Below are positions 1 to 64,000 of a DNA stretch of 64,000 nt, in pieces. The notes under the pieces were generated by a model. The model saw only the letters and a program-made list of their open reading frames with translations, had not been told where the DNA came from and searched no databases. This stretch comes from Cupriavidus basilensis (lineage in GTDB: Bacteria > Pseudomonadota > Gammaproteobacteria > Burkholderiales > Burkholderiaceae). The stretch is from contig NZ_CP062803.1 in NCBI RefSeq assembly GCF_008801925.2, positions 2,790,001-2,854,000 of the forward strand. The letters run 5' to 3'. The translations under genes and the position numbers were made by a program. Each line of letters opens with the position of its first letter. The stretch's first letter is position 1.

Positions 1-331
1 CGGCGAAGCCCTCACCACCAACAACCGCATGGAAATGACGGCCGTGATCGAGGCCCTGCGCGCGCTCAAGCGCCGCTGCCGGATCAAGGTCTACACCGAC
101 TCCCAATACGTGCAGAAGGGCATCGGCGAATGGCTGCCGGGCTGGAAGGCCCGCGGCTGGAAGACCGCCGACAAGAAGCCGGTAAAGAATGCCGACCTCT
201 GGCAGGAAATGGACAAGCTCGCGCAGCAGCACGACATCACCTGGCACTGGGTCCGCGGCCACAATGGCCATCCCGGCAACGAACGCGCCGATGCCCTTGC
301 CAACCGTGGCGTCGACTCGCTCAAGGGATAA
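1..331 (+). CDS. rnhA: Ribonuclease HI, 3' part of gene
   Basis: This gene is cut by the window start; an open frame runs from base 2. RNase HI degrades the RNA strand of RNA-DNA hybrids in the cytoplasm during replication and repair. The family's metal-binding carboxylates are visible: the Glu in the NNRMEMTAV stretch, the Asp in VYTDSQYVQ, and the Asp in GNERADALA, together with the flexible-loop His in [10 protein letters not shown]. The ATG at 29 is internal, because homology (GEALTTNNR) continues upstream of it. The gene is followed after 65 bp by dnaQ on the same strand, an rnhA-dnaQ order common in proteobacteria. Only the N-terminal first strand of the fold is missing. Confidence 0.95.
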
Positions 332-396
332 AGCCGGCCCCGTACCGCCTCATAGCGCCCCACACCGGCCCGACTACCCCCGCCCCACCGGTTAGA

Positions 397-1128
397 ATGC
401 CCGCCATGCGACAGATCGTTCTCGACACAGAAACCACCGGCCTGAGCGCCGCCACCGGCGACCGCCTGATTGAAATCGGCTGCGTGGAGCTGCTCAACCG
501 CCGCCTCACGGGCAGGCATCTGCACTTCTACGTCAACCCGGAACGCGATATCGATGAAGGCGCGATCGCGGTGCACGGCATCACCGTGGACTTCCTGGCC
601 GACAAACCCAAGTTTGCGGAAGTGGTCAACGAGATCCGGGATTTCGTCCAGGACGCCGAGCTGATCATCCACAACGCGCCCTTCGACCTTGGCTTCCTCG
701 ACATGGAGTTCAAGCTTGCCGGGCTGCCGCCGTTTCGCGAGCACGCTGGCAATGTGATCGACACCCTGCGCGAAGCCCGCCAGATGTTCCCCGGCAAGCG
801 CAACTCGCTGGACGCCCTGTGCGACCGCCTCGGCGTCAGCAACGCGCACCGGACCCTGCACGGCGCATTGCTCGATGCCGAGCTGCTGGCCGAGGTCTAC
901 CTCGCCATGACGCGCGGCCAGAACTCGCTGGTGATCGACATGCTCGACGGTGGCGGCGCCGAGAGCGACGCCGTGGCCGCCACCGACCTCTCCCGCCTCG
1001 ACCTGCCCGTACTGATGGCCAGCGAAGATGAAGCCACCGCCCACCTGGCGGTGCTCAAGCAGCTGGAAAAGGCGAGCGGCGGCAAGGTCGTGTGGAAGGA
1101 AGCACCGCCGGCGACCGAAGCGGCATAG
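397..1128 (+). CDS. dnaQ: DNA polymerase III epsilon subunit (3'-5' proofreading exonuclease)
   Basis: Proofreading subunit of the replicative DNA polymerase III core. The DEDDh exonuclease motifs are intact: ExoI is DTETTG near residues 10-15, ExoII is in HNAPFDLGFLD, and ExoIII is HGALLDAELL, with the catalytic His five residues before Asp. From the ATG at 397 the product is 243 residues, the usual length; a second ATG at 406 gives MRQIVLD, which is almost as good. The open frame extends further upstream to 130, but that part overlaps rnhA in another frame and has no homology. The last ~60 residues (after the AMTRGQ motif) correspond to the polymerase alpha-binding tail. Confidence 0.95.
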   Translation: MPAMRQIVLDTETTGLSAATGDRLIEIGCVELLNRRLTGRHLHFYVNPERDIDEGAIAVHGITVDFLADKPKFAEVVNEIRDFVQDAELIIHNAPFDLGFLDMEFKLAGLPPFREHAGNVIDTLREARQMFPGKRNSLDALCDRLGVSNAHRTLHGALLDAELLAEVYLAMTRGQNSLVIDMLDGGGAESDAVAATDLSRLDLPVLMASEDEATAHLAVLKQLEKASGGKVVWKEAPPATEAA

Positions 1129-1191
1129 ACGGGGCAAGATTGCCGTCCGAAAGCAGCCAACGGATTTTTTGCAGAAATTTCCAGGAAGGGC

Positions 1192-1220
1192 TTTACAAGA
1201 TACAACGGCACTGACATAAT
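1192..1220 (+). promoter_or_regulatory. Sigma-70-type promoter of tRNA-Val
   Basis: TTTACA at 1192-1197 and CATAAT at 1215-1220 are separated by exactly 17 bp. Transcription would start near 1227, about 34 bases before the mature tRNA. A T-rich element lies just upstream at 1164-1170. Confidence 0.7.
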
Positions 1221-1260
1221 CTTGTTTCTCTGCAGCACGGCAGTAACAGCGCAGCAGCAG

Positions 1261-1335
1261 GGGTGGTTAGCTCAGCGGTAGAGCACTGCCTTCACACGGC
1301 AGGGGTCACAGGTTCAATCCCTGTACCACCCACCA
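1261..1335 (+). tRNA. tRNA-Val (anticodon CAC)
   Basis: A complete cloverleaf is readable. The acceptor GGGTGGT pairs with ACCACCC. The D arm carries AGCTCAGCGGTAGAGC. The anticodon stem CTGCC/GGCAG encloses the loop TTCACAC, so the anticodon is CAC (reads GUG, Val). The T arm is CAGGTTCAATCCCTG, and CCA is encoded at 1333-1335. Confidence 0.95.
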
Positions 1336-1366
1336 AATTAGTGGCTAGCAACTGCCTACGTTGCCG

Positions 1367-1400
1367 AAAACCCAGACAGCGAAAGCTCTCTGGGTTTTTT
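1367..1400 (+). terminator. Rho-independent terminator after tRNA-Val
   Basis: AAAACCCAGA then AGC pair with GCT then TCTGGGTTTT around a GAAA tetraloop, with one C-C mismatch, and a T run closes the structure. It lies 32 bp after the tRNA CCA end. Confidence 0.85.
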
Positions 1401-1490
1401 GTTGCCCGGCGTTGTTGCCCGGCAGCCCAGGCCGGGAGAGTCAGCTCAGCCAATCATTTGCCGAGCCCCTGGTGCTGACTCTGGTGCTGA

Positions 1491-2084
1491 TTACGCGGCG
1501 TATCCTGGCAGGCCGACAGCCAGCTTGCCCTTTGCCAGCGCGATGCCTCGCTGGACCGCCGCGTGAAAGTCAGCGCTCAGGTCCTCGACGGCGATGGCGC
1601 GGCGAAAGAAGTCCGCCCACACGAACTCCGCAAAGGCGGTAGGCGTCTTGGTGTAGCCACCAGCGTCTCGCACATACCCGGCCAGCGACCGATAGGGATC
1701 GTCGACCAGCTTCTCCAGGTGATTGGGAACCGCGGCGTAGTAGTGCCGCACGCCATGTTCGTCCAGGGGATGAACCCATAGCCTCTTGTCCATCTCTCCC
1801 CAGAATTCGTCCTGCGCACAAGCAGACAGATCCGCCTCCACGGTGAAAAAGCCCGTGGTGACGCCAGCTTCCAGGGCCGCCCGCCCGAGATGATGGTGAT
1901 CGGTGATGTAAAGCTTGCCGCCCGGCCCGCTCACCGCCGGAATCGGATGGGCCTGCAGGAACTCGCGCTGCTCGGCAGGCTTTAGCGAGGCCAGGTGTTT
2001 CTTCTTGTCTTGCACTTCGATCATGCCCACCGTCAGCTGCGTCGGGTGGAGTTCGTGAATCAGGGATTCGCGGACCGATGACAT
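1491..2084 (-). CDS. ParB-like nuclease-domain protein (ParBc_2 type)
   Basis: A 197-residue protein resembling the 'putative ParB-like nuclease' family, which is distinct from chromosomal ParB. Family-like features are the N-terminal LHPTQLTVGMIEV stretch and the DHHHLGRAALEAG motif near residue 60, which matches the conserved His-rich segment. No HTH region of true ParB follows; the C-terminal part is a helical domain of unknown role. It is a single gene with no partner: no ParA ATPase is near, and no parS-type site was recognised. The start is supported by a GGAGGG run about 6 bases upstream. Function is unknown; a role in chromosome partitioning should not be assumed. Confidence 0.7.
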   Translation of the reverse strand: MSSVRESLIHELHPTQLTVGMIEVQDKKKHLASLKPAEQREFLQAHPIPAVSGPGGKLYITDHHHLGRAALEAGVTTGFFTVEADLSACAQDEFWGEMDKRLWVHPLDEHGVRHYYAAVPNHLEKLVDDPYRSLAGYVRDAGGYTKTPTAFAEFVWADFFRRAIAVEDLSADFHAAVQRGIALAKGKLAVGLPGYAA

Positions 2085-2216
2085 GTTGCCCTCCTCTTCC
2101 TATTTCTGCACAGGTTCTGCACAAGGCAAGATTAGCAGGCATATTGCCACCCATCAGAACAAATAAGGAATGGGTGCGCGGCAGGCAGTCAAGGCGGATG
2201 TGGATTTCGCTCGCCG

Positions 2217-2357
2217 TCAGGTGCGCCGGTAATGCCGTCGGCAACGCCGGACAGGCCTTCCCCGCATCTTGGGTTCGCGATAAAAGATGGCCCGGATCGC
2301 GAACGCATACACCCCGACGATCAGCAAGGCAACGACAAGGAGGGAGAAAACCGGCAT
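2217..2357 (-). CDS. Possible small single-span membrane protein (46 aa)
   Basis: A short open frame in the otherwise gene-free stretch 2085-2605. It starts with ATG, preceded by GGAG six or seven bases upstream (read on the minus strand). The first ~24 residues are almost entirely hydrophobic (Val, Leu, Ile, Ala, Phe). The tail then becomes strongly basic, with many Arg residues. This is the pattern of a one-span membrane peptide with a positive cytoplasmic end. No family is recognised, and the frame could be chance. The rest of the stretch shows nothing clear. Confidence 0.35.
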   Translation of the reverse strand: MPVFSLLVVALLIVGVYAFAIRAIFYREPKMRGRPVRRCRRHYRRT

Positions 2358-2605
2358 GACGGGCTCCGATTGGGCTTGCTCGAACGCTCATCGACCATGG
2401 AGGCACCGATTGCGAGGATGCTGCTACATGTGCCCATCGCCAATTTCTGACGCGTTCGTGCAGTTAGACACGAATTTCCAGCGCACATTCCAGGTCCCCG
2501 CGGGTTCAATGCCGGATTTGCGTGGCGCGGGGAAGGAGCGGCGCTTGCCCGTCACCCCCAGGCGACAAGCCAGTGGCAGCGGCCTGCACCGGCCTGGCCA
2601 GCGTC

Positions 2606-3427
2606 CTACAAATTAACGACAGCCCCACCTTCCGACGGTCGATAGTCCAGCAACCGGGATAGCTCCCCCGCCGCACTCCTCACCTGCTGCACCATGCCAT
2701 CGAGCCGCTCCGGATCGATTCGCGAAGCCGGGATGGTGGCGCCAAGCGCCGCCACTACCTTGCCGCTGCGGTCCCGCACCGGCGCGGCGATGGTCGAGAT
2801 GCTGGTTTCGAAGAAGCCTTCCTGCAGCACATAGCCGCGCTGGCGGTCACGCTGGACCATGTCGAACAGTGCTTCGACGGTCTTGGGTGTGCTCTCCGAG
2901 AAGACCTCCAGTTGCGGCTCGGGATAGAGATCACGCAGTTCCGCCAGCGTCAGATCCTCAAGCAGCACGCGGCCAAGCACGGTGGCGTGCGCCGGCAGGC
3001 GCGTGCCCACATTGACCGAACTGGCGAACGGCGTAGGCGCCACGGACTTGGCCACGTAGACGATGGAGCGGCCGTCGCGCACCACCAGGTTGCATGGGTA
3101 GTTGATCTCGTCACGCAGGCGGTCCAGCAGCGGCCGGCCGAGTTCTGTCAGCTCCAGCGAAGCGAGGTAGTCAAAGCCAAGGCGCAATACGGCCATGCCG
3201 AGCCGGAATTCACGGCCGCCATCGGTACGCTCGACAAAGCCCATCATCTCCAGCGTGGTCAGCAGGCGGAACACCGTGGAGCGCGGAACCTGCAGCCGGC
3301 GCGCCAGTTCGGCGGCAGACAGGGTCCGCTCGTTGCGGCTGAACTCGCCCAGCAGGCGCAGGCCGCGTTCCAGCCCTGGCACGATGTACTTGTCCTGGAG
3401 ATCGGTAGGCTCGAGGGCATCTGTCAT
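2606..3427 (-). CDS. IclR-family transcriptional regulator (copy 1)
   Basis: A 273-residue regulator with an N-terminal winged HTH (LSAAELARRLQVPRSTVFR, residues ~37-55) and a C-terminal IclR effector domain (from about residue 90, including VVRDGRSIVYVAKS and STIAAPVRD). IclR proteins of this PcaR/PobR-like kind control aromatic catabolism. It lies 184 bp downstream of the coxG-like gene at the end of operon A. It is a close paralogue of the regulator at 18568-19398; by eye the two agree over most of their length, including the segments DKYIVPGLERGLRLL and TLEMMGFVERTDGGR. No strong ribosome site precedes the ATG. It is inferred to control the surrounding catabolic operons, perhaps through the GTTTY-N6-AAAAC sites. 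Confidence 0.93.
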   Translation of the reverse strand: MTDALEPTDLQDKYIVPGLERGLRLLGEFSRNERTLSAAELARRLQVPRSTVFRLLTTLEMMGFVERTDGGREFRLGMAVLRLGFDYLASLELTELGRPLLDRLRDEINYPCNLVVRDGRSIVYVAKSVAPTPFASSVNVGTRLPAHATVLGRVLLEDLTLAELRDLYPEPQLEVFSESTPKTVEALFDMVQRDRQRGYVLQEGFFETSISTIAAPVRDRSGKVVAALGATIPASRIDPERLDGMVQQVRSAAGELSRLLDYRPSEGGAVVNL

Positions 3428-3611
3428 GGTGATATCTCTGCGAATGAGTACTTTGGCGTGCTATATGGTAACGGCTTTGGCTTCGGCCCTGCCCTGCAGC
3501 CCGGCCGGTGCGGATGACGCACCTTGCATCCCGATGCGCCGCCCGCGACTGTCCGATATAACACGCCCTGCATCTATCCTCCAACACTTCCATCACCAAA
3601 GCCGCACGCGC

Positions 3612-4388
3612 TCACTTCAGATAGTCCCGCAGCCAGGCGCCGCACTCGCCCGCGTGCTGTGCCGGCCAGTGCACGGTAATGGTCGCATTGGGCTGGCGCA
3701 CTTCGATGCAGATATCCGTGAGCGGGCCCCTGTCCACGGCGGGCGCGGGCGAGAACAAGCGCGACCACCAGCCTGTGCCGCGACGGGGGCTGGCTTGTAT
3801 GGCGTGAGCCGGGATGGCGGCCGGGCCAGCGGGAATTCCCTCGATGGCGGAGGCGGGCGAGGCGGGCGAGGCGGCCTGCGCCTTCGCAACCGTTTGCGCT
3901 GCAGCGGGCGCAGCGGACGCCACCGCCGGCTCCGCCTCGGCAGGCGCCACCAACCGCGCCGACAGATTCGTGCCGAACTCCTCCCACATCCGGTCCGCCT
4001 TCGTCTTCATCACGCTCAAGCCGAACGTGCCAAGGCGGCCCAGCACGTCCACGTTGATCTTCATGCGCAGCTCGGTCTTGCCGTCGGGCTGCCCGGTCAG
4101 GAAGATCTCGCTGGACTGCTTGAGCGAGCTGGCCACGGAGGCGTCCTCGCCCGTGCCTTCGCTACGCAGGTAGTTGGGCGCGCGCATCTCCACGATGGTG
4201 GTCTTGATCTTGAAGCGCGCGCTGACAAAGGCAATCTTGACCTGGATGTGCGAGATGTACTCCACATCGCTGACCACCTCGATCGACTGCATGCCCGGCA
4301 CGCAGCCGCCCATCACATTGGGATCGAGCAGCAGTGCCCACACTTGCGCCGGCGCTGCGCCGACGATCAGGCTTTTTTCAATTTCCAC
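3612..4388 (-). CDS. CoxG-like SRPBCC-domain protein with C-terminal extension
   Basis: The N-terminal ~150 residues match the CoxG/SRPBCC fold (start VEIEKSLIVGAAPAQVW; core GGCVPGMQSIEV), a family found with molybdenum hydroxylases and thought to help membrane anchoring or maturation. A Pro/Ala-rich linker then leads to a C-terminal segment containing GWWSRLFSPA and a final ~45-residue module ending HAGECGAWLRDYLK; the family is usually nearer 150-200 residues, so this 258-residue form is long. The start is GTG and overlaps the end of the 2Fe-2S subunit gene by 11 bp, so the two are translationally coupled. It is the last enzyme-associated gene of operon A. Confidence 0.82.
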   Translation of the reverse strand: MEIEKSLIVGAAPAQVWALLLDPNVMGGCVPGMQSIEVVSDVEYISHIQVKIAFVSARFKIKTTIVEMRAPNYLRSEGTGEDASVASSLKQSSEIFLTGQPDGKTELRMKINVDVLGRLGTFGLSVMKTKADRMWEEFGTNLSARLVAPAEAEPAVASAAPAAAQTVAKAQAASPASPASAIEGIPAGPAAIPAHAIQASPRRGTGWWSRLFSPAPAVDRGPLTDICIEVRQPNATITVHWPAQHAGECGAWLRDYLK

Positions 4389-4854
4389 GCATCTTCTCCG
4401 CGGCGGACAGAATGGATTCGACGATGCCGACGTAACCGGTGCAGCGGCACAGGTTGCCGTTCAGGCCGGCGCGGACCTCCTCTTCTGTCGGGTTGGGGTT
4501 ATGCGCCAGCATGGCGCAGGAGGTCATCAGAAAACCGGGTGTGCAGTAGCCGCACTGCAGGCCACCGCACTCCATGAAACTTTGCTGCAGCGGGTGCAGT
4601 TCGCCGCCGGCGCCGAGGCCTTCGACGGTGGTCACGTCGCGCCCGCGTGCCTGCACGGCAAGCATCAGGCAGGACTTCATGACTTCGCCGTCCACCAGCA
4701 CGGAGCAGGCGCCGCAGATGCCGGTCTCGCAGCCACGCTTGGTGCCGGTCAGGTTGAGGTCGTCGCGCAGCAGGTCCGACAGCAGGCGCCGCGCGGGCAC
4801 TTCCACGCTGTGGTCTTCGCCGTTGACAGTGAGTTCGATATGGATCTTTTGCAT
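4378..4854 (-). CDS. Molybdenum hydroxylase small (2Fe-2S) subunit
   Basis: A 158-residue iron-sulfur subunit of the xanthine dehydrogenase family. All eight cluster cysteines are present: the plant-ferredoxin-type set in CETGICGACSVLVDGE plus the later Cys in KSCLML, and the second set in CGYCTPGF with NGNLCRCTGY. It passes electrons from the Mo site to FAD in the partner subunit. It is encoded nine bases after the FAD-subunit gene and overlaps the coxG-like gene. Length and domain order (ferredoxin fold, then four-helix fold) are standard. Confidence 0.95.
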   Translation of the reverse strand: MQKIHIELTVNGEDHSVEVPARRLLSDLLRDDLNLTGTKRGCETGICGACSVLVDGEVMKSCLMLAVQARGRDVTTVEGLGAGGELHPLQQSFMECGGLQCGYCTPGFLMTSCAMLAHNPNPTEEEVRAGLNGNLCRCTGYVGIVESILSAAEKMRGN

Positions 4855-4863
4855 GGGGAATCC

Positions 4864-5730
4864 TTAGTCCGCCGCCAGCCCGAATAGCGTGGCGATGCTT
4901 CGCCGCGCTACGGTCCGTACCATCTCGCGGCGATAGTCCGCGTTGCCGCGCATATCGGAAACGGGGTCGATGTCCGCGGCGACGATGTCCGCCGCCTCGG
5001 CGGCCACTTCGGGCGTGACGGCCTTGCCGGCCAGGAACGCCTCGGCACGCCGCAGCCGCGCCGGAATCGGCGTGGATGCGCCGACCGCAAGGCGCGCCTC
5101 GATGCACGTGGCGCCAGTCCGGCGAGCCAGCAGCGCGACGCTGGCCAGCGGCCGGTGCTCGGCAGCCGTGCGCAGGAAACGCGCGTAGTGGCCGAGCGCA
5201 TCCGGCGCCGGTGCGGGAATGCGGATCTCGGTCACGATCTCATCGGGCTCGAGCGCCGTCGTGTAGTAGTCGACCAGGAACGCCTCCATCTCCAGCACGC
5301 GCTCGCCGCTCCTGCCGGCGAGCACCACCTGCGCCCCCAGCGCCATCAGGCAACCCGGCGGATCGGTGGCGGGATCGGCATAGCAAAGGTTGCCGCCGAT
5401 CGTGCCCTGGTTGCGCACCTGCGGATTGGCCACGCGCCCTGCCATGCTGGCCAGCATGGGGTAATGCGCCTGCACCAGCTTTGAGCGCGCCACCTGCGCA
5501 TGCAAGGCCAGCGCGCCGATGCGCAAGCCGGTGCGCGAATCGAACTCGATCTTGCGCAGTGCATCGAGTTGGCCAAGCGATACCAGATGGGTGGGCGTGA
5601 GCATGCGCTGGCGCATGCCGAGCATCAGCGCGGTGCCGCCGGCAATCACCCTGCACTCGTCGCCCAGGTCGGCCAGCATGCGGCTGGCTTCCTGCACCGA
5701 GCCGGGCTCCAGAAATTCGAAATTACGCAT
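4864..5730 (-). CDS. Molybdenum hydroxylase medium (FAD-binding) subunit
   Basis: A 288-residue FAD subunit of a xanthine-dehydrogenase-family hydroxylase. The two FAD motifs are clear: AGGTALM near residue 33 and TIGGNLCYADPATDPP near residue 105. The frame is open further upstream to 5922, but the true start is the ATG at 5730 (MRNFEFLEPGS), where homology begins. This start overlaps the stop of the large-subunit gene in the 8-mer ATGCGTAA, which implies translational coupling. Confidence 0.95.
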   Translation of the reverse strand: MRNFEFLEPGSVQEASRMLADLGDECRVIAGGTALMLGMRQRMLTPTHLVSLGQLDALRKIEFDSRTGLRIGALALHAQVARSKLVQAHYPMLASMAGRVANPQVRNQGTIGGNLCYADPATDPPGCLMALGAQVVLAGRSGERVLEMEAFLVDYYTTALEPDEIVTEIRIPAPAPDALGHYARFLRTAAEHRPLASVALLARRTGATCIEARLAVGASTPIPARLRRAEAFLAGKAVTPEVAAEAADIVAADIDPVSDMRGNADYRREMVRTVARRSIATLFGLAAD

Positions 5731-8017
5731 GGCACGCCTCCTTTTCCTTGCGCTCGCGCAGCGCGGCCAGCACCTTCTCCGGCGTGATGGGCAGCGAAGC
5801 AATGCGCACGCCGATGGCGTCATAGACCGCATTGGCGATGGCGGCCGCGCCCGGCAGGATCGCGGTTTCGCTGGCGCCCTTGGCGCCGTAGGGCCCGTTG
5901 GGCTCAACCGACTCGACCACATCCGTGCGCAGCGCGGGCACAGCGTCAGCGGTCGGCATGGTGTAGTCGGCGAAGTTGCCGTTCAGGATGCGGCCATCCT
6001 CGACCTGCACGTGTTCATACAGCGTCCAGCCGATCGCCTGCACGGTGGCGCCATGCGTCTGGCCGTGCACGGCCAGCGGGTTGATGGCCTTGCCACAGTC
6101 GTCCGACACGAAGCTATCGATCAACGTGACCTGCCCGGTGGCCATGTCCACTTCCACTTCGACGGCCTGCGCCGCGAACGAGTAGGCCGGCGCAATGTTG
6201 CCGTAGTAGTTAGCGTCGTGCATCACGGTGGGCGCATCGTAGGTGGCGCGCACCATCAGGCCTTCGCCGCCATGGCGGAAGATATGCAGCCGTGCTATCT
6301 CGGCAAGCGTGGCGCGTTTGGTGTCGTCATTGCGGGCGCGGATCACGCCGTCGAGCAGTTCCAGTTCGTCCTGTGGCACGCCGAGCTTCTCTGCGGCCAC
6401 GGCCAGCAGTTTCTGCTTCGCCTCGCGCGCGGCCCGCATCACTGCGTTGCCGGAAATGATGGTGACGCGCGATGCCAGCGAGCCGAGGCAGAACGGCGCC
6501 ACATCGGTATCCGGCGCGCTCACGGTGACATGCGACAGCGCAATGCCCAGCTCCTGGGCGCAGATCTGGCTGAGCATGGTGTTGGCGCCCTGCCCCATGT
6601 CGCACTCGCTGGTGAGCAGCATGACGCGCCCGTCCTCGTTGACCTTGAGCACGATGGTGGAGCCGTCCCAGTTGCCCAGCGTGCGGTTGCCGCTGACGTG
6701 CATGGCGGCCGCAACGCCGAGCCCGCGCCGGCGCATGCCGGTTCGCCGCGAGGCATCGGCGCGGCGCGCATCCCACTGGATCGCTTCGCGCGCCTGCTCG
6801 AGGCATTCCACCAGGCCGCTGCTGCCGATCTTCCAGCCATGGACGCTGGTGTCCCCGGAGCGGATGGCATTGCGCTTGTGGATTTCGATGGGGTCCATGC
6901 CGAGCATTTCGGCCAGCATGGTGAGGTGGCTGTTCAGCGGAAACTGCATCTGCTGCCCGCCAAAGCCGCGGAACGCGCCGCGCGGCGGATTGTTGGTATA
7001 GGCGAGCACGGCGTTGGAGCGCACGTTCTCCAGGCGATGCATGTTGTCGCTGCGCATGGCGCTCACGTGCATCACGTCGCCAGCCAGGCCCGCGTAGGCG
7101 CCGCACTCGGCCACGATATTGACGTCCTTGGCGACGATCATCCCTTGCGCGTCCAGGCCCATCTTCAGCCAGACCCGCGCCGGCACGCTGGAGCGCGCGC
7201 CGAGGAAATCCTCGAGCCGGTTGTTGACGAGGCGCACCGGGCGGTCGAGCCGCGTTGCCAGCAAGGCCGCGATCAGGCTGTTGCTCTCCTCCACGATCTT
7301 GGCGCCAAAGCCGCCGCCGGTGACCGCCTGGATCACGCGGATGGTGGACACCGGCCGGTCCAGCGCTTCAGCCAGGCGCGCGCGCGCCAGGAACACGGAC
7401 TGCGTCGAGGCCCAGACCGTGAGCCGGCCATTGCCATCCTGGGCGGCCACGGTGGCCATCGGCTCCAGGTAGCCGGGATACTGCGAATGCATGTCGTACG
7501 TGGCCTCGTAGACCACTGCGGCGCGCGCGAAGCCGGCTTCGACGTCGCCGCGCTCGATATGCATCTCATGGGCGATATTGCGCGTGCCCGGGTGCAGCTC
7601 CGCTGCGCCATCGGCAAGCGCTGCATCGGGGCTGAAGATGGCGGGCAGTTCTTCGTACTCCACGCGGATCAGGTCCAGTGCATCGCGCGCGGTTTCCTCA
7701 TCCACCGCGACCACCGCGGCAACCTCCTCACCGACGTGGCGGACCACGCCAGCGGCAAGAATGCGCTGCTCCTTGCGATGCGTGCCCCACAGCCGCGACG
7801 GCGTATCCTCGCCGGTCAGGACCAGCTTGACGCCCCGCAGCGCACGCGCCGCCGCGGTGTCGATGCGAACGATGCGGGCATGCGGATACGGGCTGCGCAG
7901 CACCTTGGCATGCAGCATGCCGGCCTGCTTGATGTCGCCGGCATACACGGCCCTGCCCATCACCTTCTCCCGCGCCGTCACTTGCGGCGTGGCGCTTCCC
8001 ACTGTCGACGTGCTCAT
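5723..8017 (-). CDS. Molybdenum hydroxylase large (molybdopterin-binding) subunit
   Basis: A 764-residue catalytic subunit. It has the Moco motifs GGGFGAK (near residue 236), PRGAFRGFGG (near residue 342) and, near the C-terminus, GAKGASE, whose Glu matches the catalytic base of the family. The AFRGFGG form is that of xanthine dehydrogenase-like and aromatic or N-heteroaromatic hydroxylases; the AYxCSFR loop of true CO dehydrogenase is absent, so 'carbon monoxide dehydrogenase' would be wrong. A near-perfect ribosome site (AGGAGG, 5 bases before ATG) fixes the start. The gene follows the bug receptor after 72 bp. The substrate is unknown; ring hydroxylation next to nitrogen, or of an aryl-CoA, is typical of the family. 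Confidence 0.93.
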   Translation of the reverse strand: MSTSTVGSATPQVTAREKVMGRAVYAGDIKQAGMLHAKVLRSPYPHARIVRIDTAAARALRGVKLVLTGEDTPSRLWGTHRKEQRILAAGVVRHVGEEVAAVVAVDEETARDALDLIRVEYEELPAIFSPDAALADGAAELHPGTRNIAHEMHIERGDVEAGFARAAVVYEATYDMHSQYPGYLEPMATVAAQDGNGRLTVWASTQSVFLARARLAEALDRPVSTIRVIQAVTGGGFGAKIVEESNSLIAALLATRLDRPVRLVNNRLEDFLGARSSVPARVWLKMGLDAQGMIVAKDVNIVAECGAYAGLAGDVMHVSAMRSDNMHRLENVRSNAVLAYTNNPPRGAFRGFGGQQMQFPLNSHLTMLAEMLGMDPIEIHKRNAIRSGDTSVHGWKIGSSGLVECLEQAREAIQWDARRADASRRTGMRRRGLGVAAAMHVSGNRTLGNWDGSTIVLKVNEDGRVMLLTSECDMGQGANTMLSQICAQELGIALSHVTVSAPDTDVAPFCLGSLASRVTIISGNAVMRAAREAKQKLLAVAAEKLGVPQDELELLDGVIRARNDDTKRATLAEIARLHIFRHGGEGLMVRATYDAPTVMHDANYYGNIAPAYSFAAQAVEVEVDMATGQVTLIDSFVSDDCGKAINPLAVHGQTHGATVQAIGWTLYEHVQVEDGRILNGNFADYTMPTADAVPALRTDVVESVEPNGPYGAKGASETAILPGAAAIANAVYDAIGVRIASLPITPEKVLAALRERKEKEACHA

Positions 8018-8089
8018 GCCGACCTCCTGCTAGTCAGAAAACCACTGAAAACCATGAAGACGCCGGCGAGCGTTGCCGCCGGCGTCGCG

Positions 8090-9070
8090 TCACTCGGCGG
8101 TAATGCCGAAATCCTTGATGACCTTGCCCAGCCGCTCGTAGTCGGAAGCATTGATCTTTTCCAGCACGGCAGGCGCGCCGCCCACCGGCACCGCGCCGAA
8201 GGTGGCCATCTTCTCGGCGATGTCCGGCATCTTGACGATCTCGTTGAGCTGCTCGTTGAGCAGCTTCACCACCTCGGCCGGCGTGCCCTTGGGCGCCATG
8301 ACGCCGTGCCATGCGCCTACGATGACGTCCTTGTAGCCAAGCTCGGACAGCGTCGGCACATTGGGCAGCAGCGCAGAGCGCTTCGGATCGGTCACGGCCA
8401 GCGCAAGCAGCTTGCCCGTGTTGATGTACTGGGCCACCGGCCCCAGCGTCACGTAGGCGAAGTTGACGTGGCCCGCGACGACATCGTTGACGGCGGGCGC
8501 AACGCCCCGGTACGGCACATGCTGGATCTTCACGCCAGCGGCGCGGTTCAGCCACTCGCCGGCGATATGCATGGGCGAGCCCGCGCCAGGGGTGGCATAC
8601 GTCAGCGGCTTGCCGGCCTTCGCGGCGGCCACCATTTCCTGCACGGTCTTGATGCCGGCGCCCGGATACGCCACCAGCAGCACGGTCTGCGTGCCGGTCT
8701 GGATGACCGGGGTGAAGCCATGCAGCGCGTCGTAGCTGGAGCTGGCGGGGAGCTTGAGCACCATCGGCGCCGTCGTGAACGGATTGGGCGTAAACAGCAG
8801 CGTGTAGCCGTCGGCCGGCGCGCGGCCGACCATGGCGTTGCCGACCACGCCGCCAGCGCCCGGCTTGTTCTCCACGATCACCGGCTGCTTGAGGCGCATC
8901 GACAGCTTCTCCGCGTACATGCGCGCCATGGAGTCCGTGTCGCCGCCCGGCGGATAGGCGACCACGATCGTGACCGGTTTGGCGGGATAGCCAAGCGCAA
9001 AGGCGCTGCCGCCTCCCAGGGCAATCGCGGCGAGCGCTGTGGCAAGGACGTGTCGGCGGGCAAGGTTCAT
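8090..9070 (-). CDS. Bug/TctC-family periplasmic substrate-binding protein 1
   Basis: A 326-residue receptor of the tripartite tricarboxylate transporter family. It has an N-terminal signal peptide (MNLARRHVLATALAAIALGG, cleaved near AFA-LG) and the family hallmarks YPAKPVTIVVAYPPGGDTD, YATPGAGSPMHIAGE and NVPTLSELGYKDV. These proteins capture organic acids in the periplasm. No TctA/TctB membrane partner is in the window, so it is an orphan, as is usual in Burkholderiales. It is the first gene of operon A, with a CAGGAG ribosome site, and shares length and motifs with the second receptor at 25040-26020. Confidence 0.95.
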   Translation of the reverse strand: MNLARRHVLATALAAIALGGGSAFALGYPAKPVTIVVAYPPGGDTDSMARMYAEKLSMRLKQPVIVENKPGAGGVVGNAMVGRAPADGYTLLFTPNPFTTAPMVLKLPASSSYDALHGFTPVIQTGTQTVLLVAYPGAGIKTVQEMVAAAKAGKPLTYATPGAGSPMHIAGEWLNRAAGVKIQHVPYRGVAPAVNDVVAGHVNFAYVTLGPVAQYINTGKLLALAVTDPKRSALLPNVPTLSELGYKDVIVGAWHGVMAPKGTPAEVVKLLNEQLNEIVKMPDIAEKMATFGAVPVGGAPAVLEKINASDYERLGKVIKDFGITAE

Positions 9071-9163
9071 CTACGGCTCCTGTGGGGGCGCTCCACTTGC
9101 GCGGGGCATGCATGGTGGGGCGGGGTTAGGCACGGCTAAGGGACGGGAACGCATTCGATGTGC

Positions 9164-9179
9164 GTTTTATTAGCAAAAC
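9164..9179 (-). promoter_or_regulatory. Operator-like palindrome upstream of operon A
   Basis: GTTTTATTAGCAAAAC, the inverted repeat GTTTT-N6-AAAAC. It lies 94 bp upstream of the bug start codon, just after a possible minus-strand -10 (ACTAAT). It matches sites at 22293, 23378 and 23716. The binder is inferred to be one of the IclR proteins. Confidence 0.6.
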
Positions 9180-9264
9180 ATTAGTTCAGGAGAGGAACGT
9201 GCCATTCATACTAGATCGTCCTTGTTGACTGCTCAACTTACTGCAATCACCAATTGACATACGC

Positions 9265-9279
9265 CTTATTTGCAAAATC
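9265..9279 (+). promoter_or_regulatory. Degenerate operator-like site upstream of marR
   Basis: CTTATTTGCAAAATC resembles the operator at 23378 (reverse strand TTTTATTTGCAAAC) but has lost the symmetric outer bases. It sits six bases downstream of a TTGACA element. It may be a weak site or chance. Confidence 0.3.
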
Positions 9280-9387
9280 AAAAATAGGAGATCATGACGA
9301 GAAGGAGGCAGCACATCGGAGCCCCTATGAGACAATCGGCTCCGCCCCCCCTGATCAGCCGCCGTCCGGCGGCATTTCCTGAAAGAC

Positions 9388-9978
9388 ATGGATCCGATGA
9401 AGCGCGCAGCCGGAACGACAACCGACACCGGCGACAAGGCAGTGCCCCCGAAAACCGACTGCCCCTGGGCGCAACTGGACGAGCAAGGCAACGGGCTCGA
9501 TGTCGACGACTTCCTGACGACGATGCTCAGCCAGTTGGTCAACGCCTTGCGCCGCACCGTGACGCTGCCCTACGCCGAGCAGTTCGCGCTAACGGTGCCC
9601 GAATGGCGCCTGCTGGCCCTGCTGGCGCACGCGCGGCAGTTGCCTTTTGCGGAACTGGTGCTGCAATCCACATCGGACAAGGCGCTGGTGAGCCGAACGC
9701 TGCGGCTGCTCGAAGGCCGCGGGCTGGTGAAGCTGGATGCCGAGGGCAACACCCCGCGCAAGAAGCTGATCTGCAGCATCACGCCGGAAGGCCTGGCGCT
9801 GCATGAGCAAGTGATGCCGCTGGCCAGGAAGGGCCAGGCGGAGGTGATCCGGCTGCTTGAGCCGGAAGAGCGCCGAGCGATGTACCAGGCGCTGAGGAAG
9901 CTGCACGGCCTGTGCGTGACGCCCGGGCGCGGCGACGCCGGCGGGGGTGGGGGTGGGGGCGGGGGCTGGGGCGAATAA
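9388..9978 (+). CDS. MarR-family transcriptional regulator with poly-Gly tail
   Basis: A 196-residue winged-HTH regulator. The DNA-binding core is LTVPEWRLLALLAHARQLPFAEL, then TSDKALVSRTLRLLEGRGLVKL (recognition helix) and a wing with NTPRKKLICSITPEG. MarR proteins usually respond to small aromatic ligands. It is divergent from operon A, so it may control that operon or itself. The last ~14 residues are almost all glycine, encoded by G5 runs, ending WGE; this tail lies outside the MarR fold and may vary in length between strains. The ribosome site before ATG 9388 is weak, and ATG 9397 is an alternative. Confidence 0.9.
   Translation: MDPMKRAAGTTTDTGDKAVPPKTDCPWAQLDEQGNGLDVDDFLTTMLSQLVNALRRTVTLPYAEQFALTVPEWRLLALLAHARQLPFAELVLQSTSDKALVSRTLRLLEGRGLVKLDAEGNTPRKKLICSITPEGLALHEQVMPLARKGQAEVIRLLEPEERRAMYQALRKLHGLCVTPGRGDAGGGGGGGGGWGE
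9943..9971 (+). repeat. G-tract array (G-quadruplex motif) at the 3' end of marR
   Basis: Four runs of five G and one of four G are separated by single bases (T, T, C) and CT. This is an ideal intramolecular G-quadruplex pattern, on the coding strand, ending eight bases before the stop codon is complete. Such runs are also prone to replication slippage. Confidence 0.8.
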
Positions 9979-9997
9979 GCGCGCACGAGAACGAACA

Positions 9998-10029
9998 AAG
10001 CCCGTGGCAGCTGGCGCTGCCACGGGCTT
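9998..10029. terminator. Bidirectional terminator between marR and the MFS gene
   Basis: A perfect 14-bp stem AAGCCCGTGGCAGC/GCTGCCACGGGCTT around TGGC. It lies 19 bp after the marR stop and 18 bp beyond the converging MFS stop, so it serves both. A strong T run is lacking on either side. Confidence 0.65.
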
Positions 10030-10047
10030 CAGGTCGTGCTTCGCGGA

Positions 10048-11511
10048 TCAGGCCTCGAGTTGCTCGAGCACCTTGCCCTTGGTCTCGATGCCAAGGAAGT
10101 GGATGGTCAGCGCCGCCACGAACGGCACCGTCGCCAGCGCGTAGAAAGCGGTGCTGAGATTGCCCGAGCCGATCGTGCTGGCCACCAGCGTCGGGGCGAA
10201 GATCGCCGCCAGCTTCAGCCACGCGCCCCCAAAGCCGCAGCCCATGGCGCGGATGCTGGTGGGATACAGCTCAGGCGTGTACACGTAGGCCGTGATAAAG
10301 CCACTGGCCAGGAAACCAAGCGAGAGCGCGCAGAGCCCGGCCACGACGTACACCGACGCCGCGTGGAACACGCCGGCCAGCGCCAGCGATATCGCGCACA
10401 GGATGAACGAGACGTTGATCACCGGCTTGCGGCCCACCTTGTCGACAATCATCGCGCACACCAGCGAGCCGATCACCCCGAGCACCGATGCGCCCGCGGC
10501 CAGGTTCAGGGCCAGCTGCAGCGGTGCGTGATACACCGTCTTGTAGATCGTCGGCAACCAGGTCGACAGCCCATACTGGATAAAGCCGCAGGTCGCCCAC
10601 AGCATCCACACCGCCAGCGTGCGGCCGATATAGGCCTTGCTCAGCAGATCCCGGACACGCCGGCGGGGGTGCTTGCCGGTCATCGCGTCGTACGCGGATA
10701 CGTCGCCCAGCGGCGCCAGCGGCCCCTTGGCGCGCGACTCGAACGTCGCGAGCGCGCGGTCGGCCTCGGCCAGGCGGCCCTTCTCCGCCAGCCAGCGCGG
10801 CGATTCGGGAATGGCCCGGCGCAGGATGAAGAACAGGATGACCGGAGCGCCGCCGATGAAGTACATCACGGTCCAGCCGAAGCGCGGCACCAGCCACGCG
10901 CCGACTGCATTGGAGATCAGCAGGCCAATCGGGAACACCACCTCGTACAGCAGCACGAAGCGCCCGCGCCCGTGGGCACGCGTCACTTCGTTGATATAAG
11001 TGGCGGCCACCGGCAGCTCACCGCCCAGGCCCAGGCCCTGCACGATGCGCAGCAAGGCAAAGATTTCGAACGAGGGCGCGAAACCGCAGGCGATGCTCAT
11101 CAGCCCGATGATGCCCGCGCTCCAGCCAATCGAGTTAAGGCGGCCAAAGCGCTCGGCCAGCGCGGGAAACAGCAGCGCGCCGATCAGTTGCCCGACCGAC
11201 GGCGCCGCGATCAGAAAGCCGATCTGACCCGGCGTGAGCGACCACATCGAGATCAGCAGCGGCAGCGTGGCGGCGATGGCGATCACGTCAAAGCCATCGA
11301 AGAACGTGGCCAGGCCGATCAGCAGCCGCGCCCTGACATGCATGCCATTGCTGGGCAGGCGCTCGATGCGGGCGATGATCTCGCCCCGGGTGGTTGCCAC
11401 GGGGGCGTCAGTGGCGCGCTCGCCACCGCCTGCCGTGCTGGTGCTGGATGGGGTCGCCACACCCTCGGCGTTCGCGTTGGCGAACGGGGCCTCTTGTCTC
11501 TGGATCAACAC
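10048..11511 (-). CDS. MFS transporter, aromatic acid:H+ symporter (AAHS)-like
   Basis: A 487-residue inner-membrane importer with twelve predicted spans. AAHS-type signs are the Asp-containing first span FFDGFDVIAIAATLPLL, the loop motif ALAERFGRLNSIG between spans 2 and 3, and the C-terminal half repeat VDKVGRKPVIN. The start is GTG, giving a ~60-residue Ser/Thr/Ala-rich cytoplasmic leader, longer than usual; a later start is possible. It is the last gene of operon B, 120 bp after the reductase gene, and would bring the pathway substrate into the cell. The exact substrate is unknown. Confidence 0.88.
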   Translation of the reverse strand: MLIQRQEAPFANANAEGVATPSSTSTAGGGERATDAPVATTRGEIIARIERLPSNGMHVRARLLIGLATFFDGFDVIAIAATLPLLISMWSLTPGQIGFLIAAPSVGQLIGALLFPALAERFGRLNSIGWSAGIIGLMSIACGFAPSFEIFALLRIVQGLGLGGELPVAATYINEVTRAHGRGRFVLLYEVVFPIGLLISNAVGAWLVPRFGWTVMYFIGGAPVILFFILRRAIPESPRWLAEKGRLAEADRALATFESRAKGPLAPLGDVSAYDAMTGKHPRRRVRDLLSKAYIGRTLAVWMLWATCGFIQYGLSTWLPTIYKTVYHAPLQLALNLAAGASVLGVIGSLVCAMIVDKVGRKPVINVSFILCAISLALAGVFHAASVYVVAGLCALSLGFLASGFITAYVYTPELYPTSIRAMGCGFGGAWLKLAAIFAPTLVASTIGSGNLSTAFYALATVPFVAALTIHFLGIETKGKVLEQLEA

Positions 11512-11631
11512 GGTGTTTCTCTTCTAAAGTATCCGAGGCAGGCAGCCGCCCCGCGCTGGCGCATTGCCGGACTTGCCCGGCAATGGCCACCCCCGTTGGC
11601 GCCGCGATGGATGCGGCGCGCGGTGGCGCGC

Positions 11632-12588
11632 TTAGAGGTCCAGGACCAGGCGCTTGCCTTTGCAGCCTGACACGCAAACCATCATGGTCTGGTTCGACTC
11701 GCGCTCGCTCTTGCTGAGCACGCCGTCACGGTGTTCGGGAATGCCTTCGAGCACGCGCGTCTCGCACGAGCCGCATACACCTTCCTTGCAGCTGTGCTCC
11801 ACCGCGATGCCCGCTTCGAGCAAGGCATCCAGCAGGGACTTGCCCGCGGGCACTTTCAGCTCGCTGCCCGTGCTTGCCAGCGCCACGGTGTACTCGCCGT
11901 CCTGCACAGCCGCCACCGACGGGTCGGCGGCGAAGCGTTCGATATGGACTTCGGGATAGCCATGGCCGGCGCAGGCGGCTTCGAAGGCATTGAGCATCGG
12001 GCCCGGGCCGCAGCAATAGAAATGCGTGCTGGCGGCTTGCCCGGCCAGCAGCGCGGACAGGTCCGGCGGGCTGCCGGCCTCGTCGTCGAAGTGCATGCGC
12101 ACCGCGTCGCCGTAGGCGGCCAGTTCGTCCGCGAAGGCAGCTTCCTCGCGCGAGCGTGCGCAGTAAAGCAACGTGAAGGACCGCCCGAGTTCATGCAGCC
12201 GGCGCGCCATGCACACGATCGGCGTCACGCCGATGCCGCCGGCCACCAGCACCGTGTGTGCCGCCCCCTCGTCCAGCGCGAAGTGGTTGCGCGGCGCGGC
12301 CACCGTGAGCGTGCTGCCCACGCGCAATTGCTCATGCACATAGCGCGAGCCGCCACGGCTGCCGCGGTCGAGCAGCACGCCCACCACGTAGCGGTCGCGC
12401 ACTTCCGGCGCGCCGCACAGCGAGTAGCTGCGCACCAGGCCATTGCCCAGATGCAGGTCGATATGCGCGCCTGGCGCGTACTCGGGCAACGCATGCCCGT
12501 GCGGATCGCGCAGTTCCACGCTGACGATGCCGCGCGCTTCGAAACGCATGGCCTGCACGCGCAGGCTCAGGGATTGGCTGGGACTCAT
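11632..12588 (-). CDS. VanB/phthalate dioxygenase reductase-like oxidoreductase
   Basis: A 318-residue one-chain electron-transfer protein. Domains in order are an FMN-binding beta-barrel (RSYSLCGAP near residue 54), an NAD-binding domain (LVAGGIGVTPIVCMARRL near 115 and YCCGPGPML near 190), and a C-terminal plant-type 2Fe-2S domain (CKEGVCGSCETRVLEG near 266, with a last Cys near 305). It should pass electrons from NAD(P)H to the Rieske oxygenase at 20774-21829 in the same operon. GGAAG lies seven bases before ATG. The two-component (VanA/VanB) architecture has no separate ferredoxin, and none is found nearby. Confidence 0.93.
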   Translation of the reverse strand: MSPSQSLSLRVQAMRFEARGIVSVELRDPHGHALPEYAPGAHIDLHLGNGLVRSYSLCGAPEVRDRYVVGVLLDRGSRGGSRYVHEQLRVGSTLTVAAPRNHFALDEGAAHTVLVAGGIGVTPIVCMARRLHELGRSFTLLYCARSREEAAFADELAAYGDAVRMHFDDEAGSPPDLSALLAGQAASTHFYCCGPGPMLNAFEAACAGHGYPEVHIERFAADPSVAAVQDGEYTVALASTGSELKVPAGKSLLDALLEAGIAVEHSCKEGVCGSCETRVLEGIPEHRDGVLSKSERESNQTMMVCVSGCKGKRLVLDL

Positions 12589-12600
12589 GGCACTTCCTTC

Positions 12601-12682
12601 GGTTGCTTCGTGTTACTTCGTGTTGCTTGTCTAGCTTGTTTTGCCTGCGTTGCTTATGTTGCCCGCGTTGCCTGCGTTGCCA
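12601..12682. repeat. Degenerate 9-bp tandem repeat between dioxygenase and reductase genes
   Basis: About seven units of the type YGTTGCYTG (plus strand), followed upstream by two related 10-bp units (GGTTGCTTCG, TGTTACTTCG), fill most of the 102-bp gap between the extradiol dioxygenase stop and the reductase start. The array ends close to the reductase ribosome site. Confidence 0.65.
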
Positions 12683-12690
12683 CGCCGTGC

Positions 12691-13680
12691 TCAGCGCTTC
12701 TCCGTCAGGAACTTGCCTTGCGGGCCGCCCGCGTTCTTCTGCCTGCGCGTATTGCCGTCCAGCCCGCCCTCCACCGCCCATTCGGCGAACATGGTCGGGC
12801 CCGGCTCGAAATCGCGCGGCTCCCAGTTGGCATCCAGCTGGTCTTCATCGGCGTAGTACTCGATCAGGCCCCCGGCCGGATTCTTGAAGTACCAGAAATA
12901 CGCCGACGAAATCGGATGCCGGCCCGGGCCAAGCTGCGTATCCCAGCCGCTGCGCGACACATGCAGGCCGCCGCCGAACACCTCGTGGATATCGCGCACG
13001 GTAAAAGCCACATGGTTCAGCCCGCTCTTGGCCTGCGGCAGCTGCAGCAGGAACAGGTCGTGGTGGCCGCCGTCCGGCGCGCAGCGCAGGAAGGCGCCGC
13101 GGCCCGGATAGTGGTCCGACGGCACGAAGCCCAGCTTCTCGGTGTAGAAACGCTCGGTGGCGGCCACGTCCTTGACGAAGAAGACCACGTGCCCTACCTC
13201 GATCGGCGTGGCACGTTCGTAGATCGGGCTGCGCTGGTTCATGCGCGGCTTGTCGTTCCACGTGTTCATCGCGGCGCATTCCACCTCGACCTCGCGCTTG
13301 CGGGTCAGCTGGAAGCGCACGGCTAGGCCGTTCGGGTCCGTGCAGCCAACGCGTTCGCCTTGCTCGCCCTGCACGCCGTGCTCGCCTGTGCTGACGAAGC
13401 CCGGCTCGGCGCGGATGGCATCCGCGATCCGGTCCAGCGCGGCTTGCGTGTCCACGCCCCACACCACCTCGCGCAGCGTCGGGCCGTCTTCCATTGCCGC
13501 CGGCAGTGCCGGGTCGTCGGTGCGGCGCACCAGGATGCGGCAGCCGTTCAGCGTCTCGAAATCCAGCCCGGCCGCATCCTCGCGCACCAGCGTGAGGCCC
13601 CAGTCGGCGAAGAAGCGCCGGCAGGCGTCCAGGTCGTCGGCACCGTAGACGATCTCGTCGATGCCCAGAATCGTGTTCAT
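12691..13680 (-). CDS. Extradiol ring-cleavage dioxygenase (VOC family, two-domain)
   Basis: A 329-residue vicinal-oxygen-chelate protein with two tandem domains; the C-terminal one carries the Fe(II) set of extradiol enzymes. The likely ligands are His in IEVGHVVFFV, His in GLNHVAFTVRD and Glu in GGLIEYYAD. Such enzymes open catechol-like rings next to the hydroxyls. The ATG at 13680 is preferred because AGGAGAGGG sits just upstream; a longer frame to 13731 has no support and would abut the preceding stop. It lies in operon B after the aldehyde dehydrogenase gene. The substrate is not recognisable, and sequence around the motifs is unlike the classic BphC/XylE forms. Confidence 0.85.
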   Translation of the reverse strand: MNTILGIDEIVYGADDLDACRRFFADWGLTLVREDAAGLDFETLNGCRILVRRTDDPALPAAMEDGPTLREVVWGVDTQAALDRIADAIRAEPGFVSTGEHGVQGEQGERVGCTDPNGLAVRFQLTRKREVEVECAAMNTWNDKPRMNQRSPIYERATPIEVGHVVFFVKDVAATERFYTEKLGFVPSDHYPGRGAFLRCAPDGGHHDLFLLQLPQAKSGLNHVAFTVRDIHEVFGGGLHVSRSGWDTQLGPGRHPISSAYFWYFKNPAGGLIEYYADEDQLDANWEPRDFEPGPTMFAEWAVEGGLDGNTRRQKNAGGPQGKFLTEKR

Positions 13681-13731
13681 TACCCTCTCCTGCTGTGTCT
13701 CTTTTGCCGCGTCCAATGTCGTCGCGCTCAT

Positions 13732-15204
13732 TTAGTTAGCCCACGGCAGCGGTTGTTCATGCATGCCCCAGTACACGCTCTTCTGTTCCATGTACTGCAG
13801 GATCCCTAGCCGCCCCTTCTCGCGCCCCAGCCCGCTGTCGCGCCAGCCGCCGAACGGCGTCGAGATCGAGAACTGCTTGTACGTATTGATCCACACATTG
13901 CCGGCCTGCACCGCACGCGCAAAACGCCACGCGCGCTTGTAGTCGCGCGTCCATACGCCGGCCGCCAGCGCGTACACGCTGTCGTTGGCTTGCGCGATCA
14001 GGTCGTCCTCGTCGTCGAAGGCCATCGCCACCAGCACCGGCCCGAAGATTTCCTCCTGGCATACGCGGGCGCTGTTATCCAGCCCCTCGATGATGGTCGG
14101 CGTGTAGAAGTAGCCGTTCTCGCAGCCCGCCACCGTGGGGCGGATGCCCCCCGTGCGCAGCTGGCCGCCTTCGGATACGCCAAGCGCCACATACGATTCG
14201 ATCGAGTCGCGATGGCGGTCGCTGATCAGCGGCCCCATCTGGGTGCGTTCGTCGGCCGGATCGCCCACGCGCAGGCGCGCCGCGCCCTCGGCCAGGCGGT
14301 CCATGAAAGGCTCATACAAGGAACGTGCCACGAACAGGCGCGAACCCGCGATGCACGACTCGCCCGAGGAACTGAAGATGCCGTAAAGCACGCCGTTGAC
14401 CGCGTGGTCCAGGTCCGCATCTTCGAACACCATGGTGGGCGACTTGCCGCCCAGCTCCAGCGACACCGGCATCATCTTGTCGGCGGCGATGTGGGCGATA
14501 TGGCGTCCCGTAGTGGTGCCGCCGGTGAAGGACACACGGCGCACCAGCGGGTGCTTGGTAATGGCATCACCGATCACCGAGCCCTTGCCCGGCAGCACGC
14601 TGATGAGGCCCTTGGGCACGCCGGCTTCCTCGCAGATGGCGGCGAGTTCCAGCGCCATCAGCGGCGTGATCTCGGCGGGCTTGATCACCACCGCGTTGCC
14701 GGCGGCCAGCGCGGGCGCCAGCTTCTGCGCCTCGCTGGCGATGGGCGAATTCCACGGCGTGATCGCCGCCACCACGCCCATGGCTTCGTGCACGCTCATG
14801 GTGAGGAAATCACCACGCGCGGGCGTGAGCGTCTCCTCCAGGGTTTCGCAGGCCGCCGCGAAGAACTGGAACGTACCGGCGGCGCTGGCCACCAGCGCGC
14901 GCGTCTCGCTGATGGGCTTGCCGTTGTCCAGGCGCTGGCGCTGCGCCAGCGGCTCGGCGCGCGCGCGGATCAGGTCGGCCACGCGATGCAGCACGGCTGC
15001 GCGCTCGTGCGGCTTGCGCTGCGCCCAGCCGCTGGTGAGGAACGCGCGGTGCGCGCCCTGCACGGCCTCTTCCACGTCGTCCAGGCTGGCCGCGTTCAGT
15101 TCCGCGACGACCTCGCCGGTGGCCGGGTAGCGCGTGGCGTAGCGCTCGCCGCCGCCCAGGCGCCACTGGCCTGCGATACAGATGGGGAGAATCTCTTGCT
15201 TCAT
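13732..15204 (-). CDS. NAD(P)-dependent aldehyde dehydrogenase
   Basis: A 490-residue member of the ALDH superfamily. It has ITPWNSPI (near residue 153), KPAEITPL, the glycine motif SFTGGTTTGRHIA, the catalytic Glu in SLELGGKSP (near 251) and the catalytic Cys in SSGESCIAGSR (near 285). It is likely to oxidise a semialdehyde made after ring cleavage, or another pathway aldehyde. It is encoded between the aspartate-dehydrogenase-like gene (21 bp gap) and the extradiol dioxygenase in operon B. The ribosome site is modest (AAGG). Confidence 0.93.
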   Translation of the reverse strand: MKQEILPICIAGQWRLGGGERYATRYPATGEVVAELNAASLDDVEEAVQGAHRAFLTSGWAQRKPHERAAVLHRVADLIRARAEPLAQRQRLDNGKPISETRALVASAAGTFQFFAAACETLEETLTPARGDFLTMSVHEAMGVVAAITPWNSPIASEAQKLAPALAAGNAVVIKPAEITPLMALELAAICEEAGVPKGLISVLPGKGSVIGDAITKHPLVRRVSFTGGTTTGRHIAHIAADKMMPVSLELGGKSPTMVFEDADLDHAVNGVLYGIFSSSGESCIAGSRLFVARSLYEPFMDRLAEGAARLRVGDPADERTQMGPLISDRHRDSIESYVALGVSEGGQLRTGGIRPTVAGCENGYFYTPTIIEGLDNSARVCQEEIFGPVLVAMAFDDEDDLIAQANDSVYALAAGVWTRDYKRAWRFARAVQAGNVWINTYKQFSISTPFGGWRDSGLGREKGRLGILQYMEQKSVYWGMHEQPLPWAN

Positions 15205-15225
15205 GATGATTGCCTTGCTGCCTGC

Positions 15226-16032
15226 TTAAATCGACATGGCATGGGCGTGGTTGCCCAGCGCACGCACCACGCTGAATACCGTCAGCGCCGAAGTCTTGGG
15301 GTTCGCCGCCAGCGGCTTGCCGCGCATGGTCAGCTCGAAACCACCGAAGGCGCCGCGCGCTTCCACGTGGTGCACGTTTTCATCCACGCCCGGATCCGCC
15401 AGCAGCTTGACCTGCGTGTGGTCCAGCCCGAGGCCGGCCATCGACAGCGTGGCCGCGACGTTGGCGTTCTTGGGGTAAAGCCGCGCGGCTTCGCGGGCGG
15501 TGCCCTCGAAGATCACCGTGGCCTCGGTCAGCGCGTCGAGGGCGAACAGCGCCTCGGCCGGCGTGTCCTTCCACGCGCCGGGCGGCTTGCGCCCGGTGTA
15601 GACCACCGAGTCCAGCCCGCCCACGCGCGCTGCCGCCAGTGCGTCGATGGCGCCGATGGCGCCGGAGAGCAGCTGCACCTGCGTGCCGCCGCGCCGTGCC
15701 GCGGCTTCCAGCCGCTCGGCCAGCCCCGGCTCGGAGAGCGCACCCACCGACACCACCATGCAGGCGATGCCGCGCTCCAGCGCCGGCACGATGTGCTCTT
15801 CCAGCGCATGGTGGCCAGCGCACTCCACCAGCAGGTCGGGCCGTCCGTCGGCCTGGCTCAGGCAGGTGGCAACCCGTGCATGCGGCGCCAGCGCGGAGAC
15901 GTCATGGCGGGCCTGGTCCATCTGCGCCTCGGGCACCACCACCACGTCGAACACCACGTCCGGATCGCTCTTGAGCAGCTCGAGCACACCGCGCCCGATC
16001 GCTCCGCATCCCACCATCGACACATGCAGCAT
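15226..16032 (-). CDS. Aspartate dehydrogenase-like protein (NadX/DUF108 family)
   Basis: A 268-residue NAD(P)-binding protein of the L-aspartate dehydrogenase family. It shows the Rossmann motif GCGAIG at residues 8-13, VECAGHHALEEH near 70, the family signature GAIGAIDALAAARVGGLDSV near 130, YTGRKPPGAWKDTP, and NANVAATLSMAGLGLD near 190. The family oxidatively deaminates aspartate or reductively aminates oxaloacetate. Here it stands within an aromatic-type catabolic operon and not beside NAD-synthesis genes, so it may act on another amino or imino acid. Ribosome site GGGAG lies 7 bases upstream of ATG. Confidence 0.87.
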   Translation of the reverse strand: MLHVSMVGCGAIGRGVLELLKSDPDVVFDVVVVPEAQMDQARHDVSALAPHARVATCLSQADGRPDLLVECAGHHALEEHIVPALERGIACMVVSVGALSEPGLAERLEAAARRGGTQVQLLSGAIGAIDALAAARVGGLDSVVYTGRKPPGAWKDTPAEALFALDALTEATVIFEGTAREAARLYPKNANVAATLSMAGLGLDHTQVKLLADPGVDENVHHVEARGAFGGFELTMRGKPLAANPKTSALTVFSVVRALGNHAHAMSI

Positions 16033-16044
16033 GTTGCGTCTCCC

Positions 16045-17766
16045 TCAGGCGGTCACAGTGCTGCGTTCGGCCGCGCGTGCGGTCTTCTCGGCGTCGGCAT
16101 CGGCTTCCTTGTTGACCGGCGGGCCTGCGAACGCGGTCTTGAACGTGCCGATGGACAGCATGTCGATCTCCAGCAGGAACGGGCCGGATTCGATGGTGGC
16201 TTCTTCCAGTGCGGCACCCACGTCGGCCAGGTTGCTGACGCGGCGATGGCGCAGGGCCAGCGATTGCGATAGTTGCGCGTAGTCCGGCGTGTGCAGGTCC
16301 ACGTAGTGGCGCCGACCGCCGTATTGCGCGTCCTGGATGTTCTTGATCACGCCATAGCCCTTGTCATTCATCAGCACGAAGACCACGTCGGCGCGTTCCT
16401 GCACGGCGGTAGCCAGTTCACCCAGGTTCAGGATGAAGCCGCCATCGCCGGCCAGGCAGAACGTCTTCTTGCCGGAAGCCGTCACCGCCGCGCCCACGGC
16501 GGCGCCGATGCCCATCGCCAGGCCCTGCCCGATGCCCCCGCCCAGCGCATGCACGCCGGCACGGGAGTCGAAAATACGCAGCTGGCGATTGCCCCAGGTG
16601 CTGTTGGAGACGGTCACGTCGCGCACCCAGTTGAAGTTGCGGCCGACCGCGCCTTGCAGCGCTTCCACCAGCGCCGAGTACGGGCCCAGGCCGTCGATCA
16701 GGCCACTCATGGCGACTTCGTGCGCGCTGCGCAGGTCAGCGGCAAAGTTCGGGTCCACCTTGAGCTTGCCTTCCAGGCGGTCGGCCAGGCCATCGAGTGC
16801 CAGCGCCGCATCGCCGCTGGCGAAGTAGTCGCTCTGGTAGCAGCGGCCTTCGGCGGATGCATCGGCATCCACACGGAACAGCGGGCGCGGCAGCTTCAGT
16901 TCGTACTTCAGCGTTTCATTGCCGCGCAGGCGCGAGCCCACCACCAGCATGGCGTCGCAGGTTTGATAGAACTGTTCCACCGGCTTGTGCAGGTTGAAGG
17001 CACCCAGCGAGCGGGGATCGTCTTCGGCCACGATGCCGCGGCCTTGCGTGCTGGTGACAACACCAAAGCCCAGCGCCATCAGACGCTTGACCTGCGCGCC
17101 GGCGTGGCGTGCGCCACCACCCAGCCACAACAGCGGGCGCTTTGCCTTGGACAAGCGCTCTGCCAGTTCGTCCAGCGCGTGGGCAGACGGCACGTGGGTG
17201 GGCACCGCCAGCGGGCGCAGGTCGGTCGGCATCGGGATCAGTGCGGCCTGGATATCGATGGGGATTTCCACGCTGACGGGGCCGGTCGGCGCGGTCAGCG
17301 CGGTTTGCACGGCGAGCTTGATGGTGCTCAGCGCGGTATCGGCGCTGCGGATGCGGAACGCGGCCTTGGAGATGGCCTTCAGCATGGTCAGTTGGTCCGG
17401 CGCCTCGTGGATGTAGGCCAGGCTCTGGTCCAGGTACGGCGTTTCGATCTGGCCGGTCAGGTGCAGCAGCGGCGTGCCGGCGGTCAGTGCTTCGACCATG
17501 GCGCCGGCGGCGTTGCCCGCAGCGGTGCCGGTGCTGGTCAGGCACACGCCCAGGCCACCGGTGGTGCGGGCGCAGGCGTCGGCCATATTGGTGCCGCCGG
17601 CTTCGCCGCGCGCGGGCACGAAGCGGATCTTGCCGCGCTCGCCCATCGCGTCGAGGATGGGCATGTTGTGGATCGAGATCACGCCGAACGCTGCCTTGAC
17701 GCCGCATTGTTCGAGGAAGGCGGCGATGGCGTAGCCCACCGTGACTTGTTGCTGTTCGTTACGCAT
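16045..17766 (-). CDS. Thiamine-diphosphate-dependent enzyme (acetolactate synthase/benzoylformate decarboxylase-like)
   Basis: A 573-residue ThDP enzyme with the usual three domains: the pyrimidine-binding domain holds the activating Glu near residue 55 in RGEAGG, a central domain follows, and the diphosphate-binding motif GDGGFILNLGELATA ends with MND about 27 residues on. This group decarboxylates 2-oxo acids or joins the activated aldehyde to another carbonyl. The frame stays open to 17946, but the ATG at 17766 begins the homology and overlaps the SDR stop in the 8-mer ATGCGTAA. In operon B it could decarboxylate a 2-oxo acid formed after ring cleavage. It should not be called acetolactate synthase; no regulatory subunit is present. 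Confidence 0.88.
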   Translation of the reverse strand: MRNEQQQVTVGYAIAAFLEQCGVKAAFGVISIHNMPILDAMGERGKIRFVPARGEAGGTNMADACARTTGGLGVCLTSTGTAAGNAAGAMVEALTAGTPLLHLTGQIETPYLDQSLAYIHEAPDQLTMLKAISKAAFRIRSADTALSTIKLAVQTALTAPTGPVSVEIPIDIQAALIPMPTDLRPLAVPTHVPSAHALDELAERLSKAKRPLLWLGGGARHAGAQVKRLMALGFGVVTSTQGRGIVAEDDPRSLGAFNLHKPVEQFYQTCDAMLVVGSRLRGNETLKYELKLPRPLFRVDADASAEGRCYQSDYFASGDAALALDGLADRLEGKLKVDPNFAADLRSAHEVAMSGLIDGLGPYSALVEALQGAVGRNFNWVRDVTVSNSTWGNRQLRIFDSRAGVHALGGGIGQGLAMGIGAAVGAAVTASGKKTFCLAGDGGFILNLGELATAVQERADVVFVLMNDKGYGVIKNIQDAQYGGRRHYVDLHTPDYAQLSQSLALRHRRVSNLADVGAALEEATIESGPFLLEIDMLSIGTFKTAFAGPPVNKEADADAEKTARAAERSTVTA

Positions 17767-18562
17767 GACGGGAAAGTCCTCCGGAAATATCGATGTGGCT
17801 GCCCGTGGTGTACGAAGACAACGGCGAGGCAAGGAACAGGATCGCGCGTGCGGCTTCCTGCGGCAGGCCAAGACGGCCAAGTTGAATATGCTTTTGCTGC
17901 GCCAGGCGCGCGGTCCACGCGGCCCAGTCGAGGTCGCGCTCGGCATCCGGGCGCGCTTCGAAACGCCGGCGCCACTGGCCCGACTCGACCAGGCCGAGCA
18001 GGATGCCGTTGACGCGGATGCCCTTGGGGGCGAATTCGGTGGCCAGCGAGCGCACCAGGTTATGCACGCCGGCGCGCGCCGCGGACGTCGCCACCATATG
18101 CGGCTCGGGTTGCACGGCCAGCAGCGAGTTCACGCAGACGATGGCACCGCTGTCCGAGCGCTCCAGTTGCGCGAGGAACGCACGCGTGGCATGGATCACC
18201 GAAAAGAACTTGAGCTGCAGTTCTTCGAGCCAAGCCGCGTCCTCGGTGTTCGAGAACGTGGAGACGCGGCCCTGCCCGGCGTTATTGATCAGCATGTCGG
18301 CGGGGCCGAGCGCGGCCTCGCTGGCGGCGGCAAAGGCGGCTACCTGCGCGGGGTCCAGCACGTCGCAGGCAGCGGCATACAGGCGGGCTTCGGGGAAGCG
18401 TGCGCGCAGATGGCTTTGCGCTTCGCGCAGCCGCGCTTCGTTGCGGCCGCACAGCGCTACGGCGGCGCGCGATTCCAGCAGTTGTTCGACGGTGGCCAGG
18501 CCGATGCCCGAGGACCCACCCGTGACGACGGCAACCTTGCCGTCGAGTTCAATCATGGACAT
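17759..18562 (-). CDS. SDR-family protein lacking the usual Tyr/Lys pair
   Basis: A 267-residue short-chain dehydrogenase/reductase fold. The cofactor motif TGGSSGIG, the NNAG motif and the Ser in CVNSLLA are present. At the place of the YxxxK pair the sequence reads VATSAARAGV: by alignment with YSASKAGV, Tyr becomes Thr and Lys becomes Arg. A subgroup of SDRs does depart from the standard tetrad, so this may be a real divergent enzyme or a non-catalytic member. ATG 18562 is preferred (AGGACG upstream); a GTG at 18571 overlaps the IclR stop. It overlaps the ThDP gene by 8 bp. Confidence 0.88.
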   Translation of the reverse strand: MSMIELDGKVAVVTGGSSGIGLATVEQLLESRAAVALCGRNEARLREAQSHLRARFPEARLYAAACDVLDPAQVAAFAAASEAALGPADMLINNAGQGRVSTFSNTEDAAWLEELQLKFFSVIHATRAFLAQLERSDSGAIVCVNSLLAVQPEPHMVATSAARAGVHNLVRSLATEFAPKGIRVNGILLGLVESGQWRRRFEARPDAERDLDWAAWTARLAQQKHIQLGRLGLPQEAARAILFLASPLSSYTTGSHIDISGGLSRHA

Positions 18563-18567
18563 CGTCC

Positions 18568-19398
18568 TCACTCCCGATACAGGTTGACCACCTTGCCATG
18601 CTCGCGCGGGCGGTAGTCCAGCAGGCGAGACAGTTCGCCCGCGGTGTCTCTGACTTTCTCTTCCATCATGTCCAGTTGCTCCGGATCAATGCGCGAGGCC
18701 GGGATGGTCACGCCCAGCGCCGCCACCACCTTGCAGGTACGATCCCGCACCGGTGCCGCGATGGTCGAGATGCTGGCCTCAAAGAACGCTTCCTGCAGCA
18801 CCACGCCGCGCTCGCGGTCGCGCTGCACCATCTCGAACAGTGCTTCGACCGTACGCGGCGTGCTGGGCGTGAACACTTCCAGTTGCGGCTCCGGATAGAG
18901 CTGGCGCAACTCGGCCAGCGTCAGGTCTTCGAGCAGCACGCGCCCAAGCACGGTGGCGTGCGCCGGCAGGCGGGTCCCCACGGTGACGGAACTGCTGAAT
19001 GGCGTGGGCGCCACCGACTTGGCCACATAGACAATCGAGCGGCCGTCGCGCACCACCAGGTTGCACGGGTAACGAATGTCGTCGCGCAGGCGATCGAGCA
19101 GCGGGCGCCCCAGCTCGGTGAGTTCCAGCGAAGCCAGGTACTCGAAGCCCAGGCGCAGCACCGCCATGCCGAGGCGGTAATCGCGGCCGCCGTCGGTGCG
19201 TTCGACAAAGCCCATCATCTCCAGCGTGGCCAGCAGCCGGAACACCGTGGAGCGGGGCACCTTGAGCCGGCGCGCCAGGTCGGCCGCCGACAAGGTGCGG
19301 TCGCGGCGGCTGAACTCGGCCAGCAGGCGCAGGCCGCGTTCCAGCCCGGGCACGATGTACTTGTCCTGGATGTCTTCCGACAGGCGTTCTTGAGTCAT
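18568..19398 (-). CDS. IclR-family transcriptional regulator (copy 2)
   Basis: A 276-residue regulator with HTH residues LSAADLARRLKVPRSTVFR and an IclR effector domain. It is very similar to copy 1 at 2606-3427 along the whole length, with differences mainly at both ends and around residues 185-200. It sits inside operon B, between the cupin and SDR genes, so it would be made along with the enzymes it may regulate. It is a candidate binder of the GTTTY-N6-AAAAC palindromes. No strong ribosome site is seen. Confidence 0.93.
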   Translation of the reverse strand: MTQERLSEDIQDKYIVPGLERGLRLLAEFSRRDRTLSAADLARRLKVPRSTVFRLLATLEMMGFVERTDGGRDYRLGMAVLRLGFEYLASLELTELGRPLLDRLRDDIRYPCNLVVRDGRSIVYVAKSVAPTPFSSSVTVGTRLPAHATVLGRVLLEDLTLAELRQLYPEPQLEVFTPSTPRTVEALFEMVQRDRERGVVLQEAFFEASISTIAAPVRDRTCKVVAALGVTIPASRIDPEQLDMMEEKVRDTAGELSRLLDYRPREHGKVVNLYRE

Positions 19399-19457
19399 GA
19401 GATGGCTTGTATTTCAACTGGGCCGGCACCCCGATTGGCGCGCCGGCCGCGCGCTGT

Positions 19458-19994
19458 TCAGCGCTTGACCTTGGTGAGCGGATGCTCGGGCGGGTACGTT
19501 GGCGTGATCGGCTTCTTGGCGCCGAGCATCACGCACATCAGCGCGTCTTCCTCGCCGATGTTGATTTCCTCGCGGTACACGCCGGGGGGCACCGAGACCA
19601 GGTCGCGGTCGGTCAGGATGGTTTCGAAGCGCTCGCCGTCCTTTTCCAGGATCAGCTTGATCTTGCCGCGCATGACGAAGAAGACCTCTTCCACGTCCGT
19701 GTGCAGGTGCGACGGGCCTTCGTGGCCGGCCGGGATGATCATGGTCGAGAACGTGAAGTTCTCGGACGGCACGGTATTGGTGTCGGTGGCCACGCCGGTG
19801 CCGCCGGTGCCGAGGTAACGCATCTGCGCACGGCGGTACTTGGGATCGTAGTCAGCCTGGAACTTCAGCGCGTCCCAGTCGTAGCGGCGGGTGGAGAAGC
19901 GCGCGACACGGCTCTCCATCCACTGGTCGAAGGAAGCGCCAGACGGCTGCTCCCAGGAACGCTTGATGTTGTCTTGTTGGGAAAGATCGCTCAT
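19458..19994 (-). CDS. Cupin-domain protein
   Basis: A 178-residue single-domain cupin. The metal motif HLHTDVEEVFFVMRGKIKL gives the HxH...E set, and the second motif lies in PPGVYREEINIGEEDALMCVML. The N-terminal ~90 residues (RRYDWDALKFQADYDPKYRRAQMRY) are helical and not cupin-like. Single-domain cupins in catabolic operons may be dioxygenases, isomerases or sensors; nothing here decides between them. It is followed by the second IclR gene in operon B. Ribosome site AAGGAA lies seven bases before ATG. Confidence 0.88.
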   Translation of the reverse strand: MSDLSQQDNIKRSWEQPSGASFDQWMESRVARFSTRRYDWDALKFQADYDPKYRRAQMRYLGTGGTGVATDTNTVPSENFTFSTMIIPAGHEGPSHLHTDVEEVFFVMRGKIKLILEKDGERFETILTDRDLVSVPPGVYREEINIGEEDALMCVMLGAKKPITPTYPPEHPLTKVKR

Positions 19995-20010
19995 TTGGAT
20001 TCCTTCTAGC

Positions 20011-20781
20011 TCAGTGCATGACGAAGCCGCCGTTGACGGCCAGCGTCTGGCCCGTCACGAAGCGGGCCAGGTCGGAAAGGGCGAACAGCACGGCCCCGGA
20101 GACATCCTCGGGTAGCTGCTCGCGGGAAATCGCGCGTTGCTCGCGATAGAGGTCGCGCCTCTTCTGGGGCACGTATTCGGTTGCCTCCACCAGGGTCAGC
20201 CCCGGTGCTATGGCATTGACGGTGATCTGGTCGTCGCCCAGCTCGCGCGCCAGCGAGCGGGTCATGCCGATGATGGCGCTCTTGCTGGCCACGTATGCCA
20301 GCAGGTTGGGCGCGCCCCACAGCGGCGTGTCGGACGCCAGGTTGACGATGGCGCCGCGGCCCGAGGCGCGCAGCGCCGGCAGGCAGGCGGTGGTCATCAG
20401 CCAGGTACCGCGCACGTTGATATTCATCACGCGGTCCCAGGTGGCGATGTCGATGGCGCTGGCGTCGCGCCCGCCGGAGTCGGTCACCGCGGCGTTGTTG
20501 ACCAGGCCGTCGAGGCCGCCCAGCCCGGCCGCCGCCGCGTTGGCGCAGGCCGTCACCGATTCGGGGTTGCCCAGGTCGAGCACGAACGGCAGCGCCTTCA
20601 GCCCGCGGGCCTGCAGCGCAGCGGCTCCCTCGTGCAGGCGGTCCGCCAGGATGTCCGCCATGGCGACGGCGGCGCCGGCTTCGGCAATCGCGGTGGCAAA
20701 GGCCAGGCCAAGCCCGCGCGCGGCGCCGGTCACCAGCACGCGCCGGCCAGCCAGCAGGTTATGGCGATCGATCTCAGGCAT
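20011..20781 (-). CDS. SDR-family oxidoreductase (canonical)
   Basis: A 256-residue classical SDR with TGAARGLG at the cofactor site, NNAAVTDSGG, the catalytic Ser in VNLASDTPLWG, and YVASK as the YxxxK pair. It may oxidise a diol or alcohol made by the Rieske oxygenase. The ATG at 20781 overlaps the Rieske stop by 8 bp (ATGCCTGA on the minus strand), so the two are probably translated together, which supports a linked role. The longer TTG start at 20799 is unlikely. Confidence 0.92.
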   Translation of the reverse strand: MPEIDRHNLLAGRRVLVTGAARGLGLAFATAIAEAGAAVAMADILADRLHEGAAALQARGLKALPFVLDLGNPESVTACANAAAAGLGGLDGLVNNAAVTDSGGRDASAIDIATWDRVMNINVRGTWLMTTACLPALRASGRGAIVNLASDTPLWGAPNLLAYVASKSAIIGMTRSLARELGDDQITVNAIAPGLTLVEATEYVPQKRRDLYREQRAISREQLPEDVSGAVLFALSDLARFVTGQTLAVNGGFVMH

Positions 20782-21829
20782 GGCCGGCCACCCCGCCAAC
20801 CGGCTTCAACATGGCAACGGGCTCGTCAGCGACTTCCTGGTCGGCACGGCGGCGCAGCAGGCGGCGCACGCGGGTGATGCCGACATCGTGCTGGTACAGC
20901 GTTTCATGCTCGCGCGCGTTCGGCGCCATCATTTCGAGCACCACGCGGTCTTGCTCCAGCACGTCCCAGTGCAGGCCCTCCAGGCGGTTGCGGTACAGGA
21001 AGCGCCAGACATCGCGCTCCCAACCCTGCACGTGACGGGTGCGCCAGAAGAACACCATGCAGTGCTCCTCATCCACCGGCGTAGCGATGCCAACGATGCC
21101 GAACGGGCCGCCAGGACCCACCTTGGCGCGATAGGGGATGGCCAGGCGCAACCACATCGTGCCGGTTTCGCCGAACTCCACCCAATCGAAGTTCACGCCG
21201 CGCTGGCCGGTCTTCTCGAACACCAGGCCGGTGTCAGTCTCGCGCACGGCCATCACAGCCTGCTTTTCACCGCTGGCCATCGAGTGCGACACCGCATGCA
21301 GGTAGGCGCCGTGCATCGGGTCCATGACGTTGTCGATGGCGTAGCGGTAGTTGCAATCCCAATGCGCCACGCACAGGAAATTGGTGTGCTCGTCGCTTTC
21401 CAGCTCTTCCGGCAGGCGCAGCGCATCGGCTTGCGCTGGAGCGCGCTCACCGAACCACAGGAAGATGGCGCCGGCCTTTTCCTGCACGGGGTAGCTGCGC
21501 ACGCAGGTCTTGCCTTCGAGCGGGCAGCTGTCCACGGCCGGCACGCTCTTGACCTGGCCATCGCCACCCACTTCCACGCCGTGGTACCAGCAGGCCACGC
21601 GGTCGCCAAGGTTCCAGCCCATCGACAGGCGCGCGCCGCGGTGCGGGCAGCGATCTTCCAGCGCGTGCACCTGGCCTTCGCCATCGCGCCACAGCACGAT
21701 GTTCTGGCCCAGGCGCGTGATGCCGACCGGTGCATGCGTGACCGCCCATGCGGCCGATACCGGATACCAATAGTTGTGCAGGCCGGTGTTCAGGCGCGCC
21801 TCAGCACGCGCTTGCTTGTTCGATTCCAT
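20774..21829 (-). CDS. Rieske non-haem iron oxygenase, alpha subunit (VanA/phthalate dioxygenase-like)
   Basis: A 351-residue ring-hydroxylating or demethylating oxygenase. The Rieske cluster ligands are C61-x-H63 in CPHRGARLSMGW and C80-x2-H83 in CWYHG. The catalytic domain has NVMDPMHGAYLHAVSH, which supplies the bridging Asp and the two iron-binding His. No beta subunit is encoded, matching the single-subunit VanA type, whose partner is a one-chain reductase, here the gene at 11632-12588. It could hydroxylate the ring or remove an O- or N-methyl group. It overlaps the canonical SDR gene downstream by 8 bp. Confidence 0.93.
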   Translation of the reverse strand: MESNKQARAEARLNTGLHNYWYPVSAAWAVTHAPVGITRLGQNIVLWRDGEGQVHALEDRCPHRGARLSMGWNLGDRVACWYHGVEVGGDGQVKSVPAVDSCPLEGKTCVRSYPVQEKAGAIFLWFGERAPAQADALRLPEELESDEHTNFLCVAHWDCNYRYAIDNVMDPMHGAYLHAVSHSMASGEKQAVMAVRETDTGLVFEKTGQRGVNFDWVEFGETGTMWLRLAIPYRAKVGPGGPFGIVGIATPVDEEHCMVFFWRTRHVQGWERDVWRFLYRNRLEGLHWDVLEQDRVVLEMMAPNAREHETLYQHDVGITRVRRLLRRRADQEVADEPVAMLKPVGGVAGHA

Positions 21830-21940
21830 TGTTTGCTCTCTTGCGGGTACCGGATCGGATCGCTCTTTCGAGGGGCGCCTGATGGCACTGCCCTTCGCGA
21901 CGCAATCGCTTTGATGTTCTTGAACTGCGTGGCGCCTCGT

Positions 21941-22246
21941 TCAGGCGCCCAGGCGACGCATTTCGGCGAGGAAACGCGCCTCGGTCCAGGCCTGGCCATC
22001 CGCGCCCAGCAAGCCCGCCTGGTTGAACGAACGCACGATATCTTCCGGGCTTTTCGCACCGGCTTCGAAGGCGGCCTCCAGCGCATCGCCCAGCGCGTCT
22101 TCGTAGGCGGTGGGCATGGCGGCGCGGGTCTGCCACACGATGTTGGCGACCTTGCCGGGCTGCTCGATGTGGCCCTTGCCGGCGACATTGTTCGGAGCCG
22201 GACGCTCCCAGGGCGCCAGATTCGGGTTGTATGCGAGGTTTTCCAT
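21941..22246 (-). CDS. Small recombinase-like helix-turn-helix protein
   Basis: A 101-residue protein resembling those annotated as 'recombinase-like HTH domain' proteins. The N-terminus is polar and extended (MENLAYNPNLAPWERP), and a helical part follows that contains EDIVRSFNQAGLLGADGQAWTEARFLAEMRRLG, which fits an HTH with a recombinase-like motif. ATG 22246 is chosen because AAAGGAG stands seven bases upstream; the longer frame lacks this. It leads operon B, 111 bp before the Rieske gene. There is no recombinase catalytic domain. It may be a regulator or an accessory to the oxygenase; the role is unknown. Confidence 0.75.
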   Translation of the reverse strand: MENLAYNPNLAPWERPAPNNVAGKGHIEQPGKVANIVWQTRAAMPTAYEDALGDALEAAFEAGAKSPEDIVRSFNQAGLLGADGQAWTEARFLAEMRRLGA

Positions 22247-22292
22247 TGCGCTACTCCTTTGCCTTATTGCCAACCGGCTAACCGAGCGTTTT

Positions 22293-22308
22293 GTTTCATC
22301 TATAAAAC
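22293..22308 (-). promoter_or_regulatory. Operator-like palindrome upstream of operon B
   Basis: GTTTCATCTATAAAAC on the plus strand (GTTTY-N6-AAAAC), 46 bp before the HTH-gene start. A second, wider CGTTTT...AAAACG symmetry spans 22287-22309. AT-rich TTAAAT/AATATT, possible -10 sequence, lies just upstream on the minus strand, so the site would cover the transcription start. Confidence 0.62.
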
Positions 22309-22368
22309 GCTGATTTAAATATTGAACACAGACACCACTATAGACAACGAAACTTCAAAAATTGACTG

Positions 22369-22378
22369 GGGTTTACCC
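22369..22378. promoter_or_regulatory. Upstream box GGGTTTACCC of operon B
   Basis: A near-palindrome, 60 bp upstream of the operator-like site. Related boxes lie upstream of the hydrolase (23431-23440) and the porin (23645-23654). The first two are also preceded by AATTGA. It may be an activator site. Confidence 0.45.
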
Positions 22379-22476
22379 TTTTGATTGACCAATGCCACGA
22401 GAACGTGGCATCGGCATCGGCGCGGCGGCCTGAGGCGGGGGGGGGTACGAAGGAACGGGGGCGAGGAAAGGGAAGG

Positions 22477-23364
22477 CTAAGCTGCGGCAAGCCCGTGGCG
22501 AATCCAGCGCGCAACCCGGCTGGCCTGCTCCACGTAGCAGGCATGCCCGGCATCCGGGATCAGCTCGAACGGCAACGCAAAGCGCTCCGCCAGGGCCGCA
22601 CACCCGGGCGGCGGCGTCACGACATCCAGCGCGCCGCAGCCGACCTGCACCCTGACGCCCTGCCCCCGGCGCCCGAGGTAGTCGTCAATGGCATCGCCGC
22701 ACAGCATCGCCACCGCCTGCCGGTAACCATCCGGATCCAGCCGGCGCATATTCCAGCGCACCCAGGCTTGCACATCGGCGCCTGCCGCGGCGCTCAGCAG
22801 GCGGCCGGGCCCCCGCTCGGCCAGGCCTTCCACGCCCACCGCCGCGAGCGCTTCGAGCCGCTGGCGCGCCACGTCCCTTGCCTTGTCCTCTTTGCCGGGG
22901 CCGCCGTATCCCTGCGCCGGGCTCAGCAGCAGCAACTTCGCGGGCAGCAGCGCCGGGCTAGCCTCGGCCACATAGGCGGCCGCCATCAGCGCGCCGAGCG
23001 AGTGCCCCACGATCACATCGGGCCGTACGTCCAGGGCACGCATCAGGTCCTGCAGGCGCAGCGCGTAATCGGCAGCCTTGGGCGCCGCGACGGGCAGGGC
23101 CTGCGAATTGCCATAGCCGGGCGCGTCCCACGCAATCACGCGCGCGTGCGCCGCCAGCAAGCTGGCGCACGACAGCCAGGAGGCCGCGCCGGAACTGATG
23201 CCATGCAGCAGCACCACCACAGGCCCGTGGCTGCCGCCGCACCGGTAAGCGAGCGGTGCGCCGTCGCGGCCGGCAGCTATGCGCCGCTCACCGAAGCCGC
23301 TATCGAGTGCACGGAGCAACGCTTCATCCGGCTGGGGTAGCTGAGGCGCGTTAATTTGTTCCAT
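22477..23364 (-). CDS. Alpha/beta-fold hydrolase (meta-cleavage-product hydrolase-like)
   Basis: A protein of about 295 residues with the alpha/beta hydrolase fold: oxyanion-hole motif HGISSGAASW, nucleophile elbow VGHSLGALMAA (Ser), an acid near GCGALDVVTPP, and His in DAGHACYVEQ. In pathways with extradiol dioxygenases such enzymes hydrolyse the ring-cleavage product, which fits this neighbourhood. ATG 23364 is chosen; ATG 23376 and TTG 23385 lie within or against the operator. It is separately transcribed from operon B, which starts beyond its 3' end. Confidence 0.88.
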   Translation of the reverse strand: MEQINAPQLPQPDEALLRALDSGFGERRIAAGRDGAPLAYRCGGSHGPVVVLLHGISSGAASWLSCASLLAAHARVIAWDAPGYGNSQALPVAAPKAADYALRLQDLMRALDVRPDVIVGHSLGALMAAAYVAEASPALLPAKLLLLSPAQGYGGPGKEDKARDVARQRLEALAAVGVEGLAERGPGRLLSAAAGADVQAWVRWNMRRLDPDGYRQAVAMLCGDAIDDYLGRRGQGVRVQVGCGALDVVTPPPGCAALAERFALPFELIPDAGHACYVEQASRVARWIRHGLAAA

Positions 23365-23377
23365 ATATGAAACCATA

Positions 23378-23392
23378 GTTTGCAAATAAAAC
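23378..23392 (-). promoter_or_regulatory. Operator-like palindrome upstream of the hydrolase gene
   Basis: GTTTGCAAATAAAAC on the plus strand, one base shorter than the other sites. A TATATT element, plausible as -10, lies seven bases upstream on the minus strand (23399-23404), so the palindrome would cover the transcription start. Confidence 0.55.
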
Positions 23393-23430
23393 TTAAGAAA
23401 TATAGACCGCCTGAATCTGGAAATTGATCC

Positions 23431-23440
23431 GGGTTAACCC
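23431..23440. promoter_or_regulatory. Upstream box GGGTTAACCC of the hydrolase gene
   Basis: A perfect 10-bp palindrome, 38 bp upstream of the operator-like site. It is preceded by AATTGATCC, like the AATTGACTG before the box at 22369. The spacing is 22 bp (about two helix turns) less than at operon B. Confidence 0.45.
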
Positions 23441-23644
23441 CCTGCAAAAAAATTTCGCCGGGTCCGGCGCTCCGCCGGCGTTGAAGCGTCCGCAAATCCC
23501 CTTTTTGGCGCAACGGCCTTGCATACCAATTCGGGCGCGGCTCCCCGGCCTGGCGGCAGCGCGCCGCCCTCCTCCCTGTTGCGCAGCATGGTGCGCAACA
23601 GCGCCGTGCTGGTGCAGGCCACTCGTCGCTTCTCCGCATCACTA

Positions 23645-23654
23645 GGGATTACCC
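23645..23654. promoter_or_regulatory. Upstream box GGGATTACCC of the porin operon
   Basis: A relative of the boxes at 22369 and 23431. It lies 61 bp upstream of the porin operator-like site, almost the same distance (60 bp) as at operon B. Confidence 0.4.
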
Positions 23655-23715
23655 ACCCATGCGTTTCCCGAAATGACCAGCTATATTTTGCTCGTTGTTT
23701 CTTATGTAATCTGAT

Positions 23716-23731
23716 GTTTTACCTATAAAAC
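23716..23731 (+). promoter_or_regulatory. Operator-like palindrome upstream of the porin gene
   Basis: GTTTTACCTATAAAAC, extended by one base each side to a perfect TGTTTTA/TAAAACA inverted repeat with a 4-bp centre. It is the most symmetric of the set and lies 121 bp before the porin start, just after TATGTAAT, a possible -10. Confidence 0.62.
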
Positions 23732-23852
23732 AAAAGAAGTTGGAAAGTGCTCATTACGGTATGCACAGACCCAGCTCGACGATGGCCTGACGAAGCGCTG
23801 CAACGCCTACCGACCGACACGGCGGAAAAGGAAAAGGAAGAGGAAACGAACG

Positions 23853-24950
23853 ATGAAACTTGGACGGATTGCACTGGCTGCCCTTGCAGCCGCAGTACCC
23901 ATGCTGGCCTCGGCCCAATCGACGGTGACGCTGTATGGCGTCGTCGATACCGGTATCGAGTATGTGAACAATGTTGGCGCGGCGAAGGACGGCGTGGCCC
24001 GCGTGAACACCCTGACGGGTACGGTGCCGTCGCGCTGGGGCATCCGCGGCACGGAGGATCTTGGTGGCGGGCTCAAGAGCCTGTTTGTGCTCGAATCCGG
24101 ATTCGCCCCCGATTCCGGCACCTCCAACCAGGGTGCGCGCCTGTTCGGCCGGCAAGCATTGGTCGGACTCTCCGGCCCCTGGGGCCAGGTCGCCCTGGGC
24201 CGCCAGTACACCATGCTGTTCTGGGCCACGCTGGACCCGGACATCCTCGGCCCCAACGTGTACGGCTCGGGCTCGCTCGACAGCTATCTGCCGAACGCGC
24301 GCGCCGACAATGCGGTTTCCTACAAGGGCACGTTCGGCGGCTTCACGGTGGGTGCCACCTATAGCTTTGGCCGCGACACGGTGAACGCGGGCCCGAGCCC
24401 GGCCGGCACCAACTGCGCGGGCGAAAATGCGGCCGACAGCAAGCAATGCCGCGAATGGTCGGCCTTGCTCCAGTACGACAACAAATGGTGGGGCGTGGCC
24501 GCGGCCTATGACTCGCTGCGTGGCGGGCCTGGCGCGTTTGGCGGCCTGACCAGGAGCAACCAGACGGACGACCGGCTCTCGCTCAATGGCTACGTGCTGC
24601 TGTCCAAGACCAAGATGGGCCTGGGGGTGATCCGCCGCGACAATGACGGCAGCCCCACGCCGCGCAGCGACCTCTGGTATGCGGGCCTGGCATATGACAT
24701 CACGCCAGCCTTCACGCTGGCCGGCCAGGTCTATTACCTCAAGTACCACAACAGCGACAACAAGGCGATGCTGTACGCGTTGCGTGGTACCTACGCCTTC
24801 TCCAAGCGCACCTCCGTGTACGCCACGGCTGGCTTCATCGACAACGGCGGCCAACTCGCCCTGTCGGTCAGCGGTGCCCAGACGGGTTCCAACCCGAAGC
24901 CCGGTGGCAACCAGCTGGGCACGATGATCGGCATCAAGCACACGTTCTAA
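23853..24950 (+). CDS. Gram-negative outer-membrane porin (Burkholderiales type)
   Basis: A 365-residue trimeric-type porin. The signal peptide ends ASA-QSTVTLYG, the standard mature N-terminus of Burkholderiales porins. Family motifs are LYGVVDTGIEYV, SRWGIRGTEDLGGG, RQALVGLSGPWGQVALGRQ (constriction region), and the C-terminal strand ends GIKHTF, with Phe last, as needed for outer-membrane assembly. It is followed by a bug receptor gene after 89 bp on the same strand. Together they would form the outer-membrane and periplasmic entry route of the pathway. GGAAGAGG lies upstream of ATG. Confidence 0.95.
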   Translation: MKLGRIALAALAAAVPMLASAQSTVTLYGVVDTGIEYVNNVGAAKDGVARVNTLTGTVPSRWGIRGTEDLGGGLKSLFVLESGFAPDSGTSNQGARLFGRQALVGLSGPWGQVALGRQYTMLFWATLDPDILGPNVYGSGSLDSYLPNARADNAVSYKGTFGGFTVGATYSFGRDTVNAGPSPAGTNCAGENAADSKQCREWSALLQYDNKWWGVAAAYDSLRGGPGAFGGLTRSNQTDDRLSLNGYVLLSKTKMGLGVIRRDNDGSPTPRSDLWYAGLAYDITPAFTLAGQVYYLKYHNSDNKAMLYALRGTYAFSKRTSVYATAGFIDNGGQLALSVSGAQTGSNPKPGGNQLGTMIGIKHTF

Positions 24951-25039
24951 GCGCCGGCGCGTCGCAGCGCGGCACTGGCGGGCATGCGGCGCGCAACGCG
25001 CTGCATGTCCGCACGAAGTCAATCTAGAGGCGTTTCCCC

Positions 25040-26020
25040 ATGAAGCTCGTAACTCGCATTCTGTTTGCTGCCATCGCGGCCACAACTGCCATGATGGCAG
25101 GCGGCGCCGGGGCGCAGGCCTACCCCACCAAACCCATCACGCTGGTCGTTGCCTACCCGGCCGGCGGCGACACCGACGTGCTGGCCCGCCTGCTGGCCGA
25201 AAAACTCTCGGGGCGCCTGCGCCAGTCCGTGGTGGTCGAGAACCGCACCGGCGCGGCCGGCACGATCGGCAGCGCATACGTCGCCAAATCCGCCGCCGAT
25301 GGCTACACCTTGCTGGTCGCGCCCAACACCGTTGCCATCGCGCCGCTGGTGCTCAAGAACGGCACGGGCGCCAGCTACGACGTGCGCGGCGACTTCACCC
25401 CGGTGGCCCAGCTTGGCGTGCAGTCGCTGTTCGTGGTGGTCAACAAAGGCACGGGCATCACCAAGCTGCCCGAACTGGTCGCGCGCGCCAAGGCGGGTAC
25501 GGTGCAGACCTACGCCACGCCCGGCAACGGATCGCCCATGCACATCCTTGGCGAGCTGTTCAACAAGGCCGCGGGCGTGAACATCTCACAGGTGCCGTAT
25601 CGCGGCACCGCGCCGGCGGTGGTCGACGTGCTCGGCGGGCAAGTGCCGATGACGTACTCCACGCTGGGCGCGGTGGCGCAGTACATCGGGACGGGCGCCA
25701 TCGTGCCGCTGGCCGTCGCGGACATGAAGCGCTCGCCGTTCGCGCCGAATGTGCCGACGCTCGCGGAGCTGGGCTACAAGGATGTGGAGGTGGGCGCGTG
25801 GCAAGCGCTGCTGGCACCCAAGGGACTGCCGCCGGAGTTGGTGAAAACGCTGAATACGCACGTCAACGACATCCTGAAAATGCCTGACGTGGTGGCACGC
25901 ATGGCAACCATCGCCATCACGCCGGTCGGCGGCGAGCCCGCTACGCTAAGCAAGCTGATCGCATCGGACTCGACACGCTACGCCAAGATCGTCAAGGAGT
26001 TCGGCATCCAGGCCGATTGA
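25040..26020 (+). CDS. Bug/TctC-family periplasmic substrate-binding protein 2
   Basis: A 326-residue receptor, the same length as the one at 8090-9070. The signal peptide is cleaved near GAQA-YP. Family motifs are YPTKPITLVVAYPAGGDTD, YATPGNGSPMHILGE, and NVPTLAELGYKDV. It is co-oriented with the porin and shares its promoter region. Like the first receptor it has no TctA/TctB partner here, so it may feed a transporter encoded elsewhere or act in sensing. Confidence 0.95.
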   Translation: MKLVTRILFAAIAATTAMMAGGAGAQAYPTKPITLVVAYPAGGDTDVLARLLAEKLSGRLRQSVVVENRTGAAGTIGSAYVAKSAADGYTLLVAPNTVAIAPLVLKNGTGASYDVRGDFTPVAQLGVQSLFVVVNKGTGITKLPELVARAKAGTVQTYATPGNGSPMHILGELFNKAAGVNISQVPYRGTAPAVVDVLGGQVPMTYSTLGAVAQYIGTGAIVPLAVADMKRSPFAPNVPTLAELGYKDVEVGAWQALLAPKGLPPELVKTLNTHVNDILKMPDVVARMATIAITPVGGEPATLSKLIASDSTRYAKIVKEFGIQAD

Positions 26021-26104
26021 TGGATCGGCTGGCTGAGCCTGTGCAAGGCGACGGCGTCCGGCTTGCCCCGCGCAAACCGCACGCCGTTTGCTCTCCGGCG
26101 CAGC

Positions 26105-27226
26105 CTAGCGCTGCCCGAAACTGGCATCAATGAACAGGTCCTTGTACTCGCGCGGCTGCGAGCGCCAGTATTGCTTCGGCGCATGCACCTGCGCGCCAAG
26201 CTTGGCCGCCGCATGCCATGCCCAGCGCGGATCGTAGAGCATGGCGCGCGCCAGCGACACCGCATCGGCTTCGCCGTTGGCGATGATGGCTTCCGCCTGC
26301 TCGGGCTCGGTGATGAGCCCCACCGCGATGGTCGGCAAGCCCACCTCCGCCTTGACCCGCTGCGCGTAAGGCACCTGGTAGCCCGGCCCCAGCTTGATCG
26401 CCTGCAACGGTGAAACGCCGCCGGTGGTCACATGGATGGCCGCGCAACCACGTGCCTTGAGCGCATTCGACAGCGCGATCGTGCCTTCGATATCCCACCC
26501 GCCAGGCACCCAGTCGGTAGCCGAGATGCGAGCCCACACCGGCTTGTCCGCGGGAAAAGCCGCGCGCACGGCGTCGAACACCTCGATCGGGAACCGCATG
26601 CGGTTCTCCAGGCTGCCGCCGTACTCGTCATCGCGCTTGTTCGCCAGCGGCGACAGGAACTGATGCAGCAGGTAGCCATGCGCCATGTGGAGCTCGATGC
26701 CATCGAGCCCCAGGCGGGCCGCGCGCCTGGCCGCGGCAACGAAATCGTCCCGCACCTTGTCCATGCCCGCGCGATCGAGCGCCAACGGCGCATCCTCGCC
26801 CTCGGCGTGCGGCACGGCGGACGGCGCCAGGGTCTTCCAGCCCAGCGGCTGGTCCGGGCGGATCTGGCTGCCGCCCTCCCAGGGTGCGTGGCTCGATGCC
26901 TTGCGCCCGGCATGCGCCAGCTGTATCGCCAGCGCAATCGGCGAATGCGCCCTGATGGCCTTGATCACCTTGCCGAGCGCCGCCTCGTTCGCATCCGAGT
27001 ACAAACCGAGATCCCCCGGCGTAATGCGCCCCTCCGGCGACACGGCCGACGCCTCGATGATCAGCATCGCGGCGCCTGACAGCGCGAGCTGGCCGAGGTG
27101 GATCATGTGCCAGTCGGCGGCCGAGCCTTCCTCGGCCGAGTACTGGCACATGGGCGCGATCACGATGCGGTTTTCCAGCCGTAGATTGCCAATCGAAAAG
27201 GGTTGGAACAACTGACTATCACTCAT
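26105..27226 (-). CDS. NADH:flavin oxidoreductase, old yellow enzyme family (XenA/YqjM-like)
   Basis: A 373-residue FMN enzyme that reduces activated C=C bonds or nitro groups. It shows the YqjM-class motifs [16 protein letters not shown] (Cys near the flavin), [10 protein letters not shown], the His pair in [18 protein letters not shown], and [24 protein letters not shown] 27226 is chosen because AAGGAG lies eight bases before it; the frame runs on to 27271 without support. It stands just beyond the catabolic island and faces the second bug gene. It could serve ring reduction or general detoxification. Confidence 0.92.
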
Positions 27227-27432
27227 GGGGGAGACTCCTTGCTGTCTGTGGCACCGGCTTGCGGCGGGCATGGCATGTCATTCTAGAGCGCCTGGGGTTT
27301 TTGCGTCGTCGCGCCATGACGGCCCTTTTCAGCAACGCCGTTGCGGCCCGGATGGACGGCGTGCATGCCGTGATGAACAAGGGGAGCAGCGCGGGCGCCT
27401 GGAACTGCCGGTGCCGCGCAAGTGGACAGGAC

Positions 27433-27453
27433 GCCCCGCCGTTGCGGCGGGGC
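27433..27453 (-). terminator. Terminator-like hairpin after heptosyltransferase gene
   Basis: An 8-bp GC-only stem GCCCCGCC/GGCGGGGC with loop GTTGC lies nine bases beyond the stop. There is no T run, so it may only stall or protect the transcript end. Confidence 0.4.
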
Positions 27454-27462
27454 GGGCGACGA

Positions 27463-28461
27463 TCAGCCCTGGCTGGCGGCCACCAGTTGCGGCCTGGACT
27501 GGCCGCCCGTGACCTGGCCGATCGCGGCGAGCACGTCCGCAATCTCCGGCACCACGCCACGTGCGCCAACGGAGACGGACTGCCCGGGCGTGTTGATGCC
27601 GAAGTGCTGGCTGTCGGTGACCGTAAACAGCATCACCGACGGCTTGCCCAGCGCATCCGCCAGATGCACGAAGCCGGTATCGGTGCCAACCACGAGCGCG
27701 GCGGCATCCACCCGTTGCGCGCATTCGGTAATGGTCATGCGCGGCAGGACCTCGGCACCGGGGATCTCCGCTGCCAGGGCTTCGGATTGCTCGCGCTCCG
27801 CGGGCGAGCCCCAGGGCAACTGGATCCGGTAGCCGCGCTCGGTGAGCGTCCTGCCGACCGAGATCCAGCGCTGCGCGGGCCATTTCTTGGCCTCGACGGA
27901 CGTCGCGTGGAACAGCATCGCGCGCGGCACGCCATCGGCATTGAGCGGTGCCGCGGGCGCGGGCACGCGCAGCGCGTAATGCTCAACGGGATCCAGCGGA
28001 TAGCCAAGCGCGTTTGCCACCACCATGCGCATCTTGTGGCGTGCGGTAGCGTCGCCATGCGGCCCGAAGATCTGCGTGTAGGCAAACACGGCGCGCGCCT
28101 CGCCAAGGTACTCGGCGGCGTAGCCCAGGCGCCGGCTGGAGCGCGCCAGCCAGGCCACGATGGCGCTCTTATACACGCCGTGCACATCCACCACCACATC
28201 GTACTTCTCGCGGCGCAAGGCCCACAGCGCGCCGATGATGGCACGCAGGTCGGCCCAGTTGCGGGATTTCTTGAAGCCGCGCAGCGGCGGCGCGATCACG
28301 CGATCCACGCCCACGGCCCAGCGCGGAATATCGGCACACGACGCATCGGCCACCCAGTCGATCTTGGCCTCGGGATAGGCGCGCCGCAGGTCGGACACCA
28401 ACGGCAGCGTGTGCACCATATCGCCCAAAGAGGTGATCTTGATGAGGAGAATGCGTTTCAT
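27463..28461 (-). CDS. waaC: Lipopolysaccharide heptosyltransferase I
   Basis: A 332-residue glycosyltransferase family 9 protein that adds the first heptose to the Kdo of the LPS inner core, at the cytoplasmic face of the inner membrane. The N-terminal MKRILLIKITSLGDMVHTLP and the Asp in this loop are typical of WaaC; the C-terminal nucleotide-sugar site is marked by GTDTGFVHLADALGKPSVMLF. Length is standard. It is a single gene here, not in an LPS cluster. The start codon is well defined by homology. It is unrelated to the catabolic genes beside it. Confidence 0.9.
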   Translation of the reverse strand: MKRILLIKITSLGDMVHTLPLVSDLRRAYPEAKIDWVADASCADIPRWAVGVDRVIAPPLRGFKKSRNWADLRAIIGALWALRREKYDVVVDVHGVYKSAIVAWLARSSRRLGYAAEYLGEARAVFAYTQIFGPHGDATARHKMRMVVANALGYPLDPVEHYALRVPAPAAPLNADGVPRAMLFHATSVEAKKWPAQRWISVGRTLTERGYRIQLPWGSPAEREQSEALAAEIPGAEVLPRMTITECAQRVDAAALVVGTDTGFVHLADALGKPSVMLFTVTDSQHFGINTPGQSVSVGARGVVPEIADVLAAIGQVTGGQSRPQLVAASQG

Positions 28462-28661
28462 GGAAATGGAAAATCGAGTTGCGGACGGTTCTCGCTGGCT
28501 GGCAGCGAGGCCGTAGTATGCACCAGCCCCATGGGCGGCGCACCAATTTGCAAGCCCTGCGACGGCCCCGCATGGGGTTCGCGCGGCACCCGGCGCCCGC
28601 CAGCGGCATGCCGCGCTCGCCTTTGACTCAGCTGGCCCCGCTCGCCCCTTTTCCGGCCGAC

Positions 28662-29267
28662 TCAGGCCCAGGCCCCAGGGCCAGCCACCACCGTGGCAAA
28701 GCGATCATGCAGCGCCGCCAGCGAGTGACGATGGATTTCCGCCGCCGAGAGCGGCGCCCCGCCCAGCGGGTCAGGCAGGTCGCGCGTGGCGCAGGCCGAT
28801 GCCACCACCGTGCTGCGATAGCCATGATCGAGCGCTGAGCGCACCGTGGCGCTGATGCACATATGCGTCTGGAAGCCCGCCACGATCAATTCCTTGCGCC
28901 CTAGCTTGTCCAGCATGGCGGCCAGTGTGGTACCGGCAAAGCTGTTGGGCAGGCCCTTGACCACGGTATGCTCGCCGCCAAGCGGCTCCAGCCCTTGGAT
29001 GATGCCCGCATATGGGCCCTCGGGATCGAAGGCGCCGCCGCTGCCGGCCCGCCCGTGATGCACCACGTGCACCACCGGGCTGCCATGGCGGCGCGCCAGC
29101 GCCAGGAGCTCGCCGCAGGCCGCGATGGCAGCGGGCATGCCCACCAGCGGCAGCTTGCCGTCGACATACTCGCGCTGGTGGTCGATCAGCACCAGCGTGG
29201 CTGCCTCCCACGCCGAAGGCAGACGGCTGGCGCCGGCGAGGTCGAGCAGGGTAAAGGGTGTGGTCAT
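28662..29267 (-). CDS. Isochorismatase-family cysteine hydrolase
   Basis: A protein of about 200 residues with the isochorismatase-like fold. The catalytic triad is visible: Asp in LVLIDHQREY, Lys in VVKGLPNSFAGT, and Cys in VAGFQTHMCISATVRSALDHGY, with a cis-peptide region before it. Members act on amides such as nicotinamide or on N-carbamoyl compounds, and some on isochorismate; the substrate here is unknown. Two ATG codons (29270, 29267) follow AAAGGAG; the second has better spacing. The frame's extension to 29477 lacks homology. It is divergent from the LysR gene, which probably regulates it. Confidence 0.9.
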   Translation of the reverse strand: MTTPFTLLDLAGASRLPSAWEAATLVLIDHQREYVDGKLPLVGMPAAIAACGELLALARRHGSPVVHVVHHGRAGSGGAFDPEGPYAGIIQGLEPLGGEHTVVKGLPNSFAGTTLAAMLDKLGRKELIVAGFQTHMCISATVRSALDHGYRSTVVASACATRDLPDPLGGAPLSAAEIHRHSLAALHDRFATVVAGPGAWA

Positions 29268-29412
29268 CATGGCTCCTTTTGCTTGTGTGTCAGGTGTTGG
29301 AAACAGCGTGGGGATACGCGGGCAGGGGCAGGCACGACAAGGGCGACTACCATGCAAGCGATGATAAGCCGCGTTATTCTGTTCGCCAATTCTCAACGCG
29401 CTCACATCCATT

Positions 29413-30285
29413 GTGCAAAAACGTTCACTCCACTGGGATGACCTGCTCACCCTGTCCACGCTGATCCGCACCGGCAACTACTCGGCCTGCGCCCGCGAGC
29501 TTGAGGTCACGCACGCGACGGCGATCCGCCGCATCCGGCGGCTGGAGACGGCGCTCGGCAAGCCCGTGGCAACACGCACCGATGGCGCGTTCGCGCTCTC
29601 GGCGGCCGGCCGCTCGGCGCTGGCCGCCGCGCAGCAGATGGAGAGTTCGGCGCAGCGCTTGCTGCGCGAAGTGGAGGACACCGGCAGCGGCGTCTCCGGC
29701 GTGGTCAGCATCGCCTGCACCGCCGCGCTCGGCAGCCACTTCCTGACACCACGCATGTTCGGGCTCTATCGCGCGCACCCGCAACTCGAGGTCAGGCTGG
29801 AAACGGACAACCGCATCGCCAGCCTGGCGCGGCGCCGCGCCCACATCGCGGTGCGGCTGGCGCGGCCGCAGGAAAGCGACGCCATCGCGCAGCGCGCGGG
29901 CAGCATGGGCTTTGGCCTGTATGCGCCGGTACGGCCCGACAACGCCGGCCCATGGCGCGAGCAGGATCTCGCCGGCGCGCCATTGTGTGGCCTGCTGGAC
30001 GAAGGCCTGGCGTTGCCGGAATCCGAATGGACGCGCACGCTGGCGGCACGCACGGGATTCCAGTCGAACAACCTGCTGGCAGTGCGCGAGGCCATTCGCA
30101 ACGGCTTGGGCATCGGCCTGCTGCCGCACTACCTGGCGCGGGACGATGCCCGGCTGGCGCTGGTGCGCGAGGTGCCGGAGGTGGTACGGGAAATCTGGCT
30201 GGCCTATCCGCAGGAGTTTCGCGGCGCTTCCCGGTTCCGGCCCGTGATCGACTGGCTGGCCGGGGAACTGCGGCAATGCCCGTGA
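29413..30285 (+). CDS. LysR-family transcriptional regulator
   Basis: A 290-residue LTTR with an N-terminal HTH (LTLSTLIRTGNYSACARELEVTHATAIRRIRRLE), a linker helix, and the periplasmic-binding-like effector domain (GVVSIACTAALGSHFLTPRM onward). The start appears to be GTG at 29413, as homology begins immediately. It is divergent from the isochorismatase gene with about 145 bp between them, the usual arrangement for an LTTR and its target. The co-inducer is unknown. Confidence 0.9.
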   Translation: MQKRSLHWDDLLTLSTLIRTGNYSACARELEVTHATAIRRIRRLETALGKPVATRTDGAFALSAAGRSALAAAQQMESSAQRLLREVEDTGSGVSGVVSIACTAALGSHFLTPRMFGLYRAHPQLEVRLETDNRIASLARRRAHIAVRLARPQESDAIAQRAGSMGFGLYAPVRPDNAGPWREQDLAGAPLCGLLDEGLALPESEWTRTLAARTGFQSNNLLAVREAIRNGLGIGLLPHYLARDDARLALVREVPEVVREIWLAYPQEFRGASRFRPVIDWLAGELRQCP

Positions 30286-30414
30286 GCCACGGAAACGGTT
30301 GAAAACGCGGGGGCAGGCAGTATAGTTGCCTGAAGCATGCCCGCCCTCCACGGGCTCGCGCACGGTGCCGTCGGCAGGCCGCCACCGGCCACCAACGGCA
30401 CGGGGAGCTTCGCC

Positions 30415-31809
30415 ATGGATCGGAATTCACCGGCAACGCTGGACGCAGGCGCACTCGGGCTGGGCGAATCCGTCGTCATGGGCGTAGCGGGCACGGCGCC
30501 CGCCTTCAGCCTGGCAGCCACCACCGCCACCCTGGTCGCGACGGTGGGAAGCCTGGCGCCGGCCAGCCTGCTGTATTGCGGCCTGATCATGTTCGGCGTG
30601 ACGCTGTCCTACCAGCAACTCAACCGGCTGCAGCCCAGCGCGGGCGCCTGCTACACCTGGGTCTGCGAGATATTTCATCCGGTGCTCGGCTTTTTCGCGG
30701 GCTGGACGCTGTTGGTGGCCTCGGCGGTGTTCATGGTGTCCGGCACCATTCCGGCCGCCACCGCCACCCTGCTCCTGTTCGACCCGGCGCTGGCGGAGCG
30801 CCCGCCCGTGGTGACCCTGGTCGCCGCAGGCTGGCTGCTGGCGGTAAGCGTGGTCGTGGTCAAGGGAGTCAAGCTGACCAGCTACACCCAGGTGGCGATG
30901 ACGCTGGTCGAGGTCGGGGTGCTGGCCGCGATCGTGCTCGCTGCCCTGCTGCGCGCGCCGCTGCCGCTTGCCCACCCGCTCTCGCTGGCCATGCTGTCGC
31001 CATTTCGCTTTACTCCGCAGCTGTTTGCCAATGGGGCGCTGGTGGCGTTGTTCTTCTTCTGGGGCTGGGACGTGACGGCGAACCTGACCGAGGAAACGCG
31101 CGATCCGGCGCATGCGCCCGGGCGCGGCGCATTGATGGCGATGGTCATCGTGCTGGCACTGTTCATGGCCTTCGTCATCGCCAGCCAGGCCCTGCTGAGT
31201 GACCAGGAGATCCGTCGAGCCGGCACCAACGTGGTGTTTGCGCTCGCCGCGCGGCTGTTCCCGCGCCCGTGGGACTACCTGGCCGTGCTGGCCGTCATGC
31301 TCAGCACCGTGGGCACGCTGGAAACCTCGATCCTGCAGTTCACCCGCACGCTCTACGCCAAAGGCCGCGATGGCCTGCTGCACCCGCGCTATGCCGAGCT
31401 GCACCGCACCTGGCGCACGCCGTGGGTGGCCACCGCGGTGATCGCCTCGTTCGGCTTGCTGCTGCTGGCGTTGTCCGCTTGCTTCAACAGCGTGGGCCAG
31501 ATCATCCAGGACTCGGTCAACGCCATCGGCTTCCAGGTGGCGTTTTACTACGGGCTAGCCGGCTTCGCCTGTGCCTGGCACTGCCGGCGTGGTGCCGTCC
31601 GCGCGCCCGGCAGGCTGTTGCTGCTGGTGCTTTGGCCCGCTTGCAGCGCGGCGTTCCTGTGGTTCATCGGGCTGTACAGCATCCCCAGCTTCGACCTGGC
31701 CACGCGTGTGGTGGCCCTGGGCGGCATCGCGGTTGGCGCGGTGCCGCTCTGGCTCAGCCGGCGCCGGCGGCTCGCCACGCGTGGAGCACTCGGGGCCCCG
31801 GGCCCGTGA
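30415..31809 (+). CDS. APC-family amino acid permease
   Basis: A 464-residue inner-membrane transporter of the amino acid-polyamine-organocation superfamily with about twelve spans. The first-span motif GLGESVVMGVAGTAPAFSL, the SAGACYTWVCEIFHPVLGFFAGW loop, and FFWGWDVTANLTEETRDP in the span 6 region are typical. ATG 30415 is chosen because GGGGAG lies nine bases upstream; the frame's extension to 30337 lacks this. It converges with the TetR gene 16 bp away. The substrate is not predicted. Confidence 0.9.
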   Translation: MDRNSPATLDAGALGLGESVVMGVAGTAPAFSLAATTATLVATVGSLAPASLLYCGLIMFGVTLSYQQLNRLQPSAGACYTWVCEIFHPVLGFFAGWTLLVASAVFMVSGTIPAATATLLLFDPALAERPPVVTLVAAGWLLAVSVVVVKGVKLTSYTQVAMTLVEVGVLAAIVLAALLRAPLPLAHPLSLAMLSPFRFTPQLFANGALVALFFFWGWDVTANLTEETRDPAHAPGRGALMAMVIVLALFMAFVIASQALLSDQEIRRAGTNVVFALAARLFPRPWDYLAVLAVMLSTVGTLETSILQFTRTLYAKGRDGLLHPRYAELHRTWRTPWVATAVIASFGLLLLALSACFNSVGQIIQDSVNAIGFQVAFYYGLAGFACAWHCRRGAVRAPGRLLLLVLWPACSAAFLWFIGLYSIPSFDLATRVVALGGIAVGAVPLWLSRRRRLATRGALGAPGP

Positions 31810-31825
31810 CACGCTCCCGGGCCGC

Positions 31826-32392
31826 CTAGGCGGATACCGATGCCGTCAACAGGTCCGCCGCCGCCTCGATACGCTGCGGCGCGCCGAACAGCCGCGCAAC
31901 CACCAGCCCGCTTTGCAGCGCGCCAAACACGGCTTGCGCGAGCGCCTGCGGCGGGATCGGCAAGGCCTTGTGCTGCACAGCCTGCGCGGTTTCCAGCAGG
32001 CGCGTGAGCCAGGCCTCGTGCAGGCGGTAGAAATCCTTGAGGATGCGATGCACCGCTTCCGGCAGGAACACGGCGTCCGTGGACAGCATGCCCACCAGGC
32101 AGATGACGTCGCCGCCCGCGGTGGCTAGCCAGGGCGCGAGGTAAGCGCGAGCCTGCTCGTCCACCGGCAGGCTGGTGTCGATGCCGCGCACGCGCTCCGA
32201 GTTGCGGGCGCTGTACTCCGTCACCGCCGCCTGCACCAGGTCCTCCTTGGAGGGGAAGTGGTAATGGATGCTGGAGGTCTTGACGCCTACCCGCTCGGCA
32301 AGGTCCCGATAACTGAATCCATTGAACCCCCGCTGCCGCACCAGCACCAGGGTGTGCTCCAGCAGTTGATCGCGTACGGACGGAGTCGTCAT
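31826..32392 (-). CDS. TetR-family transcriptional regulator (AcuR-like)
   Basis: A 188-residue repressor. The N-terminal HTH is RQRGFNGFSYRDLAERVGVKTSSIHYHFPSKEDLV, with the recognition helix in KTSSIHYHF. The C-terminal ligand domain holds LVGMLSTDAVFLPEAVHRIL. ATG 32392 has AAGGTGG ten bases upstream; ATG 32401 is possible. It lies downstream of the repeat-protein gene on the same strand, with a hairpin between them. The pair of perfect palindromes at 33126 and 33250 are its best candidate operators. Confidence 0.9.
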   Translation of the reverse strand: MTTPSVRDQLLEHTLVLVRQRGFNGFSYRDLAERVGVKTSSIHYHFPSKEDLVQAAVTEYSARNSERVRGIDTSLPVDEQARAYLAPWLATAGGDVICLVGMLSTDAVFLPEAVHRILKDFYRLHEAWLTRLLETAQAVQHKALPIPPQALAQAVFGALQSGLVVARLFGAPQRIEAAADLLTASVSA

Positions 32393-32436
32393 GGCATGCA
32401 TCCACCTTTCGGCAGACCCTCGAGGCGCCGGCAATG

Positions 32437-32465
32437 GCAAAGAGCCGGGGTTACCGGCTCTTTGC
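32437..32465 (-). terminator. Hairpin between repeat-protein and tetR genes
   Basis: A perfect 12-bp stem GCAAAGAGCCGG/CCGGCTCTTTGC with a 5-base loop, 64 bp beyond the repeat-protein stop on the minus strand. A clear T run is lacking, so termination may be partial. Confidence 0.6.
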
Positions 32466-32528
32466 ATGTATCACCGCATTCATTGGATTACCGATGGATT
32501 CACAACGTGTTCAAGCGTCGCGCGTGGC

Positions 32529-33041
32529 TCAGGCGTTGGCGCCTTCCGTGAACACATCGAACTTGCCGGTACGGGCACCGTCGGTATAGGCGTCCACGCT
32601 GCGAGCCGGGCTGGCCGACACGCCACTACGATCCAGGCCGGCAACAACGCGGGCACCATCCGTGTACGGATCAGCCTTGCCAACGCGTGCGCCTTCGGTG
32701 AACGGGTCGAACTTGCCGCTGCGCGCGCCATCGGTATAAGCGTCAACGCTGCGGGCCGGGCTGGCCGACACGCCGCTACGATCCAGGCCGGCCACGATGC
32801 GGGCACCGTCCGTGTACGGGTCAGCCTTGCCAACACGTGCGCCTTCGGTGAACGGGTCGAACTTGCCGCTGCGCGCGCCGTCGGTGAAGGCGTCGGGCGT
32901 GGTGGTGCGGAACACGTAGCCGTACTTGTCACCCGAGAACGTGCTGTCCTTCGGGCCCGAAGCCTGGGCGGTGCCGGCAACGAACGCGGCAGCCAGGGCG
33001 GCGGCGGTGATCAGGCTCTTGGCGAAGAGGTTCGAGGTCAT
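32529..33041 (-). CDS. Secreted protein of DxYT[DE]GAR repeats
   Basis: A 170-residue protein with a signal peptide (MTSNLFAKS, then an Ala-rich core, cleavage near AQA-SG). The mature part is built from eight copies of a short motif D-x-[YF]-T-[DE]-G-A, nearly all ending in Arg, such as DAFTDGARSGKF, DPFTEGARVGKA and DPYTDGAR, with an interposed segment GLDRSGVSASPARSV that occurs twice. The higher-order unit is 50 residues (150 bp). ATG 33041 is chosen by GGAG seven bases upstream. No function is recognised. The promoter region carries two copies of a TetR-type palindrome. Confidence 0.85.
   Translation of the reverse strand: MTSNLFAKSLITAAALAAAFVAGTAQASGPKDSTFSGDKYGYVFRTTTPDAFTDGARSGKFDPFTEGARVGKADPYTDGARIVAGLDRSGVSASPARSVDAYTDGARSGKFDPFTEGARVGKADPYTDGARVVAGLDRSGVSASPARSVDAYTDGARTGKFDVFTEGANA
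32541..32900 (-). repeat. 150-bp tandem repeat inside the repeat-protein gene
   Basis: Units begin at 32541, 32691 and 32841 (GCCTTCSGTGAAC); the third is partial. The first two are nearly the same over 150 bp, so copy number could change by recombination without breaking the frame. Confidence 0.85.
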
Positions 33042-33125
33042 GATGTTCTCCATTTCCATTTGAGGACCCGCGCTTGGGCGGAATCGAATCGGTACGCTTT
33101 GGAACCCTTCGCTTCTCTTGCCAGT

Positions 33126-33141
33126 TATCTACCAGTAGATA
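33126..33141. promoter_or_regulatory. TetR-type operator, copy 1
   Basis: The perfect 16-bp palindrome TATCTACCAGTAGATA, followed by GATAAG. It is 85 bp upstream of the repeat-protein start. Its core is the same as copy 2 apart from the two central bases, which are read from the other strand. Confidence 0.75.
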
Positions 33142-33249
33142 GATAAGCCAGCCAAAAAAAACGGGGATTCCCCGGGTGATGCGCTGGATCCTCTTTCCTG
33201 CTTCAGCTTTCTTGCTGGGGCGGAGCAGCGGCTTCCATGTCGTGAATAT

Positions 33250-33265
33250 TATCTACTGGTAGATA
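33250..33265. promoter_or_regulatory. TetR-type operator, copy 2
   Basis: TATCTACTGGTAGATA, the reverse complement of copy 1, also followed by GATAG. The centres are 124 bp apart, about twelve helix turns, which would allow looping. Confidence 0.75.
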
Positions 33266-33321
33266 GATAGTCAAGGGAATTTTGGGAAGATTGCCATTGT
33301 CGATAACGCATCACAAACCCC

Positions 33322-33354
33322 GAAAGAAAAAGACGGTGGCGCGAGGCCACCGTC
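33322..33354 (-). terminator. Rho-independent terminator of the glycerol transporter operon
   Basis: The 9-bp stem GACGGTGGC/GCCACCGTC with a 5-base loop is followed, on the minus strand, by TTTTTCTTTC. It lies 24 bp beyond the stop of the substrate-binding gene. Confidence 0.85.
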
Positions 33355-33377
33355 CGTTACGCCATCAAGGATGACGC

Positions 33378-35120
33378 TTACCGCACCTTCCCTTCCTTCC
33401 ACGCCTGCAACAACTTGTCATAGGCGATGGTCTCGCCCTTCGGCTTCTCGTTGGCCAGCTTCTTCCAGGGCGCGTGGTCGTCGGACAGCCACTTGGCGGG
33501 ATCGCTCTTGGGGTTGAGCTTGGGCGCGCAGTTCGTCATGCCGGCGCGTTGCAGCCGCCCCATCACCTGGTCCATTTCCTCGGCCAGGTTGTCCATCGCG
33601 GCCTGCGGCGTCTTCTCGCCGGTCACAGCGGTCGCCACGTTCTTCCACCACAGCTGGGCCAGCTTGGGGTAGTCGGGCACGTTGGTGCCGGTGGGCGTCC
33701 AGGCCACCCGCGCCGGGCTGCGATAGAACTCGATCAGGCCGCCGTACTGGGCCGCGTTCTTGGTAAGGTACTCATGATGAATGTCGCTGTCGCGGATAAA
33801 GGTCAGGCCGGTGAGCGACTTCTTCAGCGATACCGTCTTGGACGTCACGAACTGCGCATAGAGCCAGGCCGCCGCGAGGCGGTTGGGATCGGTGTTCTTG
33901 AAGAAGGTCCAGGAGCCCACGTCCTGGTAGCCGTTCTGCATGCCCTGCTTCCAGTACGGGCCATAAGGCGACGGCGCCATGCGCCACTTGGGACTGCCGT
34001 CGGCATTGACCACCGGCAAGCCCTTCTTGGTCATGTCAGCGGTAAAGGCGGTGTACCAGAACACCTGCTGCGCGATCTGCCCTTGCGCCGGGACCGGACC
34101 GGCTTCCGAGAAGGTCATGCCCATGGCTTGCGGCGGCGCGTATTTCTTCATCCAGTCGATGTACTTGGTGAGCGCATAGACCGCCGCCGGGCTGTTGGCG
34201 GCACCGCCGCGCGCAACCGACGCGCCCTCCGGCGTGCACTTGTCGGCGCCAACGCGGATGCCCCATTCGTCGACCGGCATGCCGTTGGGCAGGCCCTTGT
34301 CGGCGGCGCCGGCCATCGACAGCCAGGCATCGGTAAAGCGCCAGCCGAGCGACGGGTCCTTCTTGCCGTAATCCATATGGCCGTAGACCTTCTTGCCGTC
34401 GAGCTCCTTGACATCGTTGGAGAAGAAGTTAGCGATGTCTTCGTAGGCCGACCAGTTGGTGGGCACGCCCAGGTCATAGCCGTACTTGGCCTTGAACTTG
34501 TCCTGCAGGTCCTTGCGCGCGAACCAGTCGGCACGGAACCAGTACAGGTTGGCGAACTGCTGGTCGGGCAACTGGTAGAGCTTGCCGTCCGGCGCGGTGG
34601 TGAACTTGGTGCCGATGAAGTCCTTCACGTCCAGCCCCGGATTGGTCCACTCCTTGCCGGCGCCGCTCATATAGTCAGACAGCGGCAGGATGGCGCCATA
34701 GCGGTAGTGCGTGCCGATCAGGTCGGAGTCGGAGATCCAGCCGTCATAGATCGACTTGCCCGACTGCATCGAGGTCTGCAGTTTTTCCACCACGTCGCCT
34801 TCCTGGATGATGTCGTGGTTGACCTTGATGCCGGTAATCTCCTCGAACGCCTTGGCCAGCGTCTTGGATTCGTATTCGTGGGTGGTGAGGGTCTCGGACA
34901 CCACGCTGATCTGCGTCACGCCCTTGGCCTTGAGCTTGGCGGCAGCGTCCATGAACCACTTCATTTCTGCGAGCTGCTTGTCCTTGGCGAGCGACGACGG
35001 CTGGAACTCGCTGTCGACCCACTTCTTGGCCTCGGCCTCGCCTGCCCAAGCGGCGTGGCCGCAAGCGAGCGCCGCTGCGCAGGCCAGCGCCGTCATGCCC
35101 AATTTCACGTGCACCTTCAT
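33378..35120 (-). CDS. glpV: Glycerol ABC transporter, periplasmic binding protein (GlpV-like)
   Basis: A 580-residue extracellular solute-binding protein (family 1 type) with a signal peptide ending AAWA-GE. The length, far above ordinary sugar-binding proteins, and the context (DUF2160 protein, two permeases, two ATPases, glpR) match the rhizobial GlpSTPQV glycerol importer. Recognisable segments are TGIKVNHDIIQEGDVVEKLQ and QLPDQQFANLYWFRADWF. ATG 35120 is chosen by GAGGAG seven bases before it. It is last in the operon, 134 bp after the DUF2160 gene. Assignment to glycerol rests on context and family resemblance. Confidence 0.88.
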   Translation of the reverse strand: MKVHVKLGMTALACAAALACGHAAWAGEAEAKKWVDSEFQPSSLAKDKQLAEMKWFMDAAAKLKAKGVTQISVVSETLTTHEYESKTLAKAFEEITGIKVNHDIIQEGDVVEKLQTSMQSGKSIYDGWISDSDLIGTHYRYGAILPLSDYMSGAGKEWTNPGLDVKDFIGTKFTTAPDGKLYQLPDQQFANLYWFRADWFARKDLQDKFKAKYGYDLGVPTNWSAYEDIANFFSNDVKELDGKKVYGHMDYGKKDPSLGWRFTDAWLSMAGAADKGLPNGMPVDEWGIRVGADKCTPEGASVARGGAANSPAAVYALTKYIDWMKKYAPPQAMGMTFSEAGPVPAQGQIAQQVFWYTAFTADMTKKGLPVVNADGSPKWRMAPSPYGPYWKQGMQNGYQDVGSWTFFKNTDPNRLAAAWLYAQFVTSKTVSLKKSLTGLTFIRDSDIHHEYLTKNAAQYGGLIEFYRSPARVAWTPTGTNVPDYPKLAQLWWKNVATAVTGEKTPQAAMDNLAEEMDQVMGRLQRAGMTNCAPKLNPKSDPAKWLSDDHAPWKKLANEKPKGETIAYDKLLQAWKEGKVR

Positions 35121-35254
35121 TGACGTCTCCTCGAGAATCCCCCTCCCTGCTCTTTGTCTGGGTCGCGGTCCGGGGAAGGTGCAGGCCGCTATGCCCATTG
35201 ACGAAAAATCCGTCGCTTATTCTTGTCGGCTCAGTTGCGCGATCCGCATGCCGC

Positions 35255-35563
35255 TCAGCCTTTGCGCATCACCAGGCCCAGCGCAAGCATGGACAGCACC
35301 AGGCTGATCCAGATCGAAGGTTCCTCCGCCAGCGAGAACCACGCCATCATCTTCTCGCCCAGGCCCACCCACGCGAGGTTGATCCAGGCCGCGCACATCA
35401 GGCCGATAAACAGGCGATCGCCTCGGGTGGTGGCGATGGGCAGGAAGCCCTTGCGCTCCATGGTAGGGGCGCGCGTCTCCCACATCGTCATGCCAACCAG
35501 CATCACCGCGATGCTGATGAAGAACACGGCCACCGGGGTGGTCCATACCATCCAGCTGAACAT
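35255..35563 (-). CDS. DUF2160 small membrane protein of the glycerol transporter
   Basis: A 102-residue protein with three predicted membrane spans (residues ~5-25, ~48-68 and ~80-98), beginning MFSWMVWTTPVAVFFISIA. DUF2160 proteins occur almost only in glycerol ABC operons. The conserved middle is METRAPTMERKGFLP-like (here WETRAPTMERKGFLPI) followed by RGDRLFIGLM. It lies 12 bp after the second permease gene. It is probably an accessory of the transporter; its task is unknown. Confidence 0.88.
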   Translation of the reverse strand: MFSWMVWTTPVAVFFISIAVMLVGMTMWETRAPTMERKGFLPIATTRGDRLFIGLMCAAWINLAWVGLGEKMMAWFSLAEEPSIWISLVLSMLALGLVMRKG

Positions 35564-35575
35564 GGCATCCTCTCC

Positions 35576-36401
35576 TTACACGCGGCCCATCGCGAAGCCT
35601 TTCGCGATGTAGTGCCGCACAAACCAGATCACGATGCCGCCGGGCACGATGGTGAGCACGCCGGCCGCAGCCAGCACGCCCCAGTCCATGCCGGAGGCCG
35701 ACACTGTGCGCGTCATGGTGGCAACGATCGGCTTGGCGTTGACCGAGGTCAACGTGCGCGCAAGCAGCAGCTCCACCCAGCTGAACATGAAGCAGAAGAA
35801 AGCGGCCACGCCCACGCCGGCCTTGATCAGCGGCAGGAAGATGGTGATGAAAAAGCGCGGAAAGGAGTAGCCATCCACATACGCCGTCTCGTCGATTTCG
35901 CGCGGCACGCCGGACATGAAGCCCTCCAGGATCCACACCGCCAGCGGCACATTGAACACCAGGTGCGCCAGCGCCACGCCAAGATGCGTGTCCATCAGGC
36001 CGATGGTCGTGTAGAGCTGGAAGAATGGCAGCAGGAACACTGCCGGCGGCGTCATGCGATTGGTCAGCAGCCAGAAGAAGACGTGCTTGTCGCCGATAAA
36101 CCGGTAGCGCGAGAAAGCATAGGCCGCGGGCAACGCCACTGTGATCGAGATCACCGTGTTCATCGCCACGTAAATCATCGAGTTGATGTAGCCCGAGTAC
36201 CAGGACGGATCGGTGAAAATGGTCTTGTAGTGCTCCAGCGTGAAATCGTTTGGCCACAGCGACAGCGTGGAAACAATCTCCTCGTTGGACTTGAACGACA
36301 TGTTCAGCATCCAGTAGATCGGCAGGATGGCGAAGACCAGGTACACCACCAGGAAGACGGCACGCCAGTATGTGGCGCTTTGCTTGGCATCACGTTTGGC
36401 T

Positions 36402-36409
<8 letters not shown>
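35576..36409 (-). CDS. glpQ: Glycerol ABC transporter permease (GlpQ-like)
   Basis: A 277-residue inner-membrane permease of the CUT1 class with six spans. The cytoplasmic EAA loop is EGFMSGVPREIDETAYVDGYSFPRFFITIFLPLIKAGV, which docks with the ATPases. It overlaps the upstream permease gene by 8 bp. It pairs with the permease at 36402-37295 to form the channel. Confidence 0.9.
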
Positions 36410-38398
<1,989 letters not shown>

Positions 38399-38399
38399 C

Positions 38400-39500
<1,101 letters not shown>

Positions 39501-39589
39501 CGAGTCTCCGATTCCGAATGCCACATACATCACATATAACGCAATGATGCAAACGCACAAATCCTTGCTTCCCGCTCGTTTTAGATCAA

Positions 39590-39634
39590 AAACGAAAATA
39601 AAACAATCATGCACTGCATCATTTGTTTTCGTTT
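39590..39634. promoter_or_regulatory. Inverted repeats in the glpS-glpR divergent region (candidate GlpR operator)
   Basis: AAACGAAAA at 39590-39598 and TTTTCGTTT at 39626-39634 form a spaced inverted repeat. A second pair, AATGATGC (39543-39550) and GCATCATT (39616-39623), overlaps it. A DeoR-type regulator with glycerol-3-phosphate as inducer would be expected to bind here. Confidence 0.5.
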
Positions 39635-39656
39635 GTGTTTGAACTAGAATGCCGGC

Positions 39657-40424
39657 ATGACGCTAAATCCACGCCAGACCGCCCTGCTGGAAGAAGTTCG
39701 CAGCCAGGGCTTCGCTTCCATCGACGAACTTGCCCGCAAGTTCGGGGTGACCCTGCAGACCGTGCGCCGGGACGTCAACCTGCTGGCTGAAGGCGGCATG
39801 CTGGCGCGCTTTCACGGCGGCGTGCGGGTGGAGGGCTCCACGGTGGAGAACATCGCCTATCGGCAGCGCCAGGGGCTCAATGCCGAGGGCAAGGCCCGCA
39901 TTGCGCGCGCAGTGGCCAGCGCCGTGCCCGAGGGTTGCTCACTGATCCTGAATATCGGCACCACGGTCGAGGAAATCGCGCGCGAGCTCATGCATCACCG
40001 CGGCCTGCGCGTGATCACCAACAACCTGAACGTGGCGAGCATCCTGGCCGACAACCCCGATTGCGAAGTGATCGTCGCCGGCGGCGTGCTGCGCTCGCGC
40101 GACCGTGGCATCGTGGGCGAGGCCACGGTGGAGTTCATCAGCCAGTTCAAGGTGGATATCGGCCTGATCGGCATCTCGGGCATTGAGGCCGACGGCACGC
40201 TGCGCGATTACGATTTTCGCGAAGTGAAGGTGGCACGGACCATCATCGAGCATTCGCGCGAAGTCTGGCTGGCGGCGGACGCCAGCAAGTTCAACCGGCA
40301 GGCCATGGTGGAACTGGCGCACGTCTCGGAGATCGACCGGCTCTTCACCGATGAGCCGTTGAAGCCGCCGTTCGAGAGCATGCTGGAAGAAAGCGGAGTG
40401 CGCTGTGTGGTCGCGCAGGCCTGA
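39657..40424 (+). CDS. glpR: DeoR-family glycerol regulon repressor (GlpR-like)
   Basis: A 255-residue DeoR regulator with the N-terminal HTH GFASIDELARKFGVTLQTVRRDVNLLAEGGMLARFHGG and the sugar-phosphate isomerase-like sensor domain (LILNIGTTVEEIARELMHH, DIGLIGISGIEADGTLRDYD). The close match to GlpR features and its place between the transporter and the glycerol kinase genes support the name. It is divergent from the transporter operon, so it should repress both. No strong ribosome site is seen (GCCGGC before ATG). Confidence 0.9.
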   Translation: MTLNPRQTALLEEVRSQGFASIDELARKFGVTLQTVRRDVNLLAEGGMLARFHGGVRVEGSTVENIAYRQRQGLNAEGKARIARAVASAVPEGCSLILNIGTTVEEIARELMHHRGLRVITNNLNVASILADNPDCEVIVAGGVLRSRDRGIVGEATVEFISQFKVDIGLIGISGIEADGTLRDYDFREVKVARTIIEHSREVWLAADASKFNRQAMVELAHVSEIDRLFTDEPLKPPFESMLEESGVRCVVAQA

Positions 40425-40527
40425 GTGTGGCCAGCCACGGCGCCGGCTCCCCTGCGGGCGAGGCGGTGCCGGCGCGGCTGGCGCCGGGCACCTTGTGAAG
40501 GGCTTGCTTGGTGGCTTGCCGGAGGCC

Positions 40528-41394
40528 TTACTTGAAGACGACCGTCTTGTGGCCGTTGAGCAGGATGCGGTGCTCGGCATGCCATTTGACGGCACGCGCC
40601 AGCGCCACGCATTCCACGTCACGCCCCACCGCGGTGAGCTGCTCGGGATCCATGCTATGGTCCACGCGCTCGATTTCCTGCTCGATGATCGGGCCTTCGT
40701 CCAGCGCCGCGGTCACGTAGTGGGCGGTCGCGCCGATCAGCTTCACGCCACGGTCGTGCGCCTGATAGTAAGGCTTGGCGCCCTTGAAGCTGGGCAGGAA
40801 CGAGTGATGGATATTGATGGCGCGGCCTGCCAGCTTGCGGCACAGGTCGTCGGACAGCACCTGCATGTAGCGCGCCAGCACCACCAGGTCGATGTTCTGC
40901 TCGCGCACGATCTCGAACACCTTGTTCTCCTGCGCGGCCTTCTGCTCAGCCGAGGCGTTCATCATCGGCAGGTGGAAGAAGGGGATATCGTACGACGCGG
41001 CAAGCTGGTAGAAATCGCGGTGGTTCGACACGATGGCGGCGATCTCCACCGGCAGGCCGCTGGCCTTGGCGCGGAACAGCAGATCGTTCAGGCAATGGCC
41101 GATCTTCGACACCATGATCATCACGCGCGGCTTGACGCTGGCATCGAACAGGTCCCACTGCATGGCGAACTGATCGCCGATCGGCGCGAACGCGGTCTTC
41201 AGCGTGGCCAGGTCCGGGCCGCCGGCGGCCGGGGTGAAATGCACCCGCATGAAGAAGCGGCCGGTGAACTCGTCGCCGTACTGGTCGGAATCGACGATAT
41301 TGCAGCCGTGCTGGAACAGCAGGCCCGAGACGGCATGGACGATGCCCGGCTGATCCGGGCAGGAAATGGTGAGAATGAATCCGGTATTGCTCAT
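40528..41394 (-). CDS. purU: Formyltetrahydrofolate deformylase
   Basis: A 288-residue enzyme that hydrolyses 10-formyl-THF to formate and THF, balancing one-carbon units. It has an N-terminal ACT domain (ISCPDQPGIVHAVSGLLFQHG) and a C-terminal formyltransferase-like domain with the catalytic Asn-His-Asp set in INIHHSFLPSFKGAKPY and TAHYVTAALDEGPIIEQE. Length and order are standard. It lies on the minus strand within the glycerol block, after the NUDIX gene (33 bp gap). Confidence 0.94.
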   Translation of the reverse strand: MSNTGFILTISCPDQPGIVHAVSGLLFQHGCNIVDSDQYGDEFTGRFFMRVHFTPAAGGPDLATLKTAFAPIGDQFAMQWDLFDASVKPRVMIMVSKIGHCLNDLLFRAKASGLPVEIAAIVSNHRDFYQLAASYDIPFFHLPMMNASAEQKAAQENKVFEIVREQNIDLVVLARYMQVLSDDLCRKLAGRAINIHHSFLPSFKGAKPYYQAHDRGVKLIGATAHYVTAALDEGPIIEQEIERVDHSMDPEQLTAVGRDVECVALARAVKWHAEHRILLNGHKTVVFK

Positions 41395-41423
41395 CGTGTG
41401 TGGTTTTGTCTAGTGCGCGCCGA

Positions 41424-42290
41424 TCAAGGGCGGGGAATGCCGGGGGCGCTCCAGCCACGGCGATTGAGCGCATCCAGCGTCACCAGGGTCGCGTCGACCG
41501 TCATGGCGCCATCCGCCATGATAGCAAGCAATGCCTCCGGCTCGATACGGCGGTGCTCGGCCACCTCCCCATCGCGGTTATGCGGCACGAAATCCGGCGG
41601 CAGCAACAGGTCGTACACGTACACGGCCTCCCACTGCACGCCCTCGGGAATTTCGCGCAGCACTTCGATCACGCCATGCGCCTCGGCGCGCTGCGCCAGC
41701 ACGGGCGCAATGCCTGACTCCTCGTCGCACTCGCGCACCAGCGTGGCAAGCGGATCACTGCCGTGCGGCATGCCGCCAGCCACCAGGTTGTCCCACATGC
41801 CGGGGTCGACCGCCTTGGCGGCGCTGCGCCGTGAAATCCACAGCGCGCGCGCGCCGGCAATGACGCCGTTCATGTGCGAGGCAAAGGTCAGCAGCCCGAG
41901 AAAGCGCGCGGCCGCGCGCTCTATCACCGCGAAGGCCGGCGCCGCAAGTTCCGGCGTGACGGCGAACAGCTCGTCGCGCCAGCCGCGCACATGGCCGGCA
42001 TCCGCCAGCCAGTGCGCAAGCACCTTCAGCGCCGCGCTGCGCGTGCAGGCATCGCCGCAGCCCGGCAGCAGCGCCACGCTGCCATCGCGCGGCTCGCCCA
42101 GCACGCCCGGCACCGTATCCTGCGCGCGCAGGATCTGCGCATGCGCGCGCGGCAGCCAGCCCACCTGGCGCCCCGCCACGGTCAGCCGCAAATGCGCGCC
42201 GGCATCGAAACGGCTGCGCGCCGCCAGCGAGGCGGCAATGCGGGACACGACGGGGTTCTGGCTGGCGCTATCGGGCAACGTATCGGACAT
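41424..42290 (-). CDS. NUDIX hydrolase with DUF4743 domain (Tnr3-like)
   Basis: A 288-residue protein: an N-terminal DUF4743 region is followed by a NUDIX domain. The NUDIX box is GGMPHGSDPLATLVRECDEESGI; the REx2EExG core is intact, while the first Glu position is Ser, as is usual in the thiamine-pyrophosphokinase-associated (Tnr3-like) NUDIX group. The frame extends to 44009 antisense to glpK, but ATG 42290 (MSDTLPDSAS) begins the gene. The substrate is unknown; nucleoside-diphosphate or thiamine-diphosphate derivatives are likely for the family. Confidence 0.86.
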   Translation of the reverse strand: MSDTLPDSASQNPVVSRIAASLAARSRFDAGAHLRLTVAGRQVGWLPRAHAQILRAQDTVPGVLGEPRDGSVALLPGCGDACTRSAALKVLAHWLADAGHVRGWRDELFAVTPELAAPAFAVIERAAARFLGLLTFASHMNGVIAGARALWISRRSAAKAVDPGMWDNLVAGGMPHGSDPLATLVRECDEESGIAPVLAQRAEAHGVIEVLREIPEGVQWEAVYVYDLLLPPDFVPHNRDGEVAEHRRIEPEALLAIMADGAMTVDATLVTLDALNRRGWSAPGIPRP

Positions 42291-42380
42291 GAAGGATCCC
42301 GGCGGCCGGCAAGGCGCGCCTGCAATAGATAAAGCAATGGTTAATGTAGTGGTAACAGCAGCCAATCCAGGACAAGACGC

Positions 42381-43943
42381 ATGAAGCAAACCCAGCCTTC
42401 GGGCCTGCCGCAATTCGTGCTGGCGCTCGACCAGGGCACCAGCAGCTCGCGCGCGATCCTGTTCGATCACGCCGGCAACGTGGCGCGGGTCGCGCAGCGC
42501 GAATTCCGCCAATATTACCCGCACCCCGGCCACGTCGAGCACGATCCCTACGAGATCTGGCAGTCGCAGCTGGCGGTGGCACACGAGGTGCTGAACGACG
42601 CCGGCGTCGCGGCCAGCCAGGTGAGCGCCATCGGCATCACCAACCAGCGCGAGACCACCGTGCTGTGGGACCGCCAGACCGGTGAGCCCATCGGCCGCGC
42701 GCTGGTCTGGCAGGACCGCCGCACCGCGCCGATGTGCGAGGCGCTGCAGGCCGACGGCCACGGCGAGCTGTTCCGCGACAAGACCGGCCTGATCATCGAC
42801 GCCTACTTCTCCGGCACCAAGCTGCGCTGGATGCTCGACAACACCGAGGGCGCGCGCGAACGCGCGGCGCGCGGCGAGCTGGCGTTCGGCACGGTCGACA
42901 GCTGGCTGATCTGGCAGCTGACGGACGGCAAGCGCCATGTCACCGATGTCTCCAACGCGTCGCGCACGATGCTGTTCAACATCCACACCTTCCAGTGGGA
43001 TGATGACCTGCTCGACCTGCTGGACATCCCGCGCAGCTTGTTGCCCGAGGTGGTGCCCTCCAGCGGCGAGGTGGCGCGCACGGCGTTGCGGCTGTTCGGC
43101 GCGGAAATCCCCATTGCCGGCATCGCCGGGGACCAGCAGGCCGCCACCTACGGCCAGGCCTGCCTGTCCCCGGGCATGGCCAAGAATACCTACGGCACGG
43201 GCTGCTTCCTGCTGATGAACACGGGATCGCAGCCGGTCACTTCGCACAATCGCCTGCTCACCACCATTGGCTGGCAACTGGGCGGCACCACGCCGCCCGC
43301 CAGCCGCACGCAGTATTGCCTGGAAGGCGGCGTGTTCATGGGCGGCGCCACCATCCAGTGGCTGCGCGACGGGCTGCAGATCATCAACAGCGCGCCCGAG
43401 GTGGAGCCGCTGGCGCGCCAGTGCGACGACACCGAAGGCGTGGTGCTGGTGCCGGCCTTTGCCGGCCTGGGCGCGCCGCACTGGGATCCGTTCGCGCGCG
43501 GCACGCTGGTCGGCCTGACCCGCGGCACCGGACGAGCGCACATTGCCCGCGCCGCGCTGGAGTCGATCGCGCTGCAGAGCGTGGACGTGCTGGACGCCAT
43601 GCAGAAGGATGCCGGCATCTCGCTGGCCGAACTGCGTGTGGACGGTGGCGCATCGCGCAGCGACCTGCTGATGCAGATGCAGGCCGACCTGCTTGGCACG
43701 GCCGTGGTTCGCCCGCGCGTGACCGAGACCACCGCGCTTGGCGCGGCCTACCTGGCGGGACTGGCCACCGGCTACTGGAGCGGCGAGGACGAGATCGCCA
43801 GCCAGTGGCAGGTGGAGCATCGCTTCGAGCCCAACCTTAGCGCCGACGCGCGCGCGTACCGGCTCTGGCGCTGGCATCGCGCGGTTGAGCGCGCACGCGA
43901 CTGGGCGCGGGAAGATGGCGCGCCTGCGCACCCGACAAACTGA
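42381..43943 (+). CDS. glpK: Glycerol kinase
   Basis: A 520-residue FGGY-family kinase that makes glycerol-3-phosphate from glycerol and ATP. It shows the N-terminal [19 protein letters not shown], the glycerol-binding [15 protein letters not shown], and the FGGY signatures near [25 protein letters not shown] and [11 protein letters not shown]. It is slightly longer than the E. coli enzyme (502). It is followed after 89 bp by glpD. Confidence 0.96.
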
Positions 43944-44032
43944 ACGCGAGCAGAGCGCACGAGCCACACAAGGCCAGTACAAAAGTACGGACCAGCAGCA
44001 CCGCGACACGCATTCGCACCAAACAAGGAATC

Positions 44033-45637
44033 ATGCAGACACTGCACACCCCCATCCTGCCGCCCGACCGCGCCACCCTGCTCGCCACCCTCGAGCGCGA
44101 GCCGAAGTGGGATGTCATCGTCATCGGCGGCGGCGCCACCGGCCTGGGCACGGCGGTGGATGCCGCCTCGCGCGGCTACCGCACGCTGCTGGTGGAGGCC
44201 GCCGACTTCGCCAAGGGCACCTCCAGCAAGGCCACCAAGCTGGTTCACGGCGGCGTGCGCTACCTCGCGCAGGGCAATATCAGCCTGGTGCGCGAGGCGC
44301 TGCATGAGCGTGGCCTGCTGGCCCGCAACGCGCCGCACCTGGTGTGGCCGCTTGGCTTCGTGGTGCCGGCCTACCAGTTGTTCGACCAGCCCTTCTACGG
44401 CATCGGCCTGAAGCTATACGACATGCTGGCCGGCGGCCTCAACCTGTCCGGCAGCCGCTGGCTCAACCACCGCGAAACCCTGGCGGCGGCGCCGACCCTG
44501 GCCGAGCACGTGGGCGGGCGGCCCCTGCGCGGCGGCAACCTGTATTTCGACGGGCAGTTCGACGATGCCCGCCTGGCCATCGCCCTGATGCGCACGCTGT
44601 TCGACGTGGGCGGCACGGCCATCAACTACCTGCGCGTGAGCGGGCTGTCGCAGCGCAACGGGGTAATCGACGGCGTCACCGTGAAGGACGTGCTGGGCGA
44701 CGCCAGCTTCGACCTGAAGGCGTCCTGCGTGATCAACGCCACCGGCGTGTGGGTCGATGCCGTGCGCCAGATGGAAGACGGCCAGGCCCGCAGCATGGTG
44801 GCCCCCAGCCAGGGCGTGCACCTGACCTTGCCGCGCAGCTTCCTGCCCGGCGACCGTGCCATCCTGATCCCCAAGACCGATGACGGCCGTGTGCTCTTCG
44901 TCGTGCCCTGGAACGGCCACACCATCATCGGCACCACCGATACGCCGCGCAAGGACCTGCCGCTGGAGCCTCGCGCGGGCGCCGACGATGTCGACTTCAT
45001 CCTGGAAACCGCCACGCGCTACCTGTCGCGCGCGCCAACCCGCGCCGACGTGACCAGCGTCTGGGCAGGCCTGCGCCCACTGGTCAAGGCCACCGGCGAA
45101 GCCTCCACCGCCTCGCTCTCGCGCGAGCACACCATCCTGGTGTCCAAGGCCGGCCTGATCACCGTCACCGGCGGCAAGTGGACCACCTACCGCAAGATGG
45201 CCGAGGACGTGGTAGGCACGGCCATCCAGCGCCAGATGCTGCCGGCCGCGCCCTGCGTGACGGCGGATCTGCCGCTGCACGGCGCGCAAGGCTTGCCCGC
45301 TAACCTGCCCGCGCCCGGCAGCGGCTCGCCGGACCGTTACTACGGCAACGAGGTCGGCATGCTGCACACGCTGCCCGGCAACGACGAAATGCTGATGCCC
45401 GGCGCCGGGTTGACCGCCGCCCATGTGCGCTTTGCCGCGCGCTTCGAACTGGCTCGGCGAGTCGAGGACGTGCTGGCGCGCCGCAATCGCGCCTTGTTCC
45501 TGGAAGCCAGCGCCGCGAGCGCGGCAGCGCCGCGGGTGGCCGAGATCCTGGCCGAGGAGCATGGGCACGACGCCGCCTGGCAAGCGTCCGAGGTAGCCAG
45601 CTTCCGGGAGCTTGCAAGCGGCTATATGCTGGCCTGA
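44033..45637 (+). CDS. glpD: Aerobic glycerol-3-phosphate dehydrogenase
   Basis: A 534-residue membrane-associated FAD enzyme that oxidises glycerol-3-phosphate to dihydroxyacetone phosphate and passes electrons to quinone. Seen are the N-terminal dinucleotide motif DVIVIGGGATGLGTAVDAASRGY, FAKGTSSKATKLVHGGVRYL, and TGGKWTTYRKMAEDV near the C-terminal part. AAGGAATC precedes ATG. It completes the glycerol route with glpK and the ABC importer. Confidence 0.96.
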   Translation: MQTLHTPILPPDRATLLATLEREPKWDVIVIGGGATGLGTAVDAASRGYRTLLVEAADFAKGTSSKATKLVHGGVRYLAQGNISLVREALHERGLLARNAPHLVWPLGFVVPAYQLFDQPFYGIGLKLYDMLAGGLNLSGSRWLNHRETLAAAPTLAEHVGGRPLRGGNLYFDGQFDDARLAIALMRTLFDVGGTAINYLRVSGLSQRNGVIDGVTVKDVLGDASFDLKASCVINATGVWVDAVRQMEDGQARSMVAPSQGVHLTLPRSFLPGDRAILIPKTDDGRVLFVVPWNGHTIIGTTDTPRKDLPLEPRAGADDVDFILETATRYLSRAPTRADVTSVWAGLRPLVKATGEASTASLSREHTILVSKAGLITVTGGKWTTYRKMAEDVVGTAIQRQMLPAAPCVTADLPLHGAQGLPANLPAPGSGSPDRYYGNEVGMLHTLPGNDEMLMPGAGLTAAHVRFAARFELARRVEDVLARRNRALFLEASAASAAAPRVAEILAEEHGHDAAWQASEVASFRELASGYMLA

Positions 45638-45748
45638 CCCCCGGTGCAGGGATGCCACCTGGCCTCGCATCCCGCTGGAAATACGCCAGCCAGGACCTGG
45701 GCCACCTCATCGACGTCTTGCTACCAAGCTTGCTAACAAGGAAACCAG

Positions 45749-46123
45749 ATGCCTCTTCGTTCGCCCGTGCATCGCTTCACGACCTGCGCCATCGCCGCCG
45801 CCATCGGCCTGGCCGTTGCCCCCGCCATGGCCAAGCCCGGCATCGACGGCGTGCGCTTCGACCCGCCCCGTACCGTGCGCTACCAGTGCGACGACGGCAA
45901 GCAGGTCACGGCGCGCTATTTCAACAGCACCGACAACCAGATCGCCATCCTGCGGCTGGATGGGAAGCCGCTGCTCTTTGTCAGCGTGCTGGCCGGCTCG
46001 GGCGCCCGCTATGCGCATGGTGCCTATCTGTGGATCACCAAGGGCGACGAAGGCATGCTGCAGGACCTGACCAGGGGCGAGAGCGCACCACCGGCCTACG
46101 CTAACTGCCACGCGGCGAAATAG
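45749..46123 (+). CDS. MliC-family lysozyme inhibitor-like periplasmic protein
   Basis: A 124-residue protein with a signal peptide (cleavage near AMA-KP). The mature part fits the MliC/PliC family: YQCDDGKQVTARYFN, AILRLDGKPLLFVSVLAGSGARY and LWITKGDEGML, with the two Cys (YQC and ANCH) that form the family disulfide. No lipobox Cys is seen, so it is soluble in the periplasm. Such proteins block c-type lysozymes. It stands alone after glpD with a good ribosome site (AAGGAA). Confidence 0.8.
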   Translation: MPLRSPVHRFTTCAIAAAIGLAVAPAMAKPGIDGVRFDPPRTVRYQCDDGKQVTARYFNSTDNQIAILRLDGKPLLFVSVLAGSGARYAHGAYLWITKGDEGMLQDLTRGESAPPAYANCHAAK

Positions 46124-46232
46124 GGCTCGGGAGCGGTGCCTGGGCAGCGCCCGAGCAGGTCATCGCCAGAACATTTTGGTGCTTGCGCCCTGGCCGAGCG
46201 ATAATGCGGGTTATCGAATCAGGGAGAACACC

Positions 46233-46619
46233 ATGGACGAGATTGATGATCTGTCCGATCTGCCGATGCCCCGCTTTATCTGGGGCTTCGCGATCTTTAC
46301 GCCCAAGGGCGGCGAGGTCATGCATGACGAATTTGAATATCTGACCCACACCCGCGCACCCCGCTTCACCTGCCGGGTGGTCGAACTGGAAGACATGCCG
46401 GTCGACAGCGAGGAAAGCGGCATCGACGGGCGCATCGTGCATTACGATGAGCCCGGCCGCCTGTTCTACATCTCCGACGCCGGCATCGCGCTGGTGAACT
46501 TTGAGCTGTTCGACAAAGTGCCGGAGAAGCAAAAGCTCAAGAAGATCTGCGACGAAGCCATCGAAAACTGGATGCTTCGCCGCGATTTCCTCGATTCGGA
46601 AGAAGGCGAAGAGGACTGA
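46233..46619 (+). CDS. Conserved hypothetical acidic protein (128 aa)
   Basis: ATG 46233 follows AGGGAG by seven bases. The protein is acidic at both ends (MDEIDDLSDLP at the start and EEGEED at the end), with a compact central part (FIWGFAIFTPKGGEVMHDEFEYLTHT and RIVHYDEPGRLFYISDAG). No signal peptide or membrane span is visible. No family is recognised. It looks like a genuine cytoplasmic protein because codon usage and start signals are good. Confidence 0.7.
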   Translation: MDEIDDLSDLPMPRFIWGFAIFTPKGGEVMHDEFEYLTHTRAPRFTCRVVELEDMPVDSEESGIDGRIVHYDEPGRLFYISDAGIALVNFELFDKVPEKQKLKKICDEAIENWMLRRDFLDSEEGEED

Positions 46620-46867
46620 GCGCCCTTTGCTCCACCCCGTGGGGATGACGACCAGAAGGTTGTGATCCCCTGGAGCGGTCCCCGCGGCCGCTCCGTTCCC
46701 TCCGCCCTGGCGTGCCTCGCCGCGGGCAACCACACTGCCCGAGTCTTTCCCTCCCCCCGCCCCCGTCAGCCCAGTCCTACACCGCAAGCGGAAACCGCCG
46801 GACACCGTGCGAAAACGGCCATGCCTATAGTGGAACCGTGGAAAACAGATAGGAAAGGAAGGAAATC

Positions 46868-46942
46868 ATGCCCTACATTCTTGCCTGGCTGCTCGGTGTC
46901 CCTGCCTTTGTATTGCTGCTGATCTGGCTGTTCGTGCATTGA
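46868..46942 (+). CDS. 24-residue single-span membrane peptide
   Basis: ATG 46868 has GGAAGG eight bases upstream. The product is almost wholly hydrophobic (begins MPYILAWLLGVP and ends WLFVH), a single membrane span with no soluble part. A strong terminator at 47031 follows. Very small membrane proteins of this form often act as subunits or modulators of larger complexes; the partner is unknown. Confidence 0.55.
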   Translation: MPYILAWLLGVPAFVLLLIWLFVH

Positions 46943-47030
46943 ATGAAGTTTTGCCCTCGCTCACACAAGAACCGAACCGCATCCGGGAAACCACCCCCTG
47001 AATATCCCCCACTTAAAAGCAATGACAAAA

Positions 47031-47065
47031 GCAAAACGCCCGCTGAAACCCAGCGGGCGTTTTGC
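47031..47065. terminator. Strong bidirectional terminator
   Basis: A perfect 15-bp stem GCAAAACGCCCGCTG/CAGCGGGCGTTTTGC around AAACC, with A-rich and T-rich flanks. It lies 88 bp after the 24-residue peptide gene, and also beyond the converging gene at 47163. Confidence 0.88.
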
Positions 47066-47162
47066 TTGCTTCTGTTTGCTTTGGCCCTGCGCATCACACC
47101 GTTCGCGCGGACAAAAAGGCACAAACCAGTGCTTCATGCCCACCCGGCCCAGCGCGCTGCGA

Positions 47163-47447
47163 TCAGGCTGCCGCGTCTTCCTGCGGCAGGCCGCGTTCCA
47201 ACGCTTCTTTCAGCAGGCCGCTCATGCCACCGGCATGTGCCGGTGCCAGTGCCTGCAGGCGCTTCACCAACTCGGCATCCAGCTTGCACGCAAACGGCAC
47301 CAGGCCTTGCTCCTGGTCGAGCCGGCGCTGTTCGCGGCGATCGACCTTGGCCGGGCCGGTATCACGGCCGGCACGGACTGCGGCGGACAGCTTCAGGCTG
47401 TTTGCGAGCTTCAGAGCTTTGTTCTTTTCGAGGTCGGTCTTTTTCAC
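47163..47447 (-). CDS. Conserved hypothetical protein (about 94 aa)
   Basis: The start is probably GTG at 47447, giving VKKTDLEKNKALKLANSLK. The middle is highly charged (DRREQRRLDQEQG), and the C-terminal half, FACKLDAELVKRLQALAPAHAGGMSGLLKEALERGL, resembles a small ribbon-helix-helix-like or helical module. No membrane segment is seen. The frame is open upstream to 47549 without support. No family is recognised. Confidence 0.55.
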   Translation of the reverse strand: MKKTDLEKNKALKLANSLKLSAAVRAGRDTGPAKVDRREQRRLDQEQGLVPFACKLDAELVKRLQALAPAHAGGMSGLLKEALERGLPQEDAAA

Positions 47448-47574
47448 GGCTTGTTCCGCTAGAGTCTGTCTGGGGCGGTATTGTACGCAGGTCGGCGGGA
47501 GAGCCCGCCTTTGCGTCGCGCATATGACGCGATGCATGCCTGCCGGCACTGCATGGCGTCACCACGCCAGCCCC

Positions 47575-47802
47575 CTACCGCGCCTGCCTCACCTCGATCA
47601 AATCCGCCGCCACCCGCTCGATCTCCGCGTAGACAGGAAGCGCCTCGTCGGGGCCAGTGCACCCGACACCGGTCGCGCTGGCTTCGTCCGCGCCCAGCGG
47701 ATGAAAGACAAAGGCCATGCCTGGCTTCCACCTCGGGTCGTTCTTCAGGCTTTCATTGAGGATGGCCAGGTACTGGCTGCGAGTGAACACGTGTTTTGAC
47801 AT
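47575..47802 (-). CDS. Small hypothetical protein (75 aa)
   Basis: ATG 47802 is preceded by GGAGGTG five bases upstream, a very strong ribosome site, which argues for a real gene. The product begins MSKHVFTRSQYLAILNESLK and has PRWKPGMAFVFHPLGAD in the middle. It is soluble with no signal peptide. No function is known. The frame's continuation to 48165 lacks support. Confidence 0.6.
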   Translation of the reverse strand: MSKHVFTRSQYLAILNESLKNDPRWKPGMAFVFHPLGADEASATGVGCTGPDEALPVYAEIERVAADLIEVRQAR

Positions 47803-48004
47803 CTTCACCTCCGATAATTTGTCGGGATCGTAGCATGGCGCGCGGCCCGATTCGGGTGAGCCTTGATTCACGCGCGCCAACCCGCATGCGATGATCACCT
47901 TGCATTTGCAGCAATCGAGCCCTTCCCGATGCCACATCGGTGCCACACCGAGGCTGCATCGATAAGACATTGCCAAGACAACGATAAGACAAAGGATGAG
48001 ACAA

Positions 48005-49276
48005 ATGATACGTAGCACTTTGCCTGCGCTGGCGGTCGCTCTGCTGGCCGCCTGCGCGGCCCCGGCCAACACGCAAAATACCGCAGCGCTCACGACCGGC
48101 TTCTCCGCCACGCAACTAGACAGCATGAGCGCACGCGTGCGTGCCGATGTCGCGCAGGGGCGCATTCCCGGCGCCGTCTACCTGGTGGCCCGCAACGGCA
48201 GCATCGTCAACACGCAGACCATCGGCTGGCAGGATGCGGCGGGCAAGGTGCCGATGCGCCCGGACTCGATTTTCCGCATCTACTCGATGAGCAAGCCGAT
48301 CGTCTCGGTGGCAGTCATGATGATGGTCGAGGACGGCCGCATCCAGCTGGCCGACCCGGTGTCGAAGTACCTGCCCGAGCTCAAGGACCTGCGCGTTGGT
48401 GTGGAGAAGACCGACGCTGCCGGCAAGCCCGTGCTGGAACTGGTGCCCGCCCAGCGCGAAATGACCGTGCAGGACCTGCTGCGCCACACGTCTGGCCTGA
48501 CCTACGGCGTGTTCGGCAAGTCGCTGGTCAAGGAGGAATACAAGCGGCTGGACGTGGATGCCACCGAGCAAAGCAATACCGAGTTCATTGCGCGTCTGGC
48601 CAAGGTGCCGCTGCAGTTCCAGCCCGGCACCACTTGGGAATACAGCCGCTCCACCGATGTCTTGGGCGCCTTGCTCGAACGCGTGTCGGGCCAGACGCTG
48701 GCCACGCATCTGCAGCAGCGGATCTTTACGCCATTGCAGATGAAAGACACCGGTTTCTGGGTTCCGCCGGCACAGCAAGGCCGCATTGCGGAGCCCTTTG
48801 CGGTCGATCCCGACAGCAAGGTGCCGGTCGCGCTGATCGACGTACGCCGCGCTCCGAAGCTTGAATCGGGCGGCGGTGGCCTGGTATCGACCGCGGCCGA
48901 CTACTTCCGCTTTGCCCAGATGCTGCTCAATGGCGGCGAGATCGACGGGGTGCGCCTGCTATCGCCCAGGACGGTCGCCTACATGACGGCCGACCACCTC
49001 GGCGTCGTGGGTGCCCGTTCCCTGGCGCGCGGCGCGGCCTACCTGCCGGGGCCCGGCTATGGCTTTGGCCTGGGTTTCGGCACGCGCACGGGCATCGGCG
49101 AATCAGCCACGCCGGGTTCCGTCGGGGACTACTACTGGGGCGGGGTCGGGGGCACCTACTTCTGGGTCGACCCGAAGGAGAAGACCGTGGCGATCTGGAT
49201 GATGCAGGCGCCGGGGCAGCGCGAGTATTACCGCGCGTGGTTCAGGAACACGGTGTACAGCGCGATGATCCCATGA
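48005..49276 (+). CDS. Serine hydrolase of the beta-lactamase class C/EstB type, lipoprotein
   Basis: A 423-residue protein with an N-terminal lipobox (LLAAC at about residue 16), so it is probably anchored in the outer membrane. The beta-lactamase-related motifs are Ser-x-x-Lys in YSMSK, Tyr in WEYSRS (the usual YxN is YSR), and late glycine motifs GGVGG. These enzymes are often esterases or peptidases, not true beta-lactamases. ATG 48005 has AAAGGA eight bases upstream; ATG 47996 is an alternative. Confidence 0.87.
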   Translation: MIRSTLPALAVALLAACAAPANTQNTAALTTGFSATQLDSMSARVRADVAQGRIPGAVYLVARNGSIVNTQTIGWQDAAGKVPMRPDSIFRIYSMSKPIVSVAVMMMVEDGRIQLADPVSKYLPELKDLRVGVEKTDAAGKPVLELVPAQREMTVQDLLRHTSGLTYGVFGKSLVKEEYKRLDVDATEQSNTEFIARLAKVPLQFQPGTTWEYSRSTDVLGALLERVSGQTLATHLQQRIFTPLQMKDTGFWVPPAQQGRIAEPFAVDPDSKVPVALIDVRRAPKLESGGGGLVSTAADYFRFAQMLLNGGEIDGVRLLSPRTVAYMTADHLGVVGARSLARGAAYLPGPGYGFGLGFGTRTGIGESATPGSVGDYYWGGVGGTYFWVDPKEKTVAIWMMQAPGQREYYRAWFRNTVYSAMIP

Positions 49277-49388
49277 CGTCATGACGCCATGATGAAGCGC
49301 CGCGGTGGCCGCCCGCTGCCACCGCGGCTGGCGTGCCTGCCCGTGCCTGAGCGCCCCCGCCAGGCGCCTTGCAGCCCCCTACAGCGTC

Positions 49389-49673
49389 CTACAGCGCAGC
49401 AACGGACTCGCCCGGCACCAGGCCGTTGATGATGTCCTCGCCGAACTTCACGGCGCCGCGGCGCGCGGTGCCGATATTGTCCCAGGGCGCGGCGCTGAGG
49501 CGAAACACGCGCGAGCGCTCGGTCCCCGGCTCATGCCCCTCGCGGCAGATCACCACCGACGCGTTGAAGCTGCGATCCGGCCGGCGCTCGGGCCAGGTAC
49601 GTTCCGCCTGGTGACGATAGATCAGCGGGTAGAGATCGAAGCCTTTGTAGCGGGTGAAAGGTCCTGTGTCCAA
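49389..49673 (-). CDS. Conserved hypothetical protein (about 94 aa), TTG start
   Basis: The likely start is TTG at 49673, with GGGGAG eight bases before it. The product begins LDTGPFTRYKGFDLYPLIYRH and continues through SFNASVVICREGHEPGTERSR to DIINGLVPGESVAAL. The frame runs on to 49910, but the upstream part is Pro/Ala/Arg-rich and unlike a protein. No domain is recognised. Confidence 0.55.
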   Translation of the reverse strand: MDTGPFTRYKGFDLYPLIYRHQAERTWPERRPDRSFNASVVICREGHEPGTERSRVFRLSAAPWDNIGTARRGAVKFGEDIINGLVPGESVAAL

Positions 49674-49791
49674 CTTGCGCTCCCCTGTCGATGATGGATG
49701 GGTGGATGCGGCCGGCGCCGCACCGCCACGGATTCGCCCCGCCCTGTTGCCAGGCGGTGGCGGGAATGCTTTTCGGGCAAATCGGGCCGCG

Positions 49792-50013
49792 TCAGTCTGC
49801 GGACTGTATCGACCAACCCGGCCCCTTGCCGTTCTTGTCGCTCTCATGGCGCCAGCGGCAGCCGCAATCGGCACAGGTGTAGGTGGCAAAGGTGATCGCG
49901 GGCTGGCCACGCGGCTTGATGCGCTGCGTATCCGTCAGAAGCAGCCGGGGATGCCCCGTGCCACCGGTCGAGCCGGGCCGTATCTGCGCACAGGCCTCGC
50001 ACATGCTCATCAT
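49792..50013 (-). CDS. Small zinc-ribbon-like hypothetical protein
   Basis: A 73-residue product with two Cys pairs, CEAC near the N-terminus and CADCGC near residue 48, spaced as in a small zinc ribbon. Three ATG codons (50013, 50010, 50004) follow GGGAGCG. No family is recognised. The neighbours are other small hypothetical genes. Confidence 0.5.
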   Translation of the reverse strand: MMSMCEACAQIRPGSTGGTGHPRLLLTDTQRIKPRGQPAITFATYTCADCGCRWRHESDKNGKGPGWSIQSAD

Positions 50014-50102
50014 CGCTCCCGCGCCTTGCGCATGCAGTCAGCGAGCGGGCCGCTGCGCGCCGGCAGTGTCAATGCTGCGCTCTCCCATGGCGCGCGTAGC
50101 GG

Positions 50103-50306
50103 TTACTTATCCGCCGCCATCGCCTTGAGCTGCGCGTCGCCAGCCACGCGCGCCGCGTCCGAGGTGGTAAAGGTATCGTCCGAAACAATGGTGCGCTTGA
50201 CCATCTGCGCAGCGAAGTCGACCAGCGTAATCACCCACACATAGCGCCCTGCCTGCGGTGCTGTCTGGACAATTGCCTGAAGATGCGGCGTGGAATCCTT
50301 AGCCAT
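50103..50306 (-). CDS. Small hypothetical protein (67 aa)
   Basis: ATG 50306 has GGAGGAG six bases upstream, a strong ribosome site. The product begins MAKDSTPHLQAIVQTAPQAG and contains YVWVITLVDFAAQMVKRTIV. It is soluble. The frame's extension upstream lacks support. Its function is unknown. Confidence 0.6.
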   Translation of the reverse strand: MAKDSTPHLQAIVQTAPQAGRYVWVITLVDFAAQMVKRTIVSDDTFTTSDAARVAGDAQLKAMAADK

Positions 50307-50355
50307 GATGCTCCTCCGGAGAATCGGATCAGGCCACTGTAGCACGAGTTGCGCA

Positions 50356-50873
50356 TTAGGCTGCCGCAGCGCCGGCACGCCGCGCTCGTCAGACCCACTG
50401 CAGTTCGCGCAGCGTTTCTCGCCAGGCATGCGCGACCGCACGCAGATGATCTATGTGGAGACCGCCCGCTCCACCGACAGCCTTGTCGCGGCGCCGGACA
50501 TCGGCGCCGCGCTGCCCATGCTCACCACCGCCATCGGCAAGGCCTGGCTATGCAAGGTGCCCGCCGAAGAGCGCGAAAGCGTGCTCAATCGCCTGCGCCT
50601 CCAAGACCCTGATGCCTTCGTGCGCTTCCAGCCACAGCTCTTGCGCCTGCGGCAGGATTTCGAGGCCAAGGGCTACTCGTGAACCGTCGCGAATGGCGCA
50701 ACGATGTCCATGCCGTTGCCGTGCCGCTGTTCCGGCCGGTGGATTCGCAATGGCTGATCTTCAACTGCGGGGTATCGGCGCAAGCCAGGCCATTCGCGGC
50801 GCGCGAGCGGGAAGTTGCGCCGGGGCTGATGGACCTGGTGCGAAACGTGGAGAGGCTGCTGGGGATGCGGTGA
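50356..50873 (+). pseudogene. IclR-family regulator, truncated and frameshifted
   Basis: The effector domain of an IclR regulator is recognisable in two frames. Frame one gives DPLQFAQRFSPGMRDRTQMIYVETAR and on to RLRQDFEAKGYS, ending at TGA 50680-50682. Frame two, opened by GTG at 50679, continues NRREWRNDVHAVAVPLFRP to the C-terminus, as in intact relatives with GYS/C followed by EW. A one-base change joins them. The HTH half is absent upstream, where a short gene on the other strand begins. It is clearly a remnant and unrelated in detail to the two intact IclR copies. Confidence 0.8.
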
Positions 50874-50900
50874 GAACGCCCGAACAACTCAAGCTCAGCC

Positions 50901-51293
50901 TCAATGCTCGAAATCCAGCCCGCCAAGCAGCACGGCAGGGTCTGCCTGCGAGCGCGTCCCGAAATCGATCTGCCGGGGCGTTTGCCACGCGCGCATCTTG
51001 CCCGGCAGGGCCGCGAGATAGAGCTCGAATTTTTCCGCGCCACCGGCAGCGAACAGCGCTTCCACCTCGAGACCGTCCCACGACAGGTAGACGTTCAATG
51101 GCTGCGTGAACCGCCGCGGCGCATCGAACGGCTCGCCGCACAGGCGCACGCGCGCTGCGCGGCCAGGCCTCTCGTCCGGCACCACCTCGACGTGAATGTG
51201 GCGCTTGAACAAATCCGCGATCGTCTGCGCAATCCGCGGGGCGAACTCCGCATTGAAACGCGCTGCAATGTCTTGGCTCACTCTGTGTCTCAT
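50901..51293 (-). CDS. Hypothetical protein (about 130 aa)
   Basis: ATG 51293 (MRHRVSQDIAARFNAEF) begins the plausible protein; the ribosome site is poor (CCGGG), and the frame is open to 51362. It has no signal peptide or membrane span. Features are RHIHVEVVPDERPGRAARV and ALFAAGGAEKFELYLAALPG. No family is recognised. Confidence 0.45.
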   Translation of the reverse strand: MRHRVSQDIAARFNAEFAPRIAQTIADLFKRHIHVEVVPDERPGRAARVRLCGEPFDAPRRFTQPLNVYLSWDGLEVEALFAAGGAEKFELYLAALPGKMRAWQTPRQIDFGTRSQADPAVLLGGLDFEH

Positions 51294-51444
51294 CCCGGTT
51301 TTTATCGATCGTAGCACGGCGCGTTTGCCGCGACGGCATTGGGAATACCCATGGATCGCCACGTGCAGCAGAATTCACAAGCACGATGACCCGCCGGCAA
51401 AAACCGTCCATGAGAGCCACCAGCAACCCGCGATTAAACTCAGG

Positions 51445-51472
51445 TTGACCCCGACTTCTGCTGACCTATACT
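51445..51472 (+). promoter_or_regulatory. Strong sigma-70-type promoter of a candidate small RNA
   Basis: TTGACC (51445-51450) and TATACT (51467-51472) with a 16-bp spacer. No gene follows on this strand for about 4.9 kb, but structured RNA sequence and a terminator do. Confidence 0.7.
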
Positions 51473-51479
51473 TGAGTCC

Positions 51480-51673
51480 TGTCGACTGAGACACGCCGTA
51501 GCAAAGCGAAGGTAAGTGGCAGATGATCCTCTGGCCAACATGGCAGTGAGATCGAGCAAGCCGATTAGGCTTGCAAGTCCGAACCGGATCCCAATGCGTT
51601 TGCCGACCCGGTTCGGTCCCCTCCCCCTTTCAACCGCGGGAAATAAAAAAGCACCTGCTACAGGTGCTTTTTT
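51480..51673 (+). ncRNA. Candidate stand-alone small RNA (about 194 nt)
   Basis: The transcript would begin near 51480. It contains hairpin 1, GCAAGCC-GATTA-GGCTTGC (51556-51574), hairpin 2, CCGAACCGG/CCGGTTCGG (51579-51616, 20-base loop), a C-rich single-stranded run (GGTCCCCTCCCCC, 51615-51627) that could pair with ribosome-binding sites, and a strong terminator at 51645. No coding frame is convincing. It was not recognised as 6S RNA, tmRNA, RNase P or SRP RNA. Confidence 0.6.
51645..51673 (+). terminator. Terminator of the candidate small RNA
   Basis: AAAAAAGCACCTG/CAGGTGCTTTTTT with loop CTA, followed by more T. The stem is perfect, 13 bp. Confidence 0.9.
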
Positions 51674-51743
51674 TATGTGTGGAGAGTTCGCCCATGCCAG
51701 CGCGCAAGACCCGTGCACTGCGCCTGAATCTGCCCCGAAAATA

Positions 51744-51774
51744 GAAAAAGCCCTTGAATATCAAGGGCTTTTTC
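51744..51774 (-). terminator. Terminator after tRNA-Ser
   Basis: A perfect 14-bp stem GAAAAAGCCCTTGA/TCAAGGGCTTTTTC around ATA, 8 bp beyond the tRNA 3' end on the minus strand. Confidence 0.88.
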
Positions 51775-51781
51775 GTTGTTC

Positions 51782-51871
51782 TGGCGGAGAGACGGGGATT
51801 CGAACCCCGGATAGGTATTAACCTATACACGCTTTCCAGGCGTGCGACTTAAACCACTCATCCATCTCTCC
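51782..51871 (-). tRNA. tRNA-Ser (anticodon GGA)
   Basis: Read on the minus strand it begins GGAGAGATGGATGAGTGG, has the anticodon stem CACGC/GCGTG with loop CTGGAAA (anticodon GGA, reads UCC), a long variable arm TATAGGTTAATACCTA typical of Ser, the T arm GGGGTTCGAATCCCC and the encoded CCA end. Confidence 0.95.
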
Positions 51872-51933
51872 AGCAAGTCCGCGAGTATATCAGAGTGTTG
51901 TTTCGCAAATCTAGTGTTTCGTGATCGAAGGCA

Positions 51934-53985
51934 CTATCCGCGTCGCAAGTACGTCACGAGACGGTCGATCACCGGGGCGTTGCGCGGCGTCAGCAGGCTG
52001 ACCAGGATAGCCACGGCAAAGCCGGCGGGCACGCCGAATGCGCCTGAAGCGATCGGGTCCACGCCGAACCAGCGATTGCCGAAAATGCCGGTCATGCGGG
52101 TAAAGAACGGGTAGTTGACGAAGATATAGTAGACCGCCACACCGAGTCCGGCCACCATGCCTGCCACCGCGCCCGCGGCCGTGGTGCGACGCCAGAAGAT
52201 CGCCAGCACCAGCACCGGGAAGAAACTGGACGCGGCTAGCGAGAAGGCCGCGCCAACGAGAAAGAGAATATTGCCGGGGCGCAGCGAGGTGACGTAAGAG
52301 GCAAACAGGGCCACGCCCAGCAGCACGATCTTGGCCGTGGTGACGCGCCGCTGGTGACTCGCGGTGCGGTCGACCATGTGATAGAAAACGTCGTGCGACA
52401 GCGCGTTGGCAATGGTAAGCAGCAAGCCGTCGGCGGTGGATAGCGCGGCCGCCAGCGCGCCCGCGGCAACCAGGCCAGAGATCACGTAAGGCAAGCCCGC
52501 GATTTCCGGTGCGGCCAGCACGATCATGTCGGGCTGGATGAGGATCTCCGCCCATTGCACGATGCCGTCGCCGTTCACATCGCGAATGCCGAACACCGGC
52601 GGATCGACCTTGCGCCATTGCACTACCCACTGCGGCAGTTCCGCGTATGGCGTGCCAACCAGGTGCTGGAAGAACTCGTACTTGACCAGCGCCGCCAGCG
52701 CGGGGGCTGAGACGTAGAGCAGCGCGATGAAGAACACCGCCCAAGCCACCGAGTTGCGCGACTCCTTCACCGAGGGCGTGGTGTAGAGCCGCGTCAGGAT
52801 GTGTGGCAGGCTGGCGGTGCCCAGCATCAGGCAGAACACCAGCAACACGAAGTTCAGCCGTTTGGTTTTGCGCTCCGCTTCCGAGGGCGACGGATAGGGC
52901 TCGGTCGACGGCGTGGAAGGCTGGCTGCGCGCCAGGGCTTCTTCGCGCTGCTGGTTCCATTGCTGCTGGGCCGCCGCAACGTCACGCGGAAACTCGACCC
53001 GCTCGCGCTCCACCGTCTTGATCTCGCGCAGCGGTGCATTACGCAAGCGCAGCTCCTGCAAGCGCGCGGACAGCGCATTGCGCTCCTCATCGAACGATTG
53101 CGGCAGCCGCGAGATGCGGTCCTGCATCTGTACGGCCTGCTGGCGGTAGTACTCGCGCACGGCCTGCTCGGCCGGGTCGCGCTCGATGCTGCGCTCGCGC
53201 GTGTCAAGCTGCTGCAGCAGCGTGCCATAGCTCAGTTGCGGCAGCGCCTGGTGATGGTGCTTCCACGCGATCATCGAGACCGTGACCAGGAAAGCCGCGA
53301 TCAGCATGATGTATTGCGCGACCTGGGTCCAGGTCACCGCGCGCATGCCGCCAAGGAAGGAGCACACCAGGATGCCGGCCAGGCCGAAGAACACGCCGAC
53401 GGCGAACTCCACGCCGATAAAGCGCGTGACGATCAGCCCTACCCCCTGGATCTGTGCCACCAGATAGACGAAGGAACATAGCGATGCCGCCAGCACGGCG
53501 ATCGCGCGCACCGGCATGTTGCCGCCGGGCTTGCCATTGCCATAGCGCGCGGCGAGGAAGTCGGGAATGGTGTAGCCGCCGTACTTGCGCAGGTAGGGCG
53601 CGAGCAGGAACGCGACCAGGCAATAGCCACCGGTCCAGCCCATCACGTAGGCCAGGCCTTCGTAGCCCGACGCGAACAGGATGCCGGCCAGGCCGATGAA
53701 GGATGCCGCGCTCATCCAGTCGGCCGCGATCGCCATGCCGTTGAACAGCGCGGGCACGCGCCGGCCAGCTACATAGTATTCGTTGAGGTCGGAGGTGCGG
53801 CAGATCAGCCCGATGCACGCATAGATGGCGATGGTGACGAACAGGAAGACGTAACCAAGCCAGAGGGCATCGCCGCTGGAACGCTCCAGCAGGCCCATCA
53901 TGCCGATAAAGACAAACAGGCCTATCGTGAACAAGCCGTAGTACAGCAGCAGCCGTCGGCGAAAGCGCGACTGTTCATCAGGCAT
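51934..53985 (-). CDS. Sodium:solute symporter (acetate-permease-like) with coiled-coil insert and EF-hand loop
   Basis: A 683-residue SSS-family carrier with about thirteen membrane spans. Family signs are DLNEYYVAGRRVPALFNGMAIAADWMSAASFIG near the start and GLVAAGALAAALSTADGLLL later. Residues ~250-370 are a long charged, heptad-like insert (DTRERSIERDPAEQAVREYY), unlike E. coli ActP. Residues 469-480 spell DVNGDGIVQWAE, a complete EF-hand calcium loop. The adjacent acetyl-CoA synthetase gene, 85 bp upstream on the same strand, supports acetate or another short acid as substrate. ATG 53985 lacks a strong ribosome site. Confidence 0.88.
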   Translation of the reverse strand: MPDEQSRFRRRLLLYYGLFTIGLFVFIGMMGLLERSSGDALWLGYVFLFVTIAIYACIGLICRTSDLNEYYVAGRRVPALFNGMAIAADWMSAASFIGLAGILFASGYEGLAYVMGWTGGYCLVAFLLAPYLRKYGGYTIPDFLAARYGNGKPGGNMPVRAIAVLAASLCSFVYLVAQIQGVGLIVTRFIGVEFAVGVFFGLAGILVCSFLGGMRAVTWTQVAQYIMLIAAFLVTVSMIAWKHHHQALPQLSYGTLLQQLDTRERSIERDPAEQAVREYYRQQAVQMQDRISRLPQSFDEERNALSARLQELRLRNAPLREIKTVERERVEFPRDVAAAQQQWNQQREEALARSQPSTPSTEPYPSPSEAERKTKRLNFVLLVFCLMLGTASLPHILTRLYTTPSVKESRNSVAWAVFFIALLYVSAPALAALVKYEFFQHLVGTPYAELPQWVVQWRKVDPPVFGIRDVNGDGIVQWAEILIQPDMIVLAAPEIAGLPYVISGLVAAGALAAALSTADGLLLTIANALSHDVFYHMVDRTASHQRRVTTAKIVLLGVALFASYVTSLRPGNILFLVGAAFSLAASSFFPVLVLAIFWRRTTAAGAVAGMVAGLGVAVYYIFVNYPFFTRMTGIFGNRWFGVDPIASGAFGVPAGFAVAILVSLLTPRNAPVIDRLVTYLRRG

Positions 53986-54070
53986 GGGAGCAGTGGTTGG
54001 GCAGCCGGGGTGGGCGAGCAAGCAACCTGCCGGCACGCGCGAGGCGTGCCGGCAGGGGCGGATGACCGCG

Positions 54071-56053
54071 CTATTGTGCCTGCTTCAACTGCTCCAGGAT
54101 GGCGGGGTTTTCCAGGGTGGACGTGTCCTGGGTGATTTCTTCGTTCTTGGCCAGCGAGCGCAACAGGCGCCGCATGATCTTGCCGGAACGCGTCTTGGGC
54201 AGGTTGTCGCCAAAGCGGATGTCGCGGGGCTTGGCGATCGGGCCAATCTCCTTGCCCACCCAGTTGCGCAGTTCGGTGGCGATCTGCTTGGCTTCTTCCT
54301 CGTTCGGGCGGGAGCGCTTGAGCACCACGAAGGCGCAGATGGCCTCGCCGGTCATGTCGTCCGGGCGGCCCACCACGGCGGCTTCCGCCACCATCGGGTT
54401 GGAGACCAGCGCGGACTCGATTTCCATCGTGCCCATGCGGTGGCCCGACACGTTGAGCACGTCGTCGATACGGCCCATGATGGTGAAGTAGCCGGTCTCC
54501 TTGTCGCGGATCGAGCCGTCGCCGGCAAGGTACAGCTTGCCGCCGAGTTCTTCCGGGAAGTAGCTCTTCTTGAAGCGCTCCGGGTCGCCCCAGATGGTGC
54601 GAATCATCGAAGGCCAGGGCCGCTTGACCACCAGGATGCCACCGCTGCCATTCGGCACGTCCTGCCCTGTCTCGTCAACGATGGCCGCGATGATGCCCGG
54701 CAGCGGCAAGGTGCACGAGCCCGGCACCAGCGGCGTGGCGCCCGGCAGCGGCGTGATCATGTGGCCGCCGGTCTCGGTCTGCCAGAAGGTGTCGACCACC
54801 GGGCAGCGCTCGCCGCCGATATTCTGGTAGTACCACATCCACGCTTCGGGGTTGATGGGCTCGCCCACCGTGCCCAGCAGGCGCAGGCTGGACAGGTCGT
54901 ATTGCTTGGGATGGATCTTCTCGTCGGCCTCGGCCGCCTTGATCAGCGAGCGGATCGCGGTCGGCGCGGTGTAGAAGATGCTGACCTTGTGGCGCGCGAT
55001 CATGTCCCAGAAGCGGCCGGCGTTGGGATAAGTGGGCACCCCTTCGAACACCACCTGCGTGGCGCCAGCGGCCAGCGGGCCGTAGGCGATGTAGGTGTGC
55101 CCGGTGACCCAGCCGATATCGGCGGTACACCAGAACATGTCGTCGGGCTTGATGTCGAAGCTCCATTTCATCGTCATCAGCGCCCACAGCAGGTAGCCGC
55201 CGGTGCTGTGCTGCACGCCCTTGGGCTTGCCGGTTGAGCCCGAGGTGTAGAGCACGAACAGCGGATGCTCGGCGCTGACGGGTTCAGCCTCGCAGGTCTG
55301 CGGCTGGCCGGCGGCGACATCGTCCATCCAGCGGTCGCGGCCTTCGGCCCAGTTGACCTTGCCACCCGTGCGGCGGTACACGATCACGCTCTTCACGGCT
55401 TCGCAGCCACCCAGCGCCAGCGCTTCATCGGCGATGGCCTTGAGCGGCAGCGCCTTGCCGCCGCGCATCTGCTCGTCGGCGGTGATCAGCGCCACCGCGC
55501 CCACGTCGACCAGCCGCTCTTGCAGCGACTTGGCGGAGAAGCCACCGAACACTACCGAGTGCGTGGCGCCAAGGCGCGCGCAGGCTTGCATGGCTACGAC
55601 GCCCTCGACGGACATGGGCATGTAGATGACAACGCGGTCGCCCTTCCTGATGCCCAGCGCCTTGAGGCCGTTGGCAAACTGGCACACCTTGGCATGCAAC
55701 TGGCGATAGGTGACCTTGGTAACGGTGCCGTCGTCGGCCTCGAAGACAATGGCCACCTTCTCGGCATTGCCGTTGTCCAGGTTGCGGTCCAGGCAGTTAA
55801 AAGAGGCATTGAGCTCGCCGTCCTCGAACCACTTGTAAAACGGCGCATTGCTCTCGTCCAGCACCTTGGTGAAGGGCTTGGTCCAGTGCAGTTGCTCGCG
55901 GGCGTGGCGCGCCCAGAAACCCTCGTAGTCGCGCCCGGCTTCGTCGCACAAGGCCTGGTAGGCCTCCATGCTGGGGATCGCGGCATTCTTGGCGAACGAC
56001 GCCGGGGGATTGAAAATACGATGCTCCTGCATCACGGACTCGATGGCGGACAT
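54071..56053 (-). CDS. acs: Acetyl-CoA synthetase
   Basis: A 660-residue adenylate-forming enzyme that makes acetyl-CoA from acetate, ATP and CoA. It shows the adenylation loop [28 protein letters not shown], and the C-terminal [14 protein letters not shown], whose Lys is the conserved catalytic and acetylation site. Length matches the E. coli enzyme (652). ATG 56053 has AGGAG eight bases upstream; the frame's N-terminal extension to 56227 has no homology. The symporter gene follows, giving uptake and activation of acetate together. Confidence 0.96.
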
Positions 56054-56346
56054 TTGTTTGTCTCCTGATATAGCGTGGCTGCCTGGCTGCGAACTTACGC
56101 TCGACGGCTTACTTAAACCTGACGCTGCCAAACCCGACCCGCTCGCATGCCGGCACCCGTGCGCCGGCTGCTGCAGCGCACCATGGATAACGGCAGGACA
56201 CGGGTACGGATGTGCAGCCTTCTCCATTAGGCTAGCACAGCTATAATGCCGCGAGCCCTATCCCGAACACGGCGCTGCGGCATTGCGGACCTTCGCCGGC
56301 AGACATGCTCAGCGCAACGCGCCACCGCGAGCCGCCGGCCATTGCT

Positions 56347-56445
56347 CGCCAAATCCGCGCCAAACCGTCGCCAAAGCGCGGCCAGTGCCGTGCCCAAACC
56401 AGGCCACAAGCCGGCCGGATCCCGACCAAACAGCGCCGCCACCCA
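56347..56445 (+). repeat. Degenerate 11-bp tandem repeat upstream of the DMT gene
   Basis: Nine units with period 11, for example CGCCAAATCCG, CGCCAAACCGT and CGCCAAAGCGC, then more diverged copies. The array ends seven bases before the GTG start of the transporter. Confidence 0.5.
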
Positions 56446-56451
56446 GACCCC

Positions 56452-57396
56452 GTGCCCATCCACGCCCTCTTCCTGATTGCCTCAATGGCCCTCGTCGGCA
56501 GCAATGTCGGGCTGGGCAAGGCCATCGTCGCCTACGTACCCATCCTGCTGTTCGCGCTGCTGCGCTTCGCCATCGCCATTGTGTGCCTGGCGCCCTGGTA
56601 CCGCCCCGCGCGCATGCGCGCCGTCTCGCGCGGCGAATGGCTCAACCTCTTCCTGCAAGCCTTTTTCGGCACGTTCCTGTTCACGCTGCTGATGCTGGGC
56701 GGCGTGCGGCTGACCAGCGCCATGGCCGCAGGCGTGATCACCAGCACCATACCTGCGACCGTGGCCCTGCTCTCGTGGCTGATCCTGCGCGAGCGGCTAT
56801 CGCGGCGCACCGTGTTCTCGGTCTTGCTGGCGGTGGCGGGCATCGCGGTGCTGAACGTGGCGCGGGGCACGGACCACGGCGGCGGCGGCAGTGCCGACGC
56901 CGGCGGCGAGCATGCGCTGCTCGGCAACCTGATGATCATGGGCGCGGTGATCTGCGAATCGATCTACGTGATCCTCTCACGGCGCCTGGCGCAAACCCTG
57001 GCGGCCATCGAGATCTGCGCCTATACGCACTTGATCGGCGGGCTGCTGATGCTGCCGCTGGGCCTGATGCCGCTGCTGCATTTCGACATGGCGTCGGTTC
57101 CGGCGAGCATATGGTGGATGGTGCTCTGGTACGCGCTGTCGGCCAGCATCTTCTCGTTCTGGCTGTGGATGAAAGGCGTGCGCCACGTGCCGGCACAGAT
57201 GGCGGGCGTGTTCACTGCGGTGCTGCCGATCGCGGCCGCCACCTACGGCATCGTGTTCCTCGGGGAGACGCCGGGCTGGCCACACGGCGTGGCGCTCGCC
57301 TGTGTGCTGGCCGGCATCGCGCTGGCGAGCTGGCCCGGACCGCTGGCCCGGCGCGCATGGCGCGCCAGCAGGACAGAGGCGAGCAACACCGACTAG
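56452..57396 (+). CDS. EamA/DMT-superfamily transporter
   Basis: A protein of about 314 residues with ten predicted membrane spans and two EamA halves: [22 protein letters not shown] begins the first, and [23 protein letters not shown] sequence begins the second. These exporters carry amino acids, sugars or metabolites. The start is uncertain: GTG 56452 directly precedes the first span, while an ATG at 56305 would add a basic, Pro-rich leader encoded by an 11-bp repeat array, which is improbable. It is divergent from acs. Confidence 0.85.
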
Positions 57397-57481
57397 CCGC
57401 ACGCGGGCAAAGCCACGGATTGGCGAAATCTGCACCATGTACAATCGCGGCCCCTCTCTTTCAGCTAGCTTTCTACCGACC

Positions 57482-58057
57482 ATGGCATCGCAACCCCTGT
57501 CGAACCAGCCGAGCCCGCCAAAGCGGCTCAGCCCGCTCCCCAACCTGATCTTCGCATCGCGCTGGCTGCAGGTGCCGCTGTATCTCGGCCTGATCATCGC
57601 GCAAGCGGTCTACGTCTATCACTTTGGTGTTGAGGTCTGGCACCTGGTGGCCCACGCCACCGAGTACGACGAAACCAAGTTCATGCTGGTGGTGCTTGGC
57701 CTGATCGATGTGGTGATGATCTCCAACCTGCTGATCATGGTGATCGTGGGCGGCTACGAGACCTTCGTCTCCAAGCTTGGGCTGGACAACCATCCGGACG
57801 AGCCGGAGTGGCTGGACCATGTGAATGCCGGCGTGCTCAAGGTCAAGCTGTCGATGGCGCTGATCAGCATTTCATCGATTCACCTGCTCAAGACCTTCAT
57901 CGATGCCGACCAGCGCGCCCCGCACGTCATCATGTGGCAGGTCATCATCCATGTGTCGTTCCTGCTGTCTGCGGTGGCCATGGCCTATGTGGACAAGCTG
58001 GTTTCACATCCCGCACATCCCGGCGGCCAGCAGAACAGGCAAGAGCCTGCCCATTGA
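57482..58057 (+). CDS. YqhA/UPF0114-family membrane protein
   Basis: A 191-residue protein with about four membrane spans, of the TIGR00645/YqhA family: [53 protein letters not shown] and SHPAHPGG at the end. The molecular function of the family is not known. ATG 57482 starts the homology; ATG 57437 is an alternative that adds 15 residues. It follows the DMT gene by 85 bp on the same strand. Confidence 0.88.
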
Positions 58058-58131
58058 GGGGCTTCGGCCCTATGCCGGCATCACGAAACCGCAGCCAGGG
58101 CTGCCGTTTTTTTTCGTTAGCAGCCAGCGCT

Positions 58132-59397
58132 TCATGCCACCGGATGCCCTGGCGGTTGCAGCACGGGCAGCACGAGACAAACCTGGAAACCGCCCCCGGG
58201 CGCATTGCGAGCGAGGCATTTCCCCCCCATGCGTTCCACCAGGCGACTGACGATCGCCAGCCCAAGGCCACAATGGCCGTCGCCGCCGCGCGAGGTGTCT
58301 AGCCGCGCGAATGGACGCATCGCCACCTCGACCTGCCCATCCGGCATGCCCTCGCCATGGTCGCGTATCACGATATGCCAGTGCTCGCCGTCCAGCCGGG
58401 TCTCGATCTGGATCGGCGGCATGCCATACTCCAGCGCGTTGTCCACCAGGTTGGTGACCATCCGGTCCACCAGCGTGCGCGGCAACACGAACCGCGGCCC
58501 GGCGTCCAGGCGCAACTGAAACAACGCGCCGGAAAACTGCTGGCGCAGGAAGGCATCGACTTCGATGGCCGGACCGGGATCGGGACTCTCGTTCGCGTAC
58601 TCCAGGAACTGATTGACGATATGCGTGATCGAGTCGATGTCCTGCACAAAGCCACCGCGCTCAGCGGTATCCGCGAGCACGTCGGCGCGCAGGCGCAGCC
58701 GGGTCAGCGGCGACTTCAGGTCGTGCGCCACGCCGGCAAGCATGACCGCCTGGTTCTCGCGGCTCTCCGCCTGCCTGCGCATCATGTCGTTGAAGGACTC
58801 GGCCAGATAGCGCAACTCTGACGGGCCCGTCACCGGAATCAGCGCCGCGCTCCCGCTACTGCCAAGCTCGCGCGCGGCGCCGGCCACGCGGGCGATCGGG
58901 CGCTGCATCTGCCATGCGACGAACAGGGACAGCAGGATCGCCGCGACCAGCATGCCCGTGGTTTCAAAGACGAACGGCGGCAGTGGCGGCGGCCGCATGT
59001 CCAGTGCCATGACCGCCCAGCGGGACTGCCCGGGCAGGCGCGCCCACAGGTGCGGCGGCCACGCCTGGTCCACGCGCAGCTCCGACCCTGCTGGGAGCCC
59101 TTGCCGGAGGTCGCGCAGCAGATGGCGCAAGGGCCCATGCTCTGGCAACTGGCCGGCGGCGGGCTCGGTACCAAGGGCGGCAAGCCGGATGGCGGCGCCT
59201 GGCTTGCGCTCCCCGCCGGCACCCGGCCTCGCGTCGAGCGTGCCCAGCGCCAGCACGATGCCCCGGGCCATGCCGTCCGCCTGGCCATGCGGGCGCAGGT
59301 GGAACATCAGCGCGGTCCAGCCCAGATGGACAATGACGAGCACGGAGACCGATAGCACCGCCATGCGCCCAAACAGCGTATTGAACGGATTCTTCAT
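58132..59397 (-). CDS. Sensor histidine kinase (EnvZ-type)
   Basis: A 421-residue membrane kinase: one span near residues 12-33, a periplasmic part of about 110 residues, a second span near 145-162 (MLVAAILLSLFVAW), HAMP domain, the H box VAHDLKSPLTRLRLR (phospho-acceptor His), and the ATPase domain with N box MVTNLVDNALEYG and G boxes DHGEGMPDGQ and GLGLAIVSRL. It overlaps its response regulator gene by 4 bp. The signal is unknown. Confidence 0.92.
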   Translation of the reverse strand: MKNPFNTLFGRMAVLSVSVLVIVHLGWTALMFHLRPHGQADGMARGIVLALGTLDARPGAGGERKPGAAIRLAALGTEPAAGQLPEHGPLRHLLRDLRQGLPAGSELRVDQAWPPHLWARLPGQSRWAVMALDMRPPPLPPFVFETTGMLVAAILLSLFVAWQMQRPIARVAGAARELGSSGSAALIPVTGPSELRYLAESFNDMMRRQAESRENQAVMLAGVAHDLKSPLTRLRLRADVLADTAERGGFVQDIDSITHIVNQFLEYANESPDPGPAIEVDAFLRQQFSGALFQLRLDAGPRFVLPRTLVDRMVTNLVDNALEYGMPPIQIETRLDGEHWHIVIRDHGEGMPDGQVEVAMRPFARLDTSRGGDGHCGLGLAIVSRLVERMGGKCLARNAPGGGFQVCLVLPVLQPPGHPVA

Positions 59398-60146
59398 GTG
59401 TCCGGCGCTTCGTCGAGGTCGTCGGCTTCGTCGGCGCAGAACGCGTCGAGCCCGGGGACGAAGACGTAGCCGCGGCCCCGCACGGTCTGGATGTAACGAG
59501 GCACGGATGGATCCTCCTCGATCACGCGGCGCAAGCGCCAGACCGGCACATCCAGGCTGCGGTCGCGGAAATGCATGTCGGAGCCATAGAGACGGTCATG
59601 CAGCCGGGCGCGCGAAAGTACCTTCATCGGGTGGCCGGTAAAGACCTTGAGCATGGCGAATTCCGTATCGCGCAAGGGCAGGCGCTCGCCGTCGCGCGTC
59701 AGGATGCGGGCGGAAAAATCGACGTCGAACGGACCAAAACTGTAAGAGTGACGCTGCTCCGGCGCGCTCCCCGGGGCCTGCGGGCGGCGGCGCAGCACCG
59801 CGTGGATCCGCGCCAGCAATTCGCGCGAGCAAAATGGCTTGGGCAGGTAATCGTCGGCGCCAAGCTCCAGGCCCGCGGCACGGTCGGCGGCCTCGCCACG
59901 CGCCGACAGGAAAATCATGGGCACATCATCACCGGCAGCGCGCACTTCCTGCAACGCGCTCAGCCCATCCTTGCGCGGCATCATGATATCGAGCAGCACC
60001 ACCGATGGCCGCTCTTGCGTGAGGCGGCGCGACAAATCGTAGCCGTCATGCAGCACCGACACCGTCATGCCGCTGGATAGCAGGATGCGTGACAGCAGGT
60101 CACAGGCGACGGGGTCGTCGTCGACGAGAAGCACGTGAGGAGTCAT
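59394..60146 (-). CDS. Response regulator, OmpR/PhoB type
   Basis: A 250-residue regulator: a receiver domain with the acidic pair in LVDDDP, the phospho-acceptor Asp in VVLLDIMMPRKDG and Lys in YLPKPF; then a winged-helix DNA-binding domain with LPLRDTEFAMLKVFTGHP and RSLDVPVWRLRRVIEEDP. ATG 60146 (MTPHVLLVDDD) is chosen; the preceding frame lacks homology. It is paired with the kinase downstream. Confidence 0.93.
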   Translation of the reverse strand: MTPHVLLVDDDPVACDLLSRILLSSGMTVSVLHDGYDLSRRLTQERPSVVLLDIMMPRKDGLSALQEVRAAGDDVPMIFLSARGEAADRAAGLELGADDYLPKPFCSRELLARIHAVLRRRPQAPGSAPEQRHSYSFGPFDVDFSARILTRDGERLPLRDTEFAMLKVFTGHPMKVLSRARLHDRLYGSDMHFRDRSLDVPVWRLRRVIEEDPSVPRYIQTVRGRGYVFVPGLDAFCADEADDLDEAPDT

Positions 60147-60228
60147 GAATGTGAAGGCGCGCGCACGCTGCCTGGGCAGCGTGCGCAGGGCGTGCCGGGA
60201 ACAGCAGCACGCCCTTGCGGGTGGTTCT

Positions 60229-61029
60229 TTATGCCTGCGTGGTAACGAAGTTGCCAACGGTGCTCATCGTACCGTTGCCGCTGCTCAGGTTGGCCGAGAG
60301 CGTCTGCAGGAACGACTGCAAGGATACCGTCGATCCCGAGCTACCGGATTGCTGAAGCGCGGAAAAATCCGTCTGGAGGGTCGCGAGCGTTGCCGAGGCC
60401 GGGTTGCTGGCGCTATCCGAACTGGCACCACTCGATGAAGTGCTGCTGGCGCCAGCTTCTTGCGCCAGGCTGGACAGATCCGCGCTGACGCTCTGGTAGT
60501 GGTGATGGTGGTGGTGATGGCCGGTGGCGGCAGCCGGCGATTGGGTCGCCTGCGTCGCATCGGTGCCGGTCGCGCTGGCTACGGTGCTGTCGGTCGTGCT
60601 GGCGGCGGTGGTAGCGGTGGTAGCAGCGCTCGTGCCTTGGCTCGCGGTGGTGCCGGCAGCCTGGGAGGCAAGTGCCTGGAACAGCGCGCCGACGAACGCC
60701 TGCACCGCGTTGCCGGACGCATCCGCGCTATCCGTTGCGCTGGACGCGGTGGTGGTGCCGGCGGCGGTGCCCGAAGCGGTGCTGGCGGAAGTGGCAGACG
60801 AGGCGGAAGCCGCGGTCGTCGAACTGTCCGTGCTGGACGACGAGGTCGTGATGCCCAACTGCGCCAGCGTTTGCTGAAGTGCCTGCATCAGCGCATCGGC
60901 CGGATTGCTGGCCGAGTTGCTGGTGTCGCTGCCACTGGACGCATCCTGGCTACCGCAGCTTTTGCCGCTGGACTGCGTCTGAAAGAGGCTGGACAGCGAC
61001 GTGTTGCTGCCAATTGCGCTCAAGGTCAT
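60229..61029 (-). CDS. Ser/Thr/Ala-rich low-complexity protein with His7 tract
   Basis: A 266-residue protein, mostly Ser, Thr, Ala and Gly. Islands of ordered sequence are MTLSAIGSNTSLSSLFQTQ, ADALMQALQQTLAQLGI, AVQAFVGALFQALASQA and the C-terminal SLQSFLQTLSANLSSG with VGNFVTTQA. Seven consecutive His at residues 171-177 could bind Ni, Zn or Cu. No classical signal peptide is visible. GGAG lies eight bases before ATG 61029. It is 82 bp upstream of the response regulator on the same strand, so it may share the transcript. No family was recognised. Confidence 0.75.
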   Translation of the reverse strand: MTLSAIGSNTSLSSLFQTQSSGKSCGSQDASSGSDTSNSASNPADALMQALQQTLAQLGITTSSSSTDSSTTAASASSATSASTASGTAAGTTTASSATDSADASGNAVQAFVGALFQALASQAAGTTASQGTSAATTATTAASTTDSTVASATGTDATQATQSPAAATGHHHHHHHYQSVSADLSSLAQEAGASSTSSSGASSDSASNPASATLATLQTDFSALQQSGSSGSTVSLQSFLQTLSANLSSGNGTMSTVGNFVTTQA

Positions 61030-61314
61030 GGTCACATCTCCGTTATTGAGGAGATGCCAAGATAACCGCCGGCCCACCGTGAACATGCGCCAAGGAGAAA
61101 ACGGAATCGGGGCCTTTTCACCCGCCCGTAAGGCCCTGTAAGGCAAGCGTCGCAAGCAGGCGAAGAACTTCGCGGCAGGAAGCGCGCATCGGCCAGCCGT
61201 GCGTAGGAAAGCGCACCTGCAACTCTGTCGACAGCCGCATGCAGTCAGGCACCTACCCCTCGCTAGGTGTATGATTTCGGGCTGAATTTCCCCTCGACTG
61301 TCCTCCCCACAAAA

Positions 61315-62838
61315 ATGACTGTCATCAAACAAGAAGACCTCATCCAGAGCGTCGCCGACTCCCTGCAATACATCAGCTATTACCACCCGATGGACTACAT
61401 CACCAGCCTGGGCCGTGCCTATGAGCTGGAGCAGAGTCCCGCGGCCAAGGATGCGATCGCGCAGATCCTGACCAACAGCCGCATGTGCGCTGAAGGCAAG
61501 CGCCCGATCTGCCAGGACACCGGCATCGTGACGATCTTCGTCAAGGTCGGCATGGATGTGCGCTGGGATGGCGCCACCATGGGCCTGTCGGACATGATCA
61601 ACGAAGGCGTGCGCCGCGGCTACACCAACCCGGACAACGTGCTGCGCGCATCCATCGTGAGCCCGCCCGAAGGTGGCCGCAAGAACACCAAGGACAACAC
61701 CCCTGCCGTGATCCACTACGAAGTGGTGCCGGGCAATACCGTGGACATCCAGGTGGCGGCCAAGGGCGGCGGCTCGGAGAACAAGTCGAAGTTCGTCATG
61801 CTCAACCCGTCCGACTCCATCGTCGACTGGGTGCTCAAGACGGTGCCGACCATGGGCGCTGGCTGGTGCCCGCCGGGCATGCTGGGCATCGGCATCGGCG
61901 GCACCGCCGAGAAGGCCATGGTCATGGCCAAGGAATCGCTGATGGACCCGATCGACATCCAGGACGTGATCGCTCGCGGCCCGCAGGACTGGGTCGAGGA
62001 AATGCGCGTCGAGCTGTACGAGAAGGTCAATGCGCTGGGCATCGGCGCGCAAGGCCTGGGCGGCCTGGCTACCGTGCTGGACGTCAAGATCATGGGCTAC
62101 CCCACCCACGCTGCCTCCAAGCCGGTCGCGATGATCCCGAACTGCGCGGCCACCCGCCATGTGCACTTCACGCTGGACGGCAGCGGCCCGGCCAAGCTCG
62201 AAGCGCCTGACCTGTCGGCCTGGCCGAAGGTCGAGTGGGCACCGAACACCGAGACTTCCAAGCGCGTCGACCTGAACACGCTGACGCCGGCAGAAGTCGC
62301 CTCGTGGAAGCCGGGCCAGACCCTGCTGCTCAACGGCAAGATGCTGACCGGCCGCGACGCCGCGCACAAGCGCATCGCCGACATGCTGGCCAAGGGCGAG
62401 AAGCTGCCGGTGGACTTCACCAACCGCGTGATCTACTACGTGGGCCCGGTCGATCCGGTGCGCGACGAGGCCGTGGGCCCGGCAGGTCCCACCACCGCCA
62501 CCCGCATGGACAAGTTCACCGAGATGATGCTGGCCGAAACCGGCCTGATCTCGATGATCGGCAAGGCCGAGCGCGGCCCGGTGGCGATCGAGGCCATCAA
62601 GAAGCACAAGTCTGCCTACCTGATGGCTGTCGGCGGCGCGGCCTACCTGGTGGCCAAGGCTATCCGGCACGCCAAGGTGGTCGGCTTCGAAGACCTGGGC
62701 ATGGAAGCCATCTACGAGTTCGACGTCAAGGACATGCCCGTGACGGTGGCCGTGGACAGCGAAGGCACCTCGGTGCACAAGACCGGCCCCGCCGAATGGC
62801 AAGCCAAGATCGGCAAGATCCCGGTCGCTGCGCTGTAA
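61315..62838 (+). CDS. fumA: Class I fumarate hydratase (4Fe-4S)
   Basis: A 507-residue iron-sulfur fumarase interconverting fumarate and malate in the citric acid cycle. The three cluster Cys are in RPICQDTG, AGWCPPGMLG and PNCAATRH. The alpha and beta domains are fused, as in FumA/FumB. ATG 61315 (MTVIKQEDLIQS) is preferred; the frame runs up to 61267. It is followed by a terminator at 62872 and murI. The fumA symbol is a class label; FumB-type is equally possible. Confidence 0.93.
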   Translation: MTVIKQEDLIQSVADSLQYISYYHPMDYITSLGRAYELEQSPAAKDAIAQILTNSRMCAEGKRPICQDTGIVTIFVKVGMDVRWDGATMGLSDMINEGVRRGYTNPDNVLRASIVSPPEGGRKNTKDNTPAVIHYEVVPGNTVDIQVAAKGGGSENKSKFVMLNPSDSIVDWVLKTVPTMGAGWCPPGMLGIGIGGTAEKAMVMAKESLMDPIDIQDVIARGPQDWVEEMRVELYEKVNALGIGAQGLGGLATVLDVKIMGYPTHAASKPVAMIPNCAATRHVHFTLDGSGPAKLEAPDLSAWPKVEWAPNTETSKRVDLNTLTPAEVASWKPGQTLLLNGKMLTGRDAAHKRIADMLAKGEKLPVDFTNRVIYYVGPVDPVRDEAVGPAGPTTATRMDKFTEMMLAETGLISMIGKAERGPVAIEAIKKHKSAYLMAVGGAAYLVAKAIRHAKVVGFEDLGMEAIYEFDVKDMPVTVAVDSEGTSVHKTGPAEWQAKIGKIPVAAL

Positions 62839-62871
62839 CACGCGCCACGCCGTGACAGCGATGCTGTGCGC

Positions 62872-62900
62872 AAAAGCCGGGTCATCCGACCCGGCTTTTT
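62872..62900 (+). terminator. Rho-independent terminator after fumarase
   Basis: A 12-bp stem AAAAGCCGGGTC/GACCCGGCTTTT with loop ATCC and a closing T run, 33 bp after the fumarase stop. Confidence 0.9.
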
Positions 62901-62934
62901 GCTACCTAAACTCTTGATTGCCTCGATCCTTCCT

Positions 62935-63747
62935 GTGAACAACGCACCCATCGGCATCTTTGATTCCGGCCTCGGCGGCCTGTCCGTATTGCGCGAAATC
63001 CGCGCCCTGCTCCCGCAGGAGTCGCTGATCTACGTGGCCGACTCGAAGTACGCACCCTATGGCGAGAAGCCAGAGCAATTTGTCGAGGCGCGCACGCTGC
63101 AGGTTTGCGAATGGCTGGTGGCGCAGGGCTGCAAGGCCCTGGTGATCGCCTGCAACACGGCGACCATGCATGCGGTGCAAACGCTGCGCGAAAAGCTGGC
63201 GTTGCCGATCGTCGGCGTCGAGCCTGGCCTGAAACCCGCCGCCGCCGCCAGCCGCAGCAAAGTGGTTGGCGTGCTGGCCACGGGCAACACATTGAAGAGC
63301 GCAAAGTTCGGCCGGCTGCTTGCCTCCCTGGAAGGCGAGAGCCGCTTCCTCTGCGAGGCTGGCGTCGGGCTGGTGCCGCTGATCGAGCAAGGCGATGTGG
63401 ATGGCCCGGCCGTGCGCGAGAAACTCACCACCTACCTGTCGCCCATGCTCGAGGCCGGCGCCGATACGCTGGTACTTGGCTGCACCCATTACCCCTTCCT
63501 GTCGGACACCGTGCGTGAACTGGTGGGCGACCGATTGACGCTGGTCGATACCGGTGACGCGATCGCGCGGCAACTTCGGCGCAAGCTGGCCGAGCACGGC
63601 ATGGCCGCAAACGCCGACGCGGTACCCAACGACCGCTACACCTCGACCAAGGATGCCGCCCATCTGCGTGCCATGGCCGCGGCGCTGCTGCATGTGGACG
63701 CGCCCGCGGAAACCCTGGTGATCGAGCCCGCGCCGGCATTCGACTGA
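62935..63747 (+). CDS. murI: Glutamate racemase
   Basis: A 270-residue enzyme supplying D-glutamate for peptidoglycan. The catalytic Cys pair is seen in VIACNTATMHA and LGCTHYPFLSD; the N-terminal IGIFDSGLGGLSVLREI carries the Asp-Ser pair. A GTG at 62935 is the preferred start, because the longer frame to 62866 runs through the fumarase terminator hairpin. The frame gives the usual family length. Confidence 0.93.
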   Translation: MNNAPIGIFDSGLGGLSVLREIRALLPQESLIYVADSKYAPYGEKPEQFVEARTLQVCEWLVAQGCKALVIACNTATMHAVQTLREKLALPIVGVEPGLKPAAAASRSKVVGVLATGNTLKSAKFGRLLASLEGESRFLCEAGVGLVPLIEQGDVDGPAVREKLTTYLSPMLEAGADTLVLGCTHYPFLSDTVRELVGDRLTLVDTGDAIARQLRRKLAEHGMAANADAVPNDRYTSTKDAAHLRAMAAALLHVDAPAETLVIEPAPAFD

Positions 63748-63768
63748 GGCATCGGCTCCCGCTTCAGG

Positions 63769-64000
63769 TCACTGCAGGAACCCCAGCGGCCGGCGCTGCC
63801 GCACGTCCGGCTTGACGGCATGTTCCTGGCGCAACTGCGCCAGGAACTCGTCTGGCGTCAGCGTCTCGCCGAGCAGCACGCACTGACGCTTGACCGTGGC
63901 AAAGTCGCCCGGCGTCAGGCAATCCATCTTCGCCAGTTCCTCGCGCATGGTGGCGTCCATGCGCCGCGGATCGGCATCCAGCGCTTCCTCGACGAACATC
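63769..64000 (-). CDS. C-terminal end of an unidentified protein, possibly an AAA+ ATPase
   Basis: The gene is cut by the window end; only the last ~76 residues are visible. They include REELAKMDCLTPGDFATVKRQ and LTPDEFLAQLRQEHAVKP and end RPLGFLQ. This resembles the tail of some proteobacterial AAA+ ATPases (LTPGDFA motif), but the resemblance is from memory and weak. It converges with murI 21 bp away. Confidence 0.4.
   Translation of the reverse strand, partial: MFVEEALDADPRRMDATMREELAKMDCLTPGDFATVKRQCVLLGETLTPDEFLAQLRQEHAVKPDVRQRRPLGFLQ

Follow-up and report, generated by a model that had tools for sequence, protein, structure and literature searches.

Which compound is degraded by the catabolic genes clustered near one end of a 64,000-nucleotide stretch of Cupriavidus basilensis DNA (hereafter the window), and do these genes belong together? 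The initial annotation drew an island at 3612..26020. Pfam and NCBIfam searches recovered all the families that it had named: Rieske/VanA_C oxygenase, ferredoxin reductase, two SDRs, VOC enzyme, alpha/beta hydrolase, aldehyde dehydrogenase (ALDH), ThDP enzyme, aspartate dehydrogenase (AspDH), cupin, MFS importer, porin, two Bug (TctC) receptors and, at 3612-8017 (Pfam), xanthine-oxidase-type CoxL, CoxM and CoxS with CoxG. Catalytic residues were intact where checked. The initial observation was thus confirmed, but the island begins earlier, at the IclR gene 2606-3427, and the gene list had omitted two IclR regulators, one MarR gene and one HTH_62 gene. The last was detected through homology to a Klebsiella gene, and homologues occur in 59 of 98 loci. 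The second IclR gene sits within the main operon, and the start of the ThDP gene is probably near 17766, instead of 17946 (Table 1). The island is probably a conserved, jointly controlled enzyme set for the breakdown of kynurenic acid and of its relative, quinaldic acid.

Table 1. Features of the island, with predicted roles (positions in the window).
Feature	Position	Strand	Evidence or remark
IclR1, PcaR/PobR-type IclR regulator, end of Mo-hydroxylase operon	2606..3427	-	Pfam IclR_C 123.8 bits
CoxG-like protein, Mo hydroxylase operon	3612..4388	-	PF06240 67 bits
Mo hydroxylase 2Fe-2S subunit (CoxS type)	4378..4854	-	Fer2_2 + Fer2
Mo hydroxylase FAD subunit (CoxM type)	4864..5730	-	FAD_binding_5 171 bits; start inferred from MRNFEFLEP
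Mo hydroxylase catalytic subunit (CoxL type); proposed quinaldate 4-hydroxylase	5723..8017	-	MoCoBD_1/2
Bug1 periplasmic receptor, first gene of Mo-hydroxylase operon	8090..9070	-	TctC 227 bits
Putative palindromic operator GTTTTATTAGCAAAAC, upstream of Bug1-CoxLMSG	9164..9179	.	also upstream of Bug1 orthologues
MarR-family regulator	9388..9978	+	PF01047 27.5 bits
MFS importer, aromatic acid/H+ symport-like	10048..11511	-	MFS_1 143 bits
Reductase for Rieske oxygenase (NAD-binding domain + plant-type ferredoxin)	11632..12588	-	Fer2 + NAD_binding_1
VOC extradiol dioxygenase; proposed 7,8-dihydroxykynurenate 8,8a-dioxygenase	12691..13680	-	PF00903 57 bits; start inferred from MNTILGIDE
Aldehyde dehydrogenase; proposed 5-(2-formylethyl)-4,6-dihydroxypicolinate dehydrogenase	13732..15204	-	PF00171 564 bits
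L-aspartate dehydrogenase; proposed substrate iminosuccinate from pyridine ring	15226..16032	-	NF009827 504 bits vs cut-off 226
ThDP enzyme, PRK07064; proposed 2-oxo-acid decarboxylase	16045..17766	-	NF005470 927 bits vs cut-off 495; start inferred from MRNEQQ
SDR2 (PRK07062); proposed oxopropenyl C=C reductase, weak assignment	17759..18571	-	NF005468 451 bits vs cut-off 266
IclR2, regulator inside main operon	18568..19398	-	IclR_C 124 bits
Cupin; proposed pyridine-ring-opening 1,3-dicarbonyl dioxygenase	19458..19994	-	Cupin_2 43 bits
SDR1; proposed kynurenate-7,8-dihydrodiol dehydrogenase	20011..20781	-	adh_short_C2 190 bits; start inferred from MPEIDRHN
Rieske oxygenase (VanA_C); proposed kynurenate 7,8-dioxygenase	20774..21829	-	PF00355 77 bits, PF19112 55 bits
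HTH_62 small protein	21941..22246	-	PF20552 89.8 bits; 101 aa from MENLAYN, 110 aa if start 22273
Putative palindromic operator, upstream of main operon	22293..22308	.	motif copy
Alpha/beta hydrolase; proposed N-acyl-enamine hydrolase	22477..23385	-	Abhydrolase_6 71 bits; Ser129-Asp254-His281
Putative palindromic operator, between hydrolase and porin genes	23716..23731	.	motif copy
Outer-membrane porin	23853..24950	+	Porin_4 191 bits
Bug2 periplasmic receptor	25040..26020	+	TctC 191 bits

This is not a chance grouping of genes. Rieske oxygenase, two SDRs, cupin, hydrolase, ThDP enzyme, AspDH, ALDH and VOC form a core of nine enzymes that recurs as a set; all nine were found together in 77 of 80 loci collected by AspDH similarity, which argues that the core genes are real. 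Related loci are carried mainly by Cupriavidus, Ralstonia, Herbaspirillum and Pseudomonas, and the cluster was also seen in Klebsiella and Acinetobacter records. Across 399 Burkholderiales genomes, the ThDP gene exceeded its cut-off in 15; the cupin was present in 12 of these, versus one of the 384 others. The window's own gene order was found in 10 of 90 loci (17 when the position of the best IclR match is disregarded), and the commonest order (50 of 90) departs from it only in the positions of the hydrolase and Rieske genes. The order is widespread, and no characterised copy was found.

Of the three exceptions to the full core, two were truncated where a contig ends. In Pigmentiphaga, the third, the genes are split over three places: cupin-hydrolase-IclR-AspDH (L076) lies 1.65 Mb from IclR-SDR2-ThDP-ALDH-VOC-Rieske-RidA-reductase (L140), and the SDR1 orthologue was located via a third operator copy. 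In locus L121, cupin-hydrolase-IclR-AspDH is separated from the rest by about 2.6 kb; both splits speak for the route proposed below. A fragmentary third split (G131) does not fit a clean division into upper and lower halves, because there the cupin neighbours SDR1, at the edge of a contig (L141). Among ten more distant loci, AspDH was not seen within the stretch covered in three (L116, L118 and L120, the first two ending at contig ends), nor SDR2 and ALDH in two (L118, L119); in a K. pneumoniae record no AspDH was listed and a sequence scan found no intact one. Extra genes for RidA-type deaminases (41 of 98 loci) and FAD monooxygenases (34 of 98) have no step in the route proposed below; the former fit an imine or enamine intermediate.

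A 16-bp palindrome, present in five copies in the 8.94-Mb genome, three of them inside the island, precedes all three transcription units, which for this reason probably form one regulon. A score of at least 9/10 was reached by 23 of 31 orthologous upstream regions for the main-operon operator, and by 16 of 19 porin upstream regions for the porin operator. The two IclR proteins are 84.6% identical, and presumably act on this operator. No operator was found at the genome's own KynA gene.

The main pointer among the core enzymes is the L-aspartate dehydrogenase (EC 1.4.1.21; NF009827, 503.8 versus 226 bits). Its His221, which we take to be the catalytic His position, is conserved in 87 loci. Primers for the R. 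eutropha and Klebsiella enzymes, in the accessible part of PMC5554190, encode the terminal residues that the cluster's AspDH has in Cupriavidus loci as well as in K. aerogenes. The window enzyme, a Cupriavidus relative of ReuAspDH, ends in HAMSI, not in HAVSI as in the R. eutropha primer; the C-terminal peptide of DelAspDH is identical to that of L121, and its N-terminal peptide is close, not identical. That source reports 26.5 U/mg for purified KpnAspDH and weak activity for R. eutropha AspDH, about 1.1-1.2 U/mg in crude preparation with NADPH and nothing above control with NADH (PMC5554190); the three were studied as biotechnology enzymes, and gene neighbourhood is not discussed in that part of the text. 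Since family members were assayed as aspartate dehydrogenases, iminosuccinate is implied as substrate, as expected from a 4-oxygenated picolinate. To our knowledge, no other enzyme of the set has been assayed, and none on kynurenate.

Inspection of the remaining enzymes revealed intact Rieske ligands (C61, H63, C80, H83) and iron ligands (H173, H178, D294) in the oxygenase of 88 loci; its best solved relative is dicamba O-demethylase. Gene content predicts a ring-hydroxylating oxygenase with an electron transfer protein; in L120 and L123 the operon contains a Pyr_redox_2/Reductase_C reductase. SDR1, adjoining the Rieske gene, is a candidate dihydrodiol dehydrogenase. The VOC protein, a predicted extradiol ring-cleavage enzyme, carries a 2-His-1-Glu site (His181, His240, Glu291, numbering of the 346-aa ORF) in 88 loci, with one exception at Glu291. 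ThDP enzyme and ALDH are both present for 2-oxo-acid decarboxylation followed by aldehyde oxidation. The alpha/beta hydrolase has an esterase/PcaD-like fold, and the MFS importer scored 215.7 bits with TIGR00895, under the cut-off of 418.6. In the cupin, His96, His98 and Glu102 are invariant across loci. Quercetinase-type cupin dioxygenases (quercetinase, Dke1) have a ligand His at the third position, in motif 2, where this cupin has an invariant Arg141; it is not of that ligand type, and a functional likeness is retained at lower confidence. It matched quercetinase QueD weakly (31 bits), and a structure search gave generic matches.

These families suggest the following route. Porin, Bug receptors and MFS importer would take up the acid. 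Rieske oxygenase and reductase would convert kynurenate (4-hydroxyquinoline-2-carboxylate) to the 7,8-cis-dihydrodiol, SDR1 would yield 7,8-dihydroxykynurenate, and the VOC enzyme would cut C8-C8a to give 5-(3-carboxy-3-oxopropenyl)-4,6-dihydroxypicolinate. SDR2 may then reduce the C=C bond of the side chain. Decarboxylation of the 2-oxo acid by the ThDP enzyme would give the formylethyl compound, which ALDH would oxidise to 5-(2-carboxyethyl)-4,6-dihydroxypicolinate. Oxidative cleavage by the cupin may open the pyridine ring at the C4-C5 bond, and the hydrolase may release 2-oxoglutarate and iminosuccinate from the resulting N-acyl enamine; AspDH would reduce the iminosuccinate and so capture the ring nitrogen as L-aspartate. 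Computed atom balance holds in all eight proposed steps. Substrate and individual steps are all predictions, weakest for cupin, hydrolase, SDR2 and Mo hydroxylase.

The quinoline pathway, by which pseudomonads degrade kynurenate, was described chemically decades ago, reportedly by Taniuchi and Hayaishi; its steps (EC 1.14.99.2, 1.3.1.18, 1.13.11.10) are not known to have genes, its products are glutamate and alanine, and the classical kynurenate strain, ATCC 11299, is now Delftia. The core has a matching family for each of its steps from kynurenate to 5-(2-carboxyethyl)-4,6-dihydroxypicolinate, and 2-oxoglutarate plus a C4 amino acid fit its products, whereas the use of cupin, hydrolase and AspDH to open the ring is our proposal and lies outside it. 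Because the AspDH is of an assayed family, the Mo hydroxylase lies in the putative regulon and the Rieske-SDR-extradiol-SDR-ThDP-ALDH sequence fits, we favour, with reasonable confidence, the view that the island encodes this pathway, from kynurenate to CO2, 2-oxoglutarate and L-aspartate. The earlier suggestion of a (hetero)aromatic, perhaps nitrogen-containing substrate stands as an inference, which these three points make more specific, and so does its distinction from the textbook benzoate, protocatechuate, gentisate, phthalate and homogentisate sets. Whether the island supplies both the missing genes of a 60-year-old orphan pathway and an undescribed cupin/hydrolase/AspDH lower half seems to us evenly balanced. 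Names of the old intermediates occur in the accessible text of PMC11364965, PMC12007202 and PMC8778235, and for the formation of 7,8-dihydroxykynurenic acid that of PMC5610271 refers to Taniuchi & Hayaishi 1963; among the literature matches listed, no gene assignment for the pathway was found.

Several observations count against kynurenate. KynA and KynU genes, the two searched for (KynB and aminotransferases lay outside the search), were in none of 158 collected loci, and the cupin lacks the ligand His; the gaps in AspDH, SDR2 or ALDH in some distant loci weigh in the same direction. Tryptophan 2,3-dioxygenase was absent from 9 of 28 core-positive genomes examined. Further points on this side are the KynA gene without operator, the dicamba O-demethylase likeness of the Rieske enzyme, the generic structure matches of the cupin, the weak activity of R. 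eutropha AspDH, the K. pneumoniae record, the G131 split, and the FAD monooxygenase and RidA genes for which the route has no use.

The molybdenum hydroxylase, of xanthine-oxidase type with 2Fe-2S, FAD and MoCo domain subunits (Pfam), is a linked but separate module. A CoxL homologue at least 80% identical was found in 10 of 37 genomes searched. The nearest solved relative of CoxL is 4-hydroxybenzoyl-CoA reductase (1rm6, 461 bits), versus 295 bits for quinoline 2-oxidoreductase (1t3q). Identity with that reductase was rejected, all subunits falling below the equivalog cut-offs (CoxL 641.9 vs 994.6, CoxM 121.5 vs 404.6, CoxS 176.2 vs 257.8 bits). Quinaldate 4-oxidoreductase is a molybdenum hydroxylase whose product would feed the core; the window enzyme shares its class, with 4-hydroxybenzoyl-CoA reductase as closest solved relative. 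We tentatively propose, at somewhat less than even confidence, that it hydroxylates quinaldate at C4 and so feeds kynurenate into the route. That the operon is a mere neighbour, functionally unrelated to the core, would be compatible with the kynurenate reading and with the lack of a match at E<=1e-100 in 23 of the 37 core-bearing genomes (the searched Herbaspirillum and Pseudomonas ones and five Ralstonia-like included; in one labelled Ralstonia there is nothing closer than a 42% homologue). It is rather unlikely, however, as the operon shares its operator sequence with the core, ends in the IclR gene so similar to the core's, and, in several Cupriavidus genomes, adjoins the MFS/MarR end of the core.

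Could the core serve a monocyclic or differently fused N-heteroaromatic (pyridine, indole, aminoaromatic), with iminosuccinate formed otherwise? Mo hydroxylases typically act on N-heteroaromatics, two different kinds occupy the same regulon slot, and AspDH implies a C4 amino-diacid unit. We consider this improbable, as it is unusual for extradiol cleavage of a monocyclic substrate to be followed by a ThDP decarboxylase and then ALDH: splitting by hydrolase or aldolase there yields pyruvate directly. We know of no monocyclic pathway with this gene list. About equally improbable is a core for a different 4-pyridone-2-carboxylate fused to a benzo ring, for instance xanthurenate (8-hydroxykynurenate) or some substituted kynurenate, with kynurenate as side substrate. 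Enzyme logic and iminosuccinate end would be identical, and the FAD monooxygenase, salicylate/3-hydroxybenzoate-hydroxylase-like and directly after VOC in the 12 positions listed, could hydroxylate xanthurenate at C7. However, it had no match in the window or in the Cupriavidus loci examined (one Cupriavidus genome, L156, has another PF01494 gene about 2 kb beyond IclR1), and only a benzo ring that is still unhydroxylated would call for a Rieske dioxygenase plus dihydrodiol dehydrogenase. A methoxylated or polycyclic substrate free of nitrogen, with the Rieske enzyme as O-demethylase and AspDH in general nitrogen metabolism, would suit the VanA_C domain, the dicamba O-demethylase likeness and the distant loci without AspDH, but is highly improbable given AspDH in all 77 complete loci, its staying with cupin and hydrolase in both split clusters, and the RidA genes.

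Returning to kynurenate, two characterised systems invite comparison. The accessible text on lumichrome/riboflavin catabolism in Nocardioides simplex (lum, PMC12746152) describes a xanthine-oxidase-type enzyme, Rieske dioxygenase, extradiol dioxygenase and ThDP chemistry acting on an N-heterocycle; unlike the island, lum begins with a P450 and opens the ring hydrolytically, its Rieske system consists of alpha/beta plus ferredoxin and its ThDP decarboxylase of two proteins, and 'aspartate' was not found in that text. Membership in the lum type was rejected, with no P450, amidases or Rieske alpha/beta among the Pfam results for the scanned genes. In Acinetobacter and Pseudomonas the kynurenine (Kyn) cluster, as described in the accessible part of PMC9162365, also uses a tryptophan-derived host metabolite, but there KynU cleaves kynurenine to anthranilate and the kynurenate ring is not attacked.

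What is new here are candidate genes for a known orphan pathway and a proposed lower half. If correct, they would provide genes for a classical branch of tryptophan breakdown, functions for the generically named NCBIfam families PRK07064 and PRK07062, and a physiological role for bacterial aspartate dehydrogenase that would explain its presence in these bacteria. GPR35 and AHR are among the host receptors with which, according to the accessible text of PMC5610271, kynurenic acid interacts, so that microbial removal of this acid could then be predicted from genomes. Some host-associated bacteria (Klebsiella and Acinetobacter records) could consume this host signalling metabolite, and the genes would serve as markers by which to recognise consumers of kynurenic acid among bacteria from soil, plants and hosts.

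Scanning one genome per species with the aspartate dehydrogenase (AspDH) of the island returned at least 569 relatives, the best 80 of which were taken as loci. All nine core enzymes (Rieske oxygenase, SDR1, SDR2, cupin, alpha/beta hydrolase, ThDP enzyme, AspDH, ALDH and VOC) were present in 77 of these best 80; of the three exceptions, L001 and L043 run into contig ends and L076 is split. Gene order was counted in 90 loci, namely these 80 and 10 more distant ones added later. The commonest order, SDR1-cupin-hydrolase-IclR-SDR2-ThDP-AspDH-ALDH-VOC-Rieske-reductase, occurred in 50 loci, and that of the window in 10. In the stretches fetched for the distant loci, some of them cut by contig ends, AspDH was not found in three of ten (L116, L118, L120), and neither SDR2 nor ALDH was found in L118 and L119. 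All these counts concern related, non-independent genomes, and the 98 loci counted below do not amount to 98 genomes. In a second C. basilensis strain, GW210010_S58, the island is split over two contigs, with 73-99% protein identity, and the two AspDH are 96% identical.

Among 399 Burkholderiales genomes, the ThDP gene scored above its cut-off in 15, and 12 of those also had the cupin (E<=1e-40), which was found in only one of the remaining 384, at a contig end. The three genomes without cupin (G042, G281 and G195; 689-711 bits) had no further core gene beside the ThDP gene and were put aside as carrying another subfamily. At four places examined (L112, L113, L114, L117), ThDP genes of a related subfamily, scoring 665-711 bits against PRK07064, adjoined Bug receptor genes, and no other core gene was present.

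VOC relatives were detected in 29 records by a protein search of plasmid-collection records. The nine core enzymes were all readable in the Caballeronia and Acinetobacter baumannii stretches, and also in K. aerogenes, where the ALDH is annotated as two pieces; for K. pneumoniae the record listing contained eight, AspDH missing from it. The Klebsiella and Acinetobacter carriers (L143, L147, L144) are records that bear a plasmid label although some are as large as a chromosome, and the Klebsiella cluster lies between speB and tkt. The VOC query from L122, an over-long open reading frame, gave 2791 protein matches, with generic names only among the 120 matches listed.

The AspDH offers a link to biochemistry. 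In PMC5554190, aspartate dehydrogenases of R. eutropha, Klebsiella and Delftia were assayed; amination by the purified enzymes reached 26.5 U/mg for Klebsiella and 32.8 U/mg for Delftia, and the R. eutropha enzyme was weak. The R. eutropha primers printed there encode MSMLHVSM...HAVSI, the termini found in the Cupriavidus core genes of L012 and L016, and the same HAVSI C-terminus is seen in the core AspDH of L006, L013 and L044. Likewise, the K. pneumoniae primers of that text specify MKKVMLIGY...CRELA, and the AspDH of the K. aerogenes cluster has these termini. An AspDH within a catabolic operon suggests iminosuccinate, a unit N-C(COOH)-C-C(=O) such as a 4-oxygenated pyridine-2-carboxylate contains.

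The intermediates of the classical quinoline pathway are kynurenate, its 7,8-dihydrodiol and 7,8-dihydroxykynurenate, followed by the oxopropenyl-, formylethyl- and carboxyethyl-4,6-dihydroxypicolinates. Rieske oxygenase, SDR, extradiol dioxygenase, ThDP decarboxylase and ALDH reproduce the order of this pathway, and we consider it probable that the island serves the degradation of kynurenate. Atom balance holds for every step of the proposed route, in which the assignments of SDR1 and SDR2 could be swapped. The lumichrome pathway was weighed as the identity of the island and rejected.

Downstream of the carboxyethyl compound, cupin, hydrolase and AspDH would act successively. Two clusters, L076/L140 and L121, are split in such a way that the genes of these three enzymes, together with an IclR gene, are located away from the remaining core, which would be expected if the three act in sequence after that compound. 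A third, fragmentary split (G131) has the cupin next to SDR1 at a contig end, without separation into upper and lower halves. A weak point of this scheme is the cupin, whose third ligand place is Arg141; its predicted structure had a mean pLDDT of 68 and gave a generic structure search. The hydrolase model (pLDDT 95) is esterase/PcaD-like, a fold compatible with more than one reaction, and its sequence weakly matched N-acetylaminomethylene-succinate hydrolase (3kxp, 30.8 bits). The chances seem about even that the island holds the genes of the orphan quinoline pathway, including the proposed cupin, hydrolase and AspDH lower half. Both this and the kynurenate reading are made less probable by the distant loci with missing core genes and by G131.

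A further weak point is that no KynA or KynU gene was linked to the core in 158 loci. In the sample of the order, Trp 2,3-dioxygenase was present in 9 of 12 core-positive genomes, counting the own genome, versus 2 of 19 others (Fisher p 0.0005), one further sub-cut-off match being scored absent and the 19 being mostly next-best ThDP matches. As these 19 form an unfair control, the association was given little weight. The enzyme was found in 10 of the 16 genomes behind named core loci, and was missing from 9 of 28 core-positive genomes.

The window sits in contig C1 of the 8.94-Mb own genome. Gene spacing and operators suggest three transcription units in the island, laid out in the table below. 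Intergenic gaps in the main operon range from -26 to 120 bases, and the ThDP and SDR2 genes overlap by 8 bases, given the inferred ThDP start.

Layout of the island and its surroundings (window positions)
Feature	Position	Strand	Content
Main operon	22246 down to 10048	-	HTH_62, Rieske, SDR1, cupin, IclR2, SDR2, ThDP, AspDH, ALDH, VOC, reductase, MFS
HTH_62 gene	21941-22246	-	small protein, 'recombinase-like helix-turn-helix'; adjoins Rieske gene
Alpha/beta hydrolase gene	22477-23385		divergent from porin-Bug2
Porin-Bug2 unit	23853-26020	+	porin, Bug2
Third unit	9070 down to 2606	-	Bug1-CoxL-CoxM-CoxS-CoxG-IclR1
Genes beyond the island	26105-27271, 27463-28461, 28662-29477	-	Old-yellow-enzyme-like, heptosyltransferase-like, isochorismatase-like

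Homologues of the HTH_62 protein were found in 59 of 98 loci, those of Klebsiella and Caballeronia among them. The three genes beyond the island look unrelated to it; the pattern scan of the window gave no operator match at them (26105-29477).

The first 30 kb contain three copies of GTTTT-N2-14-AAAAC, one ahead of each transcription unit. A 16-bp pattern derived from these three island sites themselves, searched for in the 64 kb with up to one mismatch, matched 3 times versus 0.04 expected (an expectation computed after the fact), and a plainer form also matched at 39578, beyond the island. Upstream regions of orthologues scored 9-10 of 10 for the main operon (23/31), the porin (16/19) and Bug1 (2/3); the controls gave 0/93 for ALDH, 1/93 for SDR1 (a far position, artefact of slicing at the locus end), 0/27 for MFS and 60/4000 for random windows. 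Of the 98 loci, 65 contained the strict form GTTTYRYNNRYRAAAC, with 127 sites altogether, some without a mapped gene start behind them and a few intragenic; its reversed control had none in 2.0 Mb. In Pseudomonas the sites are found near positions 1500-1660 of the locus, that of L062 (P. fluorescens FW300-N2E3) being 81 bp ahead of an open reading frame at 1684. The three units of the island thus probably form one regulon. We infer that IclR1 and IclR2 bind these operators.

The own genome contained 5 operator sites, 3 of them in the island, versus 1 for the control. Among the matches listed, sites were present in 31 of 34 genomes or records behind the cluster loci (2-5 sites in 29), and control matches in 8 of 34; A. 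baumannii had no enrichment (7 sites versus 6 control), and the scan of G164, a core carrier drawn on here as evidence, listed no site. Pigmentiphaga has two other sites, and 62 bp after one of them begins an orthologue of SDR1 (70%), a gene missing from the two other cluster parts of that genome. The fourth own-genome site (C2:2681771, around 7772 of locus L153) precedes a Bug receptor gene by about 50 bp, with SDR-like, acyl-CoA dehydrogenase-like and CoA ligase-like neighbours, as judged by eye.

The Mo hydroxylase does not belong to the conserved core. Of 37 core-bearing genomes, 10, all of them Cupriavidus, had CoxL at 80% identity or more, and one, Pigmentiphaga, at 68%; three had homologues of about 42% only, and no match at E<=1e-100 was present in the remaining 23. 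The operator precedes Bug1-CoxLMSG in the window, L007, L011, L156, L158 and L159, and directly precedes IclR1 in five loci of Cupriavidus genomes (L009, L010, L012, L030, L041). A CoxS-like gene (39-44%) comes next in L009, L012, L017 and L030, and in L157, on the contig of L030, a different Mo hydroxylase was read, one with a TAT signal and no CoxM-like gene. Conversion of quinaldate to kynurenate by a Mo hydroxylase is known from biochemistry. Assignment as 4-hydroxybenzoyl-CoA reductase was rejected, scores lying under the family cut-offs.

FAD monooxygenase genes of the salicylate/3-hydroxybenzoate-hydroxylase type were found in 34 of 98 loci (e.g. L025 13232-14530, L122 4117-5379) and RidA-type deaminase genes in 41, with both in the same locus in 31. 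These extra genes belong to other lineages, and the proposed route does not need them. A second entry substrate, for instance xanthurenate, would account for the extra monooxygenase. The electron donor of the Rieske oxygenase seems to be exchangeable, as seen in L120, L123, L124 and L143-L147: 9 of 98 loci had matches to a Pyr_redox_2-type reductase, 9 to a Rieske ferredoxin, and 7 to both.

Among the matches listed, with subscription journals mostly uncovered, no title or abstract assigned genes to kynurenate ring degradation, and an earlier report in a subscription journal may exist. We propose that a known orphan pathway hereby gains its genes, together with a new lower half.
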